Positions 1 to 64,000 of a stretch of 64,000 nucleotides of DNA are shown in pieces; within the stretch, counting starts at the first letter, position 1, and each line of letters begins with the position of its first letter. This DNA comes from Prevotella sp. GTDB lineage: Bacteria; Bacteroidota; Bacteroidia; Bacteroidales; Bacteroidaceae. Both the position numbers and the translations under genes were made by a program. The stretch is from NCBI GenBank assembly GCA_017462915.1, contig JAFTQG010000045.1:58767-122766 (forward strand). Reading direction: 5' to 3'. A model generated the notes under the pieces. The model was not told the origin of the DNA. It was given only the letters and a program-made list of their open reading frames with translations, and ran no database searches.

Positions 1-569
1 ACTATGCCGTGGCGATGAAGTATTTCATCATCTTCACGCTCTTCGCCTTTCTCTGCGTCATGGGATACCTTGACGTGCTGAAACATATAGTGAGGAGCGA
101 CTACCATGCCGGTCTCGCCACAGTGCCTGTTGTCATGGCGGCAGAGATAATGATGGGCATATATTTCAATCTCTCGTTCTGGTACAAGCTCATCGACAAG
201 ACAGTGTGGGGCGCATGGTTCTCCTTTGCCGGCTGTGCCGTGCTCGTTGCCGTGAACATCCTCTTTGTCCCGGAATACGGATACATGGCTTGCGCATGGG
301 GAGGCTTTGCCGGCTATGCCACGGCGATGACGCTCTCGTACATCGTCGGCCAGAGGAAGAATCCTATATCCTATCCTATGGCGAGCATATCCGTCTATGT
401 TCTCATCACGATACTGTTCTATGTCATCATCGAGTGGAGCAACCGCACCCTGCCGACCTTCGGCGCTCTGGCGGTGAATACCGTGGTGATAGTGCTGTTC
501 CTGGCACATGTCGTGAAGCATGACATGCCTCTTACACCGATACTCAAACGATTGCACCTGAAGAAATGA
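1..569 (+). CDS. Oligosaccharide flippase family protein, C-terminal part
   Basis: The reading frame is already open at base 3 and runs to a TGA at 567-569, so this is the 3' end of a longer gene that starts outside the window. About 188 residues are visible. They form at least five hydrophobic segments separated by short polar loops and end in a basic tail (LKRLHLKK), the layout of the C-terminal half of MurJ/Wzx-like polysaccharide flippases that move lipid-linked sugars across the inner membrane. The stop overlaps the next start in an ATGA, which indicates translational coupling. A different multi-pass transporter cannot be excluded from this fragment alone. Confidence 0.7.
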   Translation, partial: YAVAMKYFIIFTLFAFLCVMGYLDVLKHIVRSDYHAGLATVPVVMAAEIMMGIYFNLSFWYKLIDKTVWGAWFSFAGCAVLVAVNILFVPEYGYMACAWGGFAGYATAMTLSYIVGQRKNPISYPMASISVYVLITILFYVIIEWSNRTLPTFGALAVNTVVIVLFLAHVVKHDMPLTPILKRLHLKK

Positions 570-1165
570 ACATCTTGAAAAGATATATGTATATGGCATT
601 GGCGGCCGTTGTGCTGCTTGCCGTCCTATGGTTTGGTCTGAGATGGGCCATGAAAGAGACAGGCATCTCCACTTCACAGGAAGAGAGGGTGGAGCAGACT
701 GCCGCCGTCATGGACTCAATACGCTCCATAGGACAATGGGAATTGGCGTATATTGACACAAATGTGCAGGTGGATACCGTTGCCAGACGCTGGCTCGGAC
801 TTGTCAAGGACAAGCTGCAGCGCCGCTATTACGGCAGGGTTTCCGTGGGTATAGACATGAGAAGACTGCCCGAGGAGTGGTGTGTGCGCAAGGAAGACAC
901 CGTCTGGGTGACCCTTCCTGATGTCTGTCTGCTCGATTCCAACTTCATAGACGAGAGCCGCACGGAGCTTGTCCTGTCGGAGGATGACGACCTTGAGGCA
1001 GACAAGACGATGAAGCAGGCGATGCTTGAGCGTGCAAGGCAGAAGATGATCGATGCGGCACTGACTCCTAAGGTGTCGTCAGACGCACGCCGTCTCGCCA
1101 CAGACAGGATGTCGGAACGCTTCCGCGCGATAGGCTACGAGAAAGTCGTTGTGGAGTTCAAGTAG
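566..1165 (+). CDS. DUF4230-like membrane-anchored protein
   Basis: This 199-residue protein has one N-terminal membrane segment (about residues 9-28) and a soluble, charged remainder with many Arg/Glu heptad-like stretches. The overall pattern (single anchor, then a beta-rich middle and a helical C-terminal part ending in YEKVVVEFK) resembles the DUF4230 family of Bacteroidota, whose function is unknown. The start overlaps the flippase stop, so the two are probably co-transcribed. The family assignment is by general resemblance only, and no catalytic motif was recognised. Confidence 0.6.
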   Translation: MNILKRYMYMALAAVVLLAVLWFGLRWAMKETGISTSQEERVEQTAAVMDSIRSIGQWELAYIDTNVQVDTVARRWLGLVKDKLQRRYYGRVSVGIDMRRLPEEWCVRKEDTVWVTLPDVCLLDSNFIDESRTELVLSEDDDLEADKTMKQAMLERARQKMIDAALTPKVSSDARRLATDRMSERFRAIGYEKVVVEFK

Positions 1166-1231
1166 GGGATACATTAATTTATTAACTTACTTATATGTAA
1201 CGGCTGACAGCCAAAAGGACAACAGAAGACA

Positions 1232-2464
1232 ATGGTACTCAACTACATATTCATAGCATTCTTTCTCATAGCCTTTGCCATAGGACTCGTGAAACTCGTG
1301 TTTCTCGGCGACATCACGGTGTTTCCAGCCATCATAGACTCCACATTCGAGTCGGCAAAGACAGCTTTCGAGATATCCATAGGCCTTACCGGAGCCCTCT
1401 CCCTCTGGCTCGGCATAATGAAGATAGGAGAGAAAGGCGGCATCGTTAACAGTCTTGCACGCCTGCTCTCGCCGGTTTTCTGCCGCCTGTTTCCCGATAT
1501 TCCCAAGGGACATCCTGTCACAGGAACAATCTTCATGAATATCGCGGCGAACATGCTCGGTCTCGACAATGCCGCCACACCCATGGGACTGAAAGCCATG
1601 GGAGAGCTTCAGGAGATGAACAAGGACAAGGCCACGGCGACAAATCCTATGATAATGTTCCTCGTGCTGAACACTTCAGGACTGACACTCATCCCCGTAA
1701 GCATAATGGTCTACCGCGCACAGCTCGGTGCGGCGAATCCTACCGACGTGTTCATCCCGCTGCTTCTTGCCACATTCTTCTCCACATTGACAGGCATAGT
1801 GGTGACATCCGTGTTCCAGAAGATAAACCTCTTCAACAGGACCATGCTCACCGTAGCCGGCATAATGTGTCTCATCGTGGCAACGATAATATGGGGCTTC
1901 TCCATGATGGGTAGGGAAACGATGGATATAGTCTCCACGACGGCAGCCAATGTCATCCTAATGTCCATCATCTGCACATTCATAATCTCGGGCATACGCC
2001 GGCATATCAATGTCTATGATGCCTTTATAGAGGGCGCGAAAGAGGGTTTTAAGACCGCTGTAACCATCATTCCCTACCTTGTGGCTATACTTGTAGGTAT
2101 AGGAGTTTTCCGCGCCTCAGGAGCGATGGATTGGCTTATAGGCGGCATATCCTTCGCCGTGGAGTCTCTCGGCGGCAACACAGACTTCGTCGGAGCGTTG
2201 CCTACAGCCATCATGAAACCGCTCTCAGGAAGCGGAGCCCGTGGCATGATGGTCGATGCCATGACACAGTACGGCGCCGACTCCTTTGTCGGCAGGCTGG
2301 CAAGCGTCTTCCAAGGTTCTACGGATACTACGTTCTATATCCTTGCAGTGTATTTCGGCAGTGTGGGGATACGCAATACCCGTCATGCCGTCACCTGCGG
2401 TCTTGCCGCAGACTTTGCCGGAATCATCGCTGCAACGGTGATATGCTATATTTTCTTCGGGTAA
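1232..2464 (+). CDS. Nucleoside recognition / fused SpmA-SpmB-type membrane protein
   Basis: A 410-residue polytopic membrane protein made of two homologous halves, each like the 'nucleoside recognition' (Gate) domain of SpmA and SpmB. Diagnostic stretches are the NIAANMLGLDNAATPMG segment near residue 105 in the first half and the GALPTAIMKPLSGSGARGMM-type segment near residue 330 in the second. In spore formers SpmA and SpmB are separate proteins tied to spore core dehydration. Bacteroidota carry the fused form although they do not sporulate, so its transport substrate is unknown. It starts 66 bp after the previous gene and has no obvious terminator of its own. Confidence 0.85.
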   Translation: MVLNYIFIAFFLIAFAIGLVKLVFLGDITVFPAIIDSTFESAKTAFEISIGLTGALSLWLGIMKIGEKGGIVNSLARLLSPVFCRLFPDIPKGHPVTGTIFMNIAANMLGLDNAATPMGLKAMGELQEMNKDKATATNPMIMFLVLNTSGLTLIPVSIMVYRAQLGAANPTDVFIPLLLATFFSTLTGIVVTSVFQKINLFNRTMLTVAGIMCLIVATIIWGFSMMGRETMDIVSTTAANVILMSIICTFIISGIRRHINVYDAFIEGAKEGFKTAVTIIPYLVAILVGIGVFRASGAMDWLIGGISFAVESLGGNTDFVGALPTAIMKPLSGSGARGMMVDAMTQYGADSFVGRLASVFQGSTDTTFYILAVYFGSVGIRNTRHAVTCGLAADFAGIIAATVICYIFFG

Positions 2465-2471
2465 CCTCTTG

Positions 2472-2526
2472 TACGGTTATGCGGTCGCTTCGCTTTTAGG
2501 TTTTACGGTTATACGGTGATAACCGG
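2472..2526 (+). repeat. CGGTTATN-type octamer repeats
   Basis: Short degenerate tandem of the 8-bp unit CGGTTATR (complement AACCGYAT), directly after the stop of the SpmAB gene. The same unit recurs at many other intergenic sites in this window. Confidence 0.7.
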
Positions 2527-2933
2527 ATACTTGTAAAACTGCAAAGCAATATAACCAACAACCCAAACCCCAAACCTGATGGTTATTTGATTTGACGCTG
2601 CAAAGGTACTGTATTCTACAGCCGAATCCAAGAGATATAGGGATACATTAATAGATACAGGTCTGGAGTTGACGCAAAATAAAGAAGACTTTTGTCCTTA
2701 TTGCCAATTCAGTTTCGCCCTTTAATCATATATTATATTGAGAAGGAAGTCCTCAATATCAATGTAAAGTAGACTTTTTCTGTTACAATGTAACACTTTT
2801 CGTCAATACAAGCTCTAAAATTCCCCAGACAAAACTTTGTTTTTCATTCTGCATGACCGCTAATACCGCTAATATATTCTGTTTGCGGTTAAATGGTTAT
2901 TGCTTTTAGGTAGCACATAGAATAATTATGTAC

Positions 2934-2984
2934 AATGCAGGGAGGTAGCGTGGTGCACAGCTGTCCACGCTACCTCCCTGCATT
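2934..2984. terminator. Perfect 20-bp inverted repeat, 11-nt loop
   Basis: The arms 2934-2953 and 2965-2984 are exact reverse complements over 20 bp, around the loop TGCACAGCTGT, whose last 8 bases are themselves a palindrome. A second small palindrome (GATTCTC-T-GAGAATC) follows at 2993-3007. It sits between convergent genes, so a bidirectional terminator is likely, but neither side has a clear T run. A structured RNA or protein site is the alternative. Confidence 0.55.
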
Positions 2985-3009
2985 CATGATGAGATTCTCT
3001 GAGAATCGT

Positions 3010-3047
3010 TGTTCGGTCGTTTGGTTATTTTGTTGTTTGGTTATTTG
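3010..3047 (+). repeat. TTGTTTGG octamer repeats
   Basis: Degenerate tandem of the 8-bp unit TTGTTTGG/TTATTTGG. The same unit is found near gpmI, nadD and the secreted hydrolase. Confidence 0.7.
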
Positions 3048-3117
3048 GATTCTTAGTCCAACCGAAAGTCCGCCTAACTGTATAACAGTGCAACAAATGC
3101 AATAGGAAAAACAAATC

Positions 3118-3180
3118 TCCGTCTAACCGTCCAACCGCCTAACCGCTCAACCGTATAACCGTCCAACCGCAAAACCGTAT
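3118..3180 (+). repeat. AACCGYNN octamer repeats
   Basis: About eight tandem copies of an 8-bp unit AACCG(T/C)NN that abut the stop codon of ung within a few bases. Confidence 0.75.
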
Positions 3181-3182
3181 AC

Positions 3183-3884
3183 TTACCACTTTATCGGTTC
3201 CAGTCCCTGCTGTGAAAGCCATTCGTTGCAGCGCGAGAAGTGATGGTTTCCGAACCATCCGCCGCGGTTGGCGGAGAGAGGAGAGGGGTGGACGGACTCC
3301 AGGATGAAATGCTTGGTCTGGTCTATGAGTTTCTTCTTGTTACGTGCATATCCGCCCCAAAGCAGGAAGACAACATGGTCGCATTCACGGGAGACGGTCT
3401 CTATCACGGCATCCGTAAACTGCTCCCATCCCTGACGCTGGTGTGAAGCGGCAGCATGTTCGCGGACAGTCAGCGTGGCATTGAGGAGCAGGACACCCTG
3501 TTCCGCCCAGCGGCGCAGGGAACCGTCATAGCTCTTCCTGCCGTTCCCGTCCTGTATTATCTCTGGGGTAGAGCCGATATCGTCCTTTATCTCCTTGAAG
3601 ATGTTCACGAGCGACGGCGGCAGCGGCACACCTGTCTTCACCGAGAAGCACAGTCCCTCCGCCTGTCCGTAGCCGTGATATGGGTCCTGTCCTATTATCA
3701 CTACCTTCACCTTGTCTACAGGGCAGAGGTTGAAGGCATTGAATATCTCGTTTCCCGGCGGATAGCATCTGTACCGGCTGTATTCCTCCCTAACGAAACG
3801 GGTGAGTCTGACAAAGTATTCCTTGTCAAACTCACCCTGTAGTCTTTCTTGCCATGAAGGCTCGATGTTCACATTCGATTTCAT
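3183..3884 (-). CDS. ung: Uracil-DNA glycosylase, family 1
   Basis: A 233-residue cytoplasmic repair enzyme that removes uracil from DNA. The water-activating loop GQDPYH is at residues 65-70 (catalytic Asp67) and the DNA-intercalating HPSPLS motif at 199-204, followed by the FGNHHFSRCN segment typical of family 1. Length and motif spacing match the family along the whole protein. It starts about 25 bp after the end of gpmI on the same strand, so the two may share a transcript. The AACCG repeat block touches its 3' end. Confidence 0.97.
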   Translation of the reverse strand: MKSNVNIEPSWQERLQGEFDKEYFVRLTRFVREEYSRYRCYPPGNEIFNAFNLCPVDKVKVVIIGQDPYHGYGQAEGLCFSVKTGVPLPPSLVNIFKEIKDDIGSTPEIIQDGNGRKSYDGSLRRWAEQGVLLLNATLTVREHAAASHQRQGWEQFTDAVIETVSRECDHVVFLLWGGYARNKKKLIDQTKHFILESVHPSPLSANRGGWFGNHHFSRCNEWLSQQGLEPIKW

Positions 3885-3908
3885 ACCGACTGAAACATTG
3901 TATACTTA

Positions 3909-5429
3909 TCAGTCAACGATGAGGTTCTCGCCCGTCATGTCAGCCGGCTTCTCCAGTCCCATGATATGCAGGATAGACGGAGCGACGTCGGCGAGACGTC
4001 CGTCCTTCACTGTCGCAGAGTTATTGTCTGTGACATAGATGAAAGGAACAGGATTGAGCGAGTGGGCGGTGTTAGGAGAGCCGTCGGCGTTTATGGCGTT
4101 GTCCGCATTGCCGTGGTCGGCGATGATTATTGCCTCGTATCCGCAAGCCTTTGCTGTCTCTATGACATCCTCCACGCAGCTGTCCACAGCGTGTACGGCC
4201 TTTGCTATGGCGTTGTAGACACCGGTATGGCCCACCATGTCGCCGTTAGCGAAGTTCACGACGATGAAGTCGTACATCTCTGTCATGATGGCAGCGCAGA
4301 GTTTGTCCTTCACCTCGTATGCCGACATCTCAGGCTTGAGGTCGTATGTGGCTACCTTCGGCGATGCCACGAGTATGCGGTCCTCGCCCTCGTAAGGAGT
4401 CTCCCTGCCGCCGTTGAAGAAGAATGTCACGTGTGCATACTTCTCTGTCTCTGCCGTATGGAGCTGTTTCTTGCCCTGCTGTGAGAGATATTCTCCGAGG
4501 GTGTTCTCCACATTCTCTTTCGGGAAGAGGATTTTCACGCCTGTGAAGCTGGCGTCGTACGGTGTCATGCAGTAATACTGGAGTCCCGGGATAGTCTTCA
4601 TGCCCTGCTCAGGGAGGTTCTGCTGTGTGAGCACCTGTGTGAGTTCCTTGGCACGGTCGTTACGGAAGTTGATGAAGATGACAGCGTCTCCCTCCTCGAT
4701 CTTTCCGTTTACGGCAGCGTTTGTTATAGGTTTGATGAACTCGTCTGTCACGCCCTCGTCATAAGACTCCTGCATTGCCTTCACCATATCGTCGGCCTTC
4801 TTTCCCTCGGCGTTGACGAGAAGGTCGTAAGCCTCCTTCACACGCTCCCATCTCTTGTCGCGGTCCATGGCGTAGAAGCGTCCCACGATGGATGCGATGT
4901 TAGCGTCGTTCTCCTGGCATTTTGCCGTAATCTGCTCGATGAATCCCTTGCCGGACTTAGGGTCGGTGTCGCGTCCGTCCATGAAGCAGTGTACGAAGGT
5001 CTGCTGTGAGAGTCCGAACTCCTTGCCTACCTCGATGAGCTTGAAGAGATGGTCCAGTGATGAGTGTACGCCGCCGTTTGAGGCGAGACCCATGAGATGG
5101 AGCTTCTTGCCGTTCTGCTTCACGTAGTTGTAAGCCTCCACGACCTGCGGGTTCTGTGATATAGAGCCGTCTGCGCAGGCGCGGTTTATCTTCACGAGGT
5201 CCTGGTATACTATGCGTCCGGCACCGATATTGAGGTGACCCACCTCAGAGTTGCCCATCTGTCCGTCAGGGAGGCCTACATCCTCGCCTGAAGCCTGAAG
5301 CTGTGAGTGTGCCGATACTGCTGTAAGATAGTCAAGGTATGGTGTCGGTGTGTTGAAGATGACGTCACCGTTGCCGTGCTTGCCGATTCCCCATCCGTCG
5401 AGAATCATCAGAAGTGCTTTCTTTGCCAT
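3909..5429 (-). CDS. gpmI: 2,3-bisphosphoglycerate-independent phosphoglycerate mutase
   Basis: A 506-residue glycolytic enzyme that interconverts 3- and 2-phosphoglycerate. It belongs to the alkaline-phosphatase superfamily with two Mn ions. Metal-binding Asp11 lies in LDGWG and the phospho-acceptor Ser61 in [12 protein letters not shown] and IIADHGNAD motifs follow. The start is set at MAKKALL. The frame stays open for 52 further codons upstream, but that part is translation of intergenic tandem repeats and would be a poor leader. The gene is preceded by a large composite repeat (5434-5628) and followed by ung. Confidence 0.97.
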
Positions 5430-5433
5430 GTAT

Positions 5434-5628
5434 TTGTTGTTTAGTTGTTTGGTTGTTTGGTTGTTTAGTTGTTTAGTTGTTTGGTTGTTTAGTTGTTTGG
5501 TTGTTTGGTGGTTTGGTTGATGGTGGATAGCCGGAATAGCCGATATAGCCAGAATAGCCGGAATAGCCCGAATAGAGGCTATCAACTAAACAACTAAACG
5601 ACCAAACGACCAAACAACCAAACGACTA
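5434..5628. repeat. Composite repeat: octamers / GGCTATNNC nonamers / inverted octamers
   Basis: Three blocks lie upstream of gpmI. 5434-5521 has about ten tandem 8-bp units TTGTTTGG or TTGTTTAG. 5526-5583 has six 9-bp units of the form GATATAGCC/GGAATAGCC. 5583-5628 has the octamer in inverted orientation (CCAAACAAC). The two octamer blocks could pair to form a cruciform with the nonamers in the loop. Read in the gpmI direction the order is nonamers, then AACCAAAC octamers, then ATG, the same order as at other loci. Confidence 0.85.
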
Positions 5629-5637
5629 CCGCCCGCC

Positions 5638-7632
5638 TTACGCGTCGATGTTGGCGTATGTGGCATTCTCCTCGATGAACTGCCTGCGCGGTTCCACGTC
5701 GTCGCCCATGAGCATGGAGAATATCTCGTCTGCCTTTGCGGCGTTCTGTATAGTGACCTGCTTGAGGAGACGTGTCTCCGGATTCATTGTTGTGTCCCAG
5801 AGCTGCTCAGGGTTCATCTCGCCCAGACCTTTGTATCGCTGTGTATGGAGCTTGGTGTCTTCGGCGTTGCCGTCGCAGTATGTGTCGATGAATCTCAGGC
5901 GGTCCTCCTCCGTGTAGCAATACTCTTTCTTGTCCTTGTAAGAGCAGCGGTAGAGCGGCGGAGTGGCTATGTAGAGGTGACCTTCCTGTATGACTTTCGG
6001 CATGAAGCGGAAGAAGAGGGTCATGATGAGTGTGTCGATGTGCGAGCCGTCGACATCGGCATCGGTCATGATGATGATCTTGTCGTAGCGCAGCTTGTCG
6101 ATATTAGCCTCCTTGGAGTCCTCGCCGTCCAGTCCGAACCTCACGCCGATGGCCTGGAGGATGATGTTTACTGACTCGGCCTCGAAGACCTTGTGCCACT
6201 GTACCTTCTCCACATTGAGTATCTTGCCTCGCAGCGGCAGGATAGCCTGGTAGTGTCTGTCACGTCCCTGCTTTGCCGAACCGCCGGCGGAGTCACCCTC
6301 GACGAGGAATATCTCGGTCTTCTTAGGGTCGCGGCTTGAGCAGTCGGCGAGCTTTCCAGGGAGTCCTCCTCCCGACATCGGGTTCTTTCGCTGTACGCTC
6401 TCGCGGGCCTTGCGTGCCGCCACGCGTGCCGTAGCTGCCAAGACGACCTTGTTGCATATCATGCGTGCCTCGTTAGGATGCTCCTCGAGGTAGTCGTTCA
6501 TGGCTTCTCCCACAGCCTGCTGCACGGCGCCGTTGACCTCCGAGTTGCCGAGCTTCGTCTTCGTCTGTCCCTCAAACTGCGGCTCTGCCACCTTTACGGA
6601 GATGACAGCGGTGAGACCTTCCTTGAAGTCGTCCTGCGCTATCTCTATCTTCGCCTTCTCTATCTGCTTGCGTATCTGGTCGTCGTTGTCCGCATACTTC
6701 TTCAGCGAGCGTGAGAGGGCGATGCGGAATCCCGTGAGGTGTGTGCCGCCCTCTATGGTGTTGATGTTGTTCACATAGGAGTGTATGTGCTCGGAGTAGT
6801 CGGTATTGTACATGATGGCTGCCTCGATAGGCACTCCTGCCTTCTCCGTCTTCAGGTAGATGACGTCGTTGAAGAGGTGTGTGCGGTGCTGGTCTATGTA
6901 GCGGACGAACTCCTTGAGGCCGTCCTGTGCGTGGAACACCTCTTCCTTCGGTGTCCATCCCTCTGCTACAGCGCCGTTCTCGTCGAGCGCAGGGCGCATG
7001 TCGCGGAGGGTGATCTTTATGCCGGCGTTGAGGAAAGCCAGCTCGCGCATACGTGTGGCGACGATGTCGTACTTGTATGTCGTGGTGGTGAATATCGTGG
7101 CATCAGGCCAGAACTGCTGGCGTGTGCCGCGCTTGTCGGTCTCGCCGACGACCTTCACGGGGTAGAGCGGCTTGCCCTGCTCGTACTCCTGCTGGTAGAT
7201 CTTGCCGTCGCGGTATACCTGTGAGAGCATGTGTGAGGAAAGGGCGTTGACGCAGGAGACGCCGACACCGTGGAGTCCGCCTGAGACTTTATATGAGCCT
7301 TTGTCAAACTTGCCGCCGGCGTGGAGCACTGTCATGACGACCTCGAGTGCCGATTTGTGGAGCTTCGGGTGCTCGTCGACAGGTATTCCTCGTCCGTTGT
7401 CCTCCACCGTTATGGAGTTGTCTTCGTTGATGGTCACCTCTATGTCGGTGCAGTATCCTGCCATTGCCTCGTCGATGGAGTTGTCCACTGTCTCGTTGAC
7501 AAGATGGTGGAGACCTTTTTCGGAGATGTCTCCGATGTACATCGCCGGTCTTTTGCGCACGGCCTCGAGGCCTTCAAGCACCTGGATGCTGCTGCCGGTG
7601 TAGTTTCCTTCTGTTTTCTGTATTTCTTCCAT
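5638..7632 (-). CDS. gyrB: DNA gyrase subunit B
   Basis: A 664-residue type IIA topoisomerase ATPase subunit. The GHKL ATPase domain carries Glu47 in the NETVDNSIDEA segment (46-56) and DNGRGIP (78-84). The transducer domain follows. The TOPRIM domain has EGDSAGG (445-451) and DADVDGSH (524-531). The C-terminal KYKGLGEMN-like and WDTTMNPETR segments are present. The SAKQGRDR sequence after EGDSAGG favours GyrB over ParE. Length is normal for Bacteroidota. A TATCTTTG promoter element lies about 110 bp upstream, so gyrB appears to have its own promoter. Confidence 0.97.
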   Translation of the reverse strand: MEEIQKTEGNYTGSSIQVLEGLEAVRKRPAMYIGDISEKGLHHLVNETVDNSIDEAMAGYCTDIEVTINEDNSITVEDNGRGIPVDEHPKLHKSALEVVMTVLHAGGKFDKGSYKVSGGLHGVGVSCVNALSSHMLSQVYRDGKIYQQEYEQGKPLYPVKVVGETDKRGTRQQFWPDATIFTTTTYKYDIVATRMRELAFLNAGIKITLRDMRPALDENGAVAEGWTPKEEVFHAQDGLKEFVRYIDQHRTHLFNDVIYLKTEKAGVPIEAAIMYNTDYSEHIHSYVNNINTIEGGTHLTGFRIALSRSLKKYADNDDQIRKQIEKAKIEIAQDDFKEGLTAVISVKVAEPQFEGQTKTKLGNSEVNGAVQQAVGEAMNDYLEEHPNEARMICNKVVLAATARVAARKARESVQRKNPMSGGGLPGKLADCSSRDPKKTEIFLVEGDSAGGSAKQGRDRHYQAILPLRGKILNVEKVQWHKVFEAESVNIILQAIGVRFGLDGEDSKEANIDKLRYDKIIIMTDADVDGSHIDTLIMTLFFRFMPKVIQEGHLYIATPPLYRCSYKDKKEYCYTEEDRLRFIDTYCDGNAEDTKLHTQRYKGLGEMNPEQLWDTTMNPETRLLKQVTIQNAAKADEIFSMLMGDDVEPRRQFIEENATYANIDA

Positions 7633-7742
7633 GTAGTAAAAAATGTATTTTATTTCCTTTGTCTCGCCGTCCGTCCGCCACGGTTCTGCCGCCAGAGGGC
7701 CATGCCTTCCGCATGGACGGGCGCGGATGTCATATTTCTGTG

Positions 7743-7750
7743 CAAAGATA
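7743..7750 (-). promoter_or_regulatory. gyrB promoter -7 element (TATCTTTG)
   Basis: Matches the Bacteroidota -7 consensus TAnnTTTG on the minus strand and is followed by GC. A clear TTTG upstream element at 19-21 bp is not visible. The gyrB start is about 110 bp downstream. Confidence 0.5.
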
Positions 7751-7840
7751 CTAAAAAAAAATGGAATGAGGAAATTATTTAATTATAAAATAATTAAGAG
7801 TGTGCGGTTTTGCGGTTTTACGGTTAGAGGGGTGATAGCA

Positions 7841-7920
7841 GGGATAGCCGATATAGCCGGAATAGAAGCTATAGATACTATATAGGCTATATCTTCTATA
7901 GGGGCTATCTTGGCTATCCC
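7841..7920. repeat. GGCTATNNC repeats in a long inverted arrangement
   Basis: The arms 7841-7873 and 7888-7920 match in about 26 of 33 positions as inverted repeats and begin and end with GGGATAGCC/GGCTATCCC. This is the only one of eight nonamer loci where the units face each other, and it would fold into a long hairpin. Confidence 0.7.
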
Positions 7921-7939
7921 GGCTATTCACTCGGCGGAG

Positions 7940-8012
7940 GGTGACCCTCCGTACTGTGAAGGCTCACCCCTGACACGGCAAAAGGTCACCTTTCACTCGT
8001 TGAGAGGTGACC
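7940..8012 (+). repeat. 22-bp dyad array D1 (GGTSACC x4)
   Basis: Four copies of GGTSACC or a one-base variant are centred at 7943, 7965, 7987 and 8009, that is exactly 22 bp apart, within a unit of the form RGGTSACCTTTNNN...TGAA. The last unit ends CCTTCGG. It lies 48 bp beyond the stop of the minus-strand PiT gene. Confidence 0.85.
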
Positions 8013-8026
8013 TTCGGTTTTGTTGT

Positions 8027-8057
8027 CCGTATCCTGCTGTCTTGCAGTAGGATACGG
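8027..8057. terminator. 3' hairpin after the PiT gene
   Basis: The arms CCGTATCCTGCTG (8027-8039) and CAGTAGGATACGG (8045-8057) pair over 13 bp with one mismatch, three bases from the PiT stop. There is no U run on the minus strand, so an RNA-stabilising or factor-dependent 3' structure is as likely as an intrinsic terminator. Confidence 0.5.
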
Positions 8058-8059
8058 TT

Positions 8060-10300
8060 TTAGTTGTTGAACCTCTTGCTGCTTCGCAGGATACGCCTTG
8101 TAGAGGCGATGAACTCCTGTGTCTCCTGCAGGATATTGAGGTAGAGTATCGTGGTGTTGATGTTCGAGTCATGCTCCTGTAGATAGTCCATCTGACGCTT
8201 TCTCAAGGCGGAGATATGCCTCTTGAACCCCTCCTTCTCGGCGAGGAGACGGTCTATCTCCTCCACATCGTTGCGCTCGATGGCCTCCGTGCCGCGCCTT
8301 ATGAAGTCGAGCACACGCTCCTTCACCGGCTGAAGCTCGGCTATCTGGGAGTTGTTGAGCGGCGTGAAATTGTTGTCGACATGCTCCTTGCACGGCGTTG
8401 CCATGCGCTTCAGGCAGTAGATGATCTGCTCGTCGGCGTTCATGGCGAGATGAAACCATGTGTTCTTCTCGAGCGAGAGGGTCCTGTCTATGCTCCTCAT
8501 GCCCACCAGAAGCCTGTGGCGCGTCTTCTTCCTGCTGTCGTTGTCACGGTCGAGCTGCCTTATCGCCTTGCGGAGCTGTTTCAGATTCTCGTTTATCATG
8601 CCGCTGACGATATTGTCAAAACATGCCCCTGCATGTACCATTGCCTCCGTCTGGACAGCCTGCAGATGGTCTTTGAGCAACGACCAGCGCTCCTCCTTGT
8701 CATGAGTCTGCATGAGCTTGCGCAGGAACAGTCCGCTGTCGGCGCCGCTGTCCTTGCCCTCCTGCGGCATGTTGCTCCTTATGAGCAGCACGACGGCGAG
8801 CACTCCGAAGCCTATCATCGCGGCGATGCCTCCGAAATGCATCACGAGCACCACCGTTCCTGCCGCGAGAAACGCCGCTCCGGCAGTGATGAGCCATCCG
8901 CCGATGACGCTGAGCATTCCCGTGATGCGGAACACCGCGCTCTCACGGCTCCATGCACGGTCGGCGAGGGAGGTGCCCATGGCGACGATGAATGTCACGT
9001 AGGTCGTGGACAAAGGGAGCTTCAGCGATGTGCCCATGATGATGAGCAGGGCGGCGAGGACTATGTTTACCGAGGCGCGCACGAGGTCGAATGCCGCACC
9101 GTCCTCAAGCACCGCGCCCTCCTTGTTGAACCGTCCGTCTATCCATCTCCTCATGCCTGCCGGCACAACTCTCGCGCAGGCGTCGCTGACGGTGTTGAAC
9201 GATCTCACCATGCTGCGCGCCGCGCTCGACGAACCGAACATCTCCTCTCCCTCATCCTGCCTCGAGAGGTCTACGGAGGTCTTCACCACATTGCGCGCTT
9301 TCTTTGATGTCGCGAGGGAGTATATCATGATTGCTCCCGAGGCGAGCAGGAAGACGAACGGCGTATGTGCACTGCCGTTGAGCGAGCCCATCATGAAGGT
9401 GTCCGGGTCTCCGTGGCCGTTGGCGGCGAAGTCGCTGTATGCGCTGTAGCCTGCCAGAGGCACACCGATGAAGTTCACGAGGTCGTTGCTCGCGAAAGCC
9501 ATGGCGAGGGCGAATGTGCCGATGAGGACTATCAGCTTCAGGACATTGCCTCCTGCGGCGTGGAGCGACTGCATGAGCACCGTGAAGAGCACGAATCCGC
9601 CGATGACGATGGCATGGGTGTTGTCGGCTATCCACTGCTTCATGCTGTCGTCCATGAACGCCGCCTGGCCCAGTCCCTTGACGAGGATGAAGTAGCCGAT
9701 GGCTGTGCAGGCCACTCCGCCGAACACTCCGATGAAGTATTTCAGACGCCTGCGGTAGTCGAAGGTGAAGACAAGTCGCGTGAGCCACTGCACCACGGTG
9801 CCGAAGAAGAAGGCTATCGCCACGGAACAGAAGATGCCGAGGATGACCGACAAGGCCTTCTCCGTATTGAGAAGATGTGCGAAGGTCAGCGCGCCCGTGT
9901 CGTCTGCCACGATTTTCAGCAACGCCAGCACGAACGTGCCGCCAAGGAGCTCGAAGACCATCGACACCGTCGTGGATGTCGGCATACCGAGACTGTTGAA
10001 GATGTCGAGCAGTATGACATCGGTGACCATCACTGCAAGGAAGATGCACATAAGGTTCTCGAACGAATACATCTCTGGGCGGAAGATGCCGTGCCTGGCG
10101 ATGTCCATCATGCCGTTGCTGAGAAGGGCTCCCGCAAGCACACCGAGAGATGCCACGATTATCACCGTACGGAACCGCGCCACCTTTGCTCCGATGGCAG
10201 AGTTGAGGAAGTTCACGGCGTCGTTGCTCACGCCCACCATGAGGTCGAATGTCGCGAGGACAAAGAGAGAGACTACAAGTCCTAAGAAAATCATTTCCAT
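8060..10300 (-). CDS. PiT-family inorganic phosphate transporter with PhoU-like tail
   Basis: A 746-residue protein. Two PiT signature segments are visible: VSNDAVNFLNSAIG near residue 24 and ASNDLVNFIGVPLAGYSAY in the middle. Each belongs to one of the duplicated membrane halves, and about 12 hydrophobic segments span residues 1-510. The last 190 residues are soluble, helical and charged (from about 560), like the PhoU-type regulatory tail seen in Bacteroidota PiT proteins. It imports phosphate driven by a cation gradient. It is divergent from a PhoB/PhoR-like pair, and Pho-box-like repeats cover its promoter region. Confidence 0.93.
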   Translation of the reverse strand: MEMIFLGLVVSLFVLATFDLMVGVSNDAVNFLNSAIGAKVARFRTVIIVASLGVLAGALLSNGMMDIARHGIFRPEMYSFENLMCIFLAVMVTDVILLDIFNSLGMPTSTTVSMVFELLGGTFVLALLKIVADDTGALTFAHLLNTEKALSVILGIFCSVAIAFFFGTVVQWLTRLVFTFDYRRRLKYFIGVFGGVACTAIGYFILVKGLGQAAFMDDSMKQWIADNTHAIVIGGFVLFTVLMQSLHAAGGNVLKLIVLIGTFALAMAFASNDLVNFIGVPLAGYSAYSDFAANGHGDPDTFMMGSLNGSAHTPFVFLLASGAIMIYSLATSKKARNVVKTSVDLSRQDEGEEMFGSSSAARSMVRSFNTVSDACARVVPAGMRRWIDGRFNKEGAVLEDGAAFDLVRASVNIVLAALLIIMGTSLKLPLSTTYVTFIVAMGTSLADRAWSRESAVFRITGMLSVIGGWLITAGAAFLAAGTVVLVMHFGGIAAMIGFGVLAVVLLIRSNMPQEGKDSGADSGLFLRKLMQTHDKEERWSLLKDHLQAVQTEAMVHAGACFDNIVSGMINENLKQLRKAIRQLDRDNDSRKKTRHRLLVGMRSIDRTLSLEKNTWFHLAMNADEQIIYCLKRMATPCKEHVDNNFTPLNNSQIAELQPVKERVLDFIRRGTEAIERNDVEEIDRLLAEKEGFKRHISALRKRQMDYLQEHDSNINTTILYLNILQETQEFIASTRRILRSSKRFNN

Positions 10301-10323
10301 ATTGTTGTGTTTTTTTCCCGTTG

Positions 10324-10331
10324 CAAAATTA
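10324..10331 (-). promoter_or_regulatory. PiT promoter -7 element (TAATTTTG)
   Basis: TAATTTTG on the minus strand fits TAnnTTTG and lies 24 bp before the PiT start codon. No good TTTG element is found at the usual distance. The 11-bp repeats (10341-10373) occupy that position, as expected for an activator-dependent promoter. Confidence 0.55.
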
Positions 10332-10340
10332 CTCTGCTGT

Positions 10341-10373
10341 TGTTACGAAACTGTTACAATAGTGCTACAATAC
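10341..10373. promoter_or_regulatory. Pho-box-like triple 11-bp direct repeat
   Basis: Three consecutive 11-bp units, TGTTACGAAAC, TGTTACAATAG and TGCTACAATAC, lie head to tail. PhoB-type regulators bind 11-bp direct repeats with a conserved TGT-A/C core followed by an AT-rich spacer. The block replaces the -33 region of the PiT promoter. The binding protein is inferred to be the adjacent response regulator. Confidence 0.65.
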
Positions 10374-10410
10374 GGTGAATACGGCGCCCGGAAGCCGCAA
10401 CTTATGCAAA

Positions 10411-10427
10411 TGTAACGTAAATGTAAT
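10411..10427. promoter_or_regulatory. Second Pho-box-like pair
   Basis: TGTAAC at 10411 and TGTAAT at 10422 are again 11 bp apart. They lie about 12 bp upstream of the -33 element of the response-regulator promoter, which suggests autoregulation of the two-component genes. Confidence 0.45.
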
Positions 10428-10438
10428 GTCCGGAACGC

Positions 10439-10467
10439 TTGTTTTCGTGAAAAACGATGTAAATTTG
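10439..10467 (+). promoter_or_regulatory. Promoter of the two-component operon
   Basis: TTG at 10439-10441, 18 bp, then TAAATTTG at 10460-10467, followed by CACC. This fits the Bacteroidota housekeeping promoter and lies 23 bp before the response-regulator start. Confidence 0.6.
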
Positions 10468-10490
10468 CACCGTGTAAAAAACATGAATGT

Positions 10491-11186
10491 ATGATGAAAC
10501 GTAGAATACTTGTTGTCGATGATGAGGAGGATCTGAGAGAGATTCTCAAGTTCAACCTCGAGAAGGAAGGGTATGAAGTGGACACCGCGGCCTCTTCGGA
10601 GGAGGCTCTCGACCTTGACCTCGCCTCGTACGACATCATGCTGCTTGACATCATGATGGGCGAAATCAGCGGCATGGCTCTTGCAGCCATGCTGAAACGC
10701 CGCAAGGAGACGGCTTCCGTACCTATTATATTCATAACGGCGAAGGACACGGAGGACGACACCGTGAAGGGTCTCTCGCTGGGAGCCGACGACTATATCA
10801 CCAAGCCTTTCAAGATAAGGGAGGTAGTGGCGCGTGTGGAGGCGGTGCTGCGCCGTGCCGGAAATGCTGCCGTCGCGCGCCGTGAAGGTATGACGGGGAC
10901 GGTCGTCTTTGAAGGTCTCTGCATAGACACCGCCGCCAAGCGCGTCACCGTTGACGGCGCTGATGTGGCGCTGACGAAGAAGGAGTTCGAGATACTCCTG
11001 CTCCTTGCCGGCAACGCCGGAAGGGTATTCTCGCGTCAGGACATACTCTCACGCGTATGGGATGACGACGTTTATGTGCTCGACCGTACGGTGGACGTCA
11101 ACATAACGCGTCTGAGAAAGAAGATAGGACATTATGGCGACCGTATCCGAACACGTCAGGGATACGGATATTCGTTTGACAAATGA
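10491..11186 (+). CDS. PhoB-like OmpR-family response regulator
   Basis: A 231-residue DNA-binding response regulator. The receiver domain has the acidic pair Asp10-Asp11, phospho-acceptor Asp53 in LLDIMMG, and Lys106 in DYITKPF. A winged-helix OmpR/PhoB output domain spans about residues 130-230 (LTKKEFEILLLL, RTVDVNITRLRKKIG). Its stop overlaps the kinase start. The neighbouring phosphate transporter and the 11-bp repeats between them argue for a PhoB role. RprY, a Bacteroides OmpR-type regulator, is the main alternative name. Confidence 0.88.
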   Translation: MMKRRILVVDDEEDLREILKFNLEKEGYEVDTAASSEEALDLDLASYDIMLLDIMMGEISGMALAAMLKRRKETASVPIIFITAKDTEDDTVKGLSLGADDYITKPFKIREVVARVEAVLRRAGNAAVARREGMTGTVVFEGLCIDTAAKRVTVDGADVALTKKEFEILLLLAGNAGRVFSRQDILSRVWDDDVYVLDRTVDVNITRLRKKIGHYGDRIRTRQGYGYSFDK

Positions 11187-12625
11187 CGGGAAGGAGGAAG
11201 ACAATGAAACATACAACATCACTCAGCCGCCAGCTTTTCATCACCGTGCTCATGCTGTTCTCGGTGTTTGTGGCGGGATTCGTATCTTATCAGTACCAGA
11301 GGGAGAAGCAGTTCAAGATCGGACTGCTGCACACTCGCCTGAAGGACTACAACCATCAGCTGGCAGAAAGCATCGCCGACATGGGAGGCCTGAAGGACTC
11401 TGTGCTCACGGCATACGTCGGGAACCATCCTCTGCGCGGACTGCGCATCACGCTGCTCGATATCCGTGGCAAGGTCTTGTACGACAACGGACAGCATCCT
11501 TACTCTTCCATGGCAAACCATCTGGAGCGTCCAGAGGTAAAGAGGGCTCTCATCTCGGGCGAGGGTTTTGAGATAAACCGCCACTCGGACACCATGAACG
11601 AGAACTATTTCTATGCCGCGACATACTTTCCGCGGCAGGGCATCATCGTGAGGACGGCGTTGCCTTACGACTTCGAGCTGGAGGAATATCTGCGCGCCGA
11701 TATGACATCAATCTGCATGACGCTTGTCGCGAGCATCTTCATCATGGCGGTCTTCTGGCTGTATACGCGCCGTCTGGGCAAGTCGATAGCACAGCTGAGG
11801 CGGTTCGCGACGCTTGCCGGCAGCGGCGAGAGCTACGATGCGGAGCGTGAGGCGGCGGCTTTCCCTGACACGGAACTGGGGGAGATATCGCAGAATATCG
11901 TTCTTCTGTACAAGCGTCTGCAGGAGAGCCAGGAGGACAAGCTGCGCCTGAAACGCCAGTTGACGCAGAATATCTCGCACGAACTGAATACTCCGGTGGC
12001 GAGCATCCACGGCTATCTGGAGACTATCCTCAACAATCCGGACATCACGGAGGAGCAGCGCGACAATTTCCTCAGGCGTTGCTACGCGCAGAGCGAGAGG
12101 CTGGCGCAGCTCGTGCAGGACATATCGTCGCTGAACCGTATGGATGAGGTGCTCCATTCGCTGAACATGCAGGTGACGGACATTGCCGCGATAGTCCACG
12201 ATATACAGCAGGAGGTGGCGCTGCAGCTGGCGGAACACCACATGACAATCACGAATACGCTCGGCAGCACGCTGCCTATCATGGGTGATGCGTCGATGAT
12301 TTATTCCATCTTCCGCAACCTTATAGACAATGCCATAGCCTATTCGGGCGAGGGAACGGCCATCGTCATCCGCTGCGTGGAGGACAAGGACTGGTATCAT
12401 TTCCGGCTTTCTGACAACGGTACGGGCATCCCTGAGGAGCATATACCGCATATCTTCGAGCGTTTCTACAGAGTAGACAAGGGACGCCGAAGGACGTTCG
12501 GCGGCACGGGTCTCGGACTTGCGATAGTCAAGAATGCCGTGATGCTTCACGGAGGCAATATCACCGCAAGCGCAATGCCTGGCGGAGGCGTGGAGTTCGC
12601 GTTCAGTCTGAAGCGGAGAGCGTAG
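11183..12625 (+). CDS. PhoR-like sensor histidine kinase
   Basis: A 480-residue inner-membrane kinase. Transmembrane segments at about 17-36 and 175-195 enclose a 140-residue periplasmic sensor region. A HAMP-like linker follows, then the HisKA box with phospho-accepting His266 in SHELNTP. The ATPase domain shows an N box (RNLIDNAIAYS), DNGTGIP and GGTGLGLAIVK. The start overlaps the regulator stop (ATGA). A second Met seven codons in (11204) is an equally good start. It ends at a strong intrinsic terminator. The partner is the preceding response regulator. The phosphate signal is inferred from context. Confidence 0.88.
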   Translation: MTGRRKTMKHTTSLSRQLFITVLMLFSVFVAGFVSYQYQREKQFKIGLLHTRLKDYNHQLAESIADMGGLKDSVLTAYVGNHPLRGLRITLLDIRGKVLYDNGQHPYSSMANHLERPEVKRALISGEGFEINRHSDTMNENYFYAATYFPRQGIIVRTALPYDFELEEYLRADMTSICMTLVASIFIMAVFWLYTRRLGKSIAQLRRFATLAGSGESYDAEREAAAFPDTELGEISQNIVLLYKRLQESQEDKLRLKRQLTQNISHELNTPVASIHGYLETILNNPDITEEQRDNFLRRCYAQSERLAQLVQDISSLNRMDEVLHSLNMQVTDIAAIVHDIQQEVALQLAEHHMTITNTLGSTLPIMGDASMIYSIFRNLIDNAIAYSGEGTAIVIRCVEDKDWYHFRLSDNGTGIPEEHIPHIFERFYRVDKGRRRTFGGTGLGLAIVKNAVMLHGGNITASAMPGGGVEFAFSLKRRA

Positions 12626-12668
12626 GCGTTTGTTTGCCTGAAAAGCGGCAGGCATATATTAAAGAAAC

Positions 12669-12703
12669 GAGGGAAAAACGGACGGTGAGCCTGTTTTTCC
12701 CTC
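12669..12703 (+). terminator. Intrinsic terminator of the two-component operon
   Basis: GAGGGAAAAAC (12669-12679) pairs perfectly with GTTTTTCCCTC (12693-12703) and a T-rich tract follows, 44 bp after the kinase stop. Confidence 0.8.
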
Positions 12704-12768
12704 ATGTTTTTTATGGTTTTGTATTGTATTTCCTGTGTCGTTGTCTTGTTTCTCGTATGTTCCTGTAA

Positions 12769-12817
12769 GTTATCGTTAAGGTTATCGTTAGGGTCATAGT
12801 TAGGGTTATCGTTATGG
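12769..12817 (+). repeat. 12-bp GTTATCGTTARG tandem repeat
   Basis: Units start at 12769, 12781, 12793 and 12805, exactly 12 bp apart, just past the 3' end of the HAD gene. Related TTAGGGTTAAGG sequence occurs near 25810-25860 and 32101-32127. Confidence 0.75.
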
Positions 12818-12820
12818 TTC

Positions 12821-13408
12821 TTATTTTATCAGATGTCCCTCATCTGCAAATTCCAGCAGTTCCTTGTCACCGCGCGAGTCGCCGAAGGCGGTGATATAGT
12901 GCTCGTTCCTGTGCTCATGGAGGTCAGGATACTCCTGTTTCAGGCGACAGACCTTCTCAGGTCCGTAGCAGTTCGGTGACAGGAAACGGCCTGTGAACCC
13001 ATTTTCCCGGAACTCCATCTTCGTGCCGAGCACCTTGAATTCCGGCACAAGACGGCTCACCCAGTTCTCCGGACTTGCCGTGACGACCACCACCTCATTG
13101 CCTTTCTCCTTCTCTTCCTTCAGTCTGAGGTAAAGGTCAGTGCGGAGAATATGCCTGTGTGCGTCGGCAAAGCGTTGGCAGAAGCTGTCGAACTCCTCCT
13201 TGCTCATCCTGCCGAAGCAGTGGTGCAGCAGCCGCTCCTTTGTCCTTTGGTTGGAATAAAGGCGAGCCATCATCAGCGCGAGCCACGGCATTATGCGCAG
13301 CAAGGCAAGGGCGAGGCCGAGCTTTCCGCGCTGGAAGATGATGATGGACATCATCGAATCGACGGTCGTCAGTGTGCCGTCAAAGTCTGAAACGAATAGC
13401 TTTTTCAA
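12821..13408 (-). CDS. HAD-IB family phosphatase
   Basis: A 195-residue haloacid-dehalogenase-superfamily enzyme of the SerB-like IB subgroup. Motif I is DFDGTL (nucleophile Asp8, acid Asp10), motif II is VVVTAS, the motif III Lys lies in GPEKVCRLK, and motif IV is FGDSRGDKELL. The helical cap lies between motifs I and II. It follows a UbiA-type transferase on the same strand. Such phosphatases often stand next to or are fused with polyprenyl-phosphate transferases, so its substrate may be a phosphorylated prenol-sugar, but this is inference. Confidence 0.85.
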   Translation of the reverse strand: MKKLFVSDFDGTLTTVDSMMSIIIFQRGKLGLALALLRIMPWLALMMARLYSNQRTKERLLHHCFGRMSKEEFDSFCQRFADAHRHILRTDLYLRLKEEKEKGNEVVVVTASPENWVSRLVPEFKVLGTKMEFRENGFTGRFLSPNCYGPEKVCRLKQEYPDLHEHRNEHYITAFGDSRGDKELLEFADEGHLIK

Positions 13409-13511
13409 GTCTGTAGGATGTTATTTCGTGGTCTGCGATGTTGGTTCTTGTGGTCTGCGAAGCTCTTTCGCATAGCTTGCGCCGTCTTTTTATGCCGTCA
13501 GCAATGTTGTT

Positions 13512-14402
13512 TTACAGCCGTATCGCCCCTCCGTAGAGTATCATTACGTAGGAGAGCACCCACAGTATGATGACCGCCTGGAGGAAACGGTCCTTATACA
13601 GGAGCCGTGTAGGGTCGCCCGTGGCGTCGTCGACCTCGGCGAGCTGTATGTAGCGCAGCAGTCCGAGGATGACGAAAATGGTAGTGAGATAGATGTATTC
13701 GGAGTATGGACGCGCTGCCAGTTCGGGCGAGATGGTGTACATTATGTAGCACACCACGGTCACGGAAGCGGTGATTGTCACCGCCTGGTTGATGAACGAG
13801 AGGTTGTATCTGTGCGTGTTATGGCGCGGAGCCTCACCGGTCTTCATCATTCTCATGACGTCGTCGCGCCTTTTCGCAAAGCCGAGGAGCAGTGTCAGGA
13901 GGAAAGTCATGAGCACAAGCCAGTGGGATGCCGTGATACCTGTCGCCGCGCTTCCGGCAAGGATACGCAGGACGAAGCCGAAAGACAGCACGCAGACATC
14001 GACTATGGCGTATCTTTTCAGCAGGCGGCAATAGGCTATGTCGAGCACATAGTATGCGGCGATGACACAACCCAAGTCGGTTGCCCTGTCGCCGAGCGTG
14101 TAAACCATTGCCATGGAGAGGGAGAACATCATCAGCATGATGGCATATCCCTGTCCTACGGTTATCGCTCCGGAGGCAATGGGACGCTTGCATTTCTCTG
14201 AATGCCTGCGGTCGTCCTCCACATCTATGATGTCATTGTAGCAGTATATTGACGATGCCGCGAAGCTGTAGGCAAGGAAGGCTATGATGGAGTTTACGAT
14301 GCTTGCCGTATTTGTCAATGCTCCGCCGAAGAACATCGGCATGAAGATAAAGGCGTTCTTTATCCATTGGTGCGGACGGGTCAGTCGTATGAGGCTTTTC
14401 AT
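13512..14402 (-). CDS. UbiA-family prenyl-phosphate transferase (decaprenyl-phosphate phosphoribosyltransferase-like)
   Basis: A 296-residue membrane protein with about eight to nine hydrophobic segments. The N-terminal LTRPHQWIKNAFIF segment and the first Asp-rich motif (YNDIIDVEDDRRH) are those of the UbiA subgroup related to decaprenyl-phosphate phosphoribosyltransferase. The second Asp motif is replaced by FAKRRDD. This subgroup moves a phosphoribosyl group onto a polyprenyl phosphate rather than making quinones. It lies 103 bp upstream of the HAD phosphatase on the same strand, which would fit a two-step prenol-sugar pathway. Quinone prenyltransfer is less likely given the N-terminal motif. 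Confidence 0.8.
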   Translation of the reverse strand: MKSLIRLTRPHQWIKNAFIFMPMFFGGALTNTASIVNSIIAFLAYSFAASSIYCYNDIIDVEDDRRHSEKCKRPIASGAITVGQGYAIMLMMFSLSMAMVYTLGDRATDLGCVIAAYYVLDIAYCRLLKRYAIVDVCVLSFGFVLRILAGSAATGITASHWLVLMTFLLTLLLGFAKRRDDVMRMMKTGEAPRHNTHRYNLSFINQAVTITASVTVVCYIMYTISPELAARPYSEYIYLTTIFVILGLLRYIQLAEVDDATGDPTRLLYKDRFLQAVIILWVLSYVMILYGGAIRL

Positions 14403-14499
14403 GTGATGTCTGTTTTTTCAGTGTGTATCAATATGCTTCCCGATATTTATCGGATGTCTTCTCGATATTTGTCGGTCTGCTGTCTGCATGTCAGGGCTT

Positions 14500-15531
14500 T
14501 CATGTCAGGGAGAGCATCTTTGTCACCCGGGCCACTGCCTTATGGAGCAGCCATGACAGAGGGACGGCGACGGCCATGATGATGAGGAATGTGGGCCAGT
14601 ATCCGAGATGGTGCTGCTCTACGGGACGCAGGACAAACTCCACGTGTATGAGATACATCTCGAGGGATATCGTCCCGACGAATGCCGCGCAACGTCTTGC
14701 CCACTGAGGTGTATGGCAGAATGCCTTGCAGAGCAACAGTATCGTCGTCACGGCGAGAGGGATGTAGAGCATTCTCTCGAGGAACAGCGGGAATTTTCCG
14801 TGCCTGTACTGCTCCAGCCAGACACAGGAGGCGAGGGAGAGGATGAAGAGAAACAGTGTCAGCCATATCGCCGTGCCGTCTACAGTGTCTTTCCTCCTTA
14901 TGCTCTCCGCCATGTTTATGCCGAGGAAGAATATCGGCACGCGGCTCCAGAATATCTCGATGTGTCCCACGGCGTTGTGTATCGGCGTGACGTACTGCAC
15001 CACAACGCACCACATGAGCATACCCGCAGCCAGCCAGCGGTACACGGGATGCTTGTGCACCAGTTGCATATAAGGCGGCGCGAAGACATAGAGCATCATC
15101 GTGGCAGGTATGTACCAGAAGGTCAGTTCGTCACGTGTCCAGAAGTTCCAGTTGATGGCTATGTCGAGAAAGAGGTCTATCCATGCCGCCGTGGTGTGCT
15201 GCTCGTGTCCCATGAAGCGAGGGATGTAGTAGAGAGACGCCACCACAAGCCATGCCGGGTATATCCTCACGAGTCTCCGCCAGTAGAAATCCTTCCATTT
15301 CTTCCATAGAGGAGCGTCGGAGACGGTGGTCTTCATCCATGAGAACCACAGTCCCATGCCGCTCAGGAAGAGGAAGATGTCCACTCCGAGATTGCCCATG
15401 CGCCTCAGTCCGAAGAACGCATCGGAGCGCGGCAGTGAGACGTGGAAGAGCACAACGATTATCATCGCCACTCCCATAAGCTCTGCACGGAAGCGCGATA
15501 TGTCGGCGAGGCTGATGTCTTTTGTCTTCAT
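14500..15531 (-). CDS. Acyltransferase family 3 membrane protein (first of two)
   Basis: A 343-residue OafA/YrhL-type integral membrane acyltransferase with about ten hydrophobic segments. The N-terminal FRAELMGVAMIIVVLFHV segment places the family's conserved His in the first membrane helix, and FLFLSGMGLWFSW follows. Members O-acylate surface polysaccharides, peptidoglycan or glycolipids. A homologous gene lies directly upstream. The leader between them is built of AACCGnan octamers. Substrate unknown. Confidence 0.88.
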   Translation of the reverse strand: MKTKDISLADISRFRAELMGVAMIIVVLFHVSLPRSDAFFGLRRMGNLGVDIFLFLSGMGLWFSWMKTTVSDAPLWKKWKDFYWRRLVRIYPAWLVVASLYYIPRFMGHEQHTTAAWIDLFLDIAINWNFWTRDELTFWYIPATMMLYVFAPPYMQLVHKHPVYRWLAAGMLMWCVVVQYVTPIHNAVGHIEIFWSRVPIFFLGINMAESIRRKDTVDGTAIWLTLFLFILSLASCVWLEQYRHGKFPLFLERMLYIPLAVTTILLLCKAFCHTPQWARRCAAFVGTISLEMYLIHVEFVLRPVEQHHLGYWPTFLIIMAVAVPLSWLLHKAVARVTKMLSLT

Positions 15532-15540
15532 GGTTTTGTG

Positions 15541-15615
15541 CGGTTATACGGTCAGATGATTATACGGTTATGCGGATATTACACGGTTGTGCGGTTATGC
15601 TGTTGTAGGGGGTTG
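15541..15615. repeat. AACCGnan octamer leader (acyltransferase 1)
   Basis: Reading on the minus strand, AACCGCAT, AACCGTGT and AACCGTAT-type octamers run to within a few bases of the ATG at 15531, separated by short ATAT/CATC fillers. Confidence 0.75.
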
Positions 15616-15629
15616 CGGTTTTCGGTTGT

Positions 15630-16742
15630 TCACTTCATGTATTCCGAGACGATGTCTGTCACTTTCCTGAAGATGATGGCGAGAATTATCGTCGCCACGA
15701 TATACAGCAGGAGTCCGGCGTATATCTCCCCGTGTCGCGATATTGGGATTATCACTTTCCTTGTGACAGGGTGACACACGAACATCGCCGCCGATATGCC
15801 GCCTGTCCATGCCAGAGGGCTCAGCAGAGTCTCGGGCAGGGCGCGGACAAGCGTCGCCGCACCGATGCAGACGAAGAACGGAGCGAATGTCCATAAGGTG
15901 AAGTCAAGGCTGCATACCGCCACGCCCAGTGTCGCCGCGAGTGCCGTTGCGGCATACATGGCGCGTGAAATCTCCCTGTGGCGCGCCATCCTTGCGTAGA
16001 GCACTCCCATGGCGAAGACCGGCAGATTGCCGAAGCAGTTGTAGCGGAACCAGTTGAGGCTCTTGCCCATTGGGTCGAGAGAGAGCTGCACGGCGATACA
16101 TCCTGCGGTGATGATGACGGGGATATACACGCGCCACCGTGCTGAAAGGTATCCGCAAAGCGATGTCTTGCCGGGATAGAGCAGGAAGCGGTAGACGAGA
16201 TACAGCTGCATAGTGAGACCGAAATACCAGTATGGTCCGGGCCAGATGGCATGGTCCGGGTCGGCATAGAGGTTGCTGAATAGGCCGAGCTGTCCCACGA
16301 CATTCCAGAATGTGTAGCGGTACGGCCCCGGTGTCATGTAGTCTACAAGGACAAAGGCTGTGTATCCCACGGCCATCATTATCCACAGCTTCTTGAAATG
16401 CTTACGTGTGAATGCCCATGCGCTCTCCTCCTTGCTTGCCGGGCGTGGCATGGCGGCATGTGAGGCACCGCCTTCGTATTTCATAACGAGGCCGTATGCG
16501 CTGAGGAACACGAACACCGGCACGCCGTAATGCCCGAAGAACGACAGCAGATGTGCCACGATGTCCCATGACGGCTGTGCCGCCTCCGACAGCATCCGCC
16601 CGACATTGTGCCGGGAGAAGGTGTACTCGTTCTCCTTCACCATAGGGCCGAGCCAGTGTGTGTAGTTGTGCAGTACGATGGCGAGGATGGCTATCCCACG
16701 CATCGCCGCCGACTGGCGGCGTGTTATGAGGTCGTTGGTCAT
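15630..16742 (-). CDS. Acyltransferase family 3 membrane protein (second)
   Basis: A 370-residue OafA/YrhL-like acyltransferase with around ten membrane segments. The N-terminal QSAAMRGIAILAIVLHNYTHW carries the conserved His, and GVPVFVFLSAYGLV matches the family's second motif. It is only distantly similar to the next gene, so the two are paralogues with probably different acceptors. It lies in a minus-strand run with the phosphoethanolamine-transferase-like gene upstream, suggesting a block for decorating cell-surface glycans or lipid. Confidence 0.85.
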   Translation of the reverse strand: MTNDLITRRQSAAMRGIAILAIVLHNYTHWLGPMVKENEYTFSRHNVGRMLSEAAQPSWDIVAHLLSFFGHYGVPVFVFLSAYGLVMKYEGGASHAAMPRPASKEESAWAFTRKHFKKLWIMMAVGYTAFVLVDYMTPGPYRYTFWNVVGQLGLFSNLYADPDHAIWPGPYWYFGLTMQLYLVYRFLLYPGKTSLCGYLSARWRVYIPVIITAGCIAVQLSLDPMGKSLNWFRYNCFGNLPVFAMGVLYARMARHREISRAMYAATALAATLGVAVCSLDFTLWTFAPFFVCIGAATLVRALPETLLSPLAWTGGISAAMFVCHPVTRKVIIPISRHGEIYAGLLLYIVATIILAIIFRKVTDIVSEYMK

Positions 16743-16855
16743 TGTTGCGGTTTTTGCGGTTATGCGGTTATTACACGGTTATACGGATGTCTCACGGTTA
16801 TGCGGTGATTGGTTTTGGGGTGATAGCCGGAATAGCCGATATAGCCGGAATAGGG
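16743..16855. repeat. Nonamer plus octamer leader (acyltransferase 2)
   Basis: Read on the minus strand, GGCTATNNC nonamers (16822-16855) are followed by AACCGYAN octamers (16743-16808) and then the ATG at 16742. This is one of the clearest examples of the two-part leader. Confidence 0.8.
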
Positions 16856-16870
16856 GTTATATGGTAAAGG

Positions 16871-18721
16871 TCAGGGTTGAGGTTCTTGCCCTTTCCTCTT
16901 CATCACGACATCATAGTCGGTCTGGTGCTTGAGGATTCGCGGTCTTCTGGCGTTGTATCCGGGCGAGAGGATGTTGAGGTCGTCATGGTAGTATCTGCAC
17001 TCTATGCCTGCAAGATACATGAGAAGATGGGGCAGGGCGTCGGTCATGTACGGCTTGCCTGCGGAAGACTTGATGGCCTGCCATATCTCGGGATGGGACG
17101 TGCGGTAAGACTTCGACGCCCATATCCAGAACGGTATCTCGAACTCCTCCCGTGCAAGACGCTCCGTGATGGTCGTGGAGTGCATCCTTCCGCTGAAATG
17201 CGGCAGTTCGCGCGAGTGCACCTCCTCGCCGTGGTCAGGCATGTATATGACAATGGTGTTGGTATTCTCGAACAATCTTGTTATCTCCTTGACTATGGAG
17301 TCGTTATACAGCGTGGCGTTGTCATAGTCGCAGACGTTCTTCTTCCATTTCGGACGGAGATCCTCACGGTCTTCATAGTCGGCGAGGGTGAAGTGCTTCT
17401 TTGATTTCGGACATCTCACACGGTAGTTCTGATGCTGTCCTATAAGGTGGAAGATGGTGAGGTTGCCCTGCTGGAGGGTGTCCCCGTCGTGGGCGCGCCG
17501 TTCCTGCGCCGCCTTGTAGTCGTCAAGGAGTCCCTCGTCGAAGATATGGAGGCGGTCGTTGCGGGCGTCAAACTGTGCCGCGGACATCTCAGGGTCGTTG
17601 AGGAAAAATCCGCCGCTGAAGTCGTAGACCGCCTGCTTTGCCTTCGGCAGGAACTCGTTTGTGAGGAATGTCACGTGATACCCTGCCTTGCGGAATATCT
17701 CGCCGAACAGCGGATAGTCACACCAGTCGCCCTTGTCTCCTACGGTATATGTCGACATGATATGCTTGAAGACATAGCTTGTGAGATTCCATGGAGTGAC
17801 AACATCGGTATAAGGCACGAGTTCGCCCCTCTTCGCCATCGCATTCTGGCGTGGCGTTGTCGGCAGATGATAGCCGTAGAGGCTGGCGTGGCGCTTGCAG
17901 TAAGCCTCGCCTATGATGAGTACAATATTCGGCGAGGTGTATCGGCAGCTGTCTACGGTGACGGTCTTCGCCACCTTGTGCATTATGTCTATCTGCTTTG
18001 CCGCGAGACGGTTGGCGTAGACGCTGAAGGCGAAACGGTACATGGGGAGATACTGTTTGCCGCAGTCTTTCTCTGTAAGTCTGTGCTCGATGTCGCCGAC
18101 TGTCTTCTGCGACATGAGGCTGTGGAGGTTTTTCAGGTTAGGGAAGCACGCCGTTCCTGAGATGATGAGGCATACGGCCGTGAGTATATTCCACAGCGGG
18201 CGCACCTTCTTTATCGTGGCAGCGGCGTCGGTCTCCAGCATGACGAGCCTTTCGGGACGCCGCAGTCTTCGGTGTACAGACCATAGTATATGCAGGATGA
18301 GCACGAGAAAGACCCATCCAACGTTTGACAGCAGGATGTCCGGCGACAGGTATGCGGTGAAGAACTCGCCCGTCTCCCGTGTGTCCGTCTCGTTGACGAG
18401 CATGAGGATGGAGGGGTTGAGCGTCGTCTCGAACTTCACGAAGCAGTACATGTCGACAATGGTAACGGGATATGCCACGGCGTAGATTATGCCCCTTGTC
18501 ACGGCGCGGAGACGTCCCGGAAGCAGGGCGAGCACGGCGCAGACGGCGTAGAGGCAGAAGAACAGTTCTTCCCAGGCATACTCGTAGAGCTTCGCCTTGT
18601 GGGCATAGTCTACGGTGAGTGTCGCGGAGACGATGCCGAGGGCGAACATGAAGACAAGAAACTCGGGATTTCTCGCTATCGGTATGGTGATTATGTCAAG
18701 CCAGCGTTTCCAGTTTTTCAT
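16871..18721 (-). CDS. Phosphoethanolamine-transferase-like sulfatase-superfamily protein
   Basis: A 616-residue inner-membrane protein with about five N-terminal membrane segments (residues 20-190) and a periplasmic catalytic domain of the alkaline-phosphatase/sulfatase fold. Glu272 in the IGEA segment, Thr314 in PWNLTSYVF as the likely nucleophile, and Asp496-His497 in MPDHGEE match the metal and catalytic positions of EptA-type enzymes. LYGYHLPTTPRQ is also typical. EptA-type enzymes add phosphoethanolamine to lipid A or other glycans, and this can alter susceptibility to cationic peptides. The exact acceptor cannot be told from sequence. Confidence 0.85.
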   Translation of the reverse strand: MKNWKRWLDIITIPIARNPEFLVFMFALGIVSATLTVDYAHKAKLYEYAWEELFFCLYAVCAVLALLPGRLRAVTRGIIYAVAYPVTIVDMYCFVKFETTLNPSILMLVNETDTRETGEFFTAYLSPDILLSNVGWVFLVLILHILWSVHRRLRRPERLVMLETDAAATIKKVRPLWNILTAVCLIISGTACFPNLKNLHSLMSQKTVGDIEHRLTEKDCGKQYLPMYRFAFSVYANRLAAKQIDIMHKVAKTVTVDSCRYTSPNIVLIIGEAYCKRHASLYGYHLPTTPRQNAMAKRGELVPYTDVVTPWNLTSYVFKHIMSTYTVGDKGDWCDYPLFGEIFRKAGYHVTFLTNEFLPKAKQAVYDFSGGFFLNDPEMSAAQFDARNDRLHIFDEGLLDDYKAAQERRAHDGDTLQQGNLTIFHLIGQHQNYRVRCPKSKKHFTLADYEDREDLRPKWKKNVCDYDNATLYNDSIVKEITRLFENTNTIVIYMPDHGEEVHSRELPHFSGRMHSTTITERLAREEFEIPFWIWASKSYRTSHPEIWQAIKSSAGKPYMTDALPHLLMYLAGIECRYYHDDLNILSPGYNARRPRILKHQTDYDVVMKRKGQEPQP

Positions 18722-18739
18722 TGGTTTTTGTTTATAGGT

Positions 18740-18815
18740 GATAGCCGATATAGCCGGGATAGCCGTAATAGACTCATAATCTACAACTCATAACTGATAA
18801 CTCATAACTGATAAC
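18740..18815. repeat. Nonamer leader plus 14-bp repeat upstream of the PEtN transferase
   Basis: GATAGCC-type nonamers (18740-18771) lie 19 bp from the start codon at 18721. Further out are two copies of a 14-bp unit AACTCATAACTGAT (about 18785-18813). Confidence 0.7.
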
Positions 18816-18824
18816 CATCAACCC

Positions 18825-19406
18825 CTACACAGAGTAAAGTCCGTTTCTGCAGATATAATCCGCCACGGCAGGGGCGATGAGCCCTTTTATGTCCAGGCCT
18901 TCCCTGACACGGCGGCGTATCTCCGTGCTGCTGATGTCCAGCAGTGGCTGTCGCACAATGGTCAGTCGGAGGTCGATGTCGTCCAGTGCCTTGGGCATGG
19001 TGAGGCTGCTGCCGTTGCGCGGATAGACCGCCACGGGGTGATGGAGGAGAATCTCGCGGTACTCCGCCCACTTGTCGAAAGCCGCCCAGTTGTCGCCGCC
19101 GATGAGCAGTGTGAACTCCGTATCGGGGAAATCCTCGCGGAGGTGTCTCAGTGTGCGGTAGGAGAAGGACGGCTTCTCGAGATGGAACTCGTAGTCGGAG
19201 GCCACCAGTCCCTCCTCGCCTTCAAGTGCGAGGCGCGCCATCTGGAGGCGGTCGCCGTCAGGAGACAGCGTGCTGTCCGTCTTCCATGGATTCTGCGGCG
19301 TGACGAGAAACCATACCTCGTCGAGTGCAAGCTGTCGGCGGAAGGCCTTGGCGAGCGCTGTATGGGCGAGGTGTACGGGGTCGAATGTGCCTCCGAACAG
19401 CCCTAT
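18825..19406 (-). CDS. nadD: Nicotinate-nucleotide adenylyltransferase, no canonical start codon
   Basis: Transfers AMP from ATP to nicotinate mononucleotide in NAD synthesis. The frame encodes the full nucleotidyltransferase domain: IGLFGGTFDPVHLAH (the HxxH motif) at the N-terminus, VTPQNPWK and the C-terminal ISSTEIRRRV. About 193 residues gives the usual family length if translation begins at the ATA at 19404-19406. No ATG, GTG or TTG occurs between there and an in-frame TAA near 19455, because the upstream DNA is AACC-rich repeat. The first internal ATG (MARLAL, 19241) would delete the active site. The start is therefore a rare ATA, an ACG, or a sequence error. Confidence 0.85.
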   Translation of the reverse strand: MGLFGGTFDPVHLAHTALAKAFRRQLALDEVWFLVTPQNPWKTDSTLSPDGDRLQMARLALEGEEGLVASDYEFHLEKPSFSYRTLRHLREDFPDTEFTLLIGGDNWAAFDKWAEYREILLHHPVAVYPRNGSSLTMPKALDDIDLRLTIVRQPLLDISSTEIRRRVREGLDIKGLIAPAVADYICRNGLYSV

Positions 19407-19409
19407 TCT

Positions 19410-19518
19410 CCTGTATGTCGGTCGGTTGTGGGTCGTGGGTTGTGTGGTTATGGGTTTTTGGTTTTAGGTTGTGGGTGATAGCCGGAATAGCCGATATAGC
19501 CGTGATAGTCGATATAGC
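19410..19518. repeat. Nonamer plus AACC-rich leader upstream of nadD
   Basis: Minus-strand order: GGCTATNNC nonamers (19477-19518), then CAACCCACGACC-type units running into the nadD coding region. The second block resembles the leader of gmk (20283-20325). Confidence 0.75.
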
Positions 19519-19580
19519 AAATAACCAAACGACTAAACAACCAACTAACCAAACGACTAAACAGCTAAACCACCAGACAG
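19519..19580. repeat. AACCAAACGACTAAAC octamer block
   Basis: About seven degenerate 8-bp units of the CCAAACAA/CTAAACGA family, between the nadD leader and dyad array D2. Confidence 0.75.
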
Positions 19581-19585
19581 CCAAC

Positions 19586-19680
19586 GGTGACCTTTCATGC
19601 GACGGAGGGTCACCTTTTGCCATGTCAAGTGTAACCCTTTACGAGGTGAAGTGTCACCTTTTGTGAGGCTTTTTGTAACC
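19586..19680 (+). repeat. 22-bp dyad array D2 (five units)
   Basis: GGTGACC, GGTCACC, TGTAACC, TGTCACC and TGTAACC are centred at 19589, 19611, 19633, 19655 and 19677, exactly 22 bp apart. It lies 25 bp beyond the gmk stop on the minus strand. Confidence 0.85.
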
Positions 19681-19704
19681 TCTTGCCTGTCAACCTGTTA
19701 TAGG

Positions 19705-20280
19705 CTACTCGGCGAGGAACTTGCGTATCTTCTCCAAAGTCTCCTGCTTGGCAGTCTCGAGGTCATCGTTGACGACCACGGTGTCGAACTTCGGGGCGAA
19801 CGAGAGTTCGTACTCGGCCTTTGCAAGGCGTTGCTCTATCACCTCGGGAGCGTCTGTCCCGCGTCCTGTAAGACGGCGGCGGAGCTCCTCTGTCGAGGGT
19901 GGCTGGATGAAGATGCTGAGGGCCTGCGAGCCGTACTGGCGCTTGATGTTGCATCCGCCCCTGACATCGATGTCGAAGACGACGTTGTCGCCGTTGTCCG
20001 TCTGACTTGTCACCTGCGACTTGAGCGTGCCGTAGAACTTGTCGGTGTACACCTCCTCGTACTCCACGAACTCGTCACGGGCGATCTTCTCGCGGAACTC
20101 CTCGGGCGTGAGGAAGAAGTATTCCACGCCGTTCTGCTCCGTTCCGCGCGGCTTCCGCGTGGTGCACGAGATGGAGAAGTGCATGTTCAGTTCGGGATGT
20201 TCCTGCATGAGCCACTGCACTATGGTAGACTTGCCCGAGCCGCTCGGTGCGCTGAATATAAGAAGTTTTCCTTTTTCCAT
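19705..20280 (-). CDS. gmk: Guanylate kinase
   Basis: A 191-residue cytoplasmic enzyme that phosphorylates GMP to GDP. The P-loop SAPSGSGKST is at residues 10-19, the GMP-binding region contains SCTTRKPRGTEQNGVEYFF, and the lid carries RLTGRGTD. Length is standard. yicC precedes it on the same strand, an order common in many bacteria. The short leader is CAACCCACGACC-type repeat, and the 3' side carries dyad array D2. Confidence 0.97.
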   Translation of the reverse strand: MEKGKLLIFSAPSGSGKSTIVQWLMQEHPELNMHFSISCTTRKPRGTEQNGVEYFFLTPEEFREKIARDEFVEYEEVYTDKFYGTLKSQVTSQTDNGDNVVFDIDVRGGCNIKRQYGSQALSIFIQPPSTEELRRRLTGRGTDAPEVIEQRLAKAEYELSFAPKFDTVVVNDDLETAKQETLEKIRKFLAE

Positions 20281-20282
20281 TG

Positions 20283-20325
20283 ATGGTGGGTTGTGGGTTA
20301 ATGGTCGTGGGTTGTAGGTTGAAGG
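20283..20325. repeat. CAACCCACRACC leader upstream of gmk
   Basis: On the minus strand, repeated AACCCACAACC/AACCTACAACC units fill the short space between yicC and the gmk ATG. Confidence 0.65.
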
Positions 20326-20328
20326 TGT

Positions 20329-21201
20329 TTACAGCGCGTTGAGCACCTGCTCCTTTATCTGTTCCAGTTCGTCTTTCATCTTCACCACGATGTTCTGCAT
20401 CTCCGCCTGGTTGCTCTTAGAGCCGGTGGTGTTTATCTCGCGTCCCATCTCCTGCGCGATGAATCCGAGCTTCTTGCCTACAGGTTCGTCGAGGAGCATC
20501 GTGTCGCGGAAATACTGCAGGTGGTTCGTGAGACGCTGCTTCTCCTCGGAGATATCGAGCTTCTCGATGTAGTAGATGAGCTCCTGCTCGAGACGGTTCT
20601 TGTCATACTCCACGTCGGGTATGAGCTTCAGGTTGTCGGTGATGCGCTGCCGTATCTTCTCCACACGGCTCTGCTCGTATGGCTCGAGCTCCTTCTGAAG
20701 GCGTGCGATGTTGTCTATCTTCTCGAGGAACTTCTTCTGGAGCGCGGCACCCTCCTGCAAGCGGAAGTCCACAAGCTGTGTCAGTGCGCTCTCTATGGCC
20801 TCGCGCACACATATCCACTCCTCCTCGCCGAGAGTCTCCACCTCGTTGCGGCTGAGGACATCGGGGAGCCGCAGGATAGTAGACCAGTCCATGCTGAGCG
20901 AGATGTCCTTCTCGTAGGCTATCTTGTTGATCTGCTGGTAGTAGAAGTCCACCATCTCGGCATTCACGGGAGTGGCGGCTACGGTCTCGTCCTTGTCTAT
21001 CCAGATGCAGAAATCCACCTTTCCGCGTGACAGCCTCTCGGATATCATCTGGCGGATTTCCATCTCTTTCTCACGATAGAGTGGGGCGATGCGTGTCGAG
21101 AGGTCAAGGGTCTTGGAATTGAGCGACTTGACCTCGACGTTGATTTTCTTGTTCTCAAAGGTTACGGTTGCCTTTCCGAAACCTGTCATGGATTGTATCA
21201 T
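20329..21201 (-). CDS. YicC-family endoribonuclease
   Basis: A 290-residue protein that begins MIQSMTGFGKATV, the family's hallmark N-terminus. The C-terminal helical DUF1732-type domain has the GKKLGFIAQEMGREINTTGSKSN segment, with the conserved Glu and Arg. YicC proteins are reported to be metal-dependent endoribonucleases acting on some small RNAs. The start at 21201 is chosen because the frame extends only 10 codons further, through promoter-like DNA. It is followed by gmk. Confidence 0.92.
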   Translation of the reverse strand: MIQSMTGFGKATVTFENKKINVEVKSLNSKTLDLSTRIAPLYREKEMEIRQMISERLSRGKVDFCIWIDKDETVAATPVNAEMVDFYYQQINKIAYEKDISLSMDWSTILRLPDVLSRNEVETLGEEEWICVREAIESALTQLVDFRLQEGAALQKKFLEKIDNIARLQKELEPYEQSRVEKIRQRITDNLKLIPDVEYDKNRLEQELIYYIEKLDISEEKQRLTNHLQYFRDTMLLDEPVGKKLGFIAQEMGREINTTGSKSNQAEMQNIVVKMKDELEQIKEQVLNAL

Positions 21202-21228
21202 TTTCTTCTGTTGTACGTTAAATTTATG

Positions 21229-21236
21229 CAAAAGTA
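21229..21236 (-). promoter_or_regulatory. yicC promoter -7 element (TACTTTTG)
   Basis: TACTTTTG fits TAnnTTTG on the minus strand and lies 28 bp before the yicC start, with a T-rich stretch at the expected upstream position. Confidence 0.5.
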
Positions 21237-21259
21237 CAAATTATTTGCGAAAAAAGTAG

Positions 21260-21267
21260 TAAATTTG
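21260..21267 (+). promoter_or_regulatory. tsaB promoter -7 element (TAAATTTG)
   Basis: TAAATTTG lies 28 bp before the tsaB start and is divergent from the yicC element. The TTTG at 21244-21247 is too close (12 bp) to be the partner. Confidence 0.5.
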
Positions 21268-21294
21268 CAGAATATTTAAGTATTTTGCGAAAAA

Positions 21295-21987
21295 ATGTCC
21301 TGTATACTAAGTATAGAAACAAGCACCGATGTGTGCTCCGTGGCGATAAGCGAGAACGGCCAGTGCATATACTCCGACGAGGACCGCACGGGTCCCAGCC
21401 ACAACGAGAGACTCGGAACATTCGTTGACAGTGCGCTCGGCTTTGCCGACAGCCATGCCATTCCCGTCGATGCCGTAGCCGTGTCGATGGGCCCCGGCTC
21501 GTATACCGGCCTGCGTATCGGCGTCTCCATGGCAAAAGGCGTATGCTACGGGCTTGACATACCGCTCATCGCCGTGCCTACACTCGAGCTCCTCTGCGTG
21601 CCGGTGCTGCTTAAGCATGACGACCTCCCTGAGGATGCGCTCCTCTGTCCTATGCTCGACGCACGCCGCATGGAGGTGTATGCCGGCATATACGACCGTG
21701 CCCTGCGCCCTGTGCGCCCTGTGCAGGCCGATGTTGTCGACGCGGAGACCTACCGCGAGTATCTTGACAGCCATCCCGTATATTTCTTCGGCAACGGCGC
21801 GGCGAAGTGCATGGAGGCCATAAACCACCCTGACGCACATCTCCTGGAAGGCATAGAGCCGCTGGCGAAGAACATGTTCCCTCTCGCCGAGCGGCGCATG
21901 ATGCAGGGCAAGACGGAGGATGTGGCATATTTCGTGCCTTTCTATCTGAAGGACTTTGTAGCATTAAAACCAAAACGACTCCTATGA
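21295..21987 (+). CDS. tsaB: tRNA threonylcarbamoyladenosine biosynthesis protein TsaB
   Basis: A 230-residue ASKHA-fold protein that forms a complex with TsaD and TsaE to make t6A37 in tRNA. The N-terminus SCILSIETSTDVCSVA is the phosphate-1 loop, and VSMGPGSYTGLRIGVSMAKG is the family signature. It lacks the metal-binding residues of TsaD, as expected. It is translationally coupled to the DUF4290 gene by a 4-bp overlap. Confidence 0.95.
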   Translation: MSCILSIETSTDVCSVAISENGQCIYSDEDRTGPSHNERLGTFVDSALGFADSHAIPVDAVAVSMGPGSYTGLRIGVSMAKGVCYGLDIPLIAVPTLELLCVPVLLKHDDLPEDALLCPMLDARRMEVYAGIYDRALRPVRPVQADVVDAETYREYLDSHPVYFFGNGAAKCMEAINHPDAHLLEGIEPLAKNMFPLAERRMMQGKTEDVAYFVPFYLKDFVALKPKRLL

Positions 21988-22598
21988 ATCTTGAAGGATT
22001 GGATTACAACACACAGCGCGAACGCATGAGGATGCCGGAATACGGACGCTGCGTGCATACGATGATACGCCAGTGCATGGCCATGGAACGGCGCAGCGAC
22101 CGCCAGCGGTGTGCGGAGAATATCGTGAAGACGATGGAACTCATGCATCCCGAGATACGCCAGACGCCCGACTACAAGCAGAAGCTCTGGGACCATCTCG
22201 CCATAATGTGCGACTTCAGCCTTGACATAGACTATCCTTACGACATATCTGCCGCAAGGAAAATCGCCTGCCGCCCTGAGCCTATGCCTTACCCTAAGCG
22301 GCGCATACCGGTGAGACACTACGGCAGTCTCGTGTTCCAGGCCCTGGAGCATATCAAGGGTATGCCGCCGGGAGCGAAGCGCGACGAGGCGTGCCGCATC
22401 ATCGCCAACCAGATGAAGCGTGACGTCATACAGCACGGAAGCGCCATCCCTGACAACGAACGCATACTCTCCGACATAGCACACTTCACCGACGGCGCGA
22501 TACAGCTTGACCCGGAGAAGGTGAAGCTGGACTATTTCGCCATAGAGAGCAATGCCGCAAAGAAGGGCAAACCGAAGAAGAAGAGGGGCAAGCAGTAA
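21984..22598 (+). CDS. DUF4290 domain-containing protein
   Basis: A 204-residue soluble protein rich in Met, Arg and His. The first residues NLEGLDYNTQRERMRMPEYGR and the YGSLVFQALEHIKGMPPGAKRDE segment are typical of the DUF4290 family of Bacteroidota, whose function is unknown. The C-terminus is a Lys-rich tail (KKGKPKKKRGKQ), a hint of nucleic-acid or ribosome contact. The 4-bp overlap with tsaB and the close murA suggest a common transcript. Confidence 0.9.
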   Translation: MNLEGLDYNTQRERMRMPEYGRCVHTMIRQCMAMERRSDRQRCAENIVKTMELMHPEIRQTPDYKQKLWDHLAIMCDFSLDIDYPYDISAARKIACRPEPMPYPKRRIPVRHYGSLVFQALEHIKGMPPGAKRDEACRIIANQMKRDVIQHGSAIPDNERILSDIAHFTDGAIQLDPEKVKLDYFAIESNAAKKGKPKKKRGKQ

Positions 22599-22647
22599 CA
22601 ACTCGCAATATCGTCCACGTACTTAACAGACAGAACCTACCACAAAT

Positions 22648-23952
22648 ATGGATACTTTCGTAATAGAGGGCGGACATCCGCTGAAAGGGACCATCGTGCC
22701 GCAGGGCGCGAAGAACGAGACCCTGCAGGTCGTCTGCGCCTCGCTTCTCACGGCAGAGCCGGTGCGCATAGACAATATCCCTGACATCCTCGACGTGAAC
22801 AATCTCATAAGACTGCTCACGGATATCGGCGTGAGGGTCACCAAGCACTCGCGCAACGGATACACATTCCAGGCCGACAGCCTTAACCTCGACTATCTCG
22901 GGAGCGACGATTTCGTAAGGAAATGCTCCTCCCTGCGCGGTTCGGTGCTCTTGATCGGCCCGCTCCTCGGACGCTGCGGCAAGGCTACCGTGGCAAAGCC
23001 GGGTGGCGACAAGATAGGACGCCGACGCCTCGACACACACTTCCTCGGCTTCAACAAGCTCGGCGCGGAGTTCAGTCATGTGGAGGGCAGGGATGTCTAC
23101 GAGCTCCGCGGAGAACGTCTCAAGGGCTGCCGTATGCTCCTTGACGAGGCTTCCGTGACGGGAACGGCAAATATCATCATGGCTTCTGTCATGGCAGAGG
23201 GCGAGACTACCATATACAACGCCGCCTGCGAACCGTACATACAGCAGCTCTGCCGTATGCTCAACAATATGGGTGCCGACATCTCGGGCATAGGAAGCAA
23301 TCTCCTGCACATCAAGGGCGTGGAGAGTCTTCACGGCTGTGAACACCGTGTCCTGCCCGATATGATAGAGGTGGGCTCGTTCATCGGCATGGCGGCGATG
23401 ATTGGCGACGGCATAAGGATAAAGGATGTGTCGATAGAGAATCTCGGGATAATACCCGAGGCGTTCCGCCGTCTCGGCGTCGATGTCAGGGAGGAGGGCG
23501 ATGACCTCTTCATCCCGAGGCATGAGACATTCACGGTGGACTCGTTCATGGACGGCACCATCATGACCTTGTCTGACGCCCCGTGGCCCGGACTGACGCC
23601 CGACCTGCTCAGTGTGTTGCTCGTCGTGGCGACACAGGCAAACGGTTCGGTACTGGTGCATCAGAAGATGTTCGAGTCGCGCCTGTTCTTTGTCGACAAA
23701 CTCATAGATATGGGAGCGAACATCATCCTCTGTGACCCTCACCGTGCGGTGGTTGTGGGACTCAACCACACGAAAAAACTGCGGGCAGGGATGATGACAA
23801 GCCCTGACATCCGTGCCGGAATAGCACTGCTTATCGCCGCCTTGACGGCAGACGGCACATCGAGGATTGCCAATATCGCGCAGATAGACCGTGGATATGA
23901 GAACATCGAGCAGCGTCTCAATGCTCTCGGTGCAAGGATTACGCGCCAGTGA
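22648..23952 (+). CDS. murA: UDP-N-acetylglucosamine 1-carboxyvinyltransferase, Cys-to-Asp active site
   Basis: A 434-residue enzyme for the first committed step of peptidoglycan synthesis (enolpyruvyl transfer from PEP to UDP-GlcNAc). Lys22-Asn23 in QGAKNE and the LRGSVLLIGPLLGR segment are present. The active-site loop reads KPGGDKIGRRRLDTH with Asp121 (codon GAC, 23008-23010) where most MurA proteins have the Cys that fosfomycin alkylates. Asp at this place is known in Mycobacterium and Chlamydia and gives intrinsic fosfomycin resistance. The loop is intact, so the enzyme is presumably active. Confidence 0.96.
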   Translation: MDTFVIEGGHPLKGTIVPQGAKNETLQVVCASLLTAEPVRIDNIPDILDVNNLIRLLTDIGVRVTKHSRNGYTFQADSLNLDYLGSDDFVRKCSSLRGSVLLIGPLLGRCGKATVAKPGGDKIGRRRLDTHFLGFNKLGAEFSHVEGRDVYELRGERLKGCRMLLDEASVTGTANIIMASVMAEGETTIYNAACEPYIQQLCRMLNNMGADISGIGSNLLHIKGVESLHGCEHRVLPDMIEVGSFIGMAAMIGDGIRIKDVSIENLGIIPEAFRRLGVDVREEGDDLFIPRHETFTVDSFMDGTIMTLSDAPWPGLTPDLLSVLLVVATQANGSVLVHQKMFESRLFFVDKLIDMGANIILCDPHRAVVVGLNHTKKLRAGMMTSPDIRAGIALLIAALTADGTSRIANIAQIDRGYENIEQRLNALGARITRQ

Positions 23953-24013
23953 CATTGCCGCGACAGGACGATGAGGACATTGCCTGCGGAAAGGAAAAAA
24001 TACAGGAAGACAG

Positions 24014-24529
24014 ATGATAAAGGACTCTGACGTTTACAGGATAGGCCGTGTAGGCAAGCCCCACGGAGTGAAGGGCGAGGTGCAAGTGCAGATAGACGAT
24101 GATGTGTTTGACCGCGTGGGGGCAGACTATCTCGTGCTGCGTGTCGATGGGATACTCGTGCCTTTCTTCATGGAGGAATACCGTTTCAAGAGCGATGAGA
24201 TAGCTCTTGTGACATTCTGCGACATGGACTCTTCAGAGAAAGTCCGCGAACTGACCGGCTGTGAGGTGTTCTTCCCGCGCTCGCTCGCCGATGAGGTGGA
24301 GCACGACCTTACCTATGCGGAGCTCGTGGGATACTCGCTCGTGGACGCGAACACCGGCAGAAGGGTAGGGACGATAGAGTCTGTGGACGACGCTACGGAG
24401 AATATCCTGTTTGAAATGGATAACGGCAGCCTCATTCCTGCTCCCGAAGAACTGATAACGGATGTAGACACGGAGAGCCGCACAGTGACCGTGGCTGTCC
24501 CGGAAGGTCTTCTTGACATGGACGAATGA
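24014..24529 (+). CDS. rimM: Ribosome maturation factor RimM
   Basis: A 171-residue 16S rRNA processing factor. The N-terminal domain starts with RIGRVGKPHGVKGEVQV, the family signature. A PRC-barrel C-terminal domain follows from about residue 95 (YSLVDANTGRRVGTIESVDDATENILF). It binds ribosomal protein S19 during assembly of the 30S head. It lies 61 bp after murA on the same strand. Confidence 0.95.
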   Translation: MIKDSDVYRIGRVGKPHGVKGEVQVQIDDDVFDRVGADYLVLRVDGILVPFFMEEYRFKSDEIALVTFCDMDSSEKVRELTGCEVFFPRSLADEVEHDLTYAELVGYSLVDANTGRRVGTIESVDDATENILFEMDNGSLIPAPEELITDVDTESRTVTVAVPEGLLDMDE

Positions 24530-24533
24530 TATT

Positions 24534-24652
24534 CTATTCCAGCTATATCGGCTATTCCGGCTATCACCGTAAAACCGTATAATATCCGTAAAACTGCACA
24601 ACCGTGTAATATCCGCACAACCGTAAAACCGTAAAAAACCGCACAACCGTAA
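24534..24652. repeat. Nonamer plus octamer leader upstream of dxr
   Basis: Plus-strand order: CTATTCCAG/CTATATCGG/CTATTCCGG nonamers (24534-24565), then AACCGTNN/AACCGCAC octamers up to the dxr ATG at 24653. It is inverted relative to the minus-strand loci, so orientation follows the gene. Confidence 0.85.
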
Positions 24653-25801
24653 ATGAAAAAGCAAATATGCATACTCGGCTCTACAGGCTCCATCGGCACA
24701 CAGGCACTGGAAGTCATAGAAGAGCATAGCGACCTCTATGAGGTATACTGCCTCACGGCATACAGGCATGTGGAGATGCTTGCCGAGCAGGCACGCAAGT
24801 TCAAGCCTGCGGCAGTGGTCATTGCCGACGAGAACCTTCACGAAAAGCTGTGCTCTCTGCTCAGCGACTGCCCTGATATCAAGGTGTATGCCGGTGCGGA
24901 GGCTCTGGAGGAGATTGTCGAGGCGGAACCGATAGACATGGTGCTCACTGCCATGGTGGGCTTCGCCGGCCTTAAACCGACAATCCGCGCGATAAAGGCG
25001 CATAAGAAGATATGCCTTGCAAACAAGGAGACTCTTGTCGTTGCTGGCGAACTTATCATGAGACTGGCGCAGGAAAACCATAGCCCGATACTCCCTGTAG
25101 ACTCTGAACACTCGGCGATATTCCAAAGCCTTGTGGGCGATGCCGACTCGCAGGTTGAGAAGATTCTCCTCACGGCGTCGGGCGGACCGTTCAGAAATCA
25201 TACTCTTGAGGAGATGAGAACCGTCACTGCCGCCGATGCACTGAAGCATCCGACATGGGACATGGGAGCGAAAATCACCATCGATTCGGCTTCCATGATG
25301 AACAAGGGCTTCGAGGTTATAGAGGCAAGATGGCTCTTCGGCGTGGACGCTGACAGAATCCAGGTGCTTGTGCATCCGCAGTCAATAGTACACTCTGCCG
25401 TGCAATATACCGACGGTTGCGTCAAGGCACAGCTCGGTGTGCCCGACATGCGCCTGCCGATACAGTATGCATTCTCCTTCCCTCAGCGCCTTCATCTTTC
25501 AGGAGAGAGGCTTGATTTGTTCAAGCAGCCGCTGGAATTCTTCGAGCCGGACATGGAGAAATTCCGTTGTCTCGCCATGGCTTATGAGTCTTTGCGCAAG
25601 GGAGGCAACATGTCGTGCATAGTGAACGCCGCCAACGAAGTCGTCAACGAGGCTTTCCGAAAGGACAAGTGCGGATTCCTGCAGATGGGGGACATCATCG
25701 CCGAGACGATGCAGCGTGCGACATTCGTCAAGAGTCCGTCACTCGACGACTATCTGATGTCTGACGCTGAGGCACGCCGCATAGCAGCATCACTGCTGTG
25801 A
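24653..25801 (+). CDS. dxr: 1-deoxy-D-xylulose-5-phosphate reductoisomerase
   Basis: A 382-residue enzyme of the MEP isoprenoid pathway that makes 2-C-methyl-D-erythritol 4-phosphate. The NADPH-binding loop GSTGSIG is at residues 9-15. LANKETLVVAG, PVDSEHSAIFQ and the flexible lid region ending in TASGGPFR match the family, and the metal-binding Asp and Glu residues are in DSEHSA and around NAANEVVN. Its product feeds undecaprenyl phosphate synthesis by the uppS gene at 40.6 kb. Confidence 0.97.
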   Translation: MKKQICILGSTGSIGTQALEVIEEHSDLYEVYCLTAYRHVEMLAEQARKFKPAAVVIADENLHEKLCSLLSDCPDIKVYAGAEALEEIVEAEPIDMVLTAMVGFAGLKPTIRAIKAHKKICLANKETLVVAGELIMRLAQENHSPILPVDSEHSAIFQSLVGDADSQVEKILLTASGGPFRNHTLEEMRTVTAADALKHPTWDMGAKITIDSASMMNKGFEVIEARWLFGVDADRIQVLVHPQSIVHSAVQYTDGCVKAQLGVPDMRLPIQYAFSFPQRLHLSGERLDLFKQPLEFFEPDMEKFRCLAMAYESLRKGGNMSCIVNAANEVVNEAFRKDKCGFLQMGDIIAETMQRATFVKSPSLDDYLMSDAEARRIAASLL

Positions 25802-25808
25802 GAAAGCC

Positions 25809-25979
25809 CAGACCTTAACCTTGCCCCTAACCTTAACGGTACAAAAACCTTAACCCATAACCCCAAACCCAAGACCATATAACCCCTATTCCGGCTATCT
25901 CGGCTATTCCGGCTATCACCGTATAACCGTGAAATATCCGTAAAACCGCATAACCGTATAATAACCGTATAACCGCATC
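25809..25979. repeat. CCTTAACC units, nonamers and octamers upstream of rseP
   Basis: In order on the plus strand: CCTTAACC/CCCTAACC units (25809-25866), GGCTATNNC nonamers (25886-25917), then AACCGTAT-type octamers to the rseP ATG at 25982. Confidence 0.8.
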
Positions 25980-25981
25980 CA

Positions 25982-27478
25982 ATGGAAACATTCCTTATAA
26001 AGACATTACAGTTTCTTCTCTCGATAACGATTCTCGTTGCGCTCCATGAGGGAGGACACTTCTTATTCGCGAAACTCTTCAAGACACGTGTGTCACGCTT
26101 CTATATCTTCGCCAACTTCAAGTTCCATATATGGAGCTCTTACGATAACTGGTGGCGCAAGCTCATAGGCAAACCGCTTATCACCGAGCGTGGCGAGGAC
26201 GGCAACAAGAAATATAATGAAGAGGCAGGCACAGAGTACGGCCTCGGCTGGCTCCCTATCGGCGGCTACTGTCAGATAGACGGAATGGTAGACGAGACAC
26301 AGTCTGCCGACGACCTTGCCAAAAAGCCTGTACAGCCTTGGGAGTTCAGAAGCAAGAAGGCGTATCAGCGTCTCCTTATCATGGCAGGCGGCGTGATGGT
26401 CAATTTCTTCCTCGCACTGATAATATACTCTGCCGTGTTCTACACCTGGGGCGAGGACTATATAGCTCTGAAGGACATGAAAGGCGGCATGAAGTTCAAT
26501 TCTTCGGCAAAGGCTCTCGGTTTCAAGGACGGCGATATCCTCCTCGGAACAGACAAGGGCGAGTTCCGCGAGTTCTCTACAGACATGTTCCGCGACCTCG
26601 CCACGGCACAGCAGACGTATGTCATGCGTGACGGAAAGGAGACGACTGTCGCTCTCCCCGGCGAGCTTGACCTCCTCAGTATGCTGAAGTCCGACCCTAT
26701 ATTCGTGCGCCCTCTTGTGCCGTGCGACATAGACAGCGTCATGGCAGGCACTCCTGCGGCAAAGATAGGGTTGAGGAAAGGCGACAAGATTCTGGCTGTA
26801 AACGGCAAGCAGATAGATTCCTGGAACGAATACCACTATCAGGTGGGTGTGCTCGATGACAGGATGACGGCGGCGAATACCGCAAAGGACAGCCTTGCCA
26901 TACGTACTGTAAAACTTGTCGTGGCACGCAACGCCTCCTCTACGCTCTATCCTGTCGCCTCCGCACATCAGCCGTTGGCTTCCGCTGTAAAGGATACGAT
27001 GACGGTAGTGATGACTCCCGAACTGAAGCTCGGTGTCATAGAGAGCAGCATATTCTCTTATTACGAGCCGACACATAAGTCATACAGCATCCTTGAGAGT
27101 GTCCCTGCAGGCATAGGCTACGGCCTTGATGTCCTCGGAGGATATGTCGGTGACCTGAAATATCTCTTCTCTGCCGACGGCGCGAAGAGTCTTGGAGGAT
27201 TCGGAGCGATAGGTTCCATGTTCCCTCCTGTATGGGACTGGAACATGTTCTGGCGCATGACGGCGTTCCTGTCGATAATCCTTGCCTTCATGAACATCAT
27301 CCCTATCCCCGGACTTGACGGCGGTCACATCCTCATACTCCTCATGGAGGTGGTGACGGGAAAGACCCCGAGTCTCCGTTTCCAGCAGATAGCACAGAAT
27401 ATAGGCATGGGATTCCTGCTTCTCCTCATGCTCGTCGCCAATTTCAATGATGTCCTCCGCTGGATAGGACTGATGTAA
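25982..27478 (+). CDS. rseP: RseP-like site-2 membrane metalloprotease
   Basis: A 498-residue intramembrane zinc protease. The first membrane helix holds the zinc motif HEGGH (His22, Glu23, His26), and the third zinc ligand is Asp446 in PGLDGGH near the C-terminus. One clear PDZ domain lies around residues 255-300 (AAKIGLRKGDKILAVNGKQI), with a degenerate one before it. In other bacteria it cleaves anti-sigma factors and leftover signal peptides. It is longer than most homologues because of an insert after the first helix. Confidence 0.92.
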   Translation: METFLIKTLQFLLSITILVALHEGGHFLFAKLFKTRVSRFYIFANFKFHIWSSYDNWWRKLIGKPLITERGEDGNKKYNEEAGTEYGLGWLPIGGYCQIDGMVDETQSADDLAKKPVQPWEFRSKKAYQRLLIMAGGVMVNFFLALIIYSAVFYTWGEDYIALKDMKGGMKFNSSAKALGFKDGDILLGTDKGEFREFSTDMFRDLATAQQTYVMRDGKETTVALPGELDLLSMLKSDPIFVRPLVPCDIDSVMAGTPAAKIGLRKGDKILAVNGKQIDSWNEYHYQVGVLDDRMTAANTAKDSLAIRTVKLVVARNASSTLYPVASAHQPLASAVKDTMTVVMTPELKLGVIESSIFSYYEPTHKSYSILESVPAGIGYGLDVLGGYVGDLKYLFSADGAKSLGGFGAIGSMFPPVWDWNMFWRMTAFLSIILAFMNIIPIPGLDGGHILILLMEVVTGKTPSLRFQQIAQNIGMGFLLLLMLVANFNDVLRWIGLM

Positions 27479-27520
27479 AACATCGCGACAGCACACGTAT
27501 ATAATATAATGTAAACACAC

Positions 27521-27557
27521 ATCGGGCTGAGTTCCTTATAATGGAGTTCAGCCCGAT
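27521..27557 (+). terminator. rseP 3' hairpin
   Basis: ATCGGGCTGAGTTCC (27521-27535) pairs with GGAGTTCAGCCCGAT (27543-27557) with two mismatches and a 7-nt loop, 43 bp after the rseP stop. The downstream sequence is AT-rich but has no clean T run. Confidence 0.55.
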
Positions 27558-27623
27558 ATGCGTTATTATATATTGTGACCTAATATGCAGAAAGTTGTCA
27601 AGTTGCCCGATTGCCTTACCGGT

Positions 27624-29063
27624 TCACTTGATTATCTTTCTTCCCTGCGCGATATATACGCCGCGAGGGAGAGTATCTGCCGTGTTGGAGAGATATGTCC
27701 CGTTGAGGCTGTATACACCCTTCGTATCCTTTCCTGCCGCGTTCATGACATCGGCAATGCCTGTAGGGCAGGAGGTGTGGCGTGTGAGGAAGGTGTACAT
27801 CATGCTGAGATGCTCCGCCGACTGCGGCACAGAATGCCCTTTGCCATAGTCTTTCAGGAGTTCACAGGTGACACCCTTGCTGTTGAAGATGCTGACGAGA
27901 TTGGCGGTCTGTATGCCGTAGTTGGCATCATCGTCACTGTTGTAGAAGAGGAATGTCGGTGCTGTCCTGTCGTTGCTTACGGCGAGCGCGCCGCCCTGTT
28001 GCGCCCAAGTCGCCTTTGGGTCTGCCGTGGAGTTGCAATAGGCGGTCATGTTGGTGTATTCCCGTGATTCTTTCTTCATCAGACTGTAGTCGAAGACGCC
28101 AGGACCGAGGAATGCCGCCTGCACATTGCTGCTCTCTTCAGGAAACCGTCCTCTCTCTGTCACCGTCCATTCGTCAAACGGCTTGTCGCCGATGGCCAGC
28201 GAACCGGCCGTGGAACCTCTTGAGAAGCCGTATATGGCGACATCGTTGCCGAGGCCGACGGTCTTGCCTACCCCGCGGACGGTGCGTACAGCAGAGCGCA
28301 CTTTGCGTGCGGCATCGGCAGCGACCTCTATCGTTCCGAGCGACTTGTTTGCCCCTCCTTGGTATTTTCCGTTGCCCCAGTCGCAGTATTTCGGATGGTC
28401 GGCTATTGCCCATGCACACCCTACAGCCGGTGCTCCCTCGACAAACGAGTCGTTGAATGCCGCCCAATGATACGGCATGAACATGCGTTTATGGGTGTTG
28501 CCGTACCAGCTGTTGCTGTAGGAGAAGGAGAGGACGACAGGCACAGGTGTCTTCGGGTTGGCAGGATATACTATGTCCATGTACAGGGAGTCGTTTGCCG
28601 CTGCCAGATTGTAGACCTCCTTGTCGTCAAGATAATAGCTTACGTCGCGCAGTATGCGGTAGCCTTCAAAGAGGATGTAGGCGCGGTCCTGAGAGATGTC
28701 CGTGCATCCGCAGAACGAGCCGTTGCGCATGGCGGCGTTGATGGCTATGATGTCCTTGTTGATATTTGGCGACACGGCATTCCTGTCGTGGGCATAATCG
28801 AGCTCGATGACCTGGTATCCCTGTCCGAGGAGCCAGTCTACATCCTCCTGAATGGAGTTCTGTCCTACCTTAGGGCATGAGAGGTTCTCGAGATATACTA
28901 CAGTCATGAATTTTCCGCTCTTGTCCTTGGCAGGACTTTTCGCCTCCGTCGTCGTGTACTTGATGTCCGTGTCGAGAGCAGCACTCTTCCATGTGCCGTT
29001 GCCTGCGGTGGCAGACAGTGCGAGGAAGGCTGTGCAGAAGATGAATGTTGTCAGTCGTTTCAT
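27624..29063 (-). CDS. Secreted alpha/beta-hydrolase-like protein with C-terminal sorting-type segment
   Basis: A 479-residue protein beginning with a signal peptide (MKRLTTFIFCTAFLALSATA). The GxSxG-type nucleophile motif GFSRG (Ser281), a YNSDDD segment and a late GHSVPQSAEH His segment look like an alpha/beta-hydrolase triad, perhaps an esterase. The last 30 residues (VYSLNGTYLSN...LPRGVYIAQGRKIIK) are of the short C-terminal type common in exported Prevotellaceae proteins and resemble type IX secretion tails. The start was placed at the signal peptide. The open frame continues upstream into octamer repeats. Substrate unknown. Confidence 0.75.
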   Translation of the reverse strand: MKRLTTFIFCTAFLALSATAGNGTWKSAALDTDIKYTTTEAKSPAKDKSGKFMTVVYLENLSCPKVGQNSIQEDVDWLLGQGYQVIELDYAHDRNAVSPNINKDIIAINAAMRNGSFCGCTDISQDRAYILFEGYRILRDVSYYLDDKEVYNLAAANDSLYMDIVYPANPKTPVPVVLSFSYSNSWYGNTHKRMFMPYHWAAFNDSFVEGAPAVGCAWAIADHPKYCDWGNGKYQGGANKSLGTIEVAADAARKVRSAVRTVRGVGKTVGLGNDVAIYGFSRGSTAGSLAIGDKPFDEWTVTERGRFPEESSNVQAAFLGPGVFDYSLMKKESREYTNMTAYCNSTADPKATWAQQGGALAVSNDRTAPTFLFYNSDDDANYGIQTANLVSIFNSKGVTCELLKDYGKGHSVPQSAEHLSMMYTFLTRHTSCPTGIADVMNAAGKDTKGVYSLNGTYLSNTADTLPRGVYIAQGRKIIK

Positions 29064-29065
29064 TG

Positions 29066-29240
29066 GTTGGTTGTTTGGTGATTTAGTTGTTTGGTGGTTT
29101 GGTTGTTTGCGCTTTGTTCGAAGCACCTTAATCGGGGCTTTGGTGTTTTAGTTGTTTGGTGGTATAGCCGGAATAGCCGTTATAGCCGAAATAGCCGGGA
29201 TAGGGGTTGTAGGTTGTCGGTTTTGGGGTATTGGTTATGG
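29066..29240. repeat. Octamer/nonamer/AACC leader upstream of the secreted hydrolase
   Basis: Read on the minus strand from far to near: AACC-rich units (about 29210-29240), GGCTATNNC nonamers (29163-29203), then AACCAAAC/AACTAAA octamers (29066-29160) up to the ATG at 29063. Confidence 0.8.
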
Positions 29241-29261
29241 GTTGATTCTTTTGCATTCCTT

Positions 29262-30029
29262 TCAGAAACTTATCTTTAGATGTTCCTTGATGAGGCTTTC
29301 CTCGAGCTCGGAGGGTGTGCCGCAGAGCAACCGGCGGTCCTGTGTCATGAGCCAAATCTCGTCGGCGAGCCGCAGAGCCATCTCCATATCATGTGTCGAG
29401 AGCAGCACTCCCTGCGCCTGTCCGTTGCCGTCAGAGTCACCGGAGGCGATGGATTTCATGAGGCGCATGGTCTCCGCCTTTGAAGGATAGTCAAGGAAAG
29501 CCGTCGGTTCGTCAAGGAGTATGACGGGAGTCTCCTGTGCAAGAGCCTTCGCTATCATCACTTTCTGACATTCACCGTCAGAGAGAGTCTCTATATCACG
29601 CTCTGCCAGATGCGCCACACCTACACGCTCCATGCTTCTCTCCACGACAATCCTGTCGCTGTCGTGCAGAGTGCCCCACATGTCGGTATAGGGAGAGCGT
29701 CCGAGGCTGACGATTTCGCGTACTGTCATCTGCGTGACGTCGGGCCGTCCGGTGAGCACCACGCTGACAGTCCTTGCCAGCAGGGCGGCGTCAGGGCGTG
29801 CCTTGCGGTCGGGAGAGATGAAGATACGCCCGCCGTTTCCAGTGTATTCTATCGCCCCGTGCATAGGCGGCAGGAATCCGGCGAGGGTACACAGGAGAGT
29901 AGACTTGCCCACGCCGTTCCTTCCAGCGAGGCATGTCAGTTTTCCGGCCTTCAGCTGTGCGCTGAGGGCAGACGCTACAATGTTCCTGTCATGGCCTATG
30001 GTGAGGTCAGAGATTGTCAATATATTCAT
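29262..30029 (-). CDS. ABC transporter ATP-binding protein (iron-siderophore/cobalamin type), orphan
   Basis: A 255-residue ATPase. Walker A is GRNGVGKST (36-44), the signature is LSDGE, Walker B is VILLDEPTAFLD, and the switch His lies in LLSTHDME. The closest layout is FecE/BtuD-type ATPases of metal-chelate importers. No permease or binding protein is visible nearby, so the partner must be encoded elsewhere. The start at 30029 overlaps the 3' end of the helicase by 23 bp, implying coupling to it. Confidence 0.88.
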   Translation of the reverse strand: MNILTISDLTIGHDRNIVASALSAQLKAGKLTCLAGRNGVGKSTLLCTLAGFLPPMHGAIEYTGNGGRIFISPDRKARPDAALLARTVSVVLTGRPDVTQMTVREIVSLGRSPYTDMWGTLHDSDRIVVERSMERVGVAHLAERDIETLSDGECQKVMIAKALAQETPVILLDEPTAFLDYPSKAETMRLMKSIASGDSDGNGQAQGVLLSTHDMEMALRLADEIWLMTQDRRLLCGTPSELEESLIKEHLKISF

Positions 30030-31869
30030 ACAGCTTCTTATAGAAAGGGTGGCGCGTCATGGTAGGAGCATCGCCGAGAATGACGAGTTTCATCCTTGCC
30101 CTGGTTATCGCCACGTTCATTCGCCGCAGGTCGCGGAGGAATCCTATCTGTCCCTCGTCGTTGGCGCGGACGAGTGAGATGAGCACGACATCGCGCTCCT
30201 GACCCTGGAAACCGTCCACGGTGTTCACGCTGACGAGGTGGCGATAGGGCTTGAAATACGGTTCGTTGCGGAGCAGTTGGCGGAGATACTGCACCTGTGC
30301 GCGGTAGGGCGAGATGATGCCGACATCGATTTTCTCGCTCAGTATGCGCTCCTTGCCTATCTTGTCGAAGTACAGTTGCAGGGCGGCGAGTGTCAGCCGT
30401 GCCTCCGTCTTGTTGACCCTGCCGTAGCTTTCCCCTACAAACTCTTCGTGGCACGCCATGTCTGCCGTGTCTATCCATAGCATCGGGATGTCGAAATCGA
30501 GGACGGAGCGGTTTCTCACTTCCGGCGCAGACTCCACCTGTCCATGATAAAACCAGTCGGAGGAGAACTTCATTATCTCCTCGTTCATGCGGTACTGCAC
30601 CTTCAGGAGCGTGACAACCTCGGGTTTGTTCCTCACGATACGCTCCATGAGCGTCACGCCCAGTCCGCCCTTCATGGCCTCCGGGCTCTTCACTGTCGGC
30701 GGAAGCTGGCAATGGTCGCCTGCAAACACCACGCGCGACGCCTTGCGGATAGGTATCCAGCACGCCGCCTCCAGTGCCTGTGCCGCCTCGTCTATGAAGA
30801 GCGTGCCGAACCTCTGCCCTTCGAGCAGTCTGCTGGCGCTGCCTACGAGCGTGCAGGCTATCACACGAGCCTCTCCGAAAAGTTGCTGCCGGATACGCAT
30901 CTCCAGTTCTGTGGCACGCGACTTCAGTCTGTCCATCTTCTGATGGAAGGAGCGGTCGCCACGCTTCCTGCCAGCGCGGAGCTCCCTTATCGCCTTGCGT
31001 ATCGCCCAGAGCTGGTCATAGTCGGGATGGTTCTCAAACTGCCTCTCGTATGTGAAAGACAGCATCTTGTCGTTAACACGCGTCGGATTTCCTATTCTCA
31101 GGACCGGCACACCCCTGTCTGCGAGCTTCTCGGCAATCCAGTCTACCGCCATATTGCTCTGCGCACAGATGAGCACCTGGCTCTCCCTGCGCAGACATTC
31201 GAAGACAGCCTCCACGAGCGTCGTGGTCTTTCCCGTTCCCGGAGGTCCGTGGACTATCGCCACATCCTTTGCCGTGAGCACCTCGTTGACGGCCTTCTCC
31301 TGTGTAGGGTTGAGCCATGGGAGGCGTATCTTCTCGAACTTGAACTTCTGTGCCGGCATGTCTGTATAGAAGAGGTCGCGGAGATATGTCAGGCGGTTGC
31401 CTTTCCCGCGGATGACACGGTCGAGGGCATCGGCCATGGTGCGGTAGCTTGTCTCGTCGAAACTCAGTTGTACGCCGAGGCCATCCCTGCCCAGGAGTTC
31501 GGCGGCATGGCTCTCGTTGTTGAGCGAAATAACCATGCGGTCTCCGTCCACGAAGGACACTGTCGCGGTGAAAGGCAGATATGAAGGCTTGTCGGCGTCG
31601 AGCGTGAAGAAGCAGACAGGGCGTCCGTACTCGAAATTATGCTCCGTATCGTCCTCCTTATTGCGGAAGACCTCGATGCAATACTGGTTCAGCGAGTTGT
31701 AGTAAGCCTTTCCTGTCTGCAGCGGCCACCAAGCCTCTCCGCGCTTCATCTTCCGTCCTATGCCCTGCGCCTCCGTCTGCTGGCGGAACGCCTCCTGCTC
31801 CGCCTCATACTCCAGTTGGAGGAGCCGCTTCTGTTTCTCAAGTTCAAGTATAGGGTTTGTGTAACTCAC
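30007..31869 (-). CDS. DNA2/UPF1-type superfamily 1 helicase, GTG start
   Basis: A 620-residue ATPase. Walker A is HGPPGTGKTT, motif II is FIDEAAQA, and motif III is VFAGDHCQLPPT. Motifs V and VI are VNTVDGFQGQERDVV and ITRARMKL. This is the SF1B IGHMBP2/UPF1-like family, acting on DNA or RNA ends. The GTG at 31869 (MSYTNPILELEKQK) is preferred. The only upstream start, a TTG, lies inside the promoter -7 element (31996-32003) and so cannot be in the mRNA body. Confidence 0.9.
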   Translation of the reverse strand: MSYTNPILELEKQKRLLQLEYEAEQEAFRQQTEAQGIGRKMKRGEAWWPLQTGKAYYNSLNQYCIEVFRNKEDDTEHNFEYGRPVCFFTLDADKPSYLPFTATVSFVDGDRMVISLNNESHAAELLGRDGLGVQLSFDETSYRTMADALDRVIRGKGNRLTYLRDLFYTDMPAQKFKFEKIRLPWLNPTQEKAVNEVLTAKDVAIVHGPPGTGKTTTLVEAVFECLRRESQVLICAQSNMAVDWIAEKLADRGVPVLRIGNPTRVNDKMLSFTYERQFENHPDYDQLWAIRKAIRELRAGRKRGDRSFHQKMDRLKSRATELEMRIRQQLFGEARVIACTLVGSASRLLEGQRFGTLFIDEAAQALEAACWIPIRKASRVVFAGDHCQLPPTVKSPEAMKGGLGVTLMERIVRNKPEVVTLLKVQYRMNEEIMKFSSDWFYHGQVESAPEVRNRSVLDFDIPMLWIDTADMACHEEFVGESYGRVNKTEARLTLAALQLYFDKIGKERILSEKIDVGIISPYRAQVQYLRQLLRNEPYFKPYRHLVSVNTVDGFQGQERDVVLISLVRANDEGQIGFLRDLRRMNVAITRARMKLVILGDAPTMTRHPFYKKLYEYIDNL

Positions 31870-31995
31870 GTGCTGTTGTTTTGTTATGGTGTGAGGCCTT
31901 TGTGGAGCGTCTCCGCTGGCGGATGTCTGCGGACTTTGCCGCCGTCTCCTGTCCCGGGCCTGTCGTCCTGCTGTCGTAGGCAGGTGATGACGGTG

Positions 31996-32027
31996 CAAAG
32001 TTACAAAGAAAAAACGAATAAAAGCAA
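31996..32027 (-). promoter_or_regulatory. Helicase promoter
   Basis: On the minus strand TTGC (32024-32027), 20 bp, then TAACTTTG (31996-32003) followed by CACC. The implied transcript has a 5' leader of about 115 nt before the GTG. Confidence 0.6.
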
Positions 32028-32047
32028 CAAATACTTGTTTTTAAGTA

Positions 32048-32078
32048 TTGTATATATCATGAAATGTTGCTACCTTTG
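32048..32078 (+). promoter_or_regulatory. Promoter of the PepSY gene, first copy
   Basis: TTG at 32048-32050, 20 bp, TACCTTTG at 32071-32078. A second -7 element lies in the repeat at 32137-32144, so the gene may have two tandem promoters. Confidence 0.6.
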
Positions 32079-32167
32079 CACTGCTCCGCCGTCACAGGAG
32101 GTTAGGGTTAAGGTTATCGTTAAGGTTGAATGTTGCTACCTTTGCACTGCTCCGCCGTCACAGGAGG
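32063..32167 (+). repeat. 39-bp direct repeat containing a promoter, 66 bp apart
   Basis: The copies 32063-32101 and 32129-32167 are identical over 39 bp. Each contains TACCTTTG (32071 and 32137) and the sequence CCGCCGTCACAGGAGG. A near copy of that second part (one mismatch) occurs at 40481-40496 upstream of bamA. Confidence 0.85.
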
Positions 32168-32240
32168 GGCTCATTATGGAGACAGAGGCGCGACAGATAG
32201 TCCAGTCTCCCTTGACGCTGTGGCTGTGGAGGCATGACAC

Positions 32241-33704
32241 ATGGATATGAAAATGAAGAAAAGCAGTTGGAGAAAATGCCATAAATGGCTTGGCATAGCG
32301 TTTTGTTTCTTTATGCTGATGTTCGGCATTTCGGGCATCGTGCTCAACCATCGCCACTGGTATGGTAATGTTAATGTCAGCAGAAACTGCCTGCCTGAGA
32401 CGTTCCGCTTTGAGAGATGGAACAACGGATTGCTTCGCGGAACGCTGGCAGCAGGGGACAGTGTCCTCGTGTACGGTGCCGGAGGGGTATTTGCCACGGA
32501 CAGTACGGCAAAGTCTTTCCGCGATTTCTCGGCAGGAATGCCCGAAGGTGCCGACGCAAGGAATGTCCGTGCTGTCGTCAAGACGCCGTCGGGAATGCTG
32601 TTTGCCCTGTCGCCGTTCAATGTCTACCGTCTCTGTAACGGCCGCTGGAGCGAGGTTTCCGCACCTTTCAGCAGTGGAGACAGAGGCACGGACATGACCG
32701 TAAAGGGCGACACGCTTGTCGTGCTCTCGAGGAGCAAGGTGTACACGGCAGTGCCGCCGTACACGCATTTTGAGGAGCATGAACTGAAAGCGCCAGAGGG
32801 ATATGACGGAAAGGTGTCGCTGTTCCGCACGGTACTGCTGCTGCACAGCGGCGAACTGTTCGGTGTGCCGGGCAAGGTCGTCGTGGACATCTTAGGGATA
32901 CTGATGATATTCTTCTGCCTCTCGGGCATAGTCATCTGGCTTTCCGGCCACGGGAGGATGCCTGCGGTGTTCCGTGTGGCATACAGATGCCATGAGCTGC
33001 TGGGGCGGAAGACAATAGTCGTGACACTGCTTCTGTGCCTTACCGGCTGGGCTTTGCGCCCGCCGTTGCTCATAGCACTGGTGAGATGTACCGTCCCTGC
33101 CGTCCCGTACTCCAGCCTTGACAGCGGCAATGCGTGGCACGACAAGTTGCGCATGATACGCTGGGACAGGGCGGAGGGTGACTGGCTGGTGTCTACATCG
33201 GAGGGCTTCTTCTCGATGGAAGACCTCGATGACGTGCCTGTCCGTGAGGAGAAAGCTCCGCCGGTGAGCGTCATGGGGCTCAATGTACTTGAGAGGGAAA
33301 ACGGTGAATGGCTGGCAGGTTCGTTCTCGGGCATGTACCGATGGAACAGGGAAAGAAGCTCTTCCGTCGATGCCGTGACGGGAAAGCCTGCGGAGAAGAC
33401 CTCGGGAGCACCATTCGGGAAGCTCGCCGTGGCAGGATATTCGAGGGATTTCGCCTGCGGTGGGTTCTTTACCACATGGTATGAAGGTACGGAAGCCATC
33501 CCTCAGCCGTCACGCTTCTCAGGGTTGCCGATGTCTCTCTGGCAACTGGCGCTGGAGGTTCATACGGGCCGCATATACACTTTCCTCTGCGGTGCGGAGG
33601 TCTTGGTGTATATCTTCGTGGCAGGCCTGCTGTCGGTGATTGTGCTGTGGTCTGGCTGGAAGATACGCAGGCGCACTACAGGCAGGAAGAACGGCCGGCG
33701 GTAG
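32241..33704 (+). CDS. PepSY-associated transmembrane protein
   Basis: A 487-residue membrane protein with a first helix after SSWRKCHKWLGIAFCFFML, a pair of helices around residues 215-275 and one near the C-terminus (about 450-470), separated by two long extracytoplasmic regions. The early W-RKCHKWLG-type His and the HELLGRKT segment match the PepSY_TM layout, whose members are linked to iron reduction or uptake. The Met at codon 1, 3 or 5 could be the start. It is probably driven by the tandem promoters just upstream. Confidence 0.78.
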   Translation: MDMKMKKSSWRKCHKWLGIAFCFFMLMFGISGIVLNHRHWYGNVNVSRNCLPETFRFERWNNGLLRGTLAAGDSVLVYGAGGVFATDSTAKSFRDFSAGMPEGADARNVRAVVKTPSGMLFALSPFNVYRLCNGRWSEVSAPFSSGDRGTDMTVKGDTLVVLSRSKVYTAVPPYTHFEEHELKAPEGYDGKVSLFRTVLLLHSGELFGVPGKVVVDILGILMIFFCLSGIVIWLSGHGRMPAVFRVAYRCHELLGRKTIVVTLLLCLTGWALRPPLLIALVRCTVPAVPYSSLDSGNAWHDKLRMIRWDRAEGDWLVSTSEGFFSMEDLDDVPVREEKAPPVSVMGLNVLERENGEWLAGSFSGMYRWNRERSSSVDAVTGKPAEKTSGAPFGKLAVAGYSRDFACGGFFTTWYEGTEAIPQPSRFSGLPMSLWQLALEVHTGRIYTFLCGAEVLVYIFVAGLLSVIVLWSGWKIRRRTTGRKNGRR

Positions 33705-33706
33705 GG

Positions 33707-34321
33707 TCAGCCGAGGATGATGGTAAGGACGGCAGACCAGTGGGCTACGGCGCCGAGGAGCACGAAGATATGCCATACGGCGTGGTAGCCGGGACGGTCG
33801 TCGTGTGAGAAAAAGTATGTCCCTGCCGTATAGGCGATGCCTTCTGCGAGTATCAGCAGGAGGGAGAGGGTGGAGAGATAGGCATAGGCTGTAGGAGCAA
33901 TGAATAGCACACTCCACCCCATGGTGAGATAGGTGGCGAGGGAGAGGCGCGGCCAGCGATTGATGGCGACTATCTTGTAGACTGTCCCGAGGAGGACTAC
34001 AAGCCACTGGAACGCGAAGAATCCCCATCCTGTGTATCCTCCGACGACTCCAATGCAGATAGGGGTGTAGGAGCAGGCTATCATCACGTAGATGCTGATA
34101 TGGTCGCATTTGCGCATCATGTCCTTTGCCTTGCCTTTAGGGAGGCAATGGTAGACGGTGCTGGAGAGGAACATGAGAAACATGCCTGTTATGAAAAACG
34201 CCACGCCCATGGCCATCTGCCAGCCTTTGGTGGCGGCAGACCATACGGTCCAGATGGATGTCAGGGCGAAGACCGCACCGAGGAGGTGGGTGATGGTGTT
34301 GGCTTTCTCTTCGATTTTCAT
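33707..34321 (-). CDS. Hemolysin III family / PAQR-like membrane protein
   Basis: A 204-residue protein with seven membrane segments. Conserved family features are FLSSTVYHCLP, the KCDHISIYVMIACSYTP segment and the C-terminal HAVWHIFVLLGAVAHW with two His. These Ser/His/Asp residues form the likely metal site of the CREST superfamily. The role in bacteria is unsettled, though lipid hydrolase activity has been proposed. It converges with the PepSY gene with two bases between stops. Confidence 0.9.
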   Translation of the reverse strand: MKIEEKANTITHLLGAVFALTSIWTVWSAATKGWQMAMGVAFFITGMFLMFLSSTVYHCLPKGKAKDMMRKCDHISIYVMIACSYTPICIGVVGGYTGWGFFAFQWLVVLLGTVYKIVAINRWPRLSLATYLTMGWSVLFIAPTAYAYLSTLSLLLILAEGIAYTAGTYFFSHDDRPGYHAVWHIFVLLGAVAHWSAVLTIILG

Positions 34322-34696
34322 GGGAGTCTTTTCGCTTTTATCGTGTTTGTTGTGAAAGGATTTCCGCAGGGTGGAGGAGGCAGGGGATGATGCCTTGCCC
34401 GGGCAAGGGTGTCGTTTTGCCTGATATGCGTCAGGCTGGATAAAGCTGTCGTTTATTGTTCGTATAAACGCTTGTCACACAACCGTTTGTTGAGGGTCAC
34501 CTTTCGCATGGTGAAAGGTGACGTTTTTCACGCTGAGGGGTGACCTTCTGTCCGATGGAAGGTGACCTTCGGAAAAGCGGGGCGTGACGATGTGATGTTT
34601 ATATGTGACGGTGTGATATATATCCGGTATTTATGCAGGATATATATGATGTCTGTGCAAAATATATACAGTGACTGTGCGATATATATATTGTGG
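34322..34696. other. 375-bp gap between HlyIII and murI
   Basis: Contains a 16-bp perfect palindrome CCTTGCCCGGGCAAGG (34393-34408), a small GCCTGA/TCAGGC hairpin (34419-34436), the dyad array D3, and AT-rich ATATATA-type sequence (34600-34696) next to the murI stop. No gene was seen. Confidence 0.65.
34473..34567 (+). repeat. 22-bp dyad array D3 (four units plus one degenerate)
   Basis: GGTCACC, GGTGACG, GGTGACC and GGTGACC are centred at 34498, 34520, 34542 and 34564, with a degenerate TGTCACA one unit earlier (34476). The spacing is exactly 22 bp. It lies 3' of murI (minus strand). Confidence 0.85.
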
Positions 34697-35545
34697 CTAT
34701 GCGAGGTCTATATGCTCCACCTCGATGTTGTGATGGAGGAAAATCTTTGCGCATTCCTGGAATCTTTCGGGATTCTCTGTAGTGAGGTAGCGTGTGTTTC
34801 CGCCCTTTGAACAACGGCTGTCCATATCGGGATGGCGGCGGAAATAGTCGGCGAGGCTGTCGACGATGATGTCGCCCTGCGGTATGATATTGATACCTTC
34901 AGGCACGGCTTTCATGAGGGAGCGCATGAGCAGGGGATAGTGTGTGCAGCCGAGGAGTATGGTGTCTATCTCGGGATCTTTTGTGAGCAGCTGTGTGATG
35001 CGCTTCTTCACGAAGAAGTCTGCGCCGTCGCTGTCTGCCTCGTTGGCCTCGACGATGGCTGCCCAGAGGGGACATGCCTGGCCTGTGACCTTGACATCCG
35101 GGAAGAACTTCGCCATCTCCAGTTCGTAGCTGTCTGAGCGTACCGTGCCTTCTGTGGCGACATATCCTATATGGCGCGACACGGTGATGTTGCCGACATG
35201 CTCCACCGTAGGGCGTATGACGCCGAGCACACGGCGATGGCCTTGGGGCTCGCCGGGAGCGTGGTGTGTGAGATTGTAGGTTATGAGGTCGTTCTGCTGT
35301 ATGGTGCGGAGAGCCTTGGCAGAGGCGGTATTGCATCCGAGGATGACGAGTTGGCATCCGAGATCGAAGAGTTTCAGCACGGCCTGCCGTGTGAATTCGT
35401 AGACGACATCAAAAGAGCGCGAGCCGTATGGGGCACGCGCGTTGTCGCCGAGATAGAGGTAGTCGTACTGTGGCAGACGCTCCTGGAGTTTCTGCAAGAT
35501 GGTAAGTCCTCCGTAACCTGAATCGAAAATTCCTATTGGACTCAT
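34697..35545 (-). CDS. murI: Glutamate racemase
   Basis: A 282-residue enzyme supplying D-glutamate for peptidoglycan. Catalytic Cys71 lies in GCNTAS and Cys200 in LLGCTHYPLL. Asp8 in IFDSGYGG and the GDNARAPYG segment are also conserved. It is the last gene of the uppS-bamA-ompH block, an order widespread in Bacteroidales. A 3' dyad array (D3) follows. Confidence 0.96.
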   Translation of the reverse strand: MSPIGIFDSGYGGLTILQKLQERLPQYDYLYLGDNARAPYGSRSFDVVYEFTRQAVLKLFDLGCQLVILGCNTASAKALRTIQQNDLITYNLTHHAPGEPQGHRRVLGVIRPTVEHVGNITVSRHIGYVATEGTVRSDSYELEMAKFFPDVKVTGQACPLWAAIVEANEADSDGADFFVKKRITQLLTKDPEIDTILLGCTHYPLLMRSLMKAVPEGINIIPQGDIIVDSLADYFRRHPDMDSRCSKGGNTRYLTTENPERFQECAKIFLHHNIEVEHIDLA

Positions 35546-35682
35546 CTGAGGTGTGGAATATGAATGATGGTGTGTCCTTTGTCCTGCCGTGAGAGGCGGT
35601 CATGCGTCATGTCGCCGCCGGCTGTCCGTCTTGCGGGAGAGGGAAGGCGGAAATGCGCCGTGGAGCATTTAGCACGGTGATT

Positions 35683-36189
35683 TTACGGCATGGCCTTCTC
35701 CGAGAGCAGCGCGCTGATGTCTTCTCCGAGCATAGGGTCTATGTACGGGCAGGCGTTGTCGTCGGTGTTGAGTATGAGGCTGAAGCCGTGTTTCTGTGCC
35801 ACGAGGCGTACTTTCTCGTTGAGTTTCATGCGCAGGGATGTCATGGCTTTTTCCTCTGCCTGCTGTATGAGGCGGCGTGTCTCCTCGCGGAATTTGACAT
35901 TTGACTCCAGCAGTTGCTGCATCTCTGTCTGTCTCTTGCGCCGTATGCTGGTGGCAAGGCGGTCATAGCTGTCGAGAAATTCCTCATACTTGGTGTTGAA
36001 CTCCTCTTCCGCCCGTCTTGCCTCGTTCTCGTATTGGCTGCGGATGGTCTGCAGCGTGTCGAGCGATGCCTGGTATTCGGGCATTGCCTTTATGGCGGCG
36101 TCATAACTGAAATAGCCGACTTTCATCTGTGCCGAGGCAGGGATGGACAGTGTGGCGAGGAGGATAAGGAGAAAGGTAAGTCGTTTCAT
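35683..36189 (-). CDS. OmpH/Skp family periplasmic protein (third copy)
   Basis: A 168-residue exported protein. The signal peptide is MKRLTFLLILLATLSIPASA, followed by KVGYFSYDAAIKAMPEY and a long charged coiled coil (about residues 50-125). Skp-like chaperones hold unfolded outer-membrane proteins for the BAM complex. It is more diverged than the two upstream copies and separated from them by a strong terminator, so it may be expressed separately with murI. The start was chosen at the signal peptide. Confidence 0.87.
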   Translation of the reverse strand: MKRLTFLLILLATLSIPASAQMKVGYFSYDAAIKAMPEYQASLDTLQTIRSQYENEARRAEEEFNTKYEEFLDSYDRLATSIRRKRQTEMQQLLESNVKFREETRRLIQQAEEKAMTSLRMKLNEKVRLVAQKHGFSLILNTDDNACPYIDPMLGEDISALLSEKAMP

Positions 36190-36266
36190 GATATGGGATT
36201 CTTGTTTCGGCATGACTGCCGTATGGGGATGATGAGTAAGTGACCTTGATTGTTGCATGAAAAAAG

Positions 36267-36313
36267 GCGCACCTGTTGCCGTACGGTCGCAGAATGCATG
36301 GCAACAGGTGCGC
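36267..36313 (-). terminator. Intrinsic terminator after the second ompH
   Basis: GCGCACCTGTTGCC (36267-36280) and GGCAACAGGTGCGC (36300-36313) form a perfect 14-bp stem. On the minus strand it is followed by CTTTTTTC. It starts 9 bp after the ompH stop. Confidence 0.85.
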
Positions 36314-36321
36314 GGATGTGT

Positions 36322-36828
36322 TTACTTCATCTTGTTGAGCTCTGCCTTCACGTCAGCGGAAACGTCCTTGCTGAGGGTCTCGCTGATGTAAGGGATGCCG
36401 GCAGAGATGTCCATGATATAGACGTAGTTGCCGGCCTTGCCGACAGCCTTGATGGCGTTCTGTATCTTTGTTGAGATAGGCTGGAGCTTCTCCTGGCTGG
36501 CCTTCTGTATCTTCTGCTGGTTGTCCTGGTAAGCCTGCTGTATCTTTGTGTACATCTCCTGGAGAGACTGCTCTGTAGACTGCTGCATGGTAGCGTTCAT
36601 GGTAGCCTTCTCCTTCTCGTACTTCTCGGCCTTGGACTGAAGCTCTTTCTGCATCTCCTGAAGCTCGTTCTCGTACTGCTTCTGCTCTGCCTCGAGCTCG
36701 CCGCGTGCCTTGATGAACTCAGGCATGGACTGCATGATGGACTGTGTGTCGATGTGACCGAACTTTGCGTTCTGGGCCATTGCTGCCATTGGCAATATTG
36801 CCATCAGCATGATGATGATCTTTTTCAT
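36322..36828 (-). CDS. OmpH/Skp family periplasmic chaperone (second copy)
   Basis: A 168-residue protein with signal peptide MKKIIIMLMAILPMAAMA and mature start QNAKFGHIDTQSIMQSMPEF, typical of OmpH. A Gln/Glu/Lys-rich coiled coil spans about residues 40-115, and the C-terminal part (YVYIMDISAGIPYISETLSKDV) is the family's beta core. It follows the first copy after a 257-bp spacer filled with a 66-bp repeat. Confidence 0.92.
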   Translation of the reverse strand: MKKIIIMLMAILPMAAMAQNAKFGHIDTQSIMQSMPEFIKARGELEAEQKQYENELQEMQKELQSKAEKYEKEKATMNATMQQSTEQSLQEMYTKIQQAYQDNQQKIQKASQEKLQPISTKIQNAIKAVGKAGNYVYIMDISAGIPYISETLSKDVSADVKAELNKMK

Positions 36829-36924
36829 TGTCTTTTATAGTTTTATTGTTATTGATATGCTTGTCGTGAATGGCTCTCGGGATGATGATTGGCGGCCTTC
36901 TGTCTCGTGGAAAACATTAAACTT

Positions 36925-37085
36925 CCAACCCAAACCCCACAACCGTCTAACCGTCTCATGTCGTTTCAGTCGGCGTTTCATCTAAACCTTCCAACCCAAA
37001 ACCTAAAACCGTCTAACCGTCTCATGTCGTTTCAGTCGGCGTTTAGCTTAAAACCTCCAACCCAAAACCTAAAACCATCAACCAG
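36925..37085. repeat. 66-bp tandem repeat between ompH copies
   Basis: Units begin with CCAACCC at 36925, 36991 and 37057, exactly 66 bp apart; the third is cut short. Each contains CGTCTAACCGTCTCATG and TTTCAGTCGGCGTTT. The unit also carries AACCG octamers, so it may have grown from that family. Confidence 0.85.
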
Positions 37086-37086
37086 A

Positions 37087-37596
37087 CTACTGGTATCCGA
37101 GTTTCTGCAACACCTCGTTTGAGATGTCAACTCGTGGCGAGCCGTAGATTATTCCGTTGTCGGCAGAACGGTCGATGACCATGGAATAGCCGCGGAGCTC
37201 CGCAATTTCCTTTACAGTGTTGTATATCTCGTCCTGGATAGGTGTCATGAGAGCCTCGCGTTTCTTGAAGAGTTCGCCTTCCGGTCCGAAGTATTTCTTC
37301 TTCAGGTCGGCGGCCTCACGCTCCTTGTTCATGATGGCTTCCTGACGGGATTTCTTCTGTTCCTGAGAGAGGAAGACGACTTCGTTCTGATAGTTCTTGT
37401 AGAGTGTCGCCGCTTCTGTATTGACGGCCTCCACCTCTGCCTGCCATTTCTTGCTCACCTGTGCCAGCTGCTCGTTGGCGCGCTCATAGGCAGGGACGTT
37501 CTTGAGGATATACTCCATGTCAAGCAGGGCGTATTTCTGTGCTGACATCGCCAGCGATGTGAGCAGCAATGCGAGTGTTAAAAGGGTCTTTTTCAT
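37087..37596 (-). CDS. OmpH/Skp family periplasmic chaperone (first copy)
   Basis: A 169-residue protein with signal peptide MKKTLLTLALLLTSLAMSA and mature start QKYALLDMEYILKNVPAYE. It has a coiled coil rich in Glu, Gln and Lys (about residues 40-110) and ends in VDISNEVLQKLGYQ, like other Bacteroidota OmpH proteins. It is first after bamA, the usual chaperone position. Confidence 0.92.
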   Translation of the reverse strand: MKKTLLTLALLLTSLAMSAQKYALLDMEYILKNVPAYERANEQLAQVSKKWQAEVEAVNTEAATLYKNYQNEVVFLSQEQKKSRQEAIMNKEREAADLKKKYFGPEGELFKKREALMTPIQDEIYNTVKEIAELRGYSMVIDRSADNGIIYGSPRVDISNEVLQKLGYQ

Positions 37597-37791
37597 AATC
37601 GTTGCTTTGTTTTTATGCTGTTTGTTTACGGGAGGAGGATGCCCTTTCCCGATGGCAAAGGTAAGCATTCTGTGTCTGAAACGGCAGGGGAATTTTCCTC
37701 AATGTGTATGGGAAAACCACTATTCTCTGTGGGAACACTGTCCATTAGGTGGAGAGGCGTCTTCCTTTTCCATACTCCCGGAGAGGAGGTT

Positions 37792-40416
37792 TTAGAACTC
37801 CTGACCGAGGATGAAGTGGAACTGTGAGCCGCCTTTCGTGCCGTAGACCTTGTCGAAGCCGTATGCCCAGTCGATACCCATGAGACCGACCATAGGGAGG
37901 AAGATGCGGACACCTGCTCCTGCTGAGCGCTTCATCTCAAACGGATTGAGGTCTTTTGTGTCGCTCCAGGCGTTGCCGGCTTCCGCGAATGCCAGTCCGT
38001 AGATGGTCGTGTTGCCGAGGAGGAACGGATAGCGGAGCTCGACAGCGAAGCGGTCGTATGCGTATCCTGAGGCTCCGTTAGGAGTGAGCGAACCGTTCTC
38101 GTAGCCGCGGAGGCCGATGGTTTCCTCTGCGTAGGTCGTGGAGTAGCCAGACATGCCGTCGCCACCCATGTAGAATGTCTCGAAAGGAGATTTCTTGTAT
38201 TTGTTGAAATGGCCGAGGATACCGAACTCGACGCGGGTCATGAGGACGAGACATTTCTGTCCGTTGGTGAGCGCGGTGTATGTCTTAGACTTGAACTTCC
38301 ACTTGTGGTACTCGATCCATCTGTACTTTTCCTGCTGCTCTTGCTGGTAGGTGGCAGACTGGTAGTTGTTGGCGAGGTTCTTGTAGTCCTTTCCGTCGAA
38401 TGAAGACCACGGCGGAGTGATGGAGAGAGAAAGCTCGAACTCGGAACCTTTTCGCGGGAACAGCTGGTTGTCTACAGAGTGTCTTGTCAGCGCGACGCTG
38501 AGGTTGAGGTTGTTACAGTTGCCGGTTGTGATGAGGAAGTAGTTCCAGTTTCTCAACATATAGCGTGTGTATGCCAGCGAGAGTGACAGCTGGAAGTAGT
38601 CGTCAGGCCAGCTGAGACGCTTTCCCCATCCTATGCTTGCGCCGAAGAGCTGTATGTATTTGTCTGGGTCGTAGTAGTTCTCGTAGTTGTTGTAGTAACC
38701 GCTGTTTCCGTATCCGTAGAGGTAATTGTAGTAGTTGTTATAGTAACCGCTGTTGTAATATGTGGAGGAAACGTCGGTCTGCTTGGAGAAGAACGCGCCG
38801 ACATTGAGCGATACTGGGCGCTTTCCGCCAAACCAGCCGGTGGAGTAGTTGATGTTATACGACTGGTAGTATGTACCGTTGGTCTGCGCTCCCAAGGACA
38901 TCACCTCACCGTCGCCTATAGGCATGATGCCGCGGTGCTCCTTGTTCTTGTTGAAGAGGTTTGCCATGGAGAAGTTGTTGAGCTTCAGTCCCACACGTCC
39001 TATGACACCGGTCTGTCCCCATCCGAGGGAGAGTTCCACCTGGTCGTTGGACTTTGAGACGAGGTCCCAGTTGACATCCACGGTGCCGTCCTCGTAGTTA
39101 GGCTTGACATCCGGATTGATTGCCTCCGGGTCGAAGTGTCCCATTGTCGCCAGTTCGCGTGCTGTACGCTGCAGAGCCTCCTTGGAGAAGAGGTCTCCTG
39201 GCTTTGTGCGGAGCTCGCGGCGGATGACCTTCTCGTAGACGCGGTCGTTGCCGTTGATGCGCACACGGTTGATATGTGCCTGCTGTCCCTCGAAGATTCG
39301 CATCTCGAGGTCTATCGAGTCGCCCACGATATCGACTTCTGTCGGCTGCAGATTGTAGAAGAGGTAGCCGTTGTTCCAGTACATGTTGCCGACGGCATCC
39401 TCGTCTTCGCTGAGTCGTTTGTGAAGGAGCTTCTGGTTATAGGTGTCTCCTTTGCTCATGCCGAGCACGTTCTGCAGCTGGTCGGTGTTGTAGACGGTAT
39501 TGCCTACCCATTTGATGTCGCGGATATAGTATTTCTGTCCTTCGTCTACATGGATGTAGATGTCGACATGCTTGTCGTCGTACTGCGACACGCTGTCTGT
39601 CACGATGTCGGCGTCGCGGTAGCCGAGCTCGTTGTATTTGTCTATGAGCGACTGCTTTGCCTCCTTGTATCGCTCGGGAGTATATTTCTTTGACTTGAAG
39701 AAAGTGCTGAGCTTGCCTGCCTCGTTGATTTTGCCGAGTGCGCCTTTCTTGAACAGTCCGCCCTTTATCTTGCTGTCGGAGAGCTTCTCGTTGCCGTTGA
39801 TGATGATGCTGTGAACCTTCATCTTCGACTTCTTGTCGACATCGACGTCGAGGATTACCATGTTCTTCTGTGTGACATCGTCACGCTGGCGGATGGATAT
39901 CTCGGCATTGTTGAAGCCTTTCTCGTCAAAGTATTTCTTTGCGAGAGTCTCTGCACGGGCTATCATGTTGGGAGTGATCTGCGAACCTTTGAGCAGTCCC
40001 AGCTTCTGTTCCATGTCTTCCTTCTCAGACTTTTTCAGACCGATATAGTTGATGGTGGATACGCGCGGACGTGCTTTGAGATAGATATGGAGGTATACGC
40101 TGTCGCCTACGATGGAGTCTGCGGCGATGCTTACCTCGGAGAACAGTCCGTGTCGCCAGTAGCGTTTTACGGCATCGGTGATTTCGCTGCCCGGGAGTGT
40201 TATCTGCTGTCCTACGGAAAGGGAGGATATGGCGAGGAGCATATAGTCCTCATATCCCTCTATGCCGCTGACGGTGAGTCCGCCGATTGTCACGCTGCGC
40301 GGATTTCCTGCGTATGAGATGTCTGGGTTTACGATTTTGTCCTGTGCGTGGAGCGTTGCCGTATTGTATAGGGCAACGGCTACAGCCAGTAGAAATAATC
40401 TCTTTAAGAAGTTCAT
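37792..40416 (-). CDS. bamA: Outer membrane protein assembly factor BamA
   Basis: An 874-residue beta-barrel insertase. It has a signal peptide (MNFLKRLFLLAVAVALYNTATLHA), POTRA domains over about residues 35-440 and a C-terminal barrel ending in Phe (HFILGQEF). An unusual surface-loop insert at about residues 551-583 is made almost only of Tyr, Asn, Gly and Ser and contains a duplicated NSGYYNNY. It is flanked by uppS upstream and ompH copies downstream. The short leader upstream has the CCGCCGTCGCAGGAGG sequence. Confidence 0.95.
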   Translation of the reverse strand: MNFLKRLFLLAVAVALYNTATLHAQDKIVNPDISYAGNPRSVTIGGLTVSGIEGYEDYMLLAISSLSVGQQITLPGSEITDAVKRYWRHGLFSEVSIAADSIVGDSVYLHIYLKARPRVSTINYIGLKKSEKEDMEQKLGLLKGSQITPNMIARAETLAKKYFDEKGFNNAEISIRQRDDVTQKNMVILDVDVDKKSKMKVHSIIINGNEKLSDSKIKGGLFKKGALGKINEAGKLSTFFKSKKYTPERYKEAKQSLIDKYNELGYRDADIVTDSVSQYDDKHVDIYIHVDEGQKYYIRDIKWVGNTVYNTDQLQNVLGMSKGDTYNQKLLHKRLSEDEDAVGNMYWNNGYLFYNLQPTEVDIVGDSIDLEMRIFEGQQAHINRVRINGNDRVYEKVIRRELRTKPGDLFSKEALQRTARELATMGHFDPEAINPDVKPNYEDGTVDVNWDLVSKSNDQVELSLGWGQTGVIGRVGLKLNNFSMANLFNKNKEHRGIMPIGDGEVMSLGAQTNGTYYQSYNINYSTGWFGGKRPVSLNVGAFFSKQTDVSSTYYNSGYYNNYYNYLYGYGNSGYYNNYENYYDPDKYIQLFGASIGWGKRLSWPDDYFQLSLSLAYTRYMLRNWNYFLITTGNCNNLNLSVALTRHSVDNQLFPRKGSEFELSLSITPPWSSFDGKDYKNLANNYQSATYQQEQQEKYRWIEYHKWKFKSKTYTALTNGQKCLVLMTRVEFGILGHFNKYKKSPFETFYMGGDGMSGYSTTYAEETIGLRGYENGSLTPNGASGYAYDRFAVELRYPFLLGNTTIYGLAFAEAGNAWSDTKDLNPFEMKRSAGAGVRIFLPMVGLMGIDWAYGFDKVYGTKGGSQFHFILGQEF

Positions 40417-40579
40417 CTATATATCTTTTTTCTTTCTTTTTTGTGTCTTGCCTGTTCCTTTTCGTCGTGTGGCGGGTGTGCCGCCGTCGCAGGAGGATAG
40501 AGCGGGGAGGGCGCGTATGGTGTGATATGCCTGGCAAATATTCATTTAACGGCATCAGAGACACTGTGCCCGTGGCGGC

Positions 40580-41311
40580 TTATCCTGCTTTCTCGTTCTC
40601 TACCTGCTCTTCTGTCTTGCCGAATCTGCGCTGTCTTTTCTGATAGCTCTCTATGGCTTTGTGCAGGTCTTCCTCCATGAAGTCGGGCCAGAGGGTGTCG
40701 CAGAAATACAGTTCGGAATATGCTATCTGCCACAGCAGGTAATTGCTTATGCGCAATTCTCCGCCGGTGCGTATCATGAGGTCTGGGTCCGGCATGAATG
40801 ATGTCTGCAGTCTTTCCGTCAGAGTGTCCTCCGTTATGCTGTCGATGTCCAGCTTACCGTCCCGTGCATCCTTAGCCAAGGTCTTGACGGTGTCGGTGAT
40901 TTCCCATCGGGAGGAATAGCTCAGTGCCACCACCATGGTCATGGCGTCATAGCCGGCGGTGCGCTCTTCGAGTCCCTTGAGCTTCTCCTGCACGTTTTCG
41001 GGCAGTCGGTTCATGTCGCCGATGACGCGGAAACGCACGTTGTTCTGCTTGAAAAGAGGTTCCTCGAGGGCGGAGATAACGAGCGACATGAGCGCCGCCA
41101 CCTCGTCTGCCGGACGGTTCCAGTTCTCTGTGGAGAAGGTGTACAGCGTGAGATACTTCACGCCGAGGCGTGTGCATTCCGATGTTATGCGGCGCACGGT
41201 GTCCACACCTGCCTGATGGCCGAATGTGCGCGGCTTGCCCTGCGCCATGGCCCAGCGGCCGTTGCCGTCCATGATGATTGCTATATGTTGCGGGATGTTG
41301 TTCCTGTCCAT
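40580..41311 (-). CDS. uppS: Isoprenyl transferase (undecaprenyl diphosphate synthase)
   Basis: A 243-residue cis-prenyltransferase making the C55 carrier lipid for cell-wall and surface polymers. Asp15 in [10 protein letters not shown] is the catalytic residue. [24 protein letters not shown] and the C-terminal [19 protein letters not shown] (with Arg residues for the diphosphate) follow. DxR products made by the dxr gene in this window feed it. Confidence 0.96.
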
Positions 41312-41373
41312 GGGTTTCGGATGTGTTCTATAGAGTATTTTCTTGTTTCGGTATCTGATGGCCGGCGGCCTTG

Positions 41374-42060
41374 TCAGTCATATTTGTTGCATGTCCTGCA
41401 CTTTGCTGAGAAGCTGTATGTCAGCGTGGCGCGCAGGGAGGAGTAGCAGTCGGTGTTCTTGAAGATGCCGGAGCTCTTGATGCTGTAAGGGTCTTTCCTG
41501 CCGTCAAGCTCATCGCTTGTCGAGATGTGCACGCCCCATTCCAGACCGATGTTCATCCTCTGTCCTACCTTGTATTTCAGTCCTATGCCGAGAGGGACGT
41601 TAGCTCCCACGCTGCTGCCGGCGTCGTTGCCCGAGGCGACTGTCATGCCGATGCCTGCAAAGACATAGGGCGTGAGCCTTTTCGCGCCGCGGTAGTCTCT
41701 TCCTGTACCGTAAGGCCAGAAGTTATACTCGAAGACGACGTTGAAATCGGTCATGTTGCGCTTGAACGTGTATGGCTCTTCGGCGTAGTCAGGGTAGTAG
41801 GTCGTGACATCGGCGCTGGAGCCTTTCAGCTGTGTGTATCCGAGATCGAACCGCAGTCCGCAGTAAGGGCTGAACGTGCGCCTGTAGACAAGGCTGAAGG
41901 CTGGCTGCATTCCCTTTGTCAGCGAACTGTTGAAGTCTCCGAGATAGTTTGTCATTCCCACACCGATGCCTATCTCCCTGCGGTAGAGAGGCTCGTCCTG
42001 TGCCATGGCTGTCATGACGGCTGTCATGGCGAGGAGCAGTGTGAGGATTTTATTTTTCAT
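41374..42060 (-). CDS. Outer-membrane beta-barrel protein, DUF6089-like
   Basis: A 228-residue exported protein with signal peptide [20 protein letters not shown]. The mature part alternates short hydrophobic strands and loops ([27 protein letters not shown]), consistent with an eight-stranded barrel. The KCRTCNKYD end has two Cys near the C-terminus. Its place next to uppS-bamA matches DUF6089 members. Function unknown. Confidence 0.82.
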
Positions 42061-42118
42061 ACATTAATATATATAGGGAATGTGATGCGGCGTGATGGTG
42101 TGCGGACTTTCTTGTGGC

Positions 42119-43498
42119 TTACTGCCAGCTGAAGGTGGTGATATGGCCCTTCCATACCTGTCCTGTGCCGCCGCAGACTATCCAGAAGTGTCTTCCGTCA
42201 TTGATTACGGCTGTGGAGTTGGCGGTCTTGTAGAAGCCCTCCGGCAGATACATCTGTGTGTTGCTCCATTTCGTCCACCAGTTCTTGCCGTTGTCGGGAG
42301 AGAAGCGTATGTTCTCGTATGCTGTCTCCTCGTTCTCGTTTATGCCTTTGCCGCCGAAGAGCAGGGCACCTGTGCCGTAGGCCGTCACCCTTGCATCCTC
42401 GAGCGCGGGAGCCTGATGCTTGCTGGCATTGTCGGGAGTCTGGTAAGCCCATTTCTGACTTTTCTTCGGGTCGTTGTTATCAACTATCTTCACCCAGGCT
42501 ATCATGGACTTCTCGGTGTCGTTGTTTCCGAAGAGCGATACCCGCTCCATCTCGGGGTTTGTGACTAACTGTGTCGTGTAGCCCTGTATGTCTTTTGTCG
42601 GGAATATGCCGTCAAGGGTCTCTGTCTTCCCGGTCCTGTCCTTGAGGTTGAACGTGATTATCTGTGCTCCCTCGCCTACAGCGTAGAGCTCAGACGTGGA
42701 GGCTGCCACGAGCTGTCGCATTCCGGTGTTGGAGGTCTCGTAGCTCCAGTTCACGCCGTCTGTGGAGGAGCATACTGTGCCGTCGCTCATAAGGGCAAAG
42801 CCTTTTGTGCTGTTTGCCGTCATGGACATAGGCGTTCCGAATCCTGTCTGCAGTTCCTGCCATGACATGCCGTCGCCGGTGCTGCTGGTATATGCCTTTG
42901 CGGAGCCGTTCTCTGTACCGTAGACGATGAGCCTGTCGGCAATGCGTATGCCGCGTATGCCGCTCAGACGTGCTATGGCTGCGTCAGAACCCTTCGGCTC
43001 CCAGTAGAGGGAGTCGGCGCCTTCGGTGTGCATGAGGACGGTGACGGTATAGTCCTTATACCATGAATTGTCGTTTGCCACCACTCTGAGCGTGCGCGGC
43101 TGGGAGAGGTCAACGGTGTCTGTTGACGCGAACTCCGTATAGGTGTCGCCCTCAAGGTCTTTCCATGCCATGTATCCGGCGTTCTTTACCGAGATTTTGG
43201 CAAGGCTCTTGGCAATCTCTGTGTTGGAGAGCAGCGAGTCGGTGTTGTAGATGCGGCTGTTGGCGTTGTCTATATGGAACGGGTAACGGCTGTAGGAGAT
43301 GGTCTCGACATAGGAGGAATCCTGTGTCGGGTCTGTCTTTTTCTTCGTGTAGACGGTGTGCTTGATGTTGCCGAGGGAGAACGTCGTCACGGCGACGTCG
43401 TTGTAGTAGTTTACCGTTACCTCTTCGTCCTTGATGCAGGACGAGAGCAGCGTCATTGCTGCAAGTATGATTGTCGCTATAGAATGTTTGTTGCTCAT
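42119..43498 (-). CDS. DUF6242-like lipoprotein
   Basis: A 459-residue protein starting MSNKHSIATIILAAMTLLSSC, a lipobox with Cys21. The N-terminal part (VTVNYYNDVAVTTFSLGNIKHTVYT) resembles DUF6242, and the rest contains repeated WxxL/SSTDGVNWSYET and SPDNGKNWW segments like a BNR/beta-propeller. The role is unknown; it is probably on the periplasmic side or the surface. A TAATTTTG promoter element lies about 115 bp upstream. Confidence 0.75.
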   Translation of the reverse strand: MSNKHSIATIILAAMTLLSSCIKDEEVTVNYYNDVAVTTFSLGNIKHTVYTKKKTDPTQDSSYVETISYSRYPFHIDNANSRIYNTDSLLSNTEIAKSLAKISVKNAGYMAWKDLEGDTYTEFASTDTVDLSQPRTLRVVANDNSWYKDYTVTVLMHTEGADSLYWEPKGSDAAIARLSGIRGIRIADRLIVYGTENGSAKAYTSSTGDGMSWQELQTGFGTPMSMTANSTKGFALMSDGTVCSSTDGVNWSYETSNTGMRQLVAASTSELYAVGEGAQIITFNLKDRTGKTETLDGIFPTKDIQGYTTQLVTNPEMERVSLFGNNDTEKSMIAWVKIVDNNDPKKSQKWAYQTPDNASKHQAPALEDARVTAYGTGALLFGGKGINENEETAYENIRFSPDNGKNWWTKWSNTQMYLPEGFYKTANSTAVINDGRHFWIVCGGTGQVWKGHITTFSWQ

Positions 43499-43613
43499 AT
43501 TCCGCATGTAGATAGTCAAAGGGTGTCTGTATGACTTGTTTTGCCCGCTGCAGCCAGTGCCCGTCCTATAGGGCAGAGCCGTCTGGGTGTTCACGGGTGT
43601 ACCTAATTCTTTG

Positions 43614-43621
43614 CAAAATTA
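43614..43621 (-). promoter_or_regulatory. DUF6242 gene promoter -7 element (TAATTTTG)
   Basis: TAATTTTG on the minus strand with CAAAGAATT after it. The start codon is about 115 bp downstream. No clear TTTG partner was seen. Confidence 0.45.
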
Positions 43622-43847
43622 ATTTAAATATTCGGAAAAATGCAATTTTCACATCTTTAATTATCGAAATTATATATTATTACCATCTTTTTTAAGGTCT
43701 TTTGACTAAACACTGCGGTATTTCACGGCTGTGCGGTGACATGGGCATTTGCAGGCTTCCGGCGGAGCGTGGTGTAAGAGTGGGGAACTCGGGGCGCGTT
43801 TTCCGCATTCCGCTGTGTCTCTTGCGGTTCTGCCGAGGATGCGGGAT

Positions 43848-43886
43848 AAAATAAATAACGTCCAGCATAATCACTTATACTGGACG
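43848..43886 (-). terminator. Terminator of the candidate small RNA
   Basis: The arms CGTCCAGCATAA (43859-43870) and TTATACTGGACG (43875-43886) pair over 12 bp with one G-U and a 4-nt loop. On the minus strand they are followed by TTATTTATTTTATCC. Confidence 0.7.
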
Positions 43887-43989
43887 CTATCAAGACTTGA
43901 CAATAATCACAGTCTTACTAATAACATAATCTTTTACCTTAAAAAATCTATCAAACTAACTAACCTAAATGAATGCATTTATCCCAAAT
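43848..43989 (-). ncRNA. Candidate small RNA, about 140 nt
   Basis: Minus-strand transcript inferred from a TACCTTTG element (43996-44003) and an intrinsic terminator (43859-43886). Inside are a second hairpin (AAGACT...AGTCTT, about 43892-43916) and a 14-codon open frame beginning ATGCATTCA with no clear family. It could be a regulatory RNA or a leader-peptide attenuator, but the next gene starts 350 bp further and has its own promoter. No homologue was recognised. Confidence 0.45.
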
Positions 43990-43995
43990 GCGATG

Positions 43996-44003
43996 CAAAG
44001 GTA
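43996..44003 (-). promoter_or_regulatory. Promoter -7 element (TACCTTTG) of the candidate small RNA
   Basis: TACCTTTG followed by CATCG on the minus strand. The palindromic site 44016-44035 covers the expected -33 position. Confidence 0.55.
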
Positions 44004-44015
44004 TAAACTTTTTTT

Positions 44016-44105
44016 TTATTGTGTGCGTACACAGCAAATTTTTTATCGTTTTTTCGCGATAAACTGACGAATGTCAAGAATCGTCGCTGTGTACGTACAC
44101 AATAA
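44016..44105. promoter_or_regulatory. Twin palindromes (TGTGTRCGTACACA)
   Basis: 44016-44035 and 44086-44105 are inverted copies with 19 of 20 matches. Each holds a 12-bp palindrome (GTGTRCGTACAC, perfect at 44089-44100) and they are centred 68 bp apart. The left one overlaps the promoter of the candidate small RNA, so a DNA-looping repressor site is plausible. Confidence 0.55.
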
Positions 44106-44261
44106 GGGTTTTTAGGTGTATTTTGTACAAGAAAAATCCGCTAAATCTGAAGGTTGATGGCGGAAGTGTGTGAAATGTGGTTTTCCGGGGATGTCGGAGC
44201 TGTATTCTGATGTGCTTTCCGGGCTCTCGTTTGTCTGTTGGATGGCGTGACTTTGCCTAAG

Positions 44262-44415
44262 GCGTATGAGGCTTTACGGTGATGGGCATGGAGTTGTGCA
44301 GTAATATATAAAAAGTTTTGCCGTATTTGTTATGCCGCTTTGCCGTAAGATATAAGGAACATTGTCTTGTCAGATGTATGATTTTGTCATGAGATATAAA
44401 AAGTTTTGCCGTGAG
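44262..44415 (+). repeat. Degenerate 22-bp/44-bp TTTTGCCGT repeat
   Basis: ATATAAAAAGTTTTGCCGT occurs exactly at 44306 and 44394 (88 bp apart). A related ATATAAGG begins at 44350, and TTTGCCGT-like words fall at 22-bp steps from about 44262 on. Confidence 0.65.
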
Positions 44416-44474
44416 GCTTTATTGCCGGTGCTGTGAGGGTGTAGGCGGCCGATGTGTGGAGATGCTTTGCAGAG

Positions 44475-44547
44475 GGTGACCTTTTGCCTTGTGGAGGGTC
44501 ATCTTTTGCATGATGAAAGGTTATCTTTTGCATGGTGAAGTGTCACC
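44475..44547 (+). repeat. 22-bp dyad array D4 (four units)
   Basis: GGTGACC, GGTCATC, GGTTATC and TGTCACC are centred at 44478, 44500, 44522 and 44544. The spacer is nearly constant (CTTTTGCATGRTGAA). It lies 3' of pckA (minus strand). Confidence 0.85.
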
Positions 44548-44639
44548 TTTTTCTTGTGCCCGTTTGACGCTGTCGTGAGGGCGCTGTCGCGGTTGTAGGG
44601 CTTTGCTGCCGGGCGGTTGTGTAGCGAGGCTGTTTTTCT

Positions 44640-44727
44640 GCTGTGTATGGCGTGTCTTTTGGCTGTGTATGGCGTGTCTTTCGGCTGTGTGGAATGTTTC
44701 TTTCGATTGTGTGGGATATGTCTTTCG
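44640..44727 (+). repeat. 22-bp tandem repeat GCTGTGTATGGCGTGTCTTTTG
   Basis: Four adjacent units start at 44640, 44662, 44684 and 44706, each 22 bp. The first two differ at one base and the last two at several. It is unrelated in sequence to GGTSACC but has the same period. Confidence 0.85.
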
Positions 44728-44767
44728 GATTGTCTGCGGGCATCCTGCTTTGTGTGAACGGTGGCAA

Positions 44768-44806
44768 TAAAAAAACAGTCCCGCTTCTGAAAAGAAACGG
44801 GACTGT
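44768..44806 (-). terminator. pckA intrinsic terminator
   Basis: ACAGTCCCG (44775-44783) pairs with CGGGACTGT (44798-44806), with GAA/TTC pairing inside the loop. Seven T follow on the minus strand, about 100 bp after the pckA stop. Confidence 0.85.
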
Positions 44807-44908
44807 AGTCATTTTTGTCCTGAAGGGCTTGTTTCCCTTCATGCTTTTCCCTCTTTGCGGGCGTCTATGTGCCCTGCATGGCAGGGACATGTGCCTGAGG
44901 GTGGAGCT

Positions 44909-46510
44909 TTAGAGCTTCGGGCCGGCTGCTACGAGAGCTTTGCCTGCTTCGTTTGTTGTGTACTTCTCGAAGTTCTTGATGAAGCGTCCAGCGAGGTCCT
45001 TAGCCTTCTCTTCCCACTTGCAAGCGCAATCGTATGTGTCGCGTGGGTCGAGGATAGCAGGGTTGACGTTAGGGAGCGCTGTAGGAACCTCGAAGTCGAA
45101 CATAGGAATCTTCTTTGTCTCTGCCTTGAGGATAGAGCCGTCGAGGATAGCGTCGATGATACCGCGTGTGTCAGGGATAGAGATACGCTTGCCTGTACCG
45201 TTCCAGCCTGTGTTGACGAGGTATGCCTTTGCACCTGACATCTGCATCTTCTTCACGAGTTCCTCGGCATACTTTGTAGGATGGAGCTCAAGGAATGCCT
45301 GGCCGAAGCATGCTGAGAAGGTCGGTGTAGGCTCTGTGATGCCGCGCTCTGTACCTGCGAGCTTGGCTGTGAAGCCGGAGAGGAAGTAGTACTGTGTCTG
45401 CTCCGGAGTCAGTATGGATACTGGAGGAAGCACACCGAATGCGTCAGCAGAGAGGAAGATGACGTTCTTCGCAGCTGGTGCGGATGATCCTGGCTGGATG
45501 TTGTTGATGTGGTCGATAGGGTAAGAGACACGTGTGTTCTCTGTCACTGACTTGTCTGCGAAGTCGATTGCGCCGTCCTCAGCCACTGTGACGTTCTCGA
45601 GGAGAGCGTTGCGCTTGATGGCTCCGTAGATGTCTGGCTCGTTCTCCTTGGAGAGGTTGATGACCTTTGCATAGCATCCGCCCTCGAAGTTGAAGACGCC
45701 GTTGTCGTCCCATCCGTGCTCGTCGTCACCTATGAGGCGGCGCTTAGGATCGGTAGAGAGGGTAGTCTTGCCTGTGCCGGAGAGACCGAAGAAGATGGCT
45801 GTGTTCTTGCCGTTCATGTCGCAGTTTGCAGAGCAGTGCATGGAAGCGATGCCCTTGAGAGGGAGGAAGTAGTTCATCATGGAGAACATACCCTTCTTCA
45901 TCTCGCCGCCGTACCATGTGTTGATGATTACCTGCTCCTTGCTTGTTGTATTGAAAGCCACGCAAGTCTCGGAGTTGAGCCCGAGCTCCTTGTAGTTCTC
46001 TACCTTTGCCTTTGATGCGTTGTAGACAACGAAGTCAGGTGTGAACTCTGCAAGCTCCTCTGCTGTAGGCTTGATGAACATGTTTGTCACGAAGTGTGCC
46101 TGCCATGCTACCTCGACGATGAAGCGCACAGCCATGCGTGTGTCCTTGTTTGCACCGCAGAATGCATCGACAACATAGAGATTCTTGTTGCAGAGCTCTT
46201 TCTTCGCGATTTCCTTCACCTTAGCCCATACTTCCTCAGACATAGGGTGGTTGTCATTCTTGTATTCGTCGGTTGTCCACCATACAGTGTCCTTGGAATT
46301 CTCGTCCATAACGATGTACTTGTCCTTAGGTGAACGGCCTGTGTAGATACCTGTCATGACGTTCACAGCGCCAAGCTCTGTCTCTTTACCTACCTCGTAA
46401 CCTTCGAGACCTGCCTTTGTCTCCTCCTCGAACAGCTGCTCGTAGGAAGGATTGTGGGCAATCACTGTAGAGCCAGTGATGCCGTACTGAGTCAAATCCA
46501 AATTTGCCAT
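44909..46510 (-). CDS. pckA: Phosphoenolpyruvate carboxykinase (ATP)
   Basis: A 533-residue enzyme that interconverts oxaloacetate and PEP with ATP/ADP, important in Bacteroidota for CO2 fixation into succinate. The P-loop GLSGTGKTT is at 242-250. The metal-binding [12 protein letters not shown] and substrate-binding [10 protein letters not shown] and LAGTERG segments are present. The start [10 protein letters not shown] is used; the open frame goes 19 codons upstream without features. A strong promoter lies about 110 bp upstream and the 5' leader contains a CCCTGC-GCAGGG hairpin. Confidence 0.97.
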
Positions 46511-46620
46511 TTCGTGTAATAATTTATTGGTTTGTAAAACTTTAACTTGTTTTCCTGATACATGCACGTCACTCGTTCAATCCCCTGCTGGCAGGGTGGT
46601 GGGGCACGCTTATTTGAATA

Positions 46621-46651
46621 CAAAATTACGAAAAACTTGGAAATTATCAAA
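46621..46651 (-). promoter_or_regulatory. pckA promoter (TTTG-N19-TAATTTTG)
   Basis: Minus-strand TTTG (46648-46651), exactly 19 bp, TAATTTTG (46621-46628). This is the closest match in the window to the full Bacteroidota consensus. The leader before the ATG is about 100 nt. Confidence 0.75.
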
Positions 46652-46681
46652 CACTTAGACTTTATTTTAAAATTATTTCAC

Positions 46682-46689
46682 TAACTTTG
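46682..46689 (+). promoter_or_regulatory. upp promoter -7 element (TAACTTTG)
   Basis: TAACTTTG followed by CAAG lies 45 bp before the upp start and is divergent from the pckA promoter. The upstream region is T-rich without a perfect TTTG. Confidence 0.55.
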
Positions 46690-46734
46690 CAAGCAAGCAT
46701 GTGGATTTGATAACATAAGTCAACAACAGATAGA

Positions 46735-47394
46735 ATGAAAGTAGTGGATTTGAGCAAGCAGAGGACTGTCATAAACAAGTATGTCAGTGAACTGCGCGAC
46801 GTGAATGTGCAGAAGGATCGCCTGCGCTTCCGTCAGAATGTGGTGCGCATAGGTCATGCCATGGCGTACGAGGTGAGCAAGATGCTGGAATATAAGGATA
46901 TACGCATACAGACTCCGCTGGCGGAGGCTGTGGCGAGTGTCCCGGCCGAGGAGATTGTCATAGGCACAGTGTTCCGTGCTGGACTGCCGCTTCATCAGGG
47001 CTTCCTTGACGTCTTCGACGAGGCAGGCAATGCCTTTGTCTCTGCCTATCGTTATTATAAGGATAAGGAGGGCACGGATGTCGGGATAAAGATAGAGTAT
47101 ATCGCCACTCCCGACCTTGAGGGGAAGACTCTTATCCTTGTCGACCCGATGCTCGCCACGGGCGGTTCGATGGAGCTTGCCTATGAGGCTTTCTGCACGA
47201 AGGGCACGCCGAAGCGTCTCATCATGGCCTGCGTCATTGCCGCGAAGGGTGGGGTAGACTATCTCAAGAAGTTCTTCCCGTCAAATGATGTCGTCCTGTA
47301 TTGCGGTGCTGTCGATCCGGAGCTGAACAGTCATAAGTATATTGTGCCGGGTCTCGGCGATGCCGGCGACTTGATGTACGGTGACAAGATGTAG
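46735..47394 (+). CDS. upp: Uracil phosphoribosyltransferase
   Basis: A 219-residue cytoplasmic salvage enzyme that makes UMP from uracil and PRPP. The PRPP-binding motif is in LILVDPMLATGGS. FRAGLPLHQGF and the C-terminal uracil-binding YIVPGLGDAGDLMYG are present. It stands alone between pckA and a gap. Confidence 0.94.
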   Translation: MKVVDLSKQRTVINKYVSELRDVNVQKDRLRFRQNVVRIGHAMAYEVSKMLEYKDIRIQTPLAEAVASVPAEEIVIGTVFRAGLPLHQGFLDVFDEAGNAFVSAYRYYKDKEGTDVGIKIEYIATPDLEGKTLILVDPMLATGGSMELAYEAFCTKGTPKRLIMACVIAAKGGVDYLKKFFPSNDVVLYCGAVDPELNSHKYIVPGLGDAGDLMYGDKM

Positions 47395-47626
47395 CTCTTT
47401 TTGCCGTTGCGGACGCTGTGGCGCCTTTTTTCTCAATGCGGAAGATAGCTGAAAGCAAGTATGCGCAAATGCTTATTTTGCTACACGGAAGGCGCAAGGA
47501 CACATGTTCGGCAACACGAATGGTGTTGACCTGAAAGATAATGCCAGAGCGTATTTGCACGGCGTACTGCATAACTATATATGGAAAACATATAGAGAGA
47601 ATAAAAGATGATGGGAGAGTAAAATT

Positions 47627-47698
47627 ATGATGTTGATCTGCATTATCATTTGGATTATCGGCATGTTCCTGTCGCAGATAACAGGACATGACAAATAA
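47627..47698 (+). CDS. Possible 23-residue membrane microprotein
   Basis: The frame MMLICIIIWIIGMFLSQI... is one hydrophobic helix with a short polar tail ending HDK. A GGGAGAG purine run lies 6 bp before the ATG. It has no recognised relatives and could be chance. A 35-residue polar frame (47504-47611) precedes it. Confidence 0.25.
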   Translation: MMLICIIIWIIGMFLSQITGHDK

Positions 47699-47788
47699 GT
47701 GAGTAAAACAATGAGGACTCACTCCAATAAACATGCTTAACCCCTCCCATATTTATCGGGTGAGCCAGTATATGATGCAGGGGAATGA

Positions 47789-47824
47789 AAAGAGGTTGCA
47801 TGGTGATTCCCATACAACCTCTTT
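47789..47824 (-). terminator. Hairpin after the SusD-locus lipoprotein
   Basis: AAAGAGGTTG (47789-47798) pairs with CAACCTCTTT (47815-47824), with an inner ATGG/CCAT. The T run on the minus strand is short (CTTTTC), so it is only a moderate terminator. Confidence 0.5.
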
Positions 47825-47933
47825 GTTGTGTATTCATGTATCTTCTATGTCTAAGTGCCTGTACCTTTTATATTATACAGATGTGTTATGCAGGTACAGC
47901 CTTTTTGTCATGAAGGCTCATTTTTTCTGTGGA

Positions 47934-48545
47934 TTATTCTTCCTCTTCGCCGCCTTCACCGCCGATTTCGAAGAACTGGTCGTCGTCTTTGGTGAGATAC
48001 AGCCAGTGTGACTCCTGACGTCCTGTTGTGGAGCAGGCCTTTATGCGGAGCTGGTACATGCCACTTGCCAGTTGTTCTGGCAGAGTGTAGGATGTACCTG
48101 TAATCCTGTTGTTCTCATCGCGACCGAAAACCTTATCGTAAGGCATTATAACAGGCTTGGATACTGTAGGCTCAGAGGTAATCTCGTCTCCTTCTGGTTT
48201 TGGAAGCGTATTGTCTTGTCTCCAAGCTTCCCAAGCTTCCCAGATTTCCCAAGCTTCCCAAGCCTGTATCTTATCATCAAGGCAGGTTCCTTCTGGCATG
48301 TCGTCTTTCAGGTATTGTGGAGAAAGGTTTGTGACTTCGATGACATAGTAATCTCCTTTATCATAAGTTGACCATGACACAGTCGATACACCTCCTGATG
48401 TCGAGATACTGACAGAAGTAGGAGTGAAGACGCGGTCATACGACGAATCTGTCTCCCAATCATTGCCGTCGGTGCTGCATGATACCATGAAGCTGGACAT
48501 TACTGTCGCCATTACGGCAAATAGCATATATTTTATATTCTTCAT
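47934..48545 (-). CDS. Lipoprotein third gene of a SusCD locus, with Trp-rich tandem repeat
   Basis: A 203-residue lipoprotein (lipobox with Cys23 in SSFMVSC). An Ig-like N-terminal domain (SVSISTSGGVSTVSWST) is followed by EAWEIWEAWEAW at residues 94-108 and ends in an acidic tail (GGEGGEEEE). Its position after SusD fits a SusE/F-like surface glycan-binding accessory protein. The Trp repeat is encoded by 9-bp DNA repeats. Confidence 0.7.
   Translation of the reverse strand: MKNIKYMLFAVMATVMSSFMVSCSTDGNDWETDSSYDRVFTPTSVSISTSGGVSTVSWSTYDKGDYYVIEVTNLSPQYLKDDMPEGTCLDDKIQAWEAWEIWEAWEAWRQDNTLPKPEGDEITSEPTVSKPVIMPYDKVFGRDENNRITGTSYTLPEQLASGMYQLRIKACSTTGRQESHWLYLTKDDDQFFEIGGEGGEEEE
48216..48266. 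repeat. 9-bp minisatellite inside the lipoprotein gene
   Basis: AAGCTTCCC/AGATTTCCC units, 9 bp each, encode the (E-A-W) tripeptides. The period is a multiple of three, so copy changes keep frame. Confidence 0.85.
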
Positions 48546-48568
48546 TGCTGTATTGCTTTTTTATGATA

Positions 48569-50710
48569 TTAATAGCCGTAGGAGTTCTCGAGGTTGCCGT
48601 TTGATGCGGAAACAGTGATTGCTCCGATAGGCATGATATAGCGGTTTCTTACAGTAGTGTTGGTCTGTGTGTTGAAAAGCTTCCAGTTATGTGGCTTTTC
48701 CGCTGCCTCGGCGATGTCGCTCCAAGGATTCAGACCGTCACATATTGACGGCATGTTCGTTGCCTTGTTTGCTTCAGACGAAGCATTGTCACCGTGTGCG
48801 AACCATTTCTGTGTCATGCAGTCTTTCTTTGTAGCAGGCTTGGAATCTCCAGGATATGTAGGCCAGTTGGCACCCCAGCAGAATGTCTCAGGGTCTGCCT
48901 GAAGAAGTTCTATACCGTTAGGCATGGTAACAGTCTTGAAGCGGTAGTAGAAGTTACGTGGATATCCGCCTCTTGACGGCTGCTGGAATACACCTTCTAT
49001 ATAGTTCTTCTTTGCCTCGACAATCTTGTGTGACAACTGTCCCCAGCGGATGAGTTCCCACTTGCGGATGCCTTCGCCTGCAAACTCCCATGCGTTCTCG
49101 GCATAGATGGCTTCCATGAATCCTTTCTTCTGGATGTGCTCTTCTTTAAGCCACTGTTTGCCTGCTTCCTTGTTTTCAGGAGCGTAGGCACGGCTGTGAA
49201 CCTCCAGAAGCGCTTCTTCTGCTGTAGGTGCTCCGTCTACTTTGTAACCGGCACCGCCGAGGAGGTAGCAAGCCTCTGCATAGTTGAGCAGTATCTGCGA
49301 GTAGCGCATGCGTACGACATTGATACCTGTGCACCACTTTGCGTCACCGGCATTCTGTGCGACACTTGTCAGAGCAGATGTCCACCATTCTGGGTTCCAC
49401 TTTCCGCAGTAGAAGGCGAATGGGCCTTTACTTGTATTGTCCTCGTAGAAGAGGAGTTCAGGATGCTCCACATCATAGTATTTGAATTTTGTCGCCTCCT
49501 TATACTGGAAGAGTGTCAGTGTTACATCACGGCGTGTATCGAGAGGCTTGTAGCTTTCTGCAACGATTTCAGCGTTTCTGCCGTTTACAACACGTCCTGT
49601 GCTGTGATATGTCTGCCAGAGCTCGCCGGTGAGCTTGAGCTTGCCGGATGAGTTGCCCTTTGTGCCGAAATATCTTGTAGAACCGTTGATACGCTTTCCT
49701 ACAGTGTATCCGAGTTCACCAGTCACGCCCATGCCGTTAGGAATCTCGAAGATATTCTCCTGATAAGTCTGGTCAAGTTTCAGCTGGTTGATCATCTTCC
49801 ACTCGTCCTCGAACGAAGGATTGAGCTGATGACGTCCGGACTTGATTACTTCTGCGGCAGCCTCTGCGGCGGTCTTGTATAGTTCCATACGTTTTGCCTC
49901 GTCAGGACGCTGTGTAGGATATGTAGCGTCGCAGTATGACTTCAGAGGCTCTCCCTCTGTGTCGCCGAGGTTCTCGTAACCGGCCTTTGCTTCCTCTCTG
50001 ATGGAGTATCCTGCGCGTGTCAGTGCTGTCTGTGCGAGGAGACCGTAAGCGTAGCCTTTTGTTACATGCTCGGTTGTCACGCCTTCACCTGCCCATGGGA
50101 GATAGTGTACAGCTTCCTGAAGATCCTTTATGCAGGCGTCCTGGATTACATCGCGGTCGGTCTTTCCCTCATAGTTTGAATCCATGTTTCCATCTGTGCG
50201 GAAAGGAACATCGCCCCACATTCTCGTAAGGTCGAGATATGCCATGGCGCGTATGGTCAGAGCCTCGCCGAGGAAACGCTTCATCTTTGCCTGATCCTCG
50301 GCAGAACCGTTTTCTGTAGAACCGCTTTCCCTTATGCTCTTGATAGCGATGTTACAGTAGTTAATCATCGAATAGATATTGTTCCAGGAAGAGTTGAGCG
50401 TTGTCCATGCAGTGCTGTAGTTGTAGTTCATGTTGCCGCGCTCACTGGTGGTGTTGAGCGACTCTGTTCCCAGGCCGTCAATCAGCTCGTAGTCGGTACC
50501 TGTTCCGAAGAGGATAGGTATCTGCTGGCCGTATGTAGCGTCGGTCATCATGCCGTATATCTTGTTGATGCCCAGTTCTGCTGCCTCTGGAGAAGACCAC
50601 ATCTCTTCCGGACGGAGGTCGGACGGAGGTCTCTGGTCCAGGAAGTCGGAACATGCGGCCAAGCCAAGCACACCAGCGGCAAATATTGCTGTCTTGAATA
50701 TATTTTTCAT
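48569..50710 (-). CDS. SusD/RagB family outer-membrane lipoprotein
   Basis: A 713-residue surface lipoprotein (lipobox LAAC, Cys20 at CSDFLDQRPPSDL). Tetratricopeptide-like helical N-terminal part and the conserved RAMAYLDLTRMWGDVPF segment are typical of SusD. It pairs with the SusC protein upstream to bind and hand over a glycan or other polymer. It is at the long end of the family. The substrate cannot be deduced. Confidence 0.93.
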   Translation of the reverse strand: MKNIFKTAIFAAGVLGLAACSDFLDQRPPSDLRPEEMWSSPEAAELGINKIYGMMTDATYGQQIPILFGTGTDYELIDGLGTESLNTTSERGNMNYNYSTAWTTLNSSWNNIYSMINYCNIAIKSIRESGSTENGSAEDQAKMKRFLGEALTIRAMAYLDLTRMWGDVPFRTDGNMDSNYEGKTDRDVIQDACIKDLQEAVHYLPWAGEGVTTEHVTKGYAYGLLAQTALTRAGYSIREEAKAGYENLGDTEGEPLKSYCDATYPTQRPDEAKRMELYKTAAEAAAEVIKSGRHQLNPSFEDEWKMINQLKLDQTYQENIFEIPNGMGVTGELGYTVGKRINGSTRYFGTKGNSSGKLKLTGELWQTYHSTGRVVNGRNAEIVAESYKPLDTRRDVTLTLFQYKEATKFKYYDVEHPELLFYEDNTSKGPFAFYCGKWNPEWWTSALTSVAQNAGDAKWCTGINVVRMRYSQILLNYAEACYLLGGAGYKVDGAPTAEEALLEVHSRAYAPENKEAGKQWLKEEHIQKKGFMEAIYAENAWEFAGEGIRKWELIRWGQLSHKIVEAKKNYIEGVFQQPSRGGYPRNFYYRFKTVTMPNGIELLQADPETFCWGANWPTYPGDSKPATKKDCMTQKWFAHGDNASSEANKATNMPSICDGLNPWSDIAEAAEKPHNWKLFNTQTNTTVRNRYIMPIGAITVSASNGNLENSYGY

Positions 50711-50752
50711 TGTAGTTGCCTTTATATGTTTTTGTTTCTTATTCAGAGTATG

Positions 50753-53700
50753 TTAGAATGAGAGGTTTACACCGAACATGTATGTGCGGCTCTTAGGATA
50801 TGATGCATAGTCTACACCAGGGCACATTGCGTTTCTCTTTGAAGAGACGTCGACCTCAGGGTCATTGCCGGAGTAGTTTGTCCAGCAGAAGAGGTTAGAG
50901 CCTGTGAAGTATACGCGGAGACCCTTGCAAGAGAACTTCTTGAGGAGCTTCTTAGGCAGGGAGTATCCTATTGTAATCTGCTGCAGGCGGAGGAACGATG
51001 CGTCCTCTACAGCGTAGTCTGTGAGACGCATGGCTGTTGCTGCTGCAGGATTCCATATATTTGCATTTGCATTGATCTCGTTAAGACGGTCGCCGAGCTT
51101 GTCACCAGGGAAAGCCTCCTGTGTCGATGAAGAAGGACGTCCGAGGTTCATGCCAGTCTCTGGGTCGAGCCATGTATAGCGGTTGTCTATTGCGAAGTCG
51201 CCGTTGAGGTTATACTCCTTTGCTGAGCCTGAGTAGTATGACAGGGCGAGCTTTGTGCCGTTGACAATCTTGTTGCCGATAGAGTAGTTGAAGAATACGT
51301 TGAAGTCGAAGTTGCCGAGCACTGTACCGTTGATGCCGAAGCCACCAGCTACAGGAGCGACAGTGTTGCCGAGTCTCTGCTTGATGGCGTCGCCGTTCTC
51401 GTCAGTCTGCACCTTAGGGGCACCAGGATAGAGGTTTCCGCCGAAGAGTTTGTAGCTTTGGTCTGTTCCCGCTGCGCCCGGGTCGGCTGTAATAGGCTTG
51501 CCCTTTTCATCCACACCTACGACAGGAAGCCATTTGCCGTTGTTGAAGTAAAGGTCGCCGTCAGGATTGTTCTGTGTCCAGCAAGTGTAGTATCCGTTCA
51601 TCTTGTAGCCCCACAGCTCGCCGAGCTTGCCGCCTTCCACGACGCTGTAGTCCTCATACTGTGCCAGTCCGCCCCAGTTGGATGACTGCCATTCAGCACC
51701 TGTCGCGAGCTTGTCGATCTTGTTCTGGTTGTATGCGATGTTGCCCATGAAGTTGAGGGAGAAGTTCTTTGTGTCCACGAGGACAGCGTTGAACTGGAGC
51801 TCGATACCCTTGTTGGATGTCTGTCCGAAGTTCTGGTACTGTGTGGTGTAACCGTTGTCTCCAGGAATCTCAGCCCTCATGAGGAGGTCCTTTGTAGTGT
51901 TCCAGTAGAGGTCAACGCTACCGGAGAGACGTCCCTTCCAGAATCCGAAGTCGATACCGAAGTTACGTGTGATGGTAGTCTCCCACTTCAGGTTCTCGTT
52001 GATTTTTGTGCTTTGAATCTCCATCATGTCTGTGCGGTTGTCCGTTCCGTTCTGGCTAAACCAAGGGAACTTCGCGCCGGAGTCAGCTGGAGAATACAGA
52101 AGCTGTGTCATCTGAGGTATGCGGTTGTTGCCGGCTGTACCGAAAGAGAGACGTGTCTTGAGGTTGGAAACCCACTTGGAGTCCTTGAGCCAAGCCTCGT
52201 CAGACAGACGCCATGCGATGGCTGCGGAAGGGAAGAAGCCCCACTTGTTGCCCTTGCCGAACTTGCTGGAGCCATCGGCACGCATTGTCACTGTAGCGAG
52301 ATATTTCTCGTTGAGTGTATAGTTGATACGTCCGAAGAACGATACCATGTTGTCCTTCGCGCCCTTTGTGGCGAGGTGGTTGTAGAGAGTTCCGGCATAG
52401 CGGTTGTCCTTGATGGCGTCGACACCCATGTCGTTGTTGTAAGCCACGAATACATCGTTGATGTCTTCTTCCTGAGAGCTCTTTGTCTCCTGACCGATCA
52501 TGACGTTGATGTTGTCGTGTCCTCCGCGGAATTTGCGGTCTTCGAAGGTGATGGTGTTGGAGTTTGACCATGACCATGTGTCGGCAGTCTCGAAGTATGC
52601 CTGTGGCTGTCCGTTGCTTCCGTACTTGGAGTTTGTCACGGCGTCAGCGAGCCATACCTGCTCTGTGTCGTTCTTCTTCTTGCCATACTGGAACTGTGTG
52701 CGGAAAGTCCATTTCTTGAAAGGACGCCACTGCACGGCAGCGCTGTATGTCTGGTTGAAGGTCTTCTTGAGTTTGTCGGTAGATGTGATACGCTCGTACG
52801 GAGTCTTGCGGATAGAGCCGGCAGACTCGAGCTCCTCGTCGTCAGTAACGACGTTGAGAGGGTTGACCGGGCGGAAGCGTGCGGCGTTTGCCACGATGGA
52901 GTTTGCCGCATTAGACTCGTTGGTGTCTGCGCCACCGCTGAGGCCGTCGAGGTTGGAGTGTGCAAGACGTGCGTTGAGGTCGATGGTGATCCATTTGTTC
53001 ATCTTGTACTTCAACTTCGCGTTGAGGTTGTTCTTCACGTATCCGGAGCCATACATGATGCTGTTCTCGCGGTTGTGTGCGTAAGCCACGTTGAACTGCA
53101 GTGCCTTTGTGCCGCCTGTGACGTTCACGTTGTACATCTGCTGGTTGCCTGTGCGTCCGAATATCTGGTCCTGGAAGTCGCTTCCTTCCCTTGATTTCCA
53201 TACCTCGATGTCCTCGTATGAGCCGTAGTTGGATACGTATCCCTTGCTCTGTGAGCCGGATGCGAGCTCATACTGGTACATGGCGTAGTTGTATGGGTCG
53301 AGCACTTCTGTAAGTTTTGTAGCCTTCTTCCATCCCCAGCTTGCGCCGAAGTCGATGGCTACCTTTCCTTCCTTGCCGCTCTTTGTGGTGACGATGATGA
53401 CTCCGTTGGCACCCTTTGCACCGTAGATGGCTGTTGATGAAGCGTCTTTCAGCACGTCGATAGACTCGATTTCAGACGGTGCGATGTCGCTGATGGACGA
53501 CACCTCGAAGCCGTCGACGATGTACAGCGGCGAGTTGTCCTGTGAGAGCGAGCCGCCGCCACGTACGCGGATCTTGATGTCGGCGTCAGGAGAGCCTTCT
53601 GTAGTGGTGATGTTGACACCGGCCATCTTACCTGTCAGCGCCTCCGAGGCACTTGTCACAGGGAGGTCCTTCAGCTGTTTCGAGCTGACGTTTGCCACAG

Positions 53701-54064
53701 CACCTGTAAGGTCTTTCTTGCGTACTGTACCATAACCGATGACGACGACGTCATTGAGAGTAGTGTTGTCATCCTGCATGGTGACATTGATAGGCCCGTC
53801 GCCTGTGACCTTCACCTCCTTGTCCTTCATGCCGATGTATGAGAACACTAGAGTCTTGCCTTTTGCGACTTTGATTGTGAAATTACCGTCCATATCGGTG
53901 ATGGTACCGTTCTTGGTACCTTTCTCCATGACGGTGGCACCGATGACTCCCTCACCAGTGGCGTCTTTCACGTTACCTGTAACGGTTTGCGCCTGAATGG
54001 CCGTTGCTATCATCGCAAGAAACGAGACAAGCGCGATTCGAAAGGATTTCAAATTTACAGTCAT
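50753..54064 (-). CDS. SusC/RagA family TonB-linked outer-membrane protein
   Basis: A 1103-residue TonB-dependent importer with a signal peptide (residues 1-25) and an N-terminal carboxypeptidase-D-like regulatory domain (about 27-105: TGNVKDATGEGVIGATV). A TonB-box-like TLNDVVVIGYGT leads into the plug domain (to about 230), and a 22-strand barrel ends YMFGVNLSF. It is 43 bp upstream of SusD in the same direction. No regulator or sensor of the HTCS type is nearby. Confidence 0.95.
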   Translation of the reverse strand: MTVNLKSFRIALVSFLAMIATAIQAQTVTGNVKDATGEGVIGATVMEKGTKNGTITDMDGNFTIKVAKGKTLVFSYIGMKDKEVKVTGDGPINVTMQDDNTTLNDVVVIGYGTVRKKDLTGAVANVSSKQLKDLPVTSASEALTGKMAGVNITTTEGSPDADIKIRVRGGGSLSQDNSPLYIVDGFEVSSISDIAPSEIESIDVLKDASSTAIYGAKGANGVIIVTTKSGKEGKVAIDFGASWGWKKATKLTEVLDPYNYAMYQYELASGSQSKGYVSNYGSYEDIEVWKSREGSDFQDQIFGRTGNQQMYNVNVTGGTKALQFNVAYAHNRENSIMYGSGYVKNNLNAKLKYKMNKWITIDLNARLAHSNLDGLSGGADTNESNAANSIVANAARFRPVNPLNVVTDDEELESAGSIRKTPYERITSTDKLKKTFNQTYSAAVQWRPFKKWTFRTQFQYGKKKNDTEQVWLADAVTNSKYGSNGQPQAYFETADTWSWSNSNTITFEDRKFRGGHDNINVMIGQETKSSQEEDINDVFVAYNNDMGVDAIKDNRYAGTLYNHLATKGAKDNMVSFFGRINYTLNEKYLATVTMRADGSSKFGKGNKWGFFPSAAIAWRLSDEAWLKDSKWVSNLKTRLSFGTAGNNRIPQMTQLLYSPADSGAKFPWFSQNGTDNRTDMMEIQSTKINENLKWETTITRNFGIDFGFWKGRLSGSVDLYWNTTKDLLMRAEIPGDNGYTTQYQNFGQTSNKGIELQFNAVLVDTKNFSLNFMGNIAYNQNKIDKLATGAEWQSSNWGGLAQYEDYSVVEGGKLGELWGYKMNGYYTCWTQNNPDGDLYFNNGKWLPVVGVDEKGKPITADPGAAGTDQSYKLFGGNLYPGAPKVQTDENGDAIKQRLGNTVAPVAGGFGINGTVLGNFDFNVFFNYSIGNKIVNGTKLALSYYSGSAKEYNLNGDFAIDNRYTWLDPETGMNLGRPSSSTQEAFPGDKLGDRLNEINANANIWNPAAATAMRLTDYAVEDASFLRLQQITIGYSLPKKLLKKFSCKGLRVYFTGSNLFCWTNYSGNDPEVDVSSKRNAMCPGVDYASYPKSRTYMFGVNLSF

Positions 54065-54148
54065 TGATTGAAATTGATTGAATAATGTTAGTTTTTTTAT
54101 TTATGTTTTTCTCTTAGACTATATAGTTGAAGCTATAAAAATCCGCAA

Positions 54149-54156
54149 CAAAGTTA
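54149..54156 (-). promoter_or_regulatory. susC promoter -7 element (TAACTTTG)
   Basis: TAACTTTG on the minus strand lies 85 bp before the susC start. The upstream stretch is T-rich (TTTTCATAAAAATG). Confidence 0.55.
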
Positions 54157-54415
54157 ATACATTTTTATGAAAATATGTTATTTTGTCAAAAGTGATGATG
54201 GTTAAAAATAGTTAATCCGTACAAAATCGCCCATATTGCGGTATTTTGTATACAGAAAAAAGTAATTTTCGCAACATCTTCCCCATGCCTTATAATATGG
54301 TATTTTCTACACGTCTTGACATTTGCTCGCCGTCGTTGCCGATTTGACCTGTGTCATTTCTCTCCGCCGTCCGTGTCGCTTCTCCCGGTGAGGATAAAAG
54401 GACAGCGTGGCGGAG

Positions 54416-54488
54416 GGTGACCTTTTACCGTGCAAAGGGTCACCTTTCGCCACGCTATCCGTCACCCTTTGTATAGTGAAAGGTGACC
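54416..54488 (+). repeat. 22-bp dyad array D5 (four units)
   Basis: GGTGACC, GGTCACC, CGTCACC and GGTGACC are centred at 54419, 54441, 54463 and 54485. Exact 22-bp spacing. It lies 3' of the MATE gene (minus strand). Confidence 0.85.
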
Positions 54489-54508
54489 GTTCGGCTTGTG
54501 CGGTCTTT

Positions 54509-54565
54509 CGGTATTGCGGTTATACGGAAAACACTTATCCGCAAAACCGTATAACCGCAATACCG
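54509..54565. repeat. 19-bp perfect inverted repeat of octamers
   Basis: CGGTATTGCGGTTATACGG (54509-54527) and its exact reverse complement (54547-54565) surround a 19-nt loop, near the MATE stop. Outer GTCTT/AAGAC can extend the pairing. It may act as the MATE terminator structure. Confidence 0.8.
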
Positions 54566-54599
54566 TAAAACCGTAAGACGTATAACCGCAAGACCGTCT

Positions 54600-56000
54600 T
54601 CACGCTGTAAACGCCTTTCCCTGCCAGCGTTTGCTGTGCCAGCGGCGCATGAGGACTATGCCGCGGAGATTCTCGTCGAGGGCGAAAGCCACCCAGAAAC
54701 CGAGGAGCCCGAAGCCCATCGGGATGCCCACTACCCATGCCAGTCCCACGGCTACGGTCCACTGGAATATCACTCCCACGATGACAGGGTATACTACGTC
54801 GCCGGCAGCGCGTAGCGTTCCGCAGGCAAAGACGTTCTTCACTCGGCCTGCACTGAGGAACCAGTCGATGATGAAGATATAGGTTCCGGTCTCGATAATC
54901 CACTGGTTGTCGGTGAGAGCCTCAAGGATAAACCGTCCGCCGATGGCGAGCACCGCCGCCACGGCGAGCGTCAGGCGCATGGCAAACCTCTTGATATAGT
55001 TGCCGAGGATGTATGCGGCGCGGTAGCGCAACTGCCCCACGTATTGTCCCACGAGGATGTCGCCACCCTGCACGATGCTCTGGCTGAGGAGGATGATGAA
55101 TGTTATGACGGTCGAGCAGTATATCTTTGTCGTCAGAGCCTCCGTGCTTATCTTATTTATAAAATAGGTGATGACTATCTGCGAGAGAGCATACGACAGT
55201 TCCTCGCTCATGGCAGGGATGCCCACTTTGAAGAGATTCTTCAGCTCTTGCCAAGGGAACGGCCTGAAATTGCCCGTGACGACAGATGCCTGTCGCCGTA
55301 TGCTGTACATCGGGTGGAGGGCTATCCGCAGCGGATTGGTGAACACCTTCCTGCCTCTCGGCCACAGCGAAGGCAGTGTGCAGAGGAGGATGAGCGTCGC
55401 CACGATGCGGCTTCCCGCCGTAGCCCATGCCGCTCCCTCCACTCCCATGGCAGGGCAGCCCCAGTGTCCGAAGATGAGCGCGTAGTTTCCGCCTATGTTG
55501 AGGATGTTCACGGCGACGGTGGCGAGCATGGGATACAGCGGCCGTCCCGTGGAGCGCAGTGCTCCGCTGATGGTCAGGGAGATGGCCTGGAAGAACGACA
55601 GCGCACCTGTAATGCGGAGATACAGCACGCCGTCGGCCATGAGACCGTCACGCAGGCCGAAGGCGCGGAGTATGGGTTCTGCCCACATCCACAGCACGGC
55701 ACTTGTCAGGAGGGCAAGCAACGTGTTGACGCCGAGGGCTATTCCTGCTATCTGCACGAACCTTGTCTTTGCCCCTGCACCGAAATACTGTGCGCAGAGG
55801 ATGGCCGCGCCCATCGCCACGAAGTTGTAGACGAGGAACACGAGCGACACAAGCTGGTTGTCGAGGCCTACCGCCGCCACGGCGTCGTCGCTGTATTGGG
55901 AGAGCATTACGGTGTCCACGGCACCGAGGAGCAATACCAGTGCGATGTCTATGAATATAGGCATTGTCAGCCGTCTGAGTTCTTTCTTTACTGAGACCAT
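54600..56000 (-). CDS. MATE family efflux transporter
   Basis: A 466-residue protein of 12 membrane segments in two halves. Family features include DAVAAVGLDNQLVS and ATAGSRIVATLIL in the first half and VPAMSEELSYALSQI at the start of the second. It probably exports organic cations with Na+ or H+. A dyad array and AACCG hairpin follow its stop. It lies between SusC and GH28 on the same strand but with separate spacing (535 bp and 219 bp), so it is unlikely to be part of a pectin locus. Confidence 0.9.
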   Translation of the reverse strand: MVSVKKELRRLTMPIFIDIALVLLLGAVDTVMLSQYSDDAVAAVGLDNQLVSLVFLVYNFVAMGAAILCAQYFGAGAKTRFVQIAGIALGVNTLLALLTSAVLWMWAEPILRAFGLRDGLMADGVLYLRITGALSFFQAISLTISGALRSTGRPLYPMLATVAVNILNIGGNYALIFGHWGCPAMGVEGAAWATAGSRIVATLILLCTLPSLWPRGRKVFTNPLRIALHPMYSIRRQASVVTGNFRPFPWQELKNLFKVGIPAMSEELSYALSQIVITYFINKISTEALTTKIYCSTVITFIILLSQSIVQGGDILVGQYVGQLRYRAAYILGNYIKRFAMRLTLAVAAVLAIGGRFILEALTDNQWIIETGTYIFIIDWFLSAGRVKNVFACGTLRAAGDVVYPVIVGVIFQWTVAVGLAWVVGIPMGFGLLGFWVAFALDENLRGIVLMRRWHSKRWQGKAFTA

Positions 56001-56133
56001 GATGTTCTTGTGATTACTGAGTCGTTGTATTGTCTGTATCTGTTATCCTTATATATCATTGCCCATGAAGGCATGGATTGCCGTCCATGACGCAGGAGCC
56101 TTGTTTCCCTGGCTTTTCATTGCTTGCGGAAAC

Positions 56134-56169
56134 ATGCCCCGTTGCCTGTAGCGTCAGGCATCGGGGCAT
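56134..56169 (-). terminator. Hairpin after the GH28 gene
   Basis: ATGCCCCGTTGCCTG (56134-56148) pairs with CAGGCATCGGGGCAT (56155-56169), one mismatch, 6-nt loop. The run that follows on the minus strand is only GTTTCC. Confidence 0.55.
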
Positions 56170-56219
56170 ATTTTCATGGAGATACTTTTCTGTAAAAATG
56201 TGAATGTCCTTGCGTTATC

Positions 56220-57587
56220 CTATTTCTTTGGAGTGTTGTCGCCTGCCTGCGACGGTACGCCGGCGTGTCCGCCGATGTGTATATCCTGCATGAGCACCGG
56301 CGTGCAGTTGTCGAGACTTACGGCGTTTTTCGCCTCTCCTGCCTCAATGTCCTTGAGGGAGACACCCGTTACGGGCTTCCTCTCCGTGCCCTGCACCACG
56401 ATTGCCGCCGCGGTAGCCTTGTTGCAGTGGAGCCCATCGATGCTGATGTTGTCTATCTCTGACGGATATGCCGAGTCCTTTCCCTCGCCGGCATACTGTG
56501 TGGTGATATAGAAGAGATCCTCTACAACGTCAAAGCGGCAGTTTCTCACGAAGAGATTGCGCACAAACCCTCCGCGGTCGGGATTGGTCTTGATGTATAT
56601 TCCGCGCTTGCAGTAGCCTGCATAGTCGCAGTCTTCGACAAAGACGTTCCTCACTCCTGCCGACATCTCCGAACCGAGGACCACGGCGTGGAGACCCTTG
56701 AAGTGGCAGTTGCGTATGATGATGTTCTCCGACGGCGTCGCGGCGTTCCGCCATCCGTCGTTGTCGCGTCCCGCCTTTATGGCAATGTTGTCGTCACCGT
56801 TGTTGAAGTGTATGTCCTCTATGAGGAGGTTGCGTGAGTATTCCGGGTCTATGCCGTCGTTGTTCACGAGCTTCGCGTCGTAGCGCAGTCCGCGGCAGAT
56901 GATGTTTTCCGAGCGCAGCAGATGCACGCACCAGAATGGGGAGTTGGTGATGAAGACATCTTCCAAGGTTATGTTGCGGCAGTCGAGAAACTGTATCATC
57001 GGCGGACGGAGCCGGTCTTCCTGCGTGAAGCGCCGCTCTTCGACAGGCGTTCCGCTATGGTTCATCTCGCGTGTCCTGTCGCGTGACGCCCTCTGCAGCG
57101 GTCTCCATGTGGCGAAAGTGCTCATGGCGTTGCCGTCGATGGTGCCTTTGCCGACGATGGCGATGTCGTGAAGACCCTTGCCGTAGATAAACGGCGAGAT
57201 GTTGTAGAGCATCGTCCCCTCCCATGATGTGAGCACTTGCGGATACAGGGATGGGTCAGGACTGAACTTTATCACCGCCCCTTCCTGCAGTTCGAGTGTC
57301 ACGTTGGAGGCGAAATGTATCGGTCCGTTGCTCCACCATTCGCCTTTCGGCACGATGATGCGTGCCCCGCCGGCCTTCTCCGCCTGTCGCATGGCACGGT
57401 TGAAATTGCCCTTGAAGGCCTTCAGGTTGAGCGTCTTCCGCTCCTTTCCGACAGCCTCCGAACCGGTGATGACGCTGATAATCGAGTCGCGCAGCCGTTG
57501 TGTCTCAGGCGTATAACGCGACTGTGCTGCCGCTGTCGTGACAAAAGCCACGGCAGACAGCAGCACAGTGATGAGTCTTGTGTACAT
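56220..57587 (-). CDS. Glycoside hydrolase family 28 (polygalacturonase-like)
   Basis: A 455-residue exported right-handed beta-helix enzyme with signal peptide MYTRLITVLLSAVAFVTTAAAQ. The four GH28 motifs are NNDGIDP, FNNGDDNIAIK, a GLHAVVLGSEMSAG segment and RGIYIKT. The Asp residues in the first two are the catalytic acids. It would cut pectic galacturonan or rhamnogalacturonan. An alternate start 5 codons upstream (57602) exists. The SusCD pair 2.1 kb away could import products, but the genes between do not support a dedicated locus. Confidence 0.9.
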   Translation of the reverse strand: MYTRLITVLLSAVAFVTTAAAQSRYTPETQRLRDSIISVITGSEAVGKERKTLNLKAFKGNFNRAMRQAEKAGGARIIVPKGEWWSNGPIHFASNVTLELQEGAVIKFSPDPSLYPQVLTSWEGTMLYNISPFIYGKGLHDIAIVGKGTIDGNAMSTFATWRPLQRASRDRTREMNHSGTPVEERRFTQEDRLRPPMIQFLDCRNITLEDVFITNSPFWCVHLLRSENIICRGLRYDAKLVNNDGIDPEYSRNLLIEDIHFNNGDDNIAIKAGRDNDGWRNAATPSENIIIRNCHFKGLHAVVLGSEMSAGVRNVFVEDCDYAGYCKRGIYIKTNPDRGGFVRNLFVRNCRFDVVEDLFYITTQYAGEGKDSAYPSEIDNISIDGLHCNKATAAAIVVQGTERKPVTGVSLKDIEAGEAKNAVSLDNCTPVLMQDIHIGGHAGVPSQAGDNTPKK

Positions 57588-57651
57588 GGAGTGAGTATAC
57601 AAGGTTATATAAATATATGTGTAATCAGATAAATGATATCCGTCAGTCTGC

Positions 57652-58656
57652 TTATTTCACTGTCCAGATGTCGTTGGTCTCGAGCAGTTCGGCGAAGTTA
57701 TGGTATTTCTTCGCTGCCTTTACCTCCTCTATCTGTGCAGTGACGGCATCGTCATAGGTAGGAGCCTCCACGTCGCGGATGACGCCGAGCGCCACAGGGA
57801 ACCCGTCGTTGTTGCCCATGAGGGCGAGCTTCGTGTGGAGAGTGTTGTCGGCGCAGTGGGCATCATGCACGAGGATGTCGCTTTCCGTGACACCGTTCTC
57901 GCCGAGCTTCACCACTTTCAGGCCGAAACCTTCCTGCATAAGGCCGTATTCAAGGTTCTCGCCGAAGAGCATAGGCTTGCCGTGCTCGAGGTAGATGGCG
58001 TTCTTCGCGCGTCCCTCCTTGTTGTAGACGCTGGCGTGTGTGCCGTCGTTGAAGATGACACAGTTCTGCAGAACCTCCGTCACGCTGGTGCCCTTATGGT
58101 CGTTGGCGGCCTTCAGCATCTTCACTGTATGCGCTCCGTCGGTCGCCACGGTACGTGCGAAGAAGTGTCCGCGTGCGCCGAAGCACAGCTCTGCAGGCTG
58201 GAACGGGTCCTCTACAGTGCCGTAAGGAGATGACTTTGAGACGAAGCCTCGCGGCGATGTCGGTGAGTACTGTCCTTTCGTGAGGCCGTAGATACGGTTG
58301 TTGAGGAGTATGATGTTGATGTTTATGTTGCGTCGGTTGGCGTGTATGAAGTGGTTGCCGCCGATGGCAAGTCCGTCGCCGTCGCCCGAAACCTGCCATA
58401 CCGTGAGGTCAGGGTTTGCCAGTTTGCATCCTGTCGCGATAGCCGCGGCACGTCCGTGTATGGTGTTCATGCCGTATGTCGCCATGTAGTGAGGCAGTCG
58501 GGAAGAGCATCCGATGCCCGAGATTACGGCAGTGTTCCAAGGCTCTGTGCCTATTTCCGCCATGGCTTTGTGGAGAGATGCGAGGAAGAAGTGGTCGCCG
58601 CATCCTGGACACCATCTTGGTTGTCCTTTCTTATATTCTGAAGCTGTGAATGCCAT
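57652..58656 (-). CDS. 2-oxoacid:ferredoxin oxidoreductase, beta subunit (KorB-like)
   Basis: A 334-residue subunit. WCPGCGDH (residues 15-22) is the conserved N-terminus, and the thiamine-diphosphate motif GDGDGLAIGG...NNRIYGLTKGQ is complete. It forms KorAB with the preceding gene, oxidising 2-oxoglutarate or another 2-oxoacid to the CoA ester with ferredoxin as electron acceptor. The order alpha then beta is typical. Confidence 0.92.
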   Translation of the reverse strand: MAFTASEYKKGQPRWCPGCGDHFFLASLHKAMAEIGTEPWNTAVISGIGCSSRLPHYMATYGMNTIHGRAAAIATGCKLANPDLTVWQVSGDGDGLAIGGNHFIHANRRNININIILLNNRIYGLTKGQYSPTSPRGFVSKSSPYGTVEDPFQPAELCFGARGHFFARTVATDGAHTVKMLKAANDHKGTSVTEVLQNCVIFNDGTHASVYNKEGRAKNAIYLEHGKPMLFGENLEYGLMQEGFGLKVVKLGENGVTESDILVHDAHCADNTLHTKLALMGNNDGFPVALGVIRDVEAPTYDDAVTAQIEEVKAAKKYHNFAELLETNDIWTVK

Positions 58657-58741
58657 TGTTTGTATCCTTTATTTGTTTTGGTACGTTCTGTAAATCGTTT
58701 CTTTGCTGTTGTGTCGTCAGGTGTCTTCAATGAGCACGCCA

Positions 58742-60580
58742 TCAGAGCTTTTCAAAAGCCTCTACCAGTTCGTTTACGGAGAAAGGCTTGCCCTTTACCT
58801 GGTTGAACTGTGCAGGGACGAAGCCGTCAACCTTCATGCGCAGGTAGCTTGCGAGCTGTCCCATATTCTGCTCTGCGACAACGACCTTAGGATATTTCGT
58901 GAGCACCTCGGCGGTGTTTTTCGGCAGAGGGTTGATGTATCTGAACTGTGTCATTGCCACCTTCTTGCCCTTTGCACGCATCTCGTCCATCGCTGCGCGG
59001 AGATGTCCGTATGTCGAGCCGAAGCCGACGATGAGCAGTTCGGCGTCGTCCGTGTCGCCTATCACCTCAAGGTCAGGCACACAGATGTTTGCGACTTTTG
59101 CCTGACGCTTGCGTGTCATGAGATCGTGGTTCTCAGGGTCTGTGGATATTGCTCCCGTCTTGTCATCCTTCTCCAGTCCGCCGAGGATGTGTGTGAAGCC
59201 CTCGCGTCCCGGTACGGCCCAGTAGCGTGTGCCGTTGTCGGCACGCATGTACGGTGTCCACTCGCCTTTCAGTTCCTCTGGGACGTAAGGAGGGTTGATG
59301 GTGTCCATGGCGTTGAGGTCAGGGAGCTTGAAAGCTCCTGAGCCGTTGGCGATATATGCGTCGGTGAGGAGAATGACAGGTGTCATGTGCTCCAGTGCCA
59401 TCTTTGCCGCGTCGTATGCTGCATAGAAGCAGTCTGTAGGCGATGTCGCCGCGATTACAGGCATAGGCGATTCGCCGTTGCGTCCGAAGAGAGCCTGCAG
59501 GAGGTCTGTCTGCTCGGACTTTGTCGGCAGTCCCGTTGCCGGTCCGCCACGCTGCACGTCAAGAATCACAAGCGGAAGCTCCATGATTACCGCGAGGTTC
59601 ATTGCCTCTGATTTCAGGCAAAGTCCAGGGCCTGAGGTTGATGTCACGGCGAGTGCTCCTGCGAATGATGCTCCCACGGCCGATGCGCAACCTGAAATTT
59701 CGTCCTCACATTGTACGGTAGTGACGCCGAGGGACTTGTGCTTTGCCAGTTCGTGGAGGACATCCGTTGCCGGAGTGATAGGATATGAGCCGAGATACAG
59801 TTTCAATCCGGCCTTCTCTGCAGCCGCGATGAATCCGTATGCGGTCGCCTTGTTGCCGGTGATGTCCATGTATCGTCCCGGCACCTTTACCTTTGTCTCT
59901 ATGCGGTAGACGTTTGTCGCGCTGGAATGCGTGTTGTGTCCGTAGTCGTATCCTGCCTGTATCACCTTGATGTTCGCTTCGGCGATGGCAGGTTTCTTGG
60001 CGAATTTCTCCCTCAGGAAGTTTGCCACAAGGTCAAGGTCGCGGCTGAAAAGCCAGCAGACGAGGCCGAGGGCGAACATGTTGCGGCACTTCAGCATGGA
60101 CTTGTTGTCCATACCCGAGTCGGCGAGGCAGTCCTTTACCATCTGTGTCATAGGGCATGAGATGACGCGGTCAGCGTCTATGCCCATCTCTCCGAGGTAG
60201 TCCTCTGTCTGGAACTGCGCCTTGTCGAGGTCTTTCTTGCCGAAGGAGTCGGTGTCGATGATTATCGTCGCCTGCGGCTTGGCATACTTGTACTGGGTCT
60301 TGAGGGCAGCGGCGTTCATTGCCACGAGCACATCGCACAAGTCTCCCGGTGTGTAGACGTTGCCCTCACCGATATGTACCTGGAAACCGGAGACACCCGT
60401 CAGCGAACCTTGCGGTGCGCGGATGTCAGCAGGATAGTCAGGAAATGTGGAAATTCCGTTACCCACGGTAGCCGATACCGTAGAGAAGATGTTGCCGGCG
60501 AGCTGCATTCCGTCGCCTGAGTCGCCCGAGAATCGTACCACGATGTCTGCGACTTCCTTAATCTCCAGTTTGTCTGTCAT
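58742..60580 (-). CDS. 2-oxoacid:acceptor oxidoreductase, alpha subunit (KorA-like, fused gamma domain)
   Basis: A 612-residue protein whose first 200 residues form the gamma domain (VVRFSGDSGDGMQLAG) fused to the pyrimidine-binding and alpha domains (SYPITPATDVL, TSTSGPGLCLKSEAM). It binds ferredoxin and CoA with the beta subunit 85 bp downstream. Long fused form as in other Bacteroidota Kor enzymes. Specificity for 2-oxoglutarate is likely but could be a branched-chain oxoacid. Confidence 0.92.
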   Translation of the reverse strand: MTDKLEIKEVADIVVRFSGDSGDGMQLAGNIFSTVSATVGNGISTFPDYPADIRAPQGSLTGVSGFQVHIGEGNVYTPGDLCDVLVAMNAAALKTQYKYAKPQATIIIDTDSFGKKDLDKAQFQTEDYLGEMGIDADRVISCPMTQMVKDCLADSGMDNKSMLKCRNMFALGLVCWLFSRDLDLVANFLREKFAKKPAIAEANIKVIQAGYDYGHNTHSSATNVYRIETKVKVPGRYMDITGNKATAYGFIAAAEKAGLKLYLGSYPITPATDVLHELAKHKSLGVTTVQCEDEISGCASAVGASFAGALAVTSTSGPGLCLKSEAMNLAVIMELPLVILDVQRGGPATGLPTKSEQTDLLQALFGRNGESPMPVIAATSPTDCFYAAYDAAKMALEHMTPVILLTDAYIANGSGAFKLPDLNAMDTINPPYVPEELKGEWTPYMRADNGTRYWAVPGREGFTHILGGLEKDDKTGAISTDPENHDLMTRKRQAKVANICVPDLEVIGDTDDAELLIVGFGSTYGHLRAAMDEMRAKGKKVAMTQFRYINPLPKNTAEVLTKYPKVVVAEQNMGQLASYLRMKVDGFVPAQFNQVKGKPFSVNELVEAFEKL

Positions 60581-60715
60581 GATGTTCTGTTTGTATTTTG
60601 TATTTTTGTTTTATCGGGTTATTTGGCTGTTTTCAGTCTGTTTCCGTGGCTTTCAGCCGATAGGGTATCATGCGTTTTGGCAGTTGTTGCAGGCCTTGCA
60701 GACGACATGCTCCTG

Positions 60716-61252
60716 TCATTTCCTGCCGAAATCGGCAGGAATCTCTCCCCATTTCTTCGTGTCCCATTTTATTATAGGTACACGGAAGGTGTGGGTTCTG
60801 AGCCATAGCTCTGCCCTCTGCACAAGTTCGTGCGCCTTCTCCGTCTGCGGAGTGCGCTCGAGTTTTGTCTTGCACTGCATCTTCCTTACCCATATCTGGG
60901 CATTGACGGAGTCGGAATAGATGACCTTGTCGGTGATGCCTTTCTGCTCCATGAGCGCGAGGGCGTGTACTATGGCGAGAAATTCGCCTATGTTGTTTGT
61001 GCCCTGTATCGGTCCTGCATGGAATACTCGCGCACCTGTCTGCATGTCGATGCACTGGTATTCCATCGGTCCGGGATTGCCTGAGCAACCTGCATCTACA
61101 GCCCAGGCATCGGCTTTCACGTCCTTTGGCAACGGAAGCACTGTATCATTGCGCCATGAAGGTGGATTGACATTGTCTCCGATACCCATTGACATGGCAC
61201 TTTTGGCATAGCCAGTATTTCTCGGAGAGTGAATAGTCTGTCCTTTATCCAT
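60716..61252 (-). CDS. rnhA: Ribonuclease HI-like protein
   Basis: A 178-residue enzyme that degrades RNA in RNA-DNA hybrids. Catalytic residues appear as Asp53 in AVDAGCSGNPGP, Glu90 in NNIGEFLAI, Asp114 in IYSDSVN, and the final Asp174 in GEIPADFGRK. The WGEIPADFGRK ending is characteristic of the Bacteroidota type. The about 45-residue N-terminal extension is of unclear nature (no viroplasmin domain visible). The start may be a downstream Met. Confidence 0.9.
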   Translation of the reverse strand: MDKGQTIHSPRNTGYAKSAMSMGIGDNVNPPSWRNDTVLPLPKDVKADAWAVDAGCSGNPGPMEYQCIDMQTGARVFHAGPIQGTNNIGEFLAIVHALALMEQKGITDKVIYSDSVNAQIWVRKMQCKTKLERTPQTEKAHELVQRAELWLRTHTFRVPIIKWDTKKWGEIPADFGRK

Positions 61253-61260
61253 CGTCCAGA

Positions 61261-61743
61261 TTACATGTTTGTAGGTTTGTATCCCTCTTTGACAAGCTCT
61301 TCAAGAACCTCTTTCGCTATGTCTTCTCCTGCCGACCTGCCGGCCTGCGCGAGTTCTACCGAGAGTGTCGGCATGACCATAGCCACCTTGCGTCCTAACG
61401 GAGTATTGTAGAATGCGGTAAATTCCTTTACCTCGTCAATCGTCATGTAACGCATGTAAATTGGTGTATAAAGACTCATTATGTTGTTGAGGAAGAGGTC
61501 TCGGAATTTGTTTTCGATTTTGTTCATCACCTCCTCAGGCACGTCTGGGCATACGTCTCTCAGCATTTTCATTAGATGTGGCAACTGAGCGCTCATTGTT
61601 GTCTTGGCGCCAGACACTTCCAATAACTGCTCGAGAGATGCGCGATACTCCTCGACTACCTTGTCCTGCCCCTTATCTGTCTGCGCCATGGCAGGCGAGA
61701 CAGATATTGACAGTAGGAAAAATAATGCAAACAATGTTCTCAT
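61261..61743 (-). CDS. DUF2059 domain-containing exported protein
   Basis: A 160-residue protein with signal peptide MRTLFALFFLLSISVSPAMA and a helical mature part. IYMRYMTIDEVKEFTAFYNTPLGRKVA is the DUF2059 signature. Function unknown. It ends 9 bp before rnhA begins on the same strand, so the two are likely co-transcribed. Confidence 0.9.
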   Translation of the reverse strand: MRTLFALFFLLSISVSPAMAQTDKGQDKVVEEYRASLEQLLEVSGAKTTMSAQLPHLMKMLRDVCPDVPEEVMNKIENKFRDLFLNNIMSLYTPIYMRYMTIDEVKEFTAFYNTPLGRKVAMVMPTLSVELAQAGRSAGEDIAKEVLEELVKEGYKPTNM

Positions 61744-61821
61744 GATGATGTAGTAGTTTTGTAATAATGGGCGTCAGCCTTTGCCAGCCTCAATCAGAAA
61801 CCTCACGCTCCTGCAACTTTG

Positions 61822-63606
61822 TCACATACGCTCCGGCACCTCAATGCCGAGGAGTGCCATGCCGTTCTTGATGGTCTTCGACACGTTCTTTGCGAGGAGC
61901 AGACGGAACTGCTTCTGCTCTTCCGTGTCAGCGTTGAGGATGCTGAAGTCGTGGTAGAACTGGTTAAACTGCTTTGTCAGTTCGTAGCAGTAGCTTGCTA
62001 TGCCCGACGGCGAGTAGTCTACTCCGGCCTGAGCCACCACGGCGGCATACTCGTTGATTTTCTGTATGAGGTCTATCTCCTTCTGTTCGAGCGTTACGTC
62101 AGTGCATTTTGCTTCCAGACCCAGCTCTGCCGCCTTGCGCAGGATAGAGCGGATACGGGCATAGGTGTACTGGATGAACGGTCCTGTATTGCCGTTGAAG
62201 TCGATGGATTCCTCCGGATTGAAGAGCATGTTCTTGCGTGCGTCGACCTTCAGTATGAAATACTTGAGTGCTCCGAGGCCCACGATGCGTGCAATCTCCT
62301 GCTTCTCCTCTTCGGTCATGTCGGCGTTCTTGCCGAGCTCGTCGCTTGTCTTGCGCGCATCCTCGATCATTGCAGCCATGAGTTCGTCGGCATCGACCAC
62401 AGTTCCCTCGCGGGATTTCATCTTTCCGTTAGGCAGTTCGACCATGCCGTAGGAGAAATGCACGAGGTCCTTGCCCCATTTGAAGCCGAGTTTGTCGAGG
62501 AGAATGGAGAGAACCTGGAAATGATAGTTCTGCTCGTTGCCCACGACATATATCATCTTGTCTATCGGGAAGTCCTGGTAACGCAGCTTTGCCGTGCCGA
62601 TGTCCTGTGTCATGTATACCGATGTGCCGTCGCTGCGCAGAAGAAGTTTCTCGTCAAGTCCCTCTCCTGTGAGGTCTGCCCATACGGAATTGTCGTCGCG
62701 GCGGTAGAAGATGCCCTTGGCAAGTCCTTCCTCTACCTTCTCCTTGCCTTCGAGATATGTCTGTGACTCGTAGTATATCTTGTCGAATCCGACACCCATG
62801 GTCTTGTAAGTCTCGTCAAATCCGGCGTATACCCATTCGTTCATGCGTGCCCAGAGAGCGCGGACTTCTGGGTCGTTGTGCTCCCATTTCACGAGCATGT
62901 CGTGCGCCTCCTTGATGAGCGGAGCCTCCTGCTTGGCCTTCTCCTCGTCCATGCCCTGTGCCATGAGCTCCTTCACCTCCTCGCGGTAGTGCTTGTCGAA
63001 AGCCACATAGTAGTCGCCGATGAGGTGGTCGCCCTTCTTCCCGCTTGTCTCCGGTGTCTCTCCGTTGCCGTATCTGAGCCATGCGAGCATGGACTTGCAG
63101 ATATGTATGCCGCGGTCGTTGACGATATTTGTCTTCACGACATTATGTCCGTTGGCCTCCATGATACGGCTCAGGGACCATCCGAGGAGGTTATTGCGCA
63201 CATGTCCCAAGTGCAGTGGCTTGTTTGTGTTAGGCGAAGAGTATTCTATCATCACGAGGTCGCTGTCCTCTGTCGCCTTCTTCTCTCCGTAATGTTCATC
63301 GGCGTCGATGGCGGCAAGCAGTTCGCGCCATGCCGAGTCGGAGACAGAGAGGTTGAGGAAGCCCTTGACGACATTGTATGCCGACACGATGCCGCTGTGC
63401 TCCACGAGTTCCTTGCCTATCTCCTCGCCGACCTGCTCAGGGCTCTTGCGTGCTATCTTCACGAAAGGGAATACCACGAGGGTGAGGTTACCCTCAAACT
63501 CGGCGCGTGTCTTCTGCAACTGCACCATCTTCTTCTCCGGCTCCATGCCGTACAGCGTCTTGACAGCGTCGATGGCTGCCTGCTGTATTCTTTCTTCTAT
63601 ATTCAT
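61822..63606 (-). CDS. argS: Arginyl-tRNA synthetase
   Basis: A 594-residue class I synthetase. The ATP-binding HLGH motif is at 132-135 in SSPNTNKPLHLGHVRNN, the KMSK-like motif is KMKS in NGKMKSREGT, and a DALR anticodon-binding C-terminal domain with PERM end is present. The start is placed at MNIEERIQQ. A frame that extends 20 codons further carries only basic low-complexity residues. Confidence 0.96.
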   Translation of the reverse strand: MNIEERIQQAAIDAVKTLYGMEPEKKMVQLQKTRAEFEGNLTLVVFPFVKIARKSPEQVGEEIGKELVEHSGIVSAYNVVKGFLNLSVSDSAWRELLAAIDADEHYGEKKATEDSDLVMIEYSSPNTNKPLHLGHVRNNLLGWSLSRIMEANGHNVVKTNIVNDRGIHICKSMLAWLRYGNGETPETSGKKGDHLIGDYYVAFDKHYREEVKELMAQGMDEEKAKQEAPLIKEAHDMLVKWEHNDPEVRALWARMNEWVYAGFDETYKTMGVGFDKIYYESQTYLEGKEKVEEGLAKGIFYRRDDNSVWADLTGEGLDEKLLLRSDGTSVYMTQDIGTAKLRYQDFPIDKMIYVVGNEQNYHFQVLSILLDKLGFKWGKDLVHFSYGMVELPNGKMKSREGTVVDADELMAAMIEDARKTSDELGKNADMTEEEKQEIARIVGLGALKYFILKVDARKNMLFNPEESIDFNGNTGPFIQYTYARIRSILRKAAELGLEAKCTDVTLEQKEIDLIQKINEYAAVVAQAGVDYSPSGIASYCYELTKQFNQFYHDFSILNADTEEQKQFRLLLAKNVSKTIKNGMALLGIEVPERM

Positions 63607-63887
63607 AATTATGTTTCTGTTTTTTCTTTTCTTTTTGCCTTTACAGCCACTGTACATGCCTTTCATGGTATGCGTTGTCCCACAGCGGCATTGCTTCCAT
63701 CCATCCTTTACGGCGACAGCAAAAAGGCGTGCCGTCGGTTGCCGTCAAGCCGCAAGTATGATGTCTATGTACCTATAAGTCTGCAAATTTCGTGAAATTT
63801 TCTGATATATGCAAGTATTTCAACATTTTTTAGAAAAGTTGGGCTAAAGTATCCGTAACCCTTCTGTCAAGTTAGAAGTGCAACATC

Positions 63888-63940
63888 CCCTCCCCACCTC
63901 CGTCCTTGGAGCGTAGCGGAAAGGGCGGAGGTGGGGAGGG
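63888..63940. repeat. 15-bp perfect inverted repeat, GC-rich
   Basis: CCCTCCCCACCTCCG (63888-63902) and its exact reverse complement (63926-63940) surround a 23-nt loop that can pair further (TCCTT with AAGGG). No T run on either side. Possibly a structured element rather than a terminator. Confidence 0.55.
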
Positions 63941-63970
63941 AATGACAAGGTAAGTCATCCGGCAATACAA

Positions 63971-63999
63971 AAAAACAAAAAGGGAGACCGCTGTCTCCC
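63971..63999 (-). terminator. Terminator of a minus-strand gene beyond the right edge
   Basis: GGGAGAC (63982-63988) and GTCTCCC (63993-63999) form a 7-bp stem with a 4-nt loop. On the minus strand the run CTTTTTGTTTTTTTG follows, so it ends a transcript entering from outside the window. Confidence 0.75.
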
Positions 64000-64000
64000 A

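Follow-up and report, generated by a model that had tools for sequence, protein, structure and literature searches.

MatP, SlmA, Noc and ParB act at palindromic chromosomal sites in the organisation or segregation of the chromosome, and these sites are single, short and conserved in sequence within large groups. REP/BIME elements are many clustered intergenic palindromes, and the ends of Tn7 and Mu carry tandem 22-bp transposase sites in elements that show target immunity. Domain boundaries in bacterial chromosomes are mostly linked to transcription or can be located only through contact maps, and we know of no sequence-defined, evenly spaced domain anchors in any bacterium. As far as the available part of its description goes, the closest published element that we found is PINSR, a 188-bp intergenic repeat of unknown function that is specific to the P. 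intermedia/nigrescens group; P. intermedia, P. nigrescens, P. falsenii and P. disiens were positive, and P. corporis was tested and was not among the positives (PMC4755523).

Here we describe arrays of short palindromes in a window of 64 kb, the whole stretch of Prevotella sp. DNA that was analysed, and in further sequence from this genome and its relatives. The array unit is a 19-bp palindrome, GYRAAAGGTSACCTTTYRC, plus three free bases, which gives a period of exactly 22 bp, and there are four copies of the unit per array. The initial annotation had placed five arrays, D1 to D5, in the window with a centre spacing of exactly 22 bp, and both the positions and the spacing were confirmed (Table 1). 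It had also counted four or five units per array. Four units held, but the fifth units assigned to D2 and D3 did not: in D1 to D5, the genome profile gives -3.6 or less at the places just ahead of unit 1 and just behind unit 4, compared with +10 to +27 for the units themselves. The corrected four-unit frames are 19586-19658 for D2 and 34495-34567 for D3.

Table 1. Palindrome arrays and neighbouring 22-bp tandem runs in the window (positions within the 64-kb stretch).
Feature	Position	Core positions and remarks
D1, four 19-bp palindromes	7934..8018	cores 7940, 7962, 7984, 8006; orthologue in sister genome G076
D2, four units	19580..19664	cores 19586, 19608, 19630, 19652; G076 orthologue
D3, four units	34489..34573	cores 34495, 34517, 34539, 34561; G076 orthologue
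D4, four units	44469..44553	cores 44475, 44497, 44519, 44541; G076 orthologue
D5, four units	54410..54494	cores 54416, 54438, 54460, 54482; G076 orthologue
22-bp period tandem run without GGTSACC core, beside D3	34634..34704	possibly decayed or derived array
22-bp period tandem run without GGTSACC core, beside D4	44631..44733	

The pattern is genuine and more extensive than first described. A total of 54 arrays stood far above background in the 787 kb of this genome that were scanned, and none occurred at other spacings; one more candidate, with a score of 15-20, was excluded from the 54. A count of GGTSACC pairs in the window, with no more than one mismatch allowed, gave 11 at a distance of 22 bp and nine at the harmonic of 44 bp; no further distance as far as 60 bp had more than one. 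Genome-wide, the exact pattern GGTSACC-N15-GGTSACC was found 127 times, against 2 for the reversed pattern, and pairs with any spacer of 2-32 bp came to 129 (non-overlapping count). Chains of three or more sites in 462,766 bp numbered 21 at a lag of 22 bp and 0 at each other lag from 14 to 33. Among the pairs at other spacings was one 21-bp step, at a contig edge. Averaged over 37 arrays, units 1-4 score +20 to +21 and the would-be units 0 and 5 score -26 and -27, respectively. No lone units were found above chance, with the exception of one coding-region match (19.4 versus a reversed-genome maximum of 15.5). The unit profile is symmetric and carries about 21 bits; the sole asymmetry seen is at the central S, which is mostly G in unit 1 (37/54) and C in unit 2 (33/54). 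Outside the outermost arms, those of unit 1 and unit 4, no conserved sequence was found.

The common orientation that had been ascribed to the arrays has little meaning for a palindromic unit. As had been reported, all five arrays in the window lie 3' of a minus-strand gene; in the order D1 to D5, these genes encode PHO4/PiT, guanylate kinase, Asp/Glu racemase, PEPCK and MatE. This placement, together with the ability of neighbouring units to pair, some of them perfectly, would suit RNA hairpins that serve as 3'-end terminators or mRNA stabilisers. Nevertheless, the pairing arms showed no covariation across the spacer or the core in 124 spacers and 184 units, and the RNA hairpins proposed between neighbouring units are therefore unlikely. 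Moreover, gene contexts are mixed genome-wide with no preference for 3' ends, and a search of the window against Rfam gave nothing at the gathering score, leaving the hairpin explanation highly improbable. The other reading in the initial annotation, that of protein sites phased on the DNA, is supported. That annotation had also held that scattered spacing or random position relative to genes would count against it: the 22-bp spacing held genome-wide, and the position relative to genes did not.

Among the 43 arrays with clear neighbours, 25 lie between tandem, 11 between divergent and 7 between convergent genes, which is close to the 127:55:49 for all gaps of at least 150 bp, and array placement has no clear tie to gene orientation. 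The arrays could in principle be operators of a global transcription regulator, since they are intergenic palindromic sites and some are upstream of genes. However, convergent and tandem gaps hold arrays about as often as expected, lone operators are absent, and operators would leave the even chromosomal spacing described below unexplained. We regard this role as very unlikely.

The arrays are evenly spaced along the chromosome. In six contigs of this genome (515 kb), 35 arrays define 29 gaps with a mean of 13.9 kb and a CV of 0.36; the smallest gap is 7,548 bp, which none of 5000 random intergenic placements matched. The gaps have a hard lower and a softer upper limit. Neither the even spacing between arrays nor the fixed number of four units had been part of the initial annotation. 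Even spacing is present in three lineages. In P. corporis the arrays lie 6.4 kb apart (12 gaps, CV 0.26, minimum 4,179, 0/5000 null placements), and 12 of 18 have four good units. The complete genome of a congener, G016, has arrays at about 9 kb, built on a different palindrome, GYAAWNTGMNKCANWTTRC, whose symmetry emerged in an unforced profile. At a lag of 22, each of its 45 arrays exceeds a score of 46 (one rounds to 46), with nothing above 20 at lags 18-21 and 23-26; 25 of them have four units and 15 have five. Profile matches are spread over the whole G016 chromosome, and just one of the 44 gaps is below 4.9 kb, whereas null placements gave 16.5 such gaps on average and never fewer than 7.

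Two G016 gaps exceed 20 kb. One holds a Mu-like prophage with portal and DUF3164 genes and the other an AT-rich island in which a type I restriction gene lies. Arrays are also absent from another stretch that has the gene layout of the Mu-like prophage. These gene contents and the even spacing would fit marks of self used in repair, replication or defence, one per length of DNA. We consider such marks improbable, as no linked system is known, and marks of the Chi type are single and oriented, in contrast to the symmetric four-site arrays.

We also found arrays in G076, G010, G046 and G138. Nine congeners were sampled, among which G004 and G040 showed no 22-bp array in the 20 kb sampled from each and G003 was doubtful. 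Eight alignments between P. corporis and this genome, in three of seven query stretches, had no array at a matching spot, but gene order is not kept between the two and the comparison carries no weight either way. Conservation is close in the sister genome G076, where the five arrays of the window keep the same places in a 61.5-kb contig and where both flanks could be aligned an array is kept at all 12 of 12 sites, although the presence of arrays was in part the reason for choosing the G076 sequence. Across these 12 orthologous arrays, changes amount to 7/282 in the core (2.5%), 28/282 in the inner arm, 53/279 in the outer arm, 24/105 in the three free bases (23%) and 255/1065 in the flanks (24%), the last figure being probably too high since it includes poorly aligned low-complexity DNA, which makes the free bases within arrays the fairer comparison. 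With 2.5% change in the core against 23-24% in free bases and flanks, the array sites are under purifying selection.

Neutral slippage of tandem repeats is hardly credible against this conservation of the core sites, given also that the unit number is mostly four and that two units of one array resemble each other no more closely than units from different arrays do. What might favour slippage are unrelated tandem repeats nearby, the core-less 22-bp runs beside D3 and D4, and an array with five units here and four in G076, separated by a clean 22-bp step.

A dispersed non-autonomous mobile element, whose transposase would bind the four 22-bp sites and avoid existing copies, is the most serious alternative, though we still think it unlikely. 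Target immunity would leave copies evenly spaced, with a hard lower and softer upper limit on the gaps; 22-bp sites and a four-site end are features of Tn7, and differences in spacing and motif between species are what a new invasion would give. On the other hand, mobility sits poorly with the lack of conserved sequence outside the outermost arms, the shared positions in G076 and the purifying selection, and the sites are palindromic, whereas those of MuA and TnsB are directional. Copying between arrays has also left no trace: among the 54 arrays, the best pair is identical at 21 of 31 free positions, within the range of 21-24 in 30 shuffles, a test that reaches recent copying and is compatible with ancient copying.

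We favour, with a probability of about one half, the reading that the arrays are platforms for a putative dimeric, sequence-specific DNA-binding protein and act as anchors that organise the chromosome. Each 19-bp palindrome would be occupied by a single dimer or by two, and four sites two helical turns apart would build an assembly of fixed size that covers roughly 85 bp. The chromosome would carry about 200 of these platforms, a number extrapolated from 35 arrays in 515 kb, at roughly even distances, and they could form loop bases or supercoil-domain boundaries; whole-genome profile searches gave at least 150 scored candidates in one case and at least 49 in another. We infer the protein, its dimeric form and its chromosome-organising role.

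The geometry of 19+3 bp, about four units and even spacing is kept across species with different sequences; on this reading, hundreds of binding sites in each genome would have had to change in step with a single protein. The same layout in different letters in other Prevotella suggests an undescribed chromosome-organising system, which would have been kept in several species as the recognised sequence drifted with its protein. More tentatively, Prevotella, and perhaps some of its relatives, may possess a chromosome ruler in which hundreds of four-site arrays, each holding a four-dimer complex, set out domains of about 6-14 kb, with a recognised sequence that varies by species and a geometry that does not.

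No candidate for the binding protein was found among the AsnC, TetR and GntR groups compared, and no autoregulatory single site was found. The recognition helix of both Lrp/AsnC proteins is unchanged between G000 and G016 although the motif differs. Two TetR groups were compared as candidates for an SlmA-like binder: one has GKGRRTLYTYF in all four species despite the motif difference, and the second has a nearly unchanged helix, GISKRTLYEIY, with RISKRTVYEIY in P. corporis. The GntR helix differs little or not at all between these species. A small XRE group was likewise not supported as the binder (5 of 39 XRE matches examined). Most genomes have one strong ParB protein, with the helix GKKRATVANF here and in G076, GKSRTAITNY in G016 and GKKRATISNY in G029, from another family; additional ParB_N matches occur in G000 C58 and G003.

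If this proposal of chromosome anchors is correct, the sequence by itself would give the anchor positions in several species, and the determinants of a supercoil domain of roughly 10 kb could be tested by removing arrays or shifting them to new places. Turnover of the motif would be a remarkable example of one protein changing in concert with hundreds of its sites.

Variable 19-bp palindromes with 3-bp gaps do not fit a CRISPR array, in which identical repeats alternate with unique spacers of similar length. Contig L053 carries plasmid iterons in which GGTGACC recurs every 22 bp, but there they form one cluster of near-identical units on a small contig and are not chromosome-wide. The listed matches outside the Bacteroidota seem to be plasmid iterons or unremarkable tandem repeats, which does not support a cross-phylum element, and inspection of ORF lists by eye recognised no transposases at three of these loci. 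The available text on PINSR, compared by description only, presents a single 188-bp repeat, with no mention of even spacing or of units that are palindromic or 22 bp long; moreover, our arrays extend beyond the P. intermedia/nigrescens group to seven genomes, including P. corporis and G016. They resemble Tn7 and Mu in their tandem 22-bp sites and in a spacing that target immunity would produce, but no element between ends was seen, the sites are palindromic and the sister species has them at the same positions. Like REP/BIME they are clusters of intergenic palindromes, yet they show neither hairpin covariation nor traces of copying, and they are mostly of four units and evenly spaced. With the sites of MatP, SlmA, Noc and ParB they share the character of palindromic protein sites spread over the chromosome, and they differ in having mostly four sites per locus at 22 bp, an even spacing and a sequence that depends on the species.

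We found the five arrays of the window to be present as the initial annotation had described them, with palindrome centres exactly 22 bp apart, and similar arrays recur across this Prevotella genome (G000; 2.93 Mb, 59 contigs). Exact GGTSACC pairs at 22 bp number 127 genome-wide versus 2 for the reversed pattern, and pairs over all spacers from 2 to 32 combined number 129. Within 462,766 bp, made up of contiguous stretches from contigs known to bear pairs plus the window, lag 22 gave 21 chains of at least three GGTSACC matches (at most one mismatch each) and the other lags from 14 to 33 gave none. A survey of 787,410 bp including the window, part of which was picked around known arrays, yielded 53 arrays in a first count, with four units in 37, two in 7, three in 7 and five in 2. 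Four-unit scoring returned 54 arrays above 40 and one further at 15-20, while spacings of 19-21 and 23-25 bp gave no four-unit score above 15. An array cut off by the contig edge at the start of contig C24 contains a single 21-bp step. The structure of the arrays is solid.

Each array repeats a 19-bp palindrome, GYRAAAGGTSACCTTTYRC (about 21 bits), with three free bases after it. Units are centred on GGTSACC and array ends are sharp, since would-be units flanking the 37 four-unit arrays score on average -26 and -27 (+20 to +21 for units inside) and conservation extends to the outer arms of units 1 and 4. Lone units outside arrays were at the level of the reversed-genome control, with the exception of one coding-region match (19.4 versus a control maximum of 15.5). 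Recent copying or slippage is unlikely, because the most similar pair among 54 arrays shares 21 of 31 free positions (21-24 in 30 column shuffles) and similarity between units is no higher within an array than across arrays (3.41/9 versus 3.50/9). We also observed 22-bp period runs lacking the core motif directly adjoining arrays, both in the window and in a congener (G138), and these may be decayed or derived arrays. Short tandem runs with periods of 8 bp (ACCGTATA, CAACCAAA) and 9 bp (ATAGCCGGA) occupy several intergenic regions of the window, some beside arrays.

The arrays are evenly spaced along the chromosome. Across six contigs of G000 (515 kb, 35 arrays), the 29 gaps average 13.9 kb with a CV of 0.36 and range from 7,548 bp to 31.9 kb; when arrays were placed at random within intergenic gaps of 120 bp or longer, the CV averaged 0.96 and the minimum gap never exceeded 2,097 bp, with 0 of 5000 runs matching. 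The 11 gaps of the sister genome (G076) measure 7.9 to 16.0 kb. P. corporis (G327), of the same genus, has 18 arrays within 119.6 kb: in 12 of them all four units score 8 or more, and in the other 6 three units are good and one is weak or missing; its 12 gaps span 4.2-9.1 kb (mean 6.4, CV 0.26; null 0/5000), in stretches picked around known pairs, which biases presence and not the gaps to other arrays. On the complete chromosome of a congener (G016), 1 of 44 gaps is below 4.9 kb (null mean 16.5, null minimum 7, 5000 runs); the CV is 0.62 over all gaps, and 0.30 (mean 8.9 kb) after post hoc exclusion of the two gaps above 20 kb. One of its gaps (117-160 kb) contains Mu-like portal and DUF3164 matches and has a gene-length run nearly the same as that of the array-free 0-33 kb of C1; another (70-97 kb) is AT-rich and carries a type I restriction gene. 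Of eight proteins tested from these stretches, three matched nothing. The best inference is that the arrays serve as chromosome anchors, to which we give a probability of about one half; a mobile element with target immunity is the next reading.

In the sister genome, which has 109 exact pairs and aligned stretches mostly 90-96% identical to G000, all 12 G000 arrays with both flanks aligned are also present, although part of the compared sequence had been chosen for bearing arrays; four more with a single aligned flank were left uncounted. Its 61.5-kb contig C20, included on account of one array, spans most of the window and carries five arrays at the same five places. Changed positions, indicative of selection on the sites, amount to 7/282 (2.5%) in the core, 28/282 (9.9%) in the inner arm, 53/279 (19%) in the outer arm, 9/47 (19%) at the centre S, 24/105 (23%) in the free bases and 255/1065 (24%) in the 60-bp flanks, where poorly aligned low-complexity DNA is included. 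One array has five units in G000 and four in G076.

Other Prevotella carry the same layout in other letters. G016 (3.17 Mb) has a single GGTSACC pair, yet 22 bp is its strongest repeat lag, and an unforced profile gave GYAAWNTGMNKCANWTTRC with a palindrome axis of 0.28 versus at most 0.10 for other axes. Profile matches are spread along the entire chromosome; 480 kb contains 45 arrays, all scoring at least 46 (four units in 25, five in 15, three in 2, six in 2, seven in 1), and lags 18-21 and 23-26 gave no score above 20. Arrays read by eye were likewise of 19+3 bp in G010 (GTAAAAGRTNAYCTTTTRC), G046 (ATTGCAGGTSACCTGCAAT) and G138 (GCRTTTTCTTAGCTTTYGC, with less symmetric arms). Among nine congeners read, six (G076, G327, G016, G046, G010 and G138) have clear arrays and G003 is doubtful; none were seen in the 20 kb read from each of G004 and G040. 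The array motifs are lineage-specific. Of the genus's 398 genomes, 4 (G000 among them) contain exact GGTSACC triples; a search of 90 genomes with the G016 model gave matches in 8, at least 52 of them in G016, at least 33 in G190 and 5 in G163, and, among those listed, 1-2 in each of five more. For seven further families of the order, stretches of 14-60 kb were read: lag 22 gave 0 in six, and the seventh, represented by AT-rich G029, has 51 versus a median of 31 over lags, and one intergenic 22-bp run of GTAAC-like units. In MAGs labelled uncultured Bacteroides, reading by eye showed arrays of GTCGAGGGTSACCCTCGAC with 3-5 units. Among the matches listed, GGTSACC 22-bp tandem runs also occur at several loci (L038, L063, L022, L050) in a Verrucomicrobiaceae MAG and Nocardioides acrostichi. 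A contig of 3,973 bases catalogued as Streptomyces yet with 37% G+C (L053) ends in 22-bp GGTGACC repeats and has Rep- and mobilisation-like ORFs, named by eye; it is a plasmid and probably a contaminant.

The initial annotation had placed the window arrays 3' of minus-strand genes; genome-wide, the arrays show no clear association with either promoters or gene 3' ends. ORFs were called greedily with a minimum length of 100 aa; on these calls, 43 G000 arrays lie in 25 tandem, 11 divergent and 7 convergent gaps, versus 127:55:49 among all gaps of 150 bp or more (8 more overlapped a called ORF and 2 had no neighbour). In G016 the figures are 31, 5 and 9 versus 70:26:19, divergent gaps being somewhat few.

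A role as RNA hairpins predicts covarying facing bases, and covariation across the spacer or the core was absent in every tested pair (124 spacers, 184 units); the RNA reading is therefore disfavoured and a protein favoured. The symmetric, independent positions fit a dimeric DNA-binding protein, and two dimers on each palindrome may also be compatible with conservation peaking near +/-2.5 and +/-8.5. Comparison of AsnC, TetR, GntR, ParB and XRE candidates did not identify the array-binding protein. Two AsnC proteins and two TetR groups were discounted, their recognition helix being unchanged or nearly unchanged despite differing species motifs. The GntR comparison covered just G000 and P. corporis, whose arrays have the same core motif, and is hence a weak test. 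The ParB recognition helix reads GKKRATVANF in G000 (L297) and G076 (L296) and GKSRTAITNY in G016 (L295), and these differences are within the range of families in which no arrays were seen. The ParB helix of the G000 clade is unlike that of other Prevotella compared. XRE gave 39 matches, of which five were read; three of these proteins resemble one another and are presumably antitoxins.

Coordinates of further repeats, some of them beside or near arrays
Feature	Sequence	Positions
Core-less 22-bp run	window	34634-34704
Core-less 22-bp run	window	44631-44733
Core-less 22-bp run	G138, L338	3683-3790
Core-less 22-bp run	G138, L338	13693-13780
Short tandem run (8-/9-bp period)	window	5436-5623
Short tandem run (8-/9-bp period)	window	7835-7926
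Short tandem run (8-/9-bp period)	window	16823-16861
Short tandem run (8-/9-bp period)	window	19478-19581
Short tandem run (8-/9-bp period)	window	24566-24653
Short tandem run (8-/9-bp period)	window	54539-54597
About 190-bp repeat	P. corporis, L204	10413-10619
About 190-bp repeat	P. corporis, L204	19612-19817
About 190-bp repeat	P. corporis, L207	7005-7184
About 190-bp repeat	P. corporis, L205	1671-1840

We found no description of such arrays in the open-access literature. The closest described repeat that we found is PINSR, the P. intermedia/nigrescens group-specific repeat, which is 188 bp long, intergenic, present in 177-184 copies, missing from most strain-specific regions and described there as of unknown function (PMC4755523). 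In P. corporis, copies of a repeat roughly 190 bp long are dispersed over the genome stretches read; it gave no Rfam match at gathering score, and three copies lie within some 40-80 bp of arrays. This repeat is possibly related to PINSR, and its position near arrays hints at a link between PINSR and the arrays.
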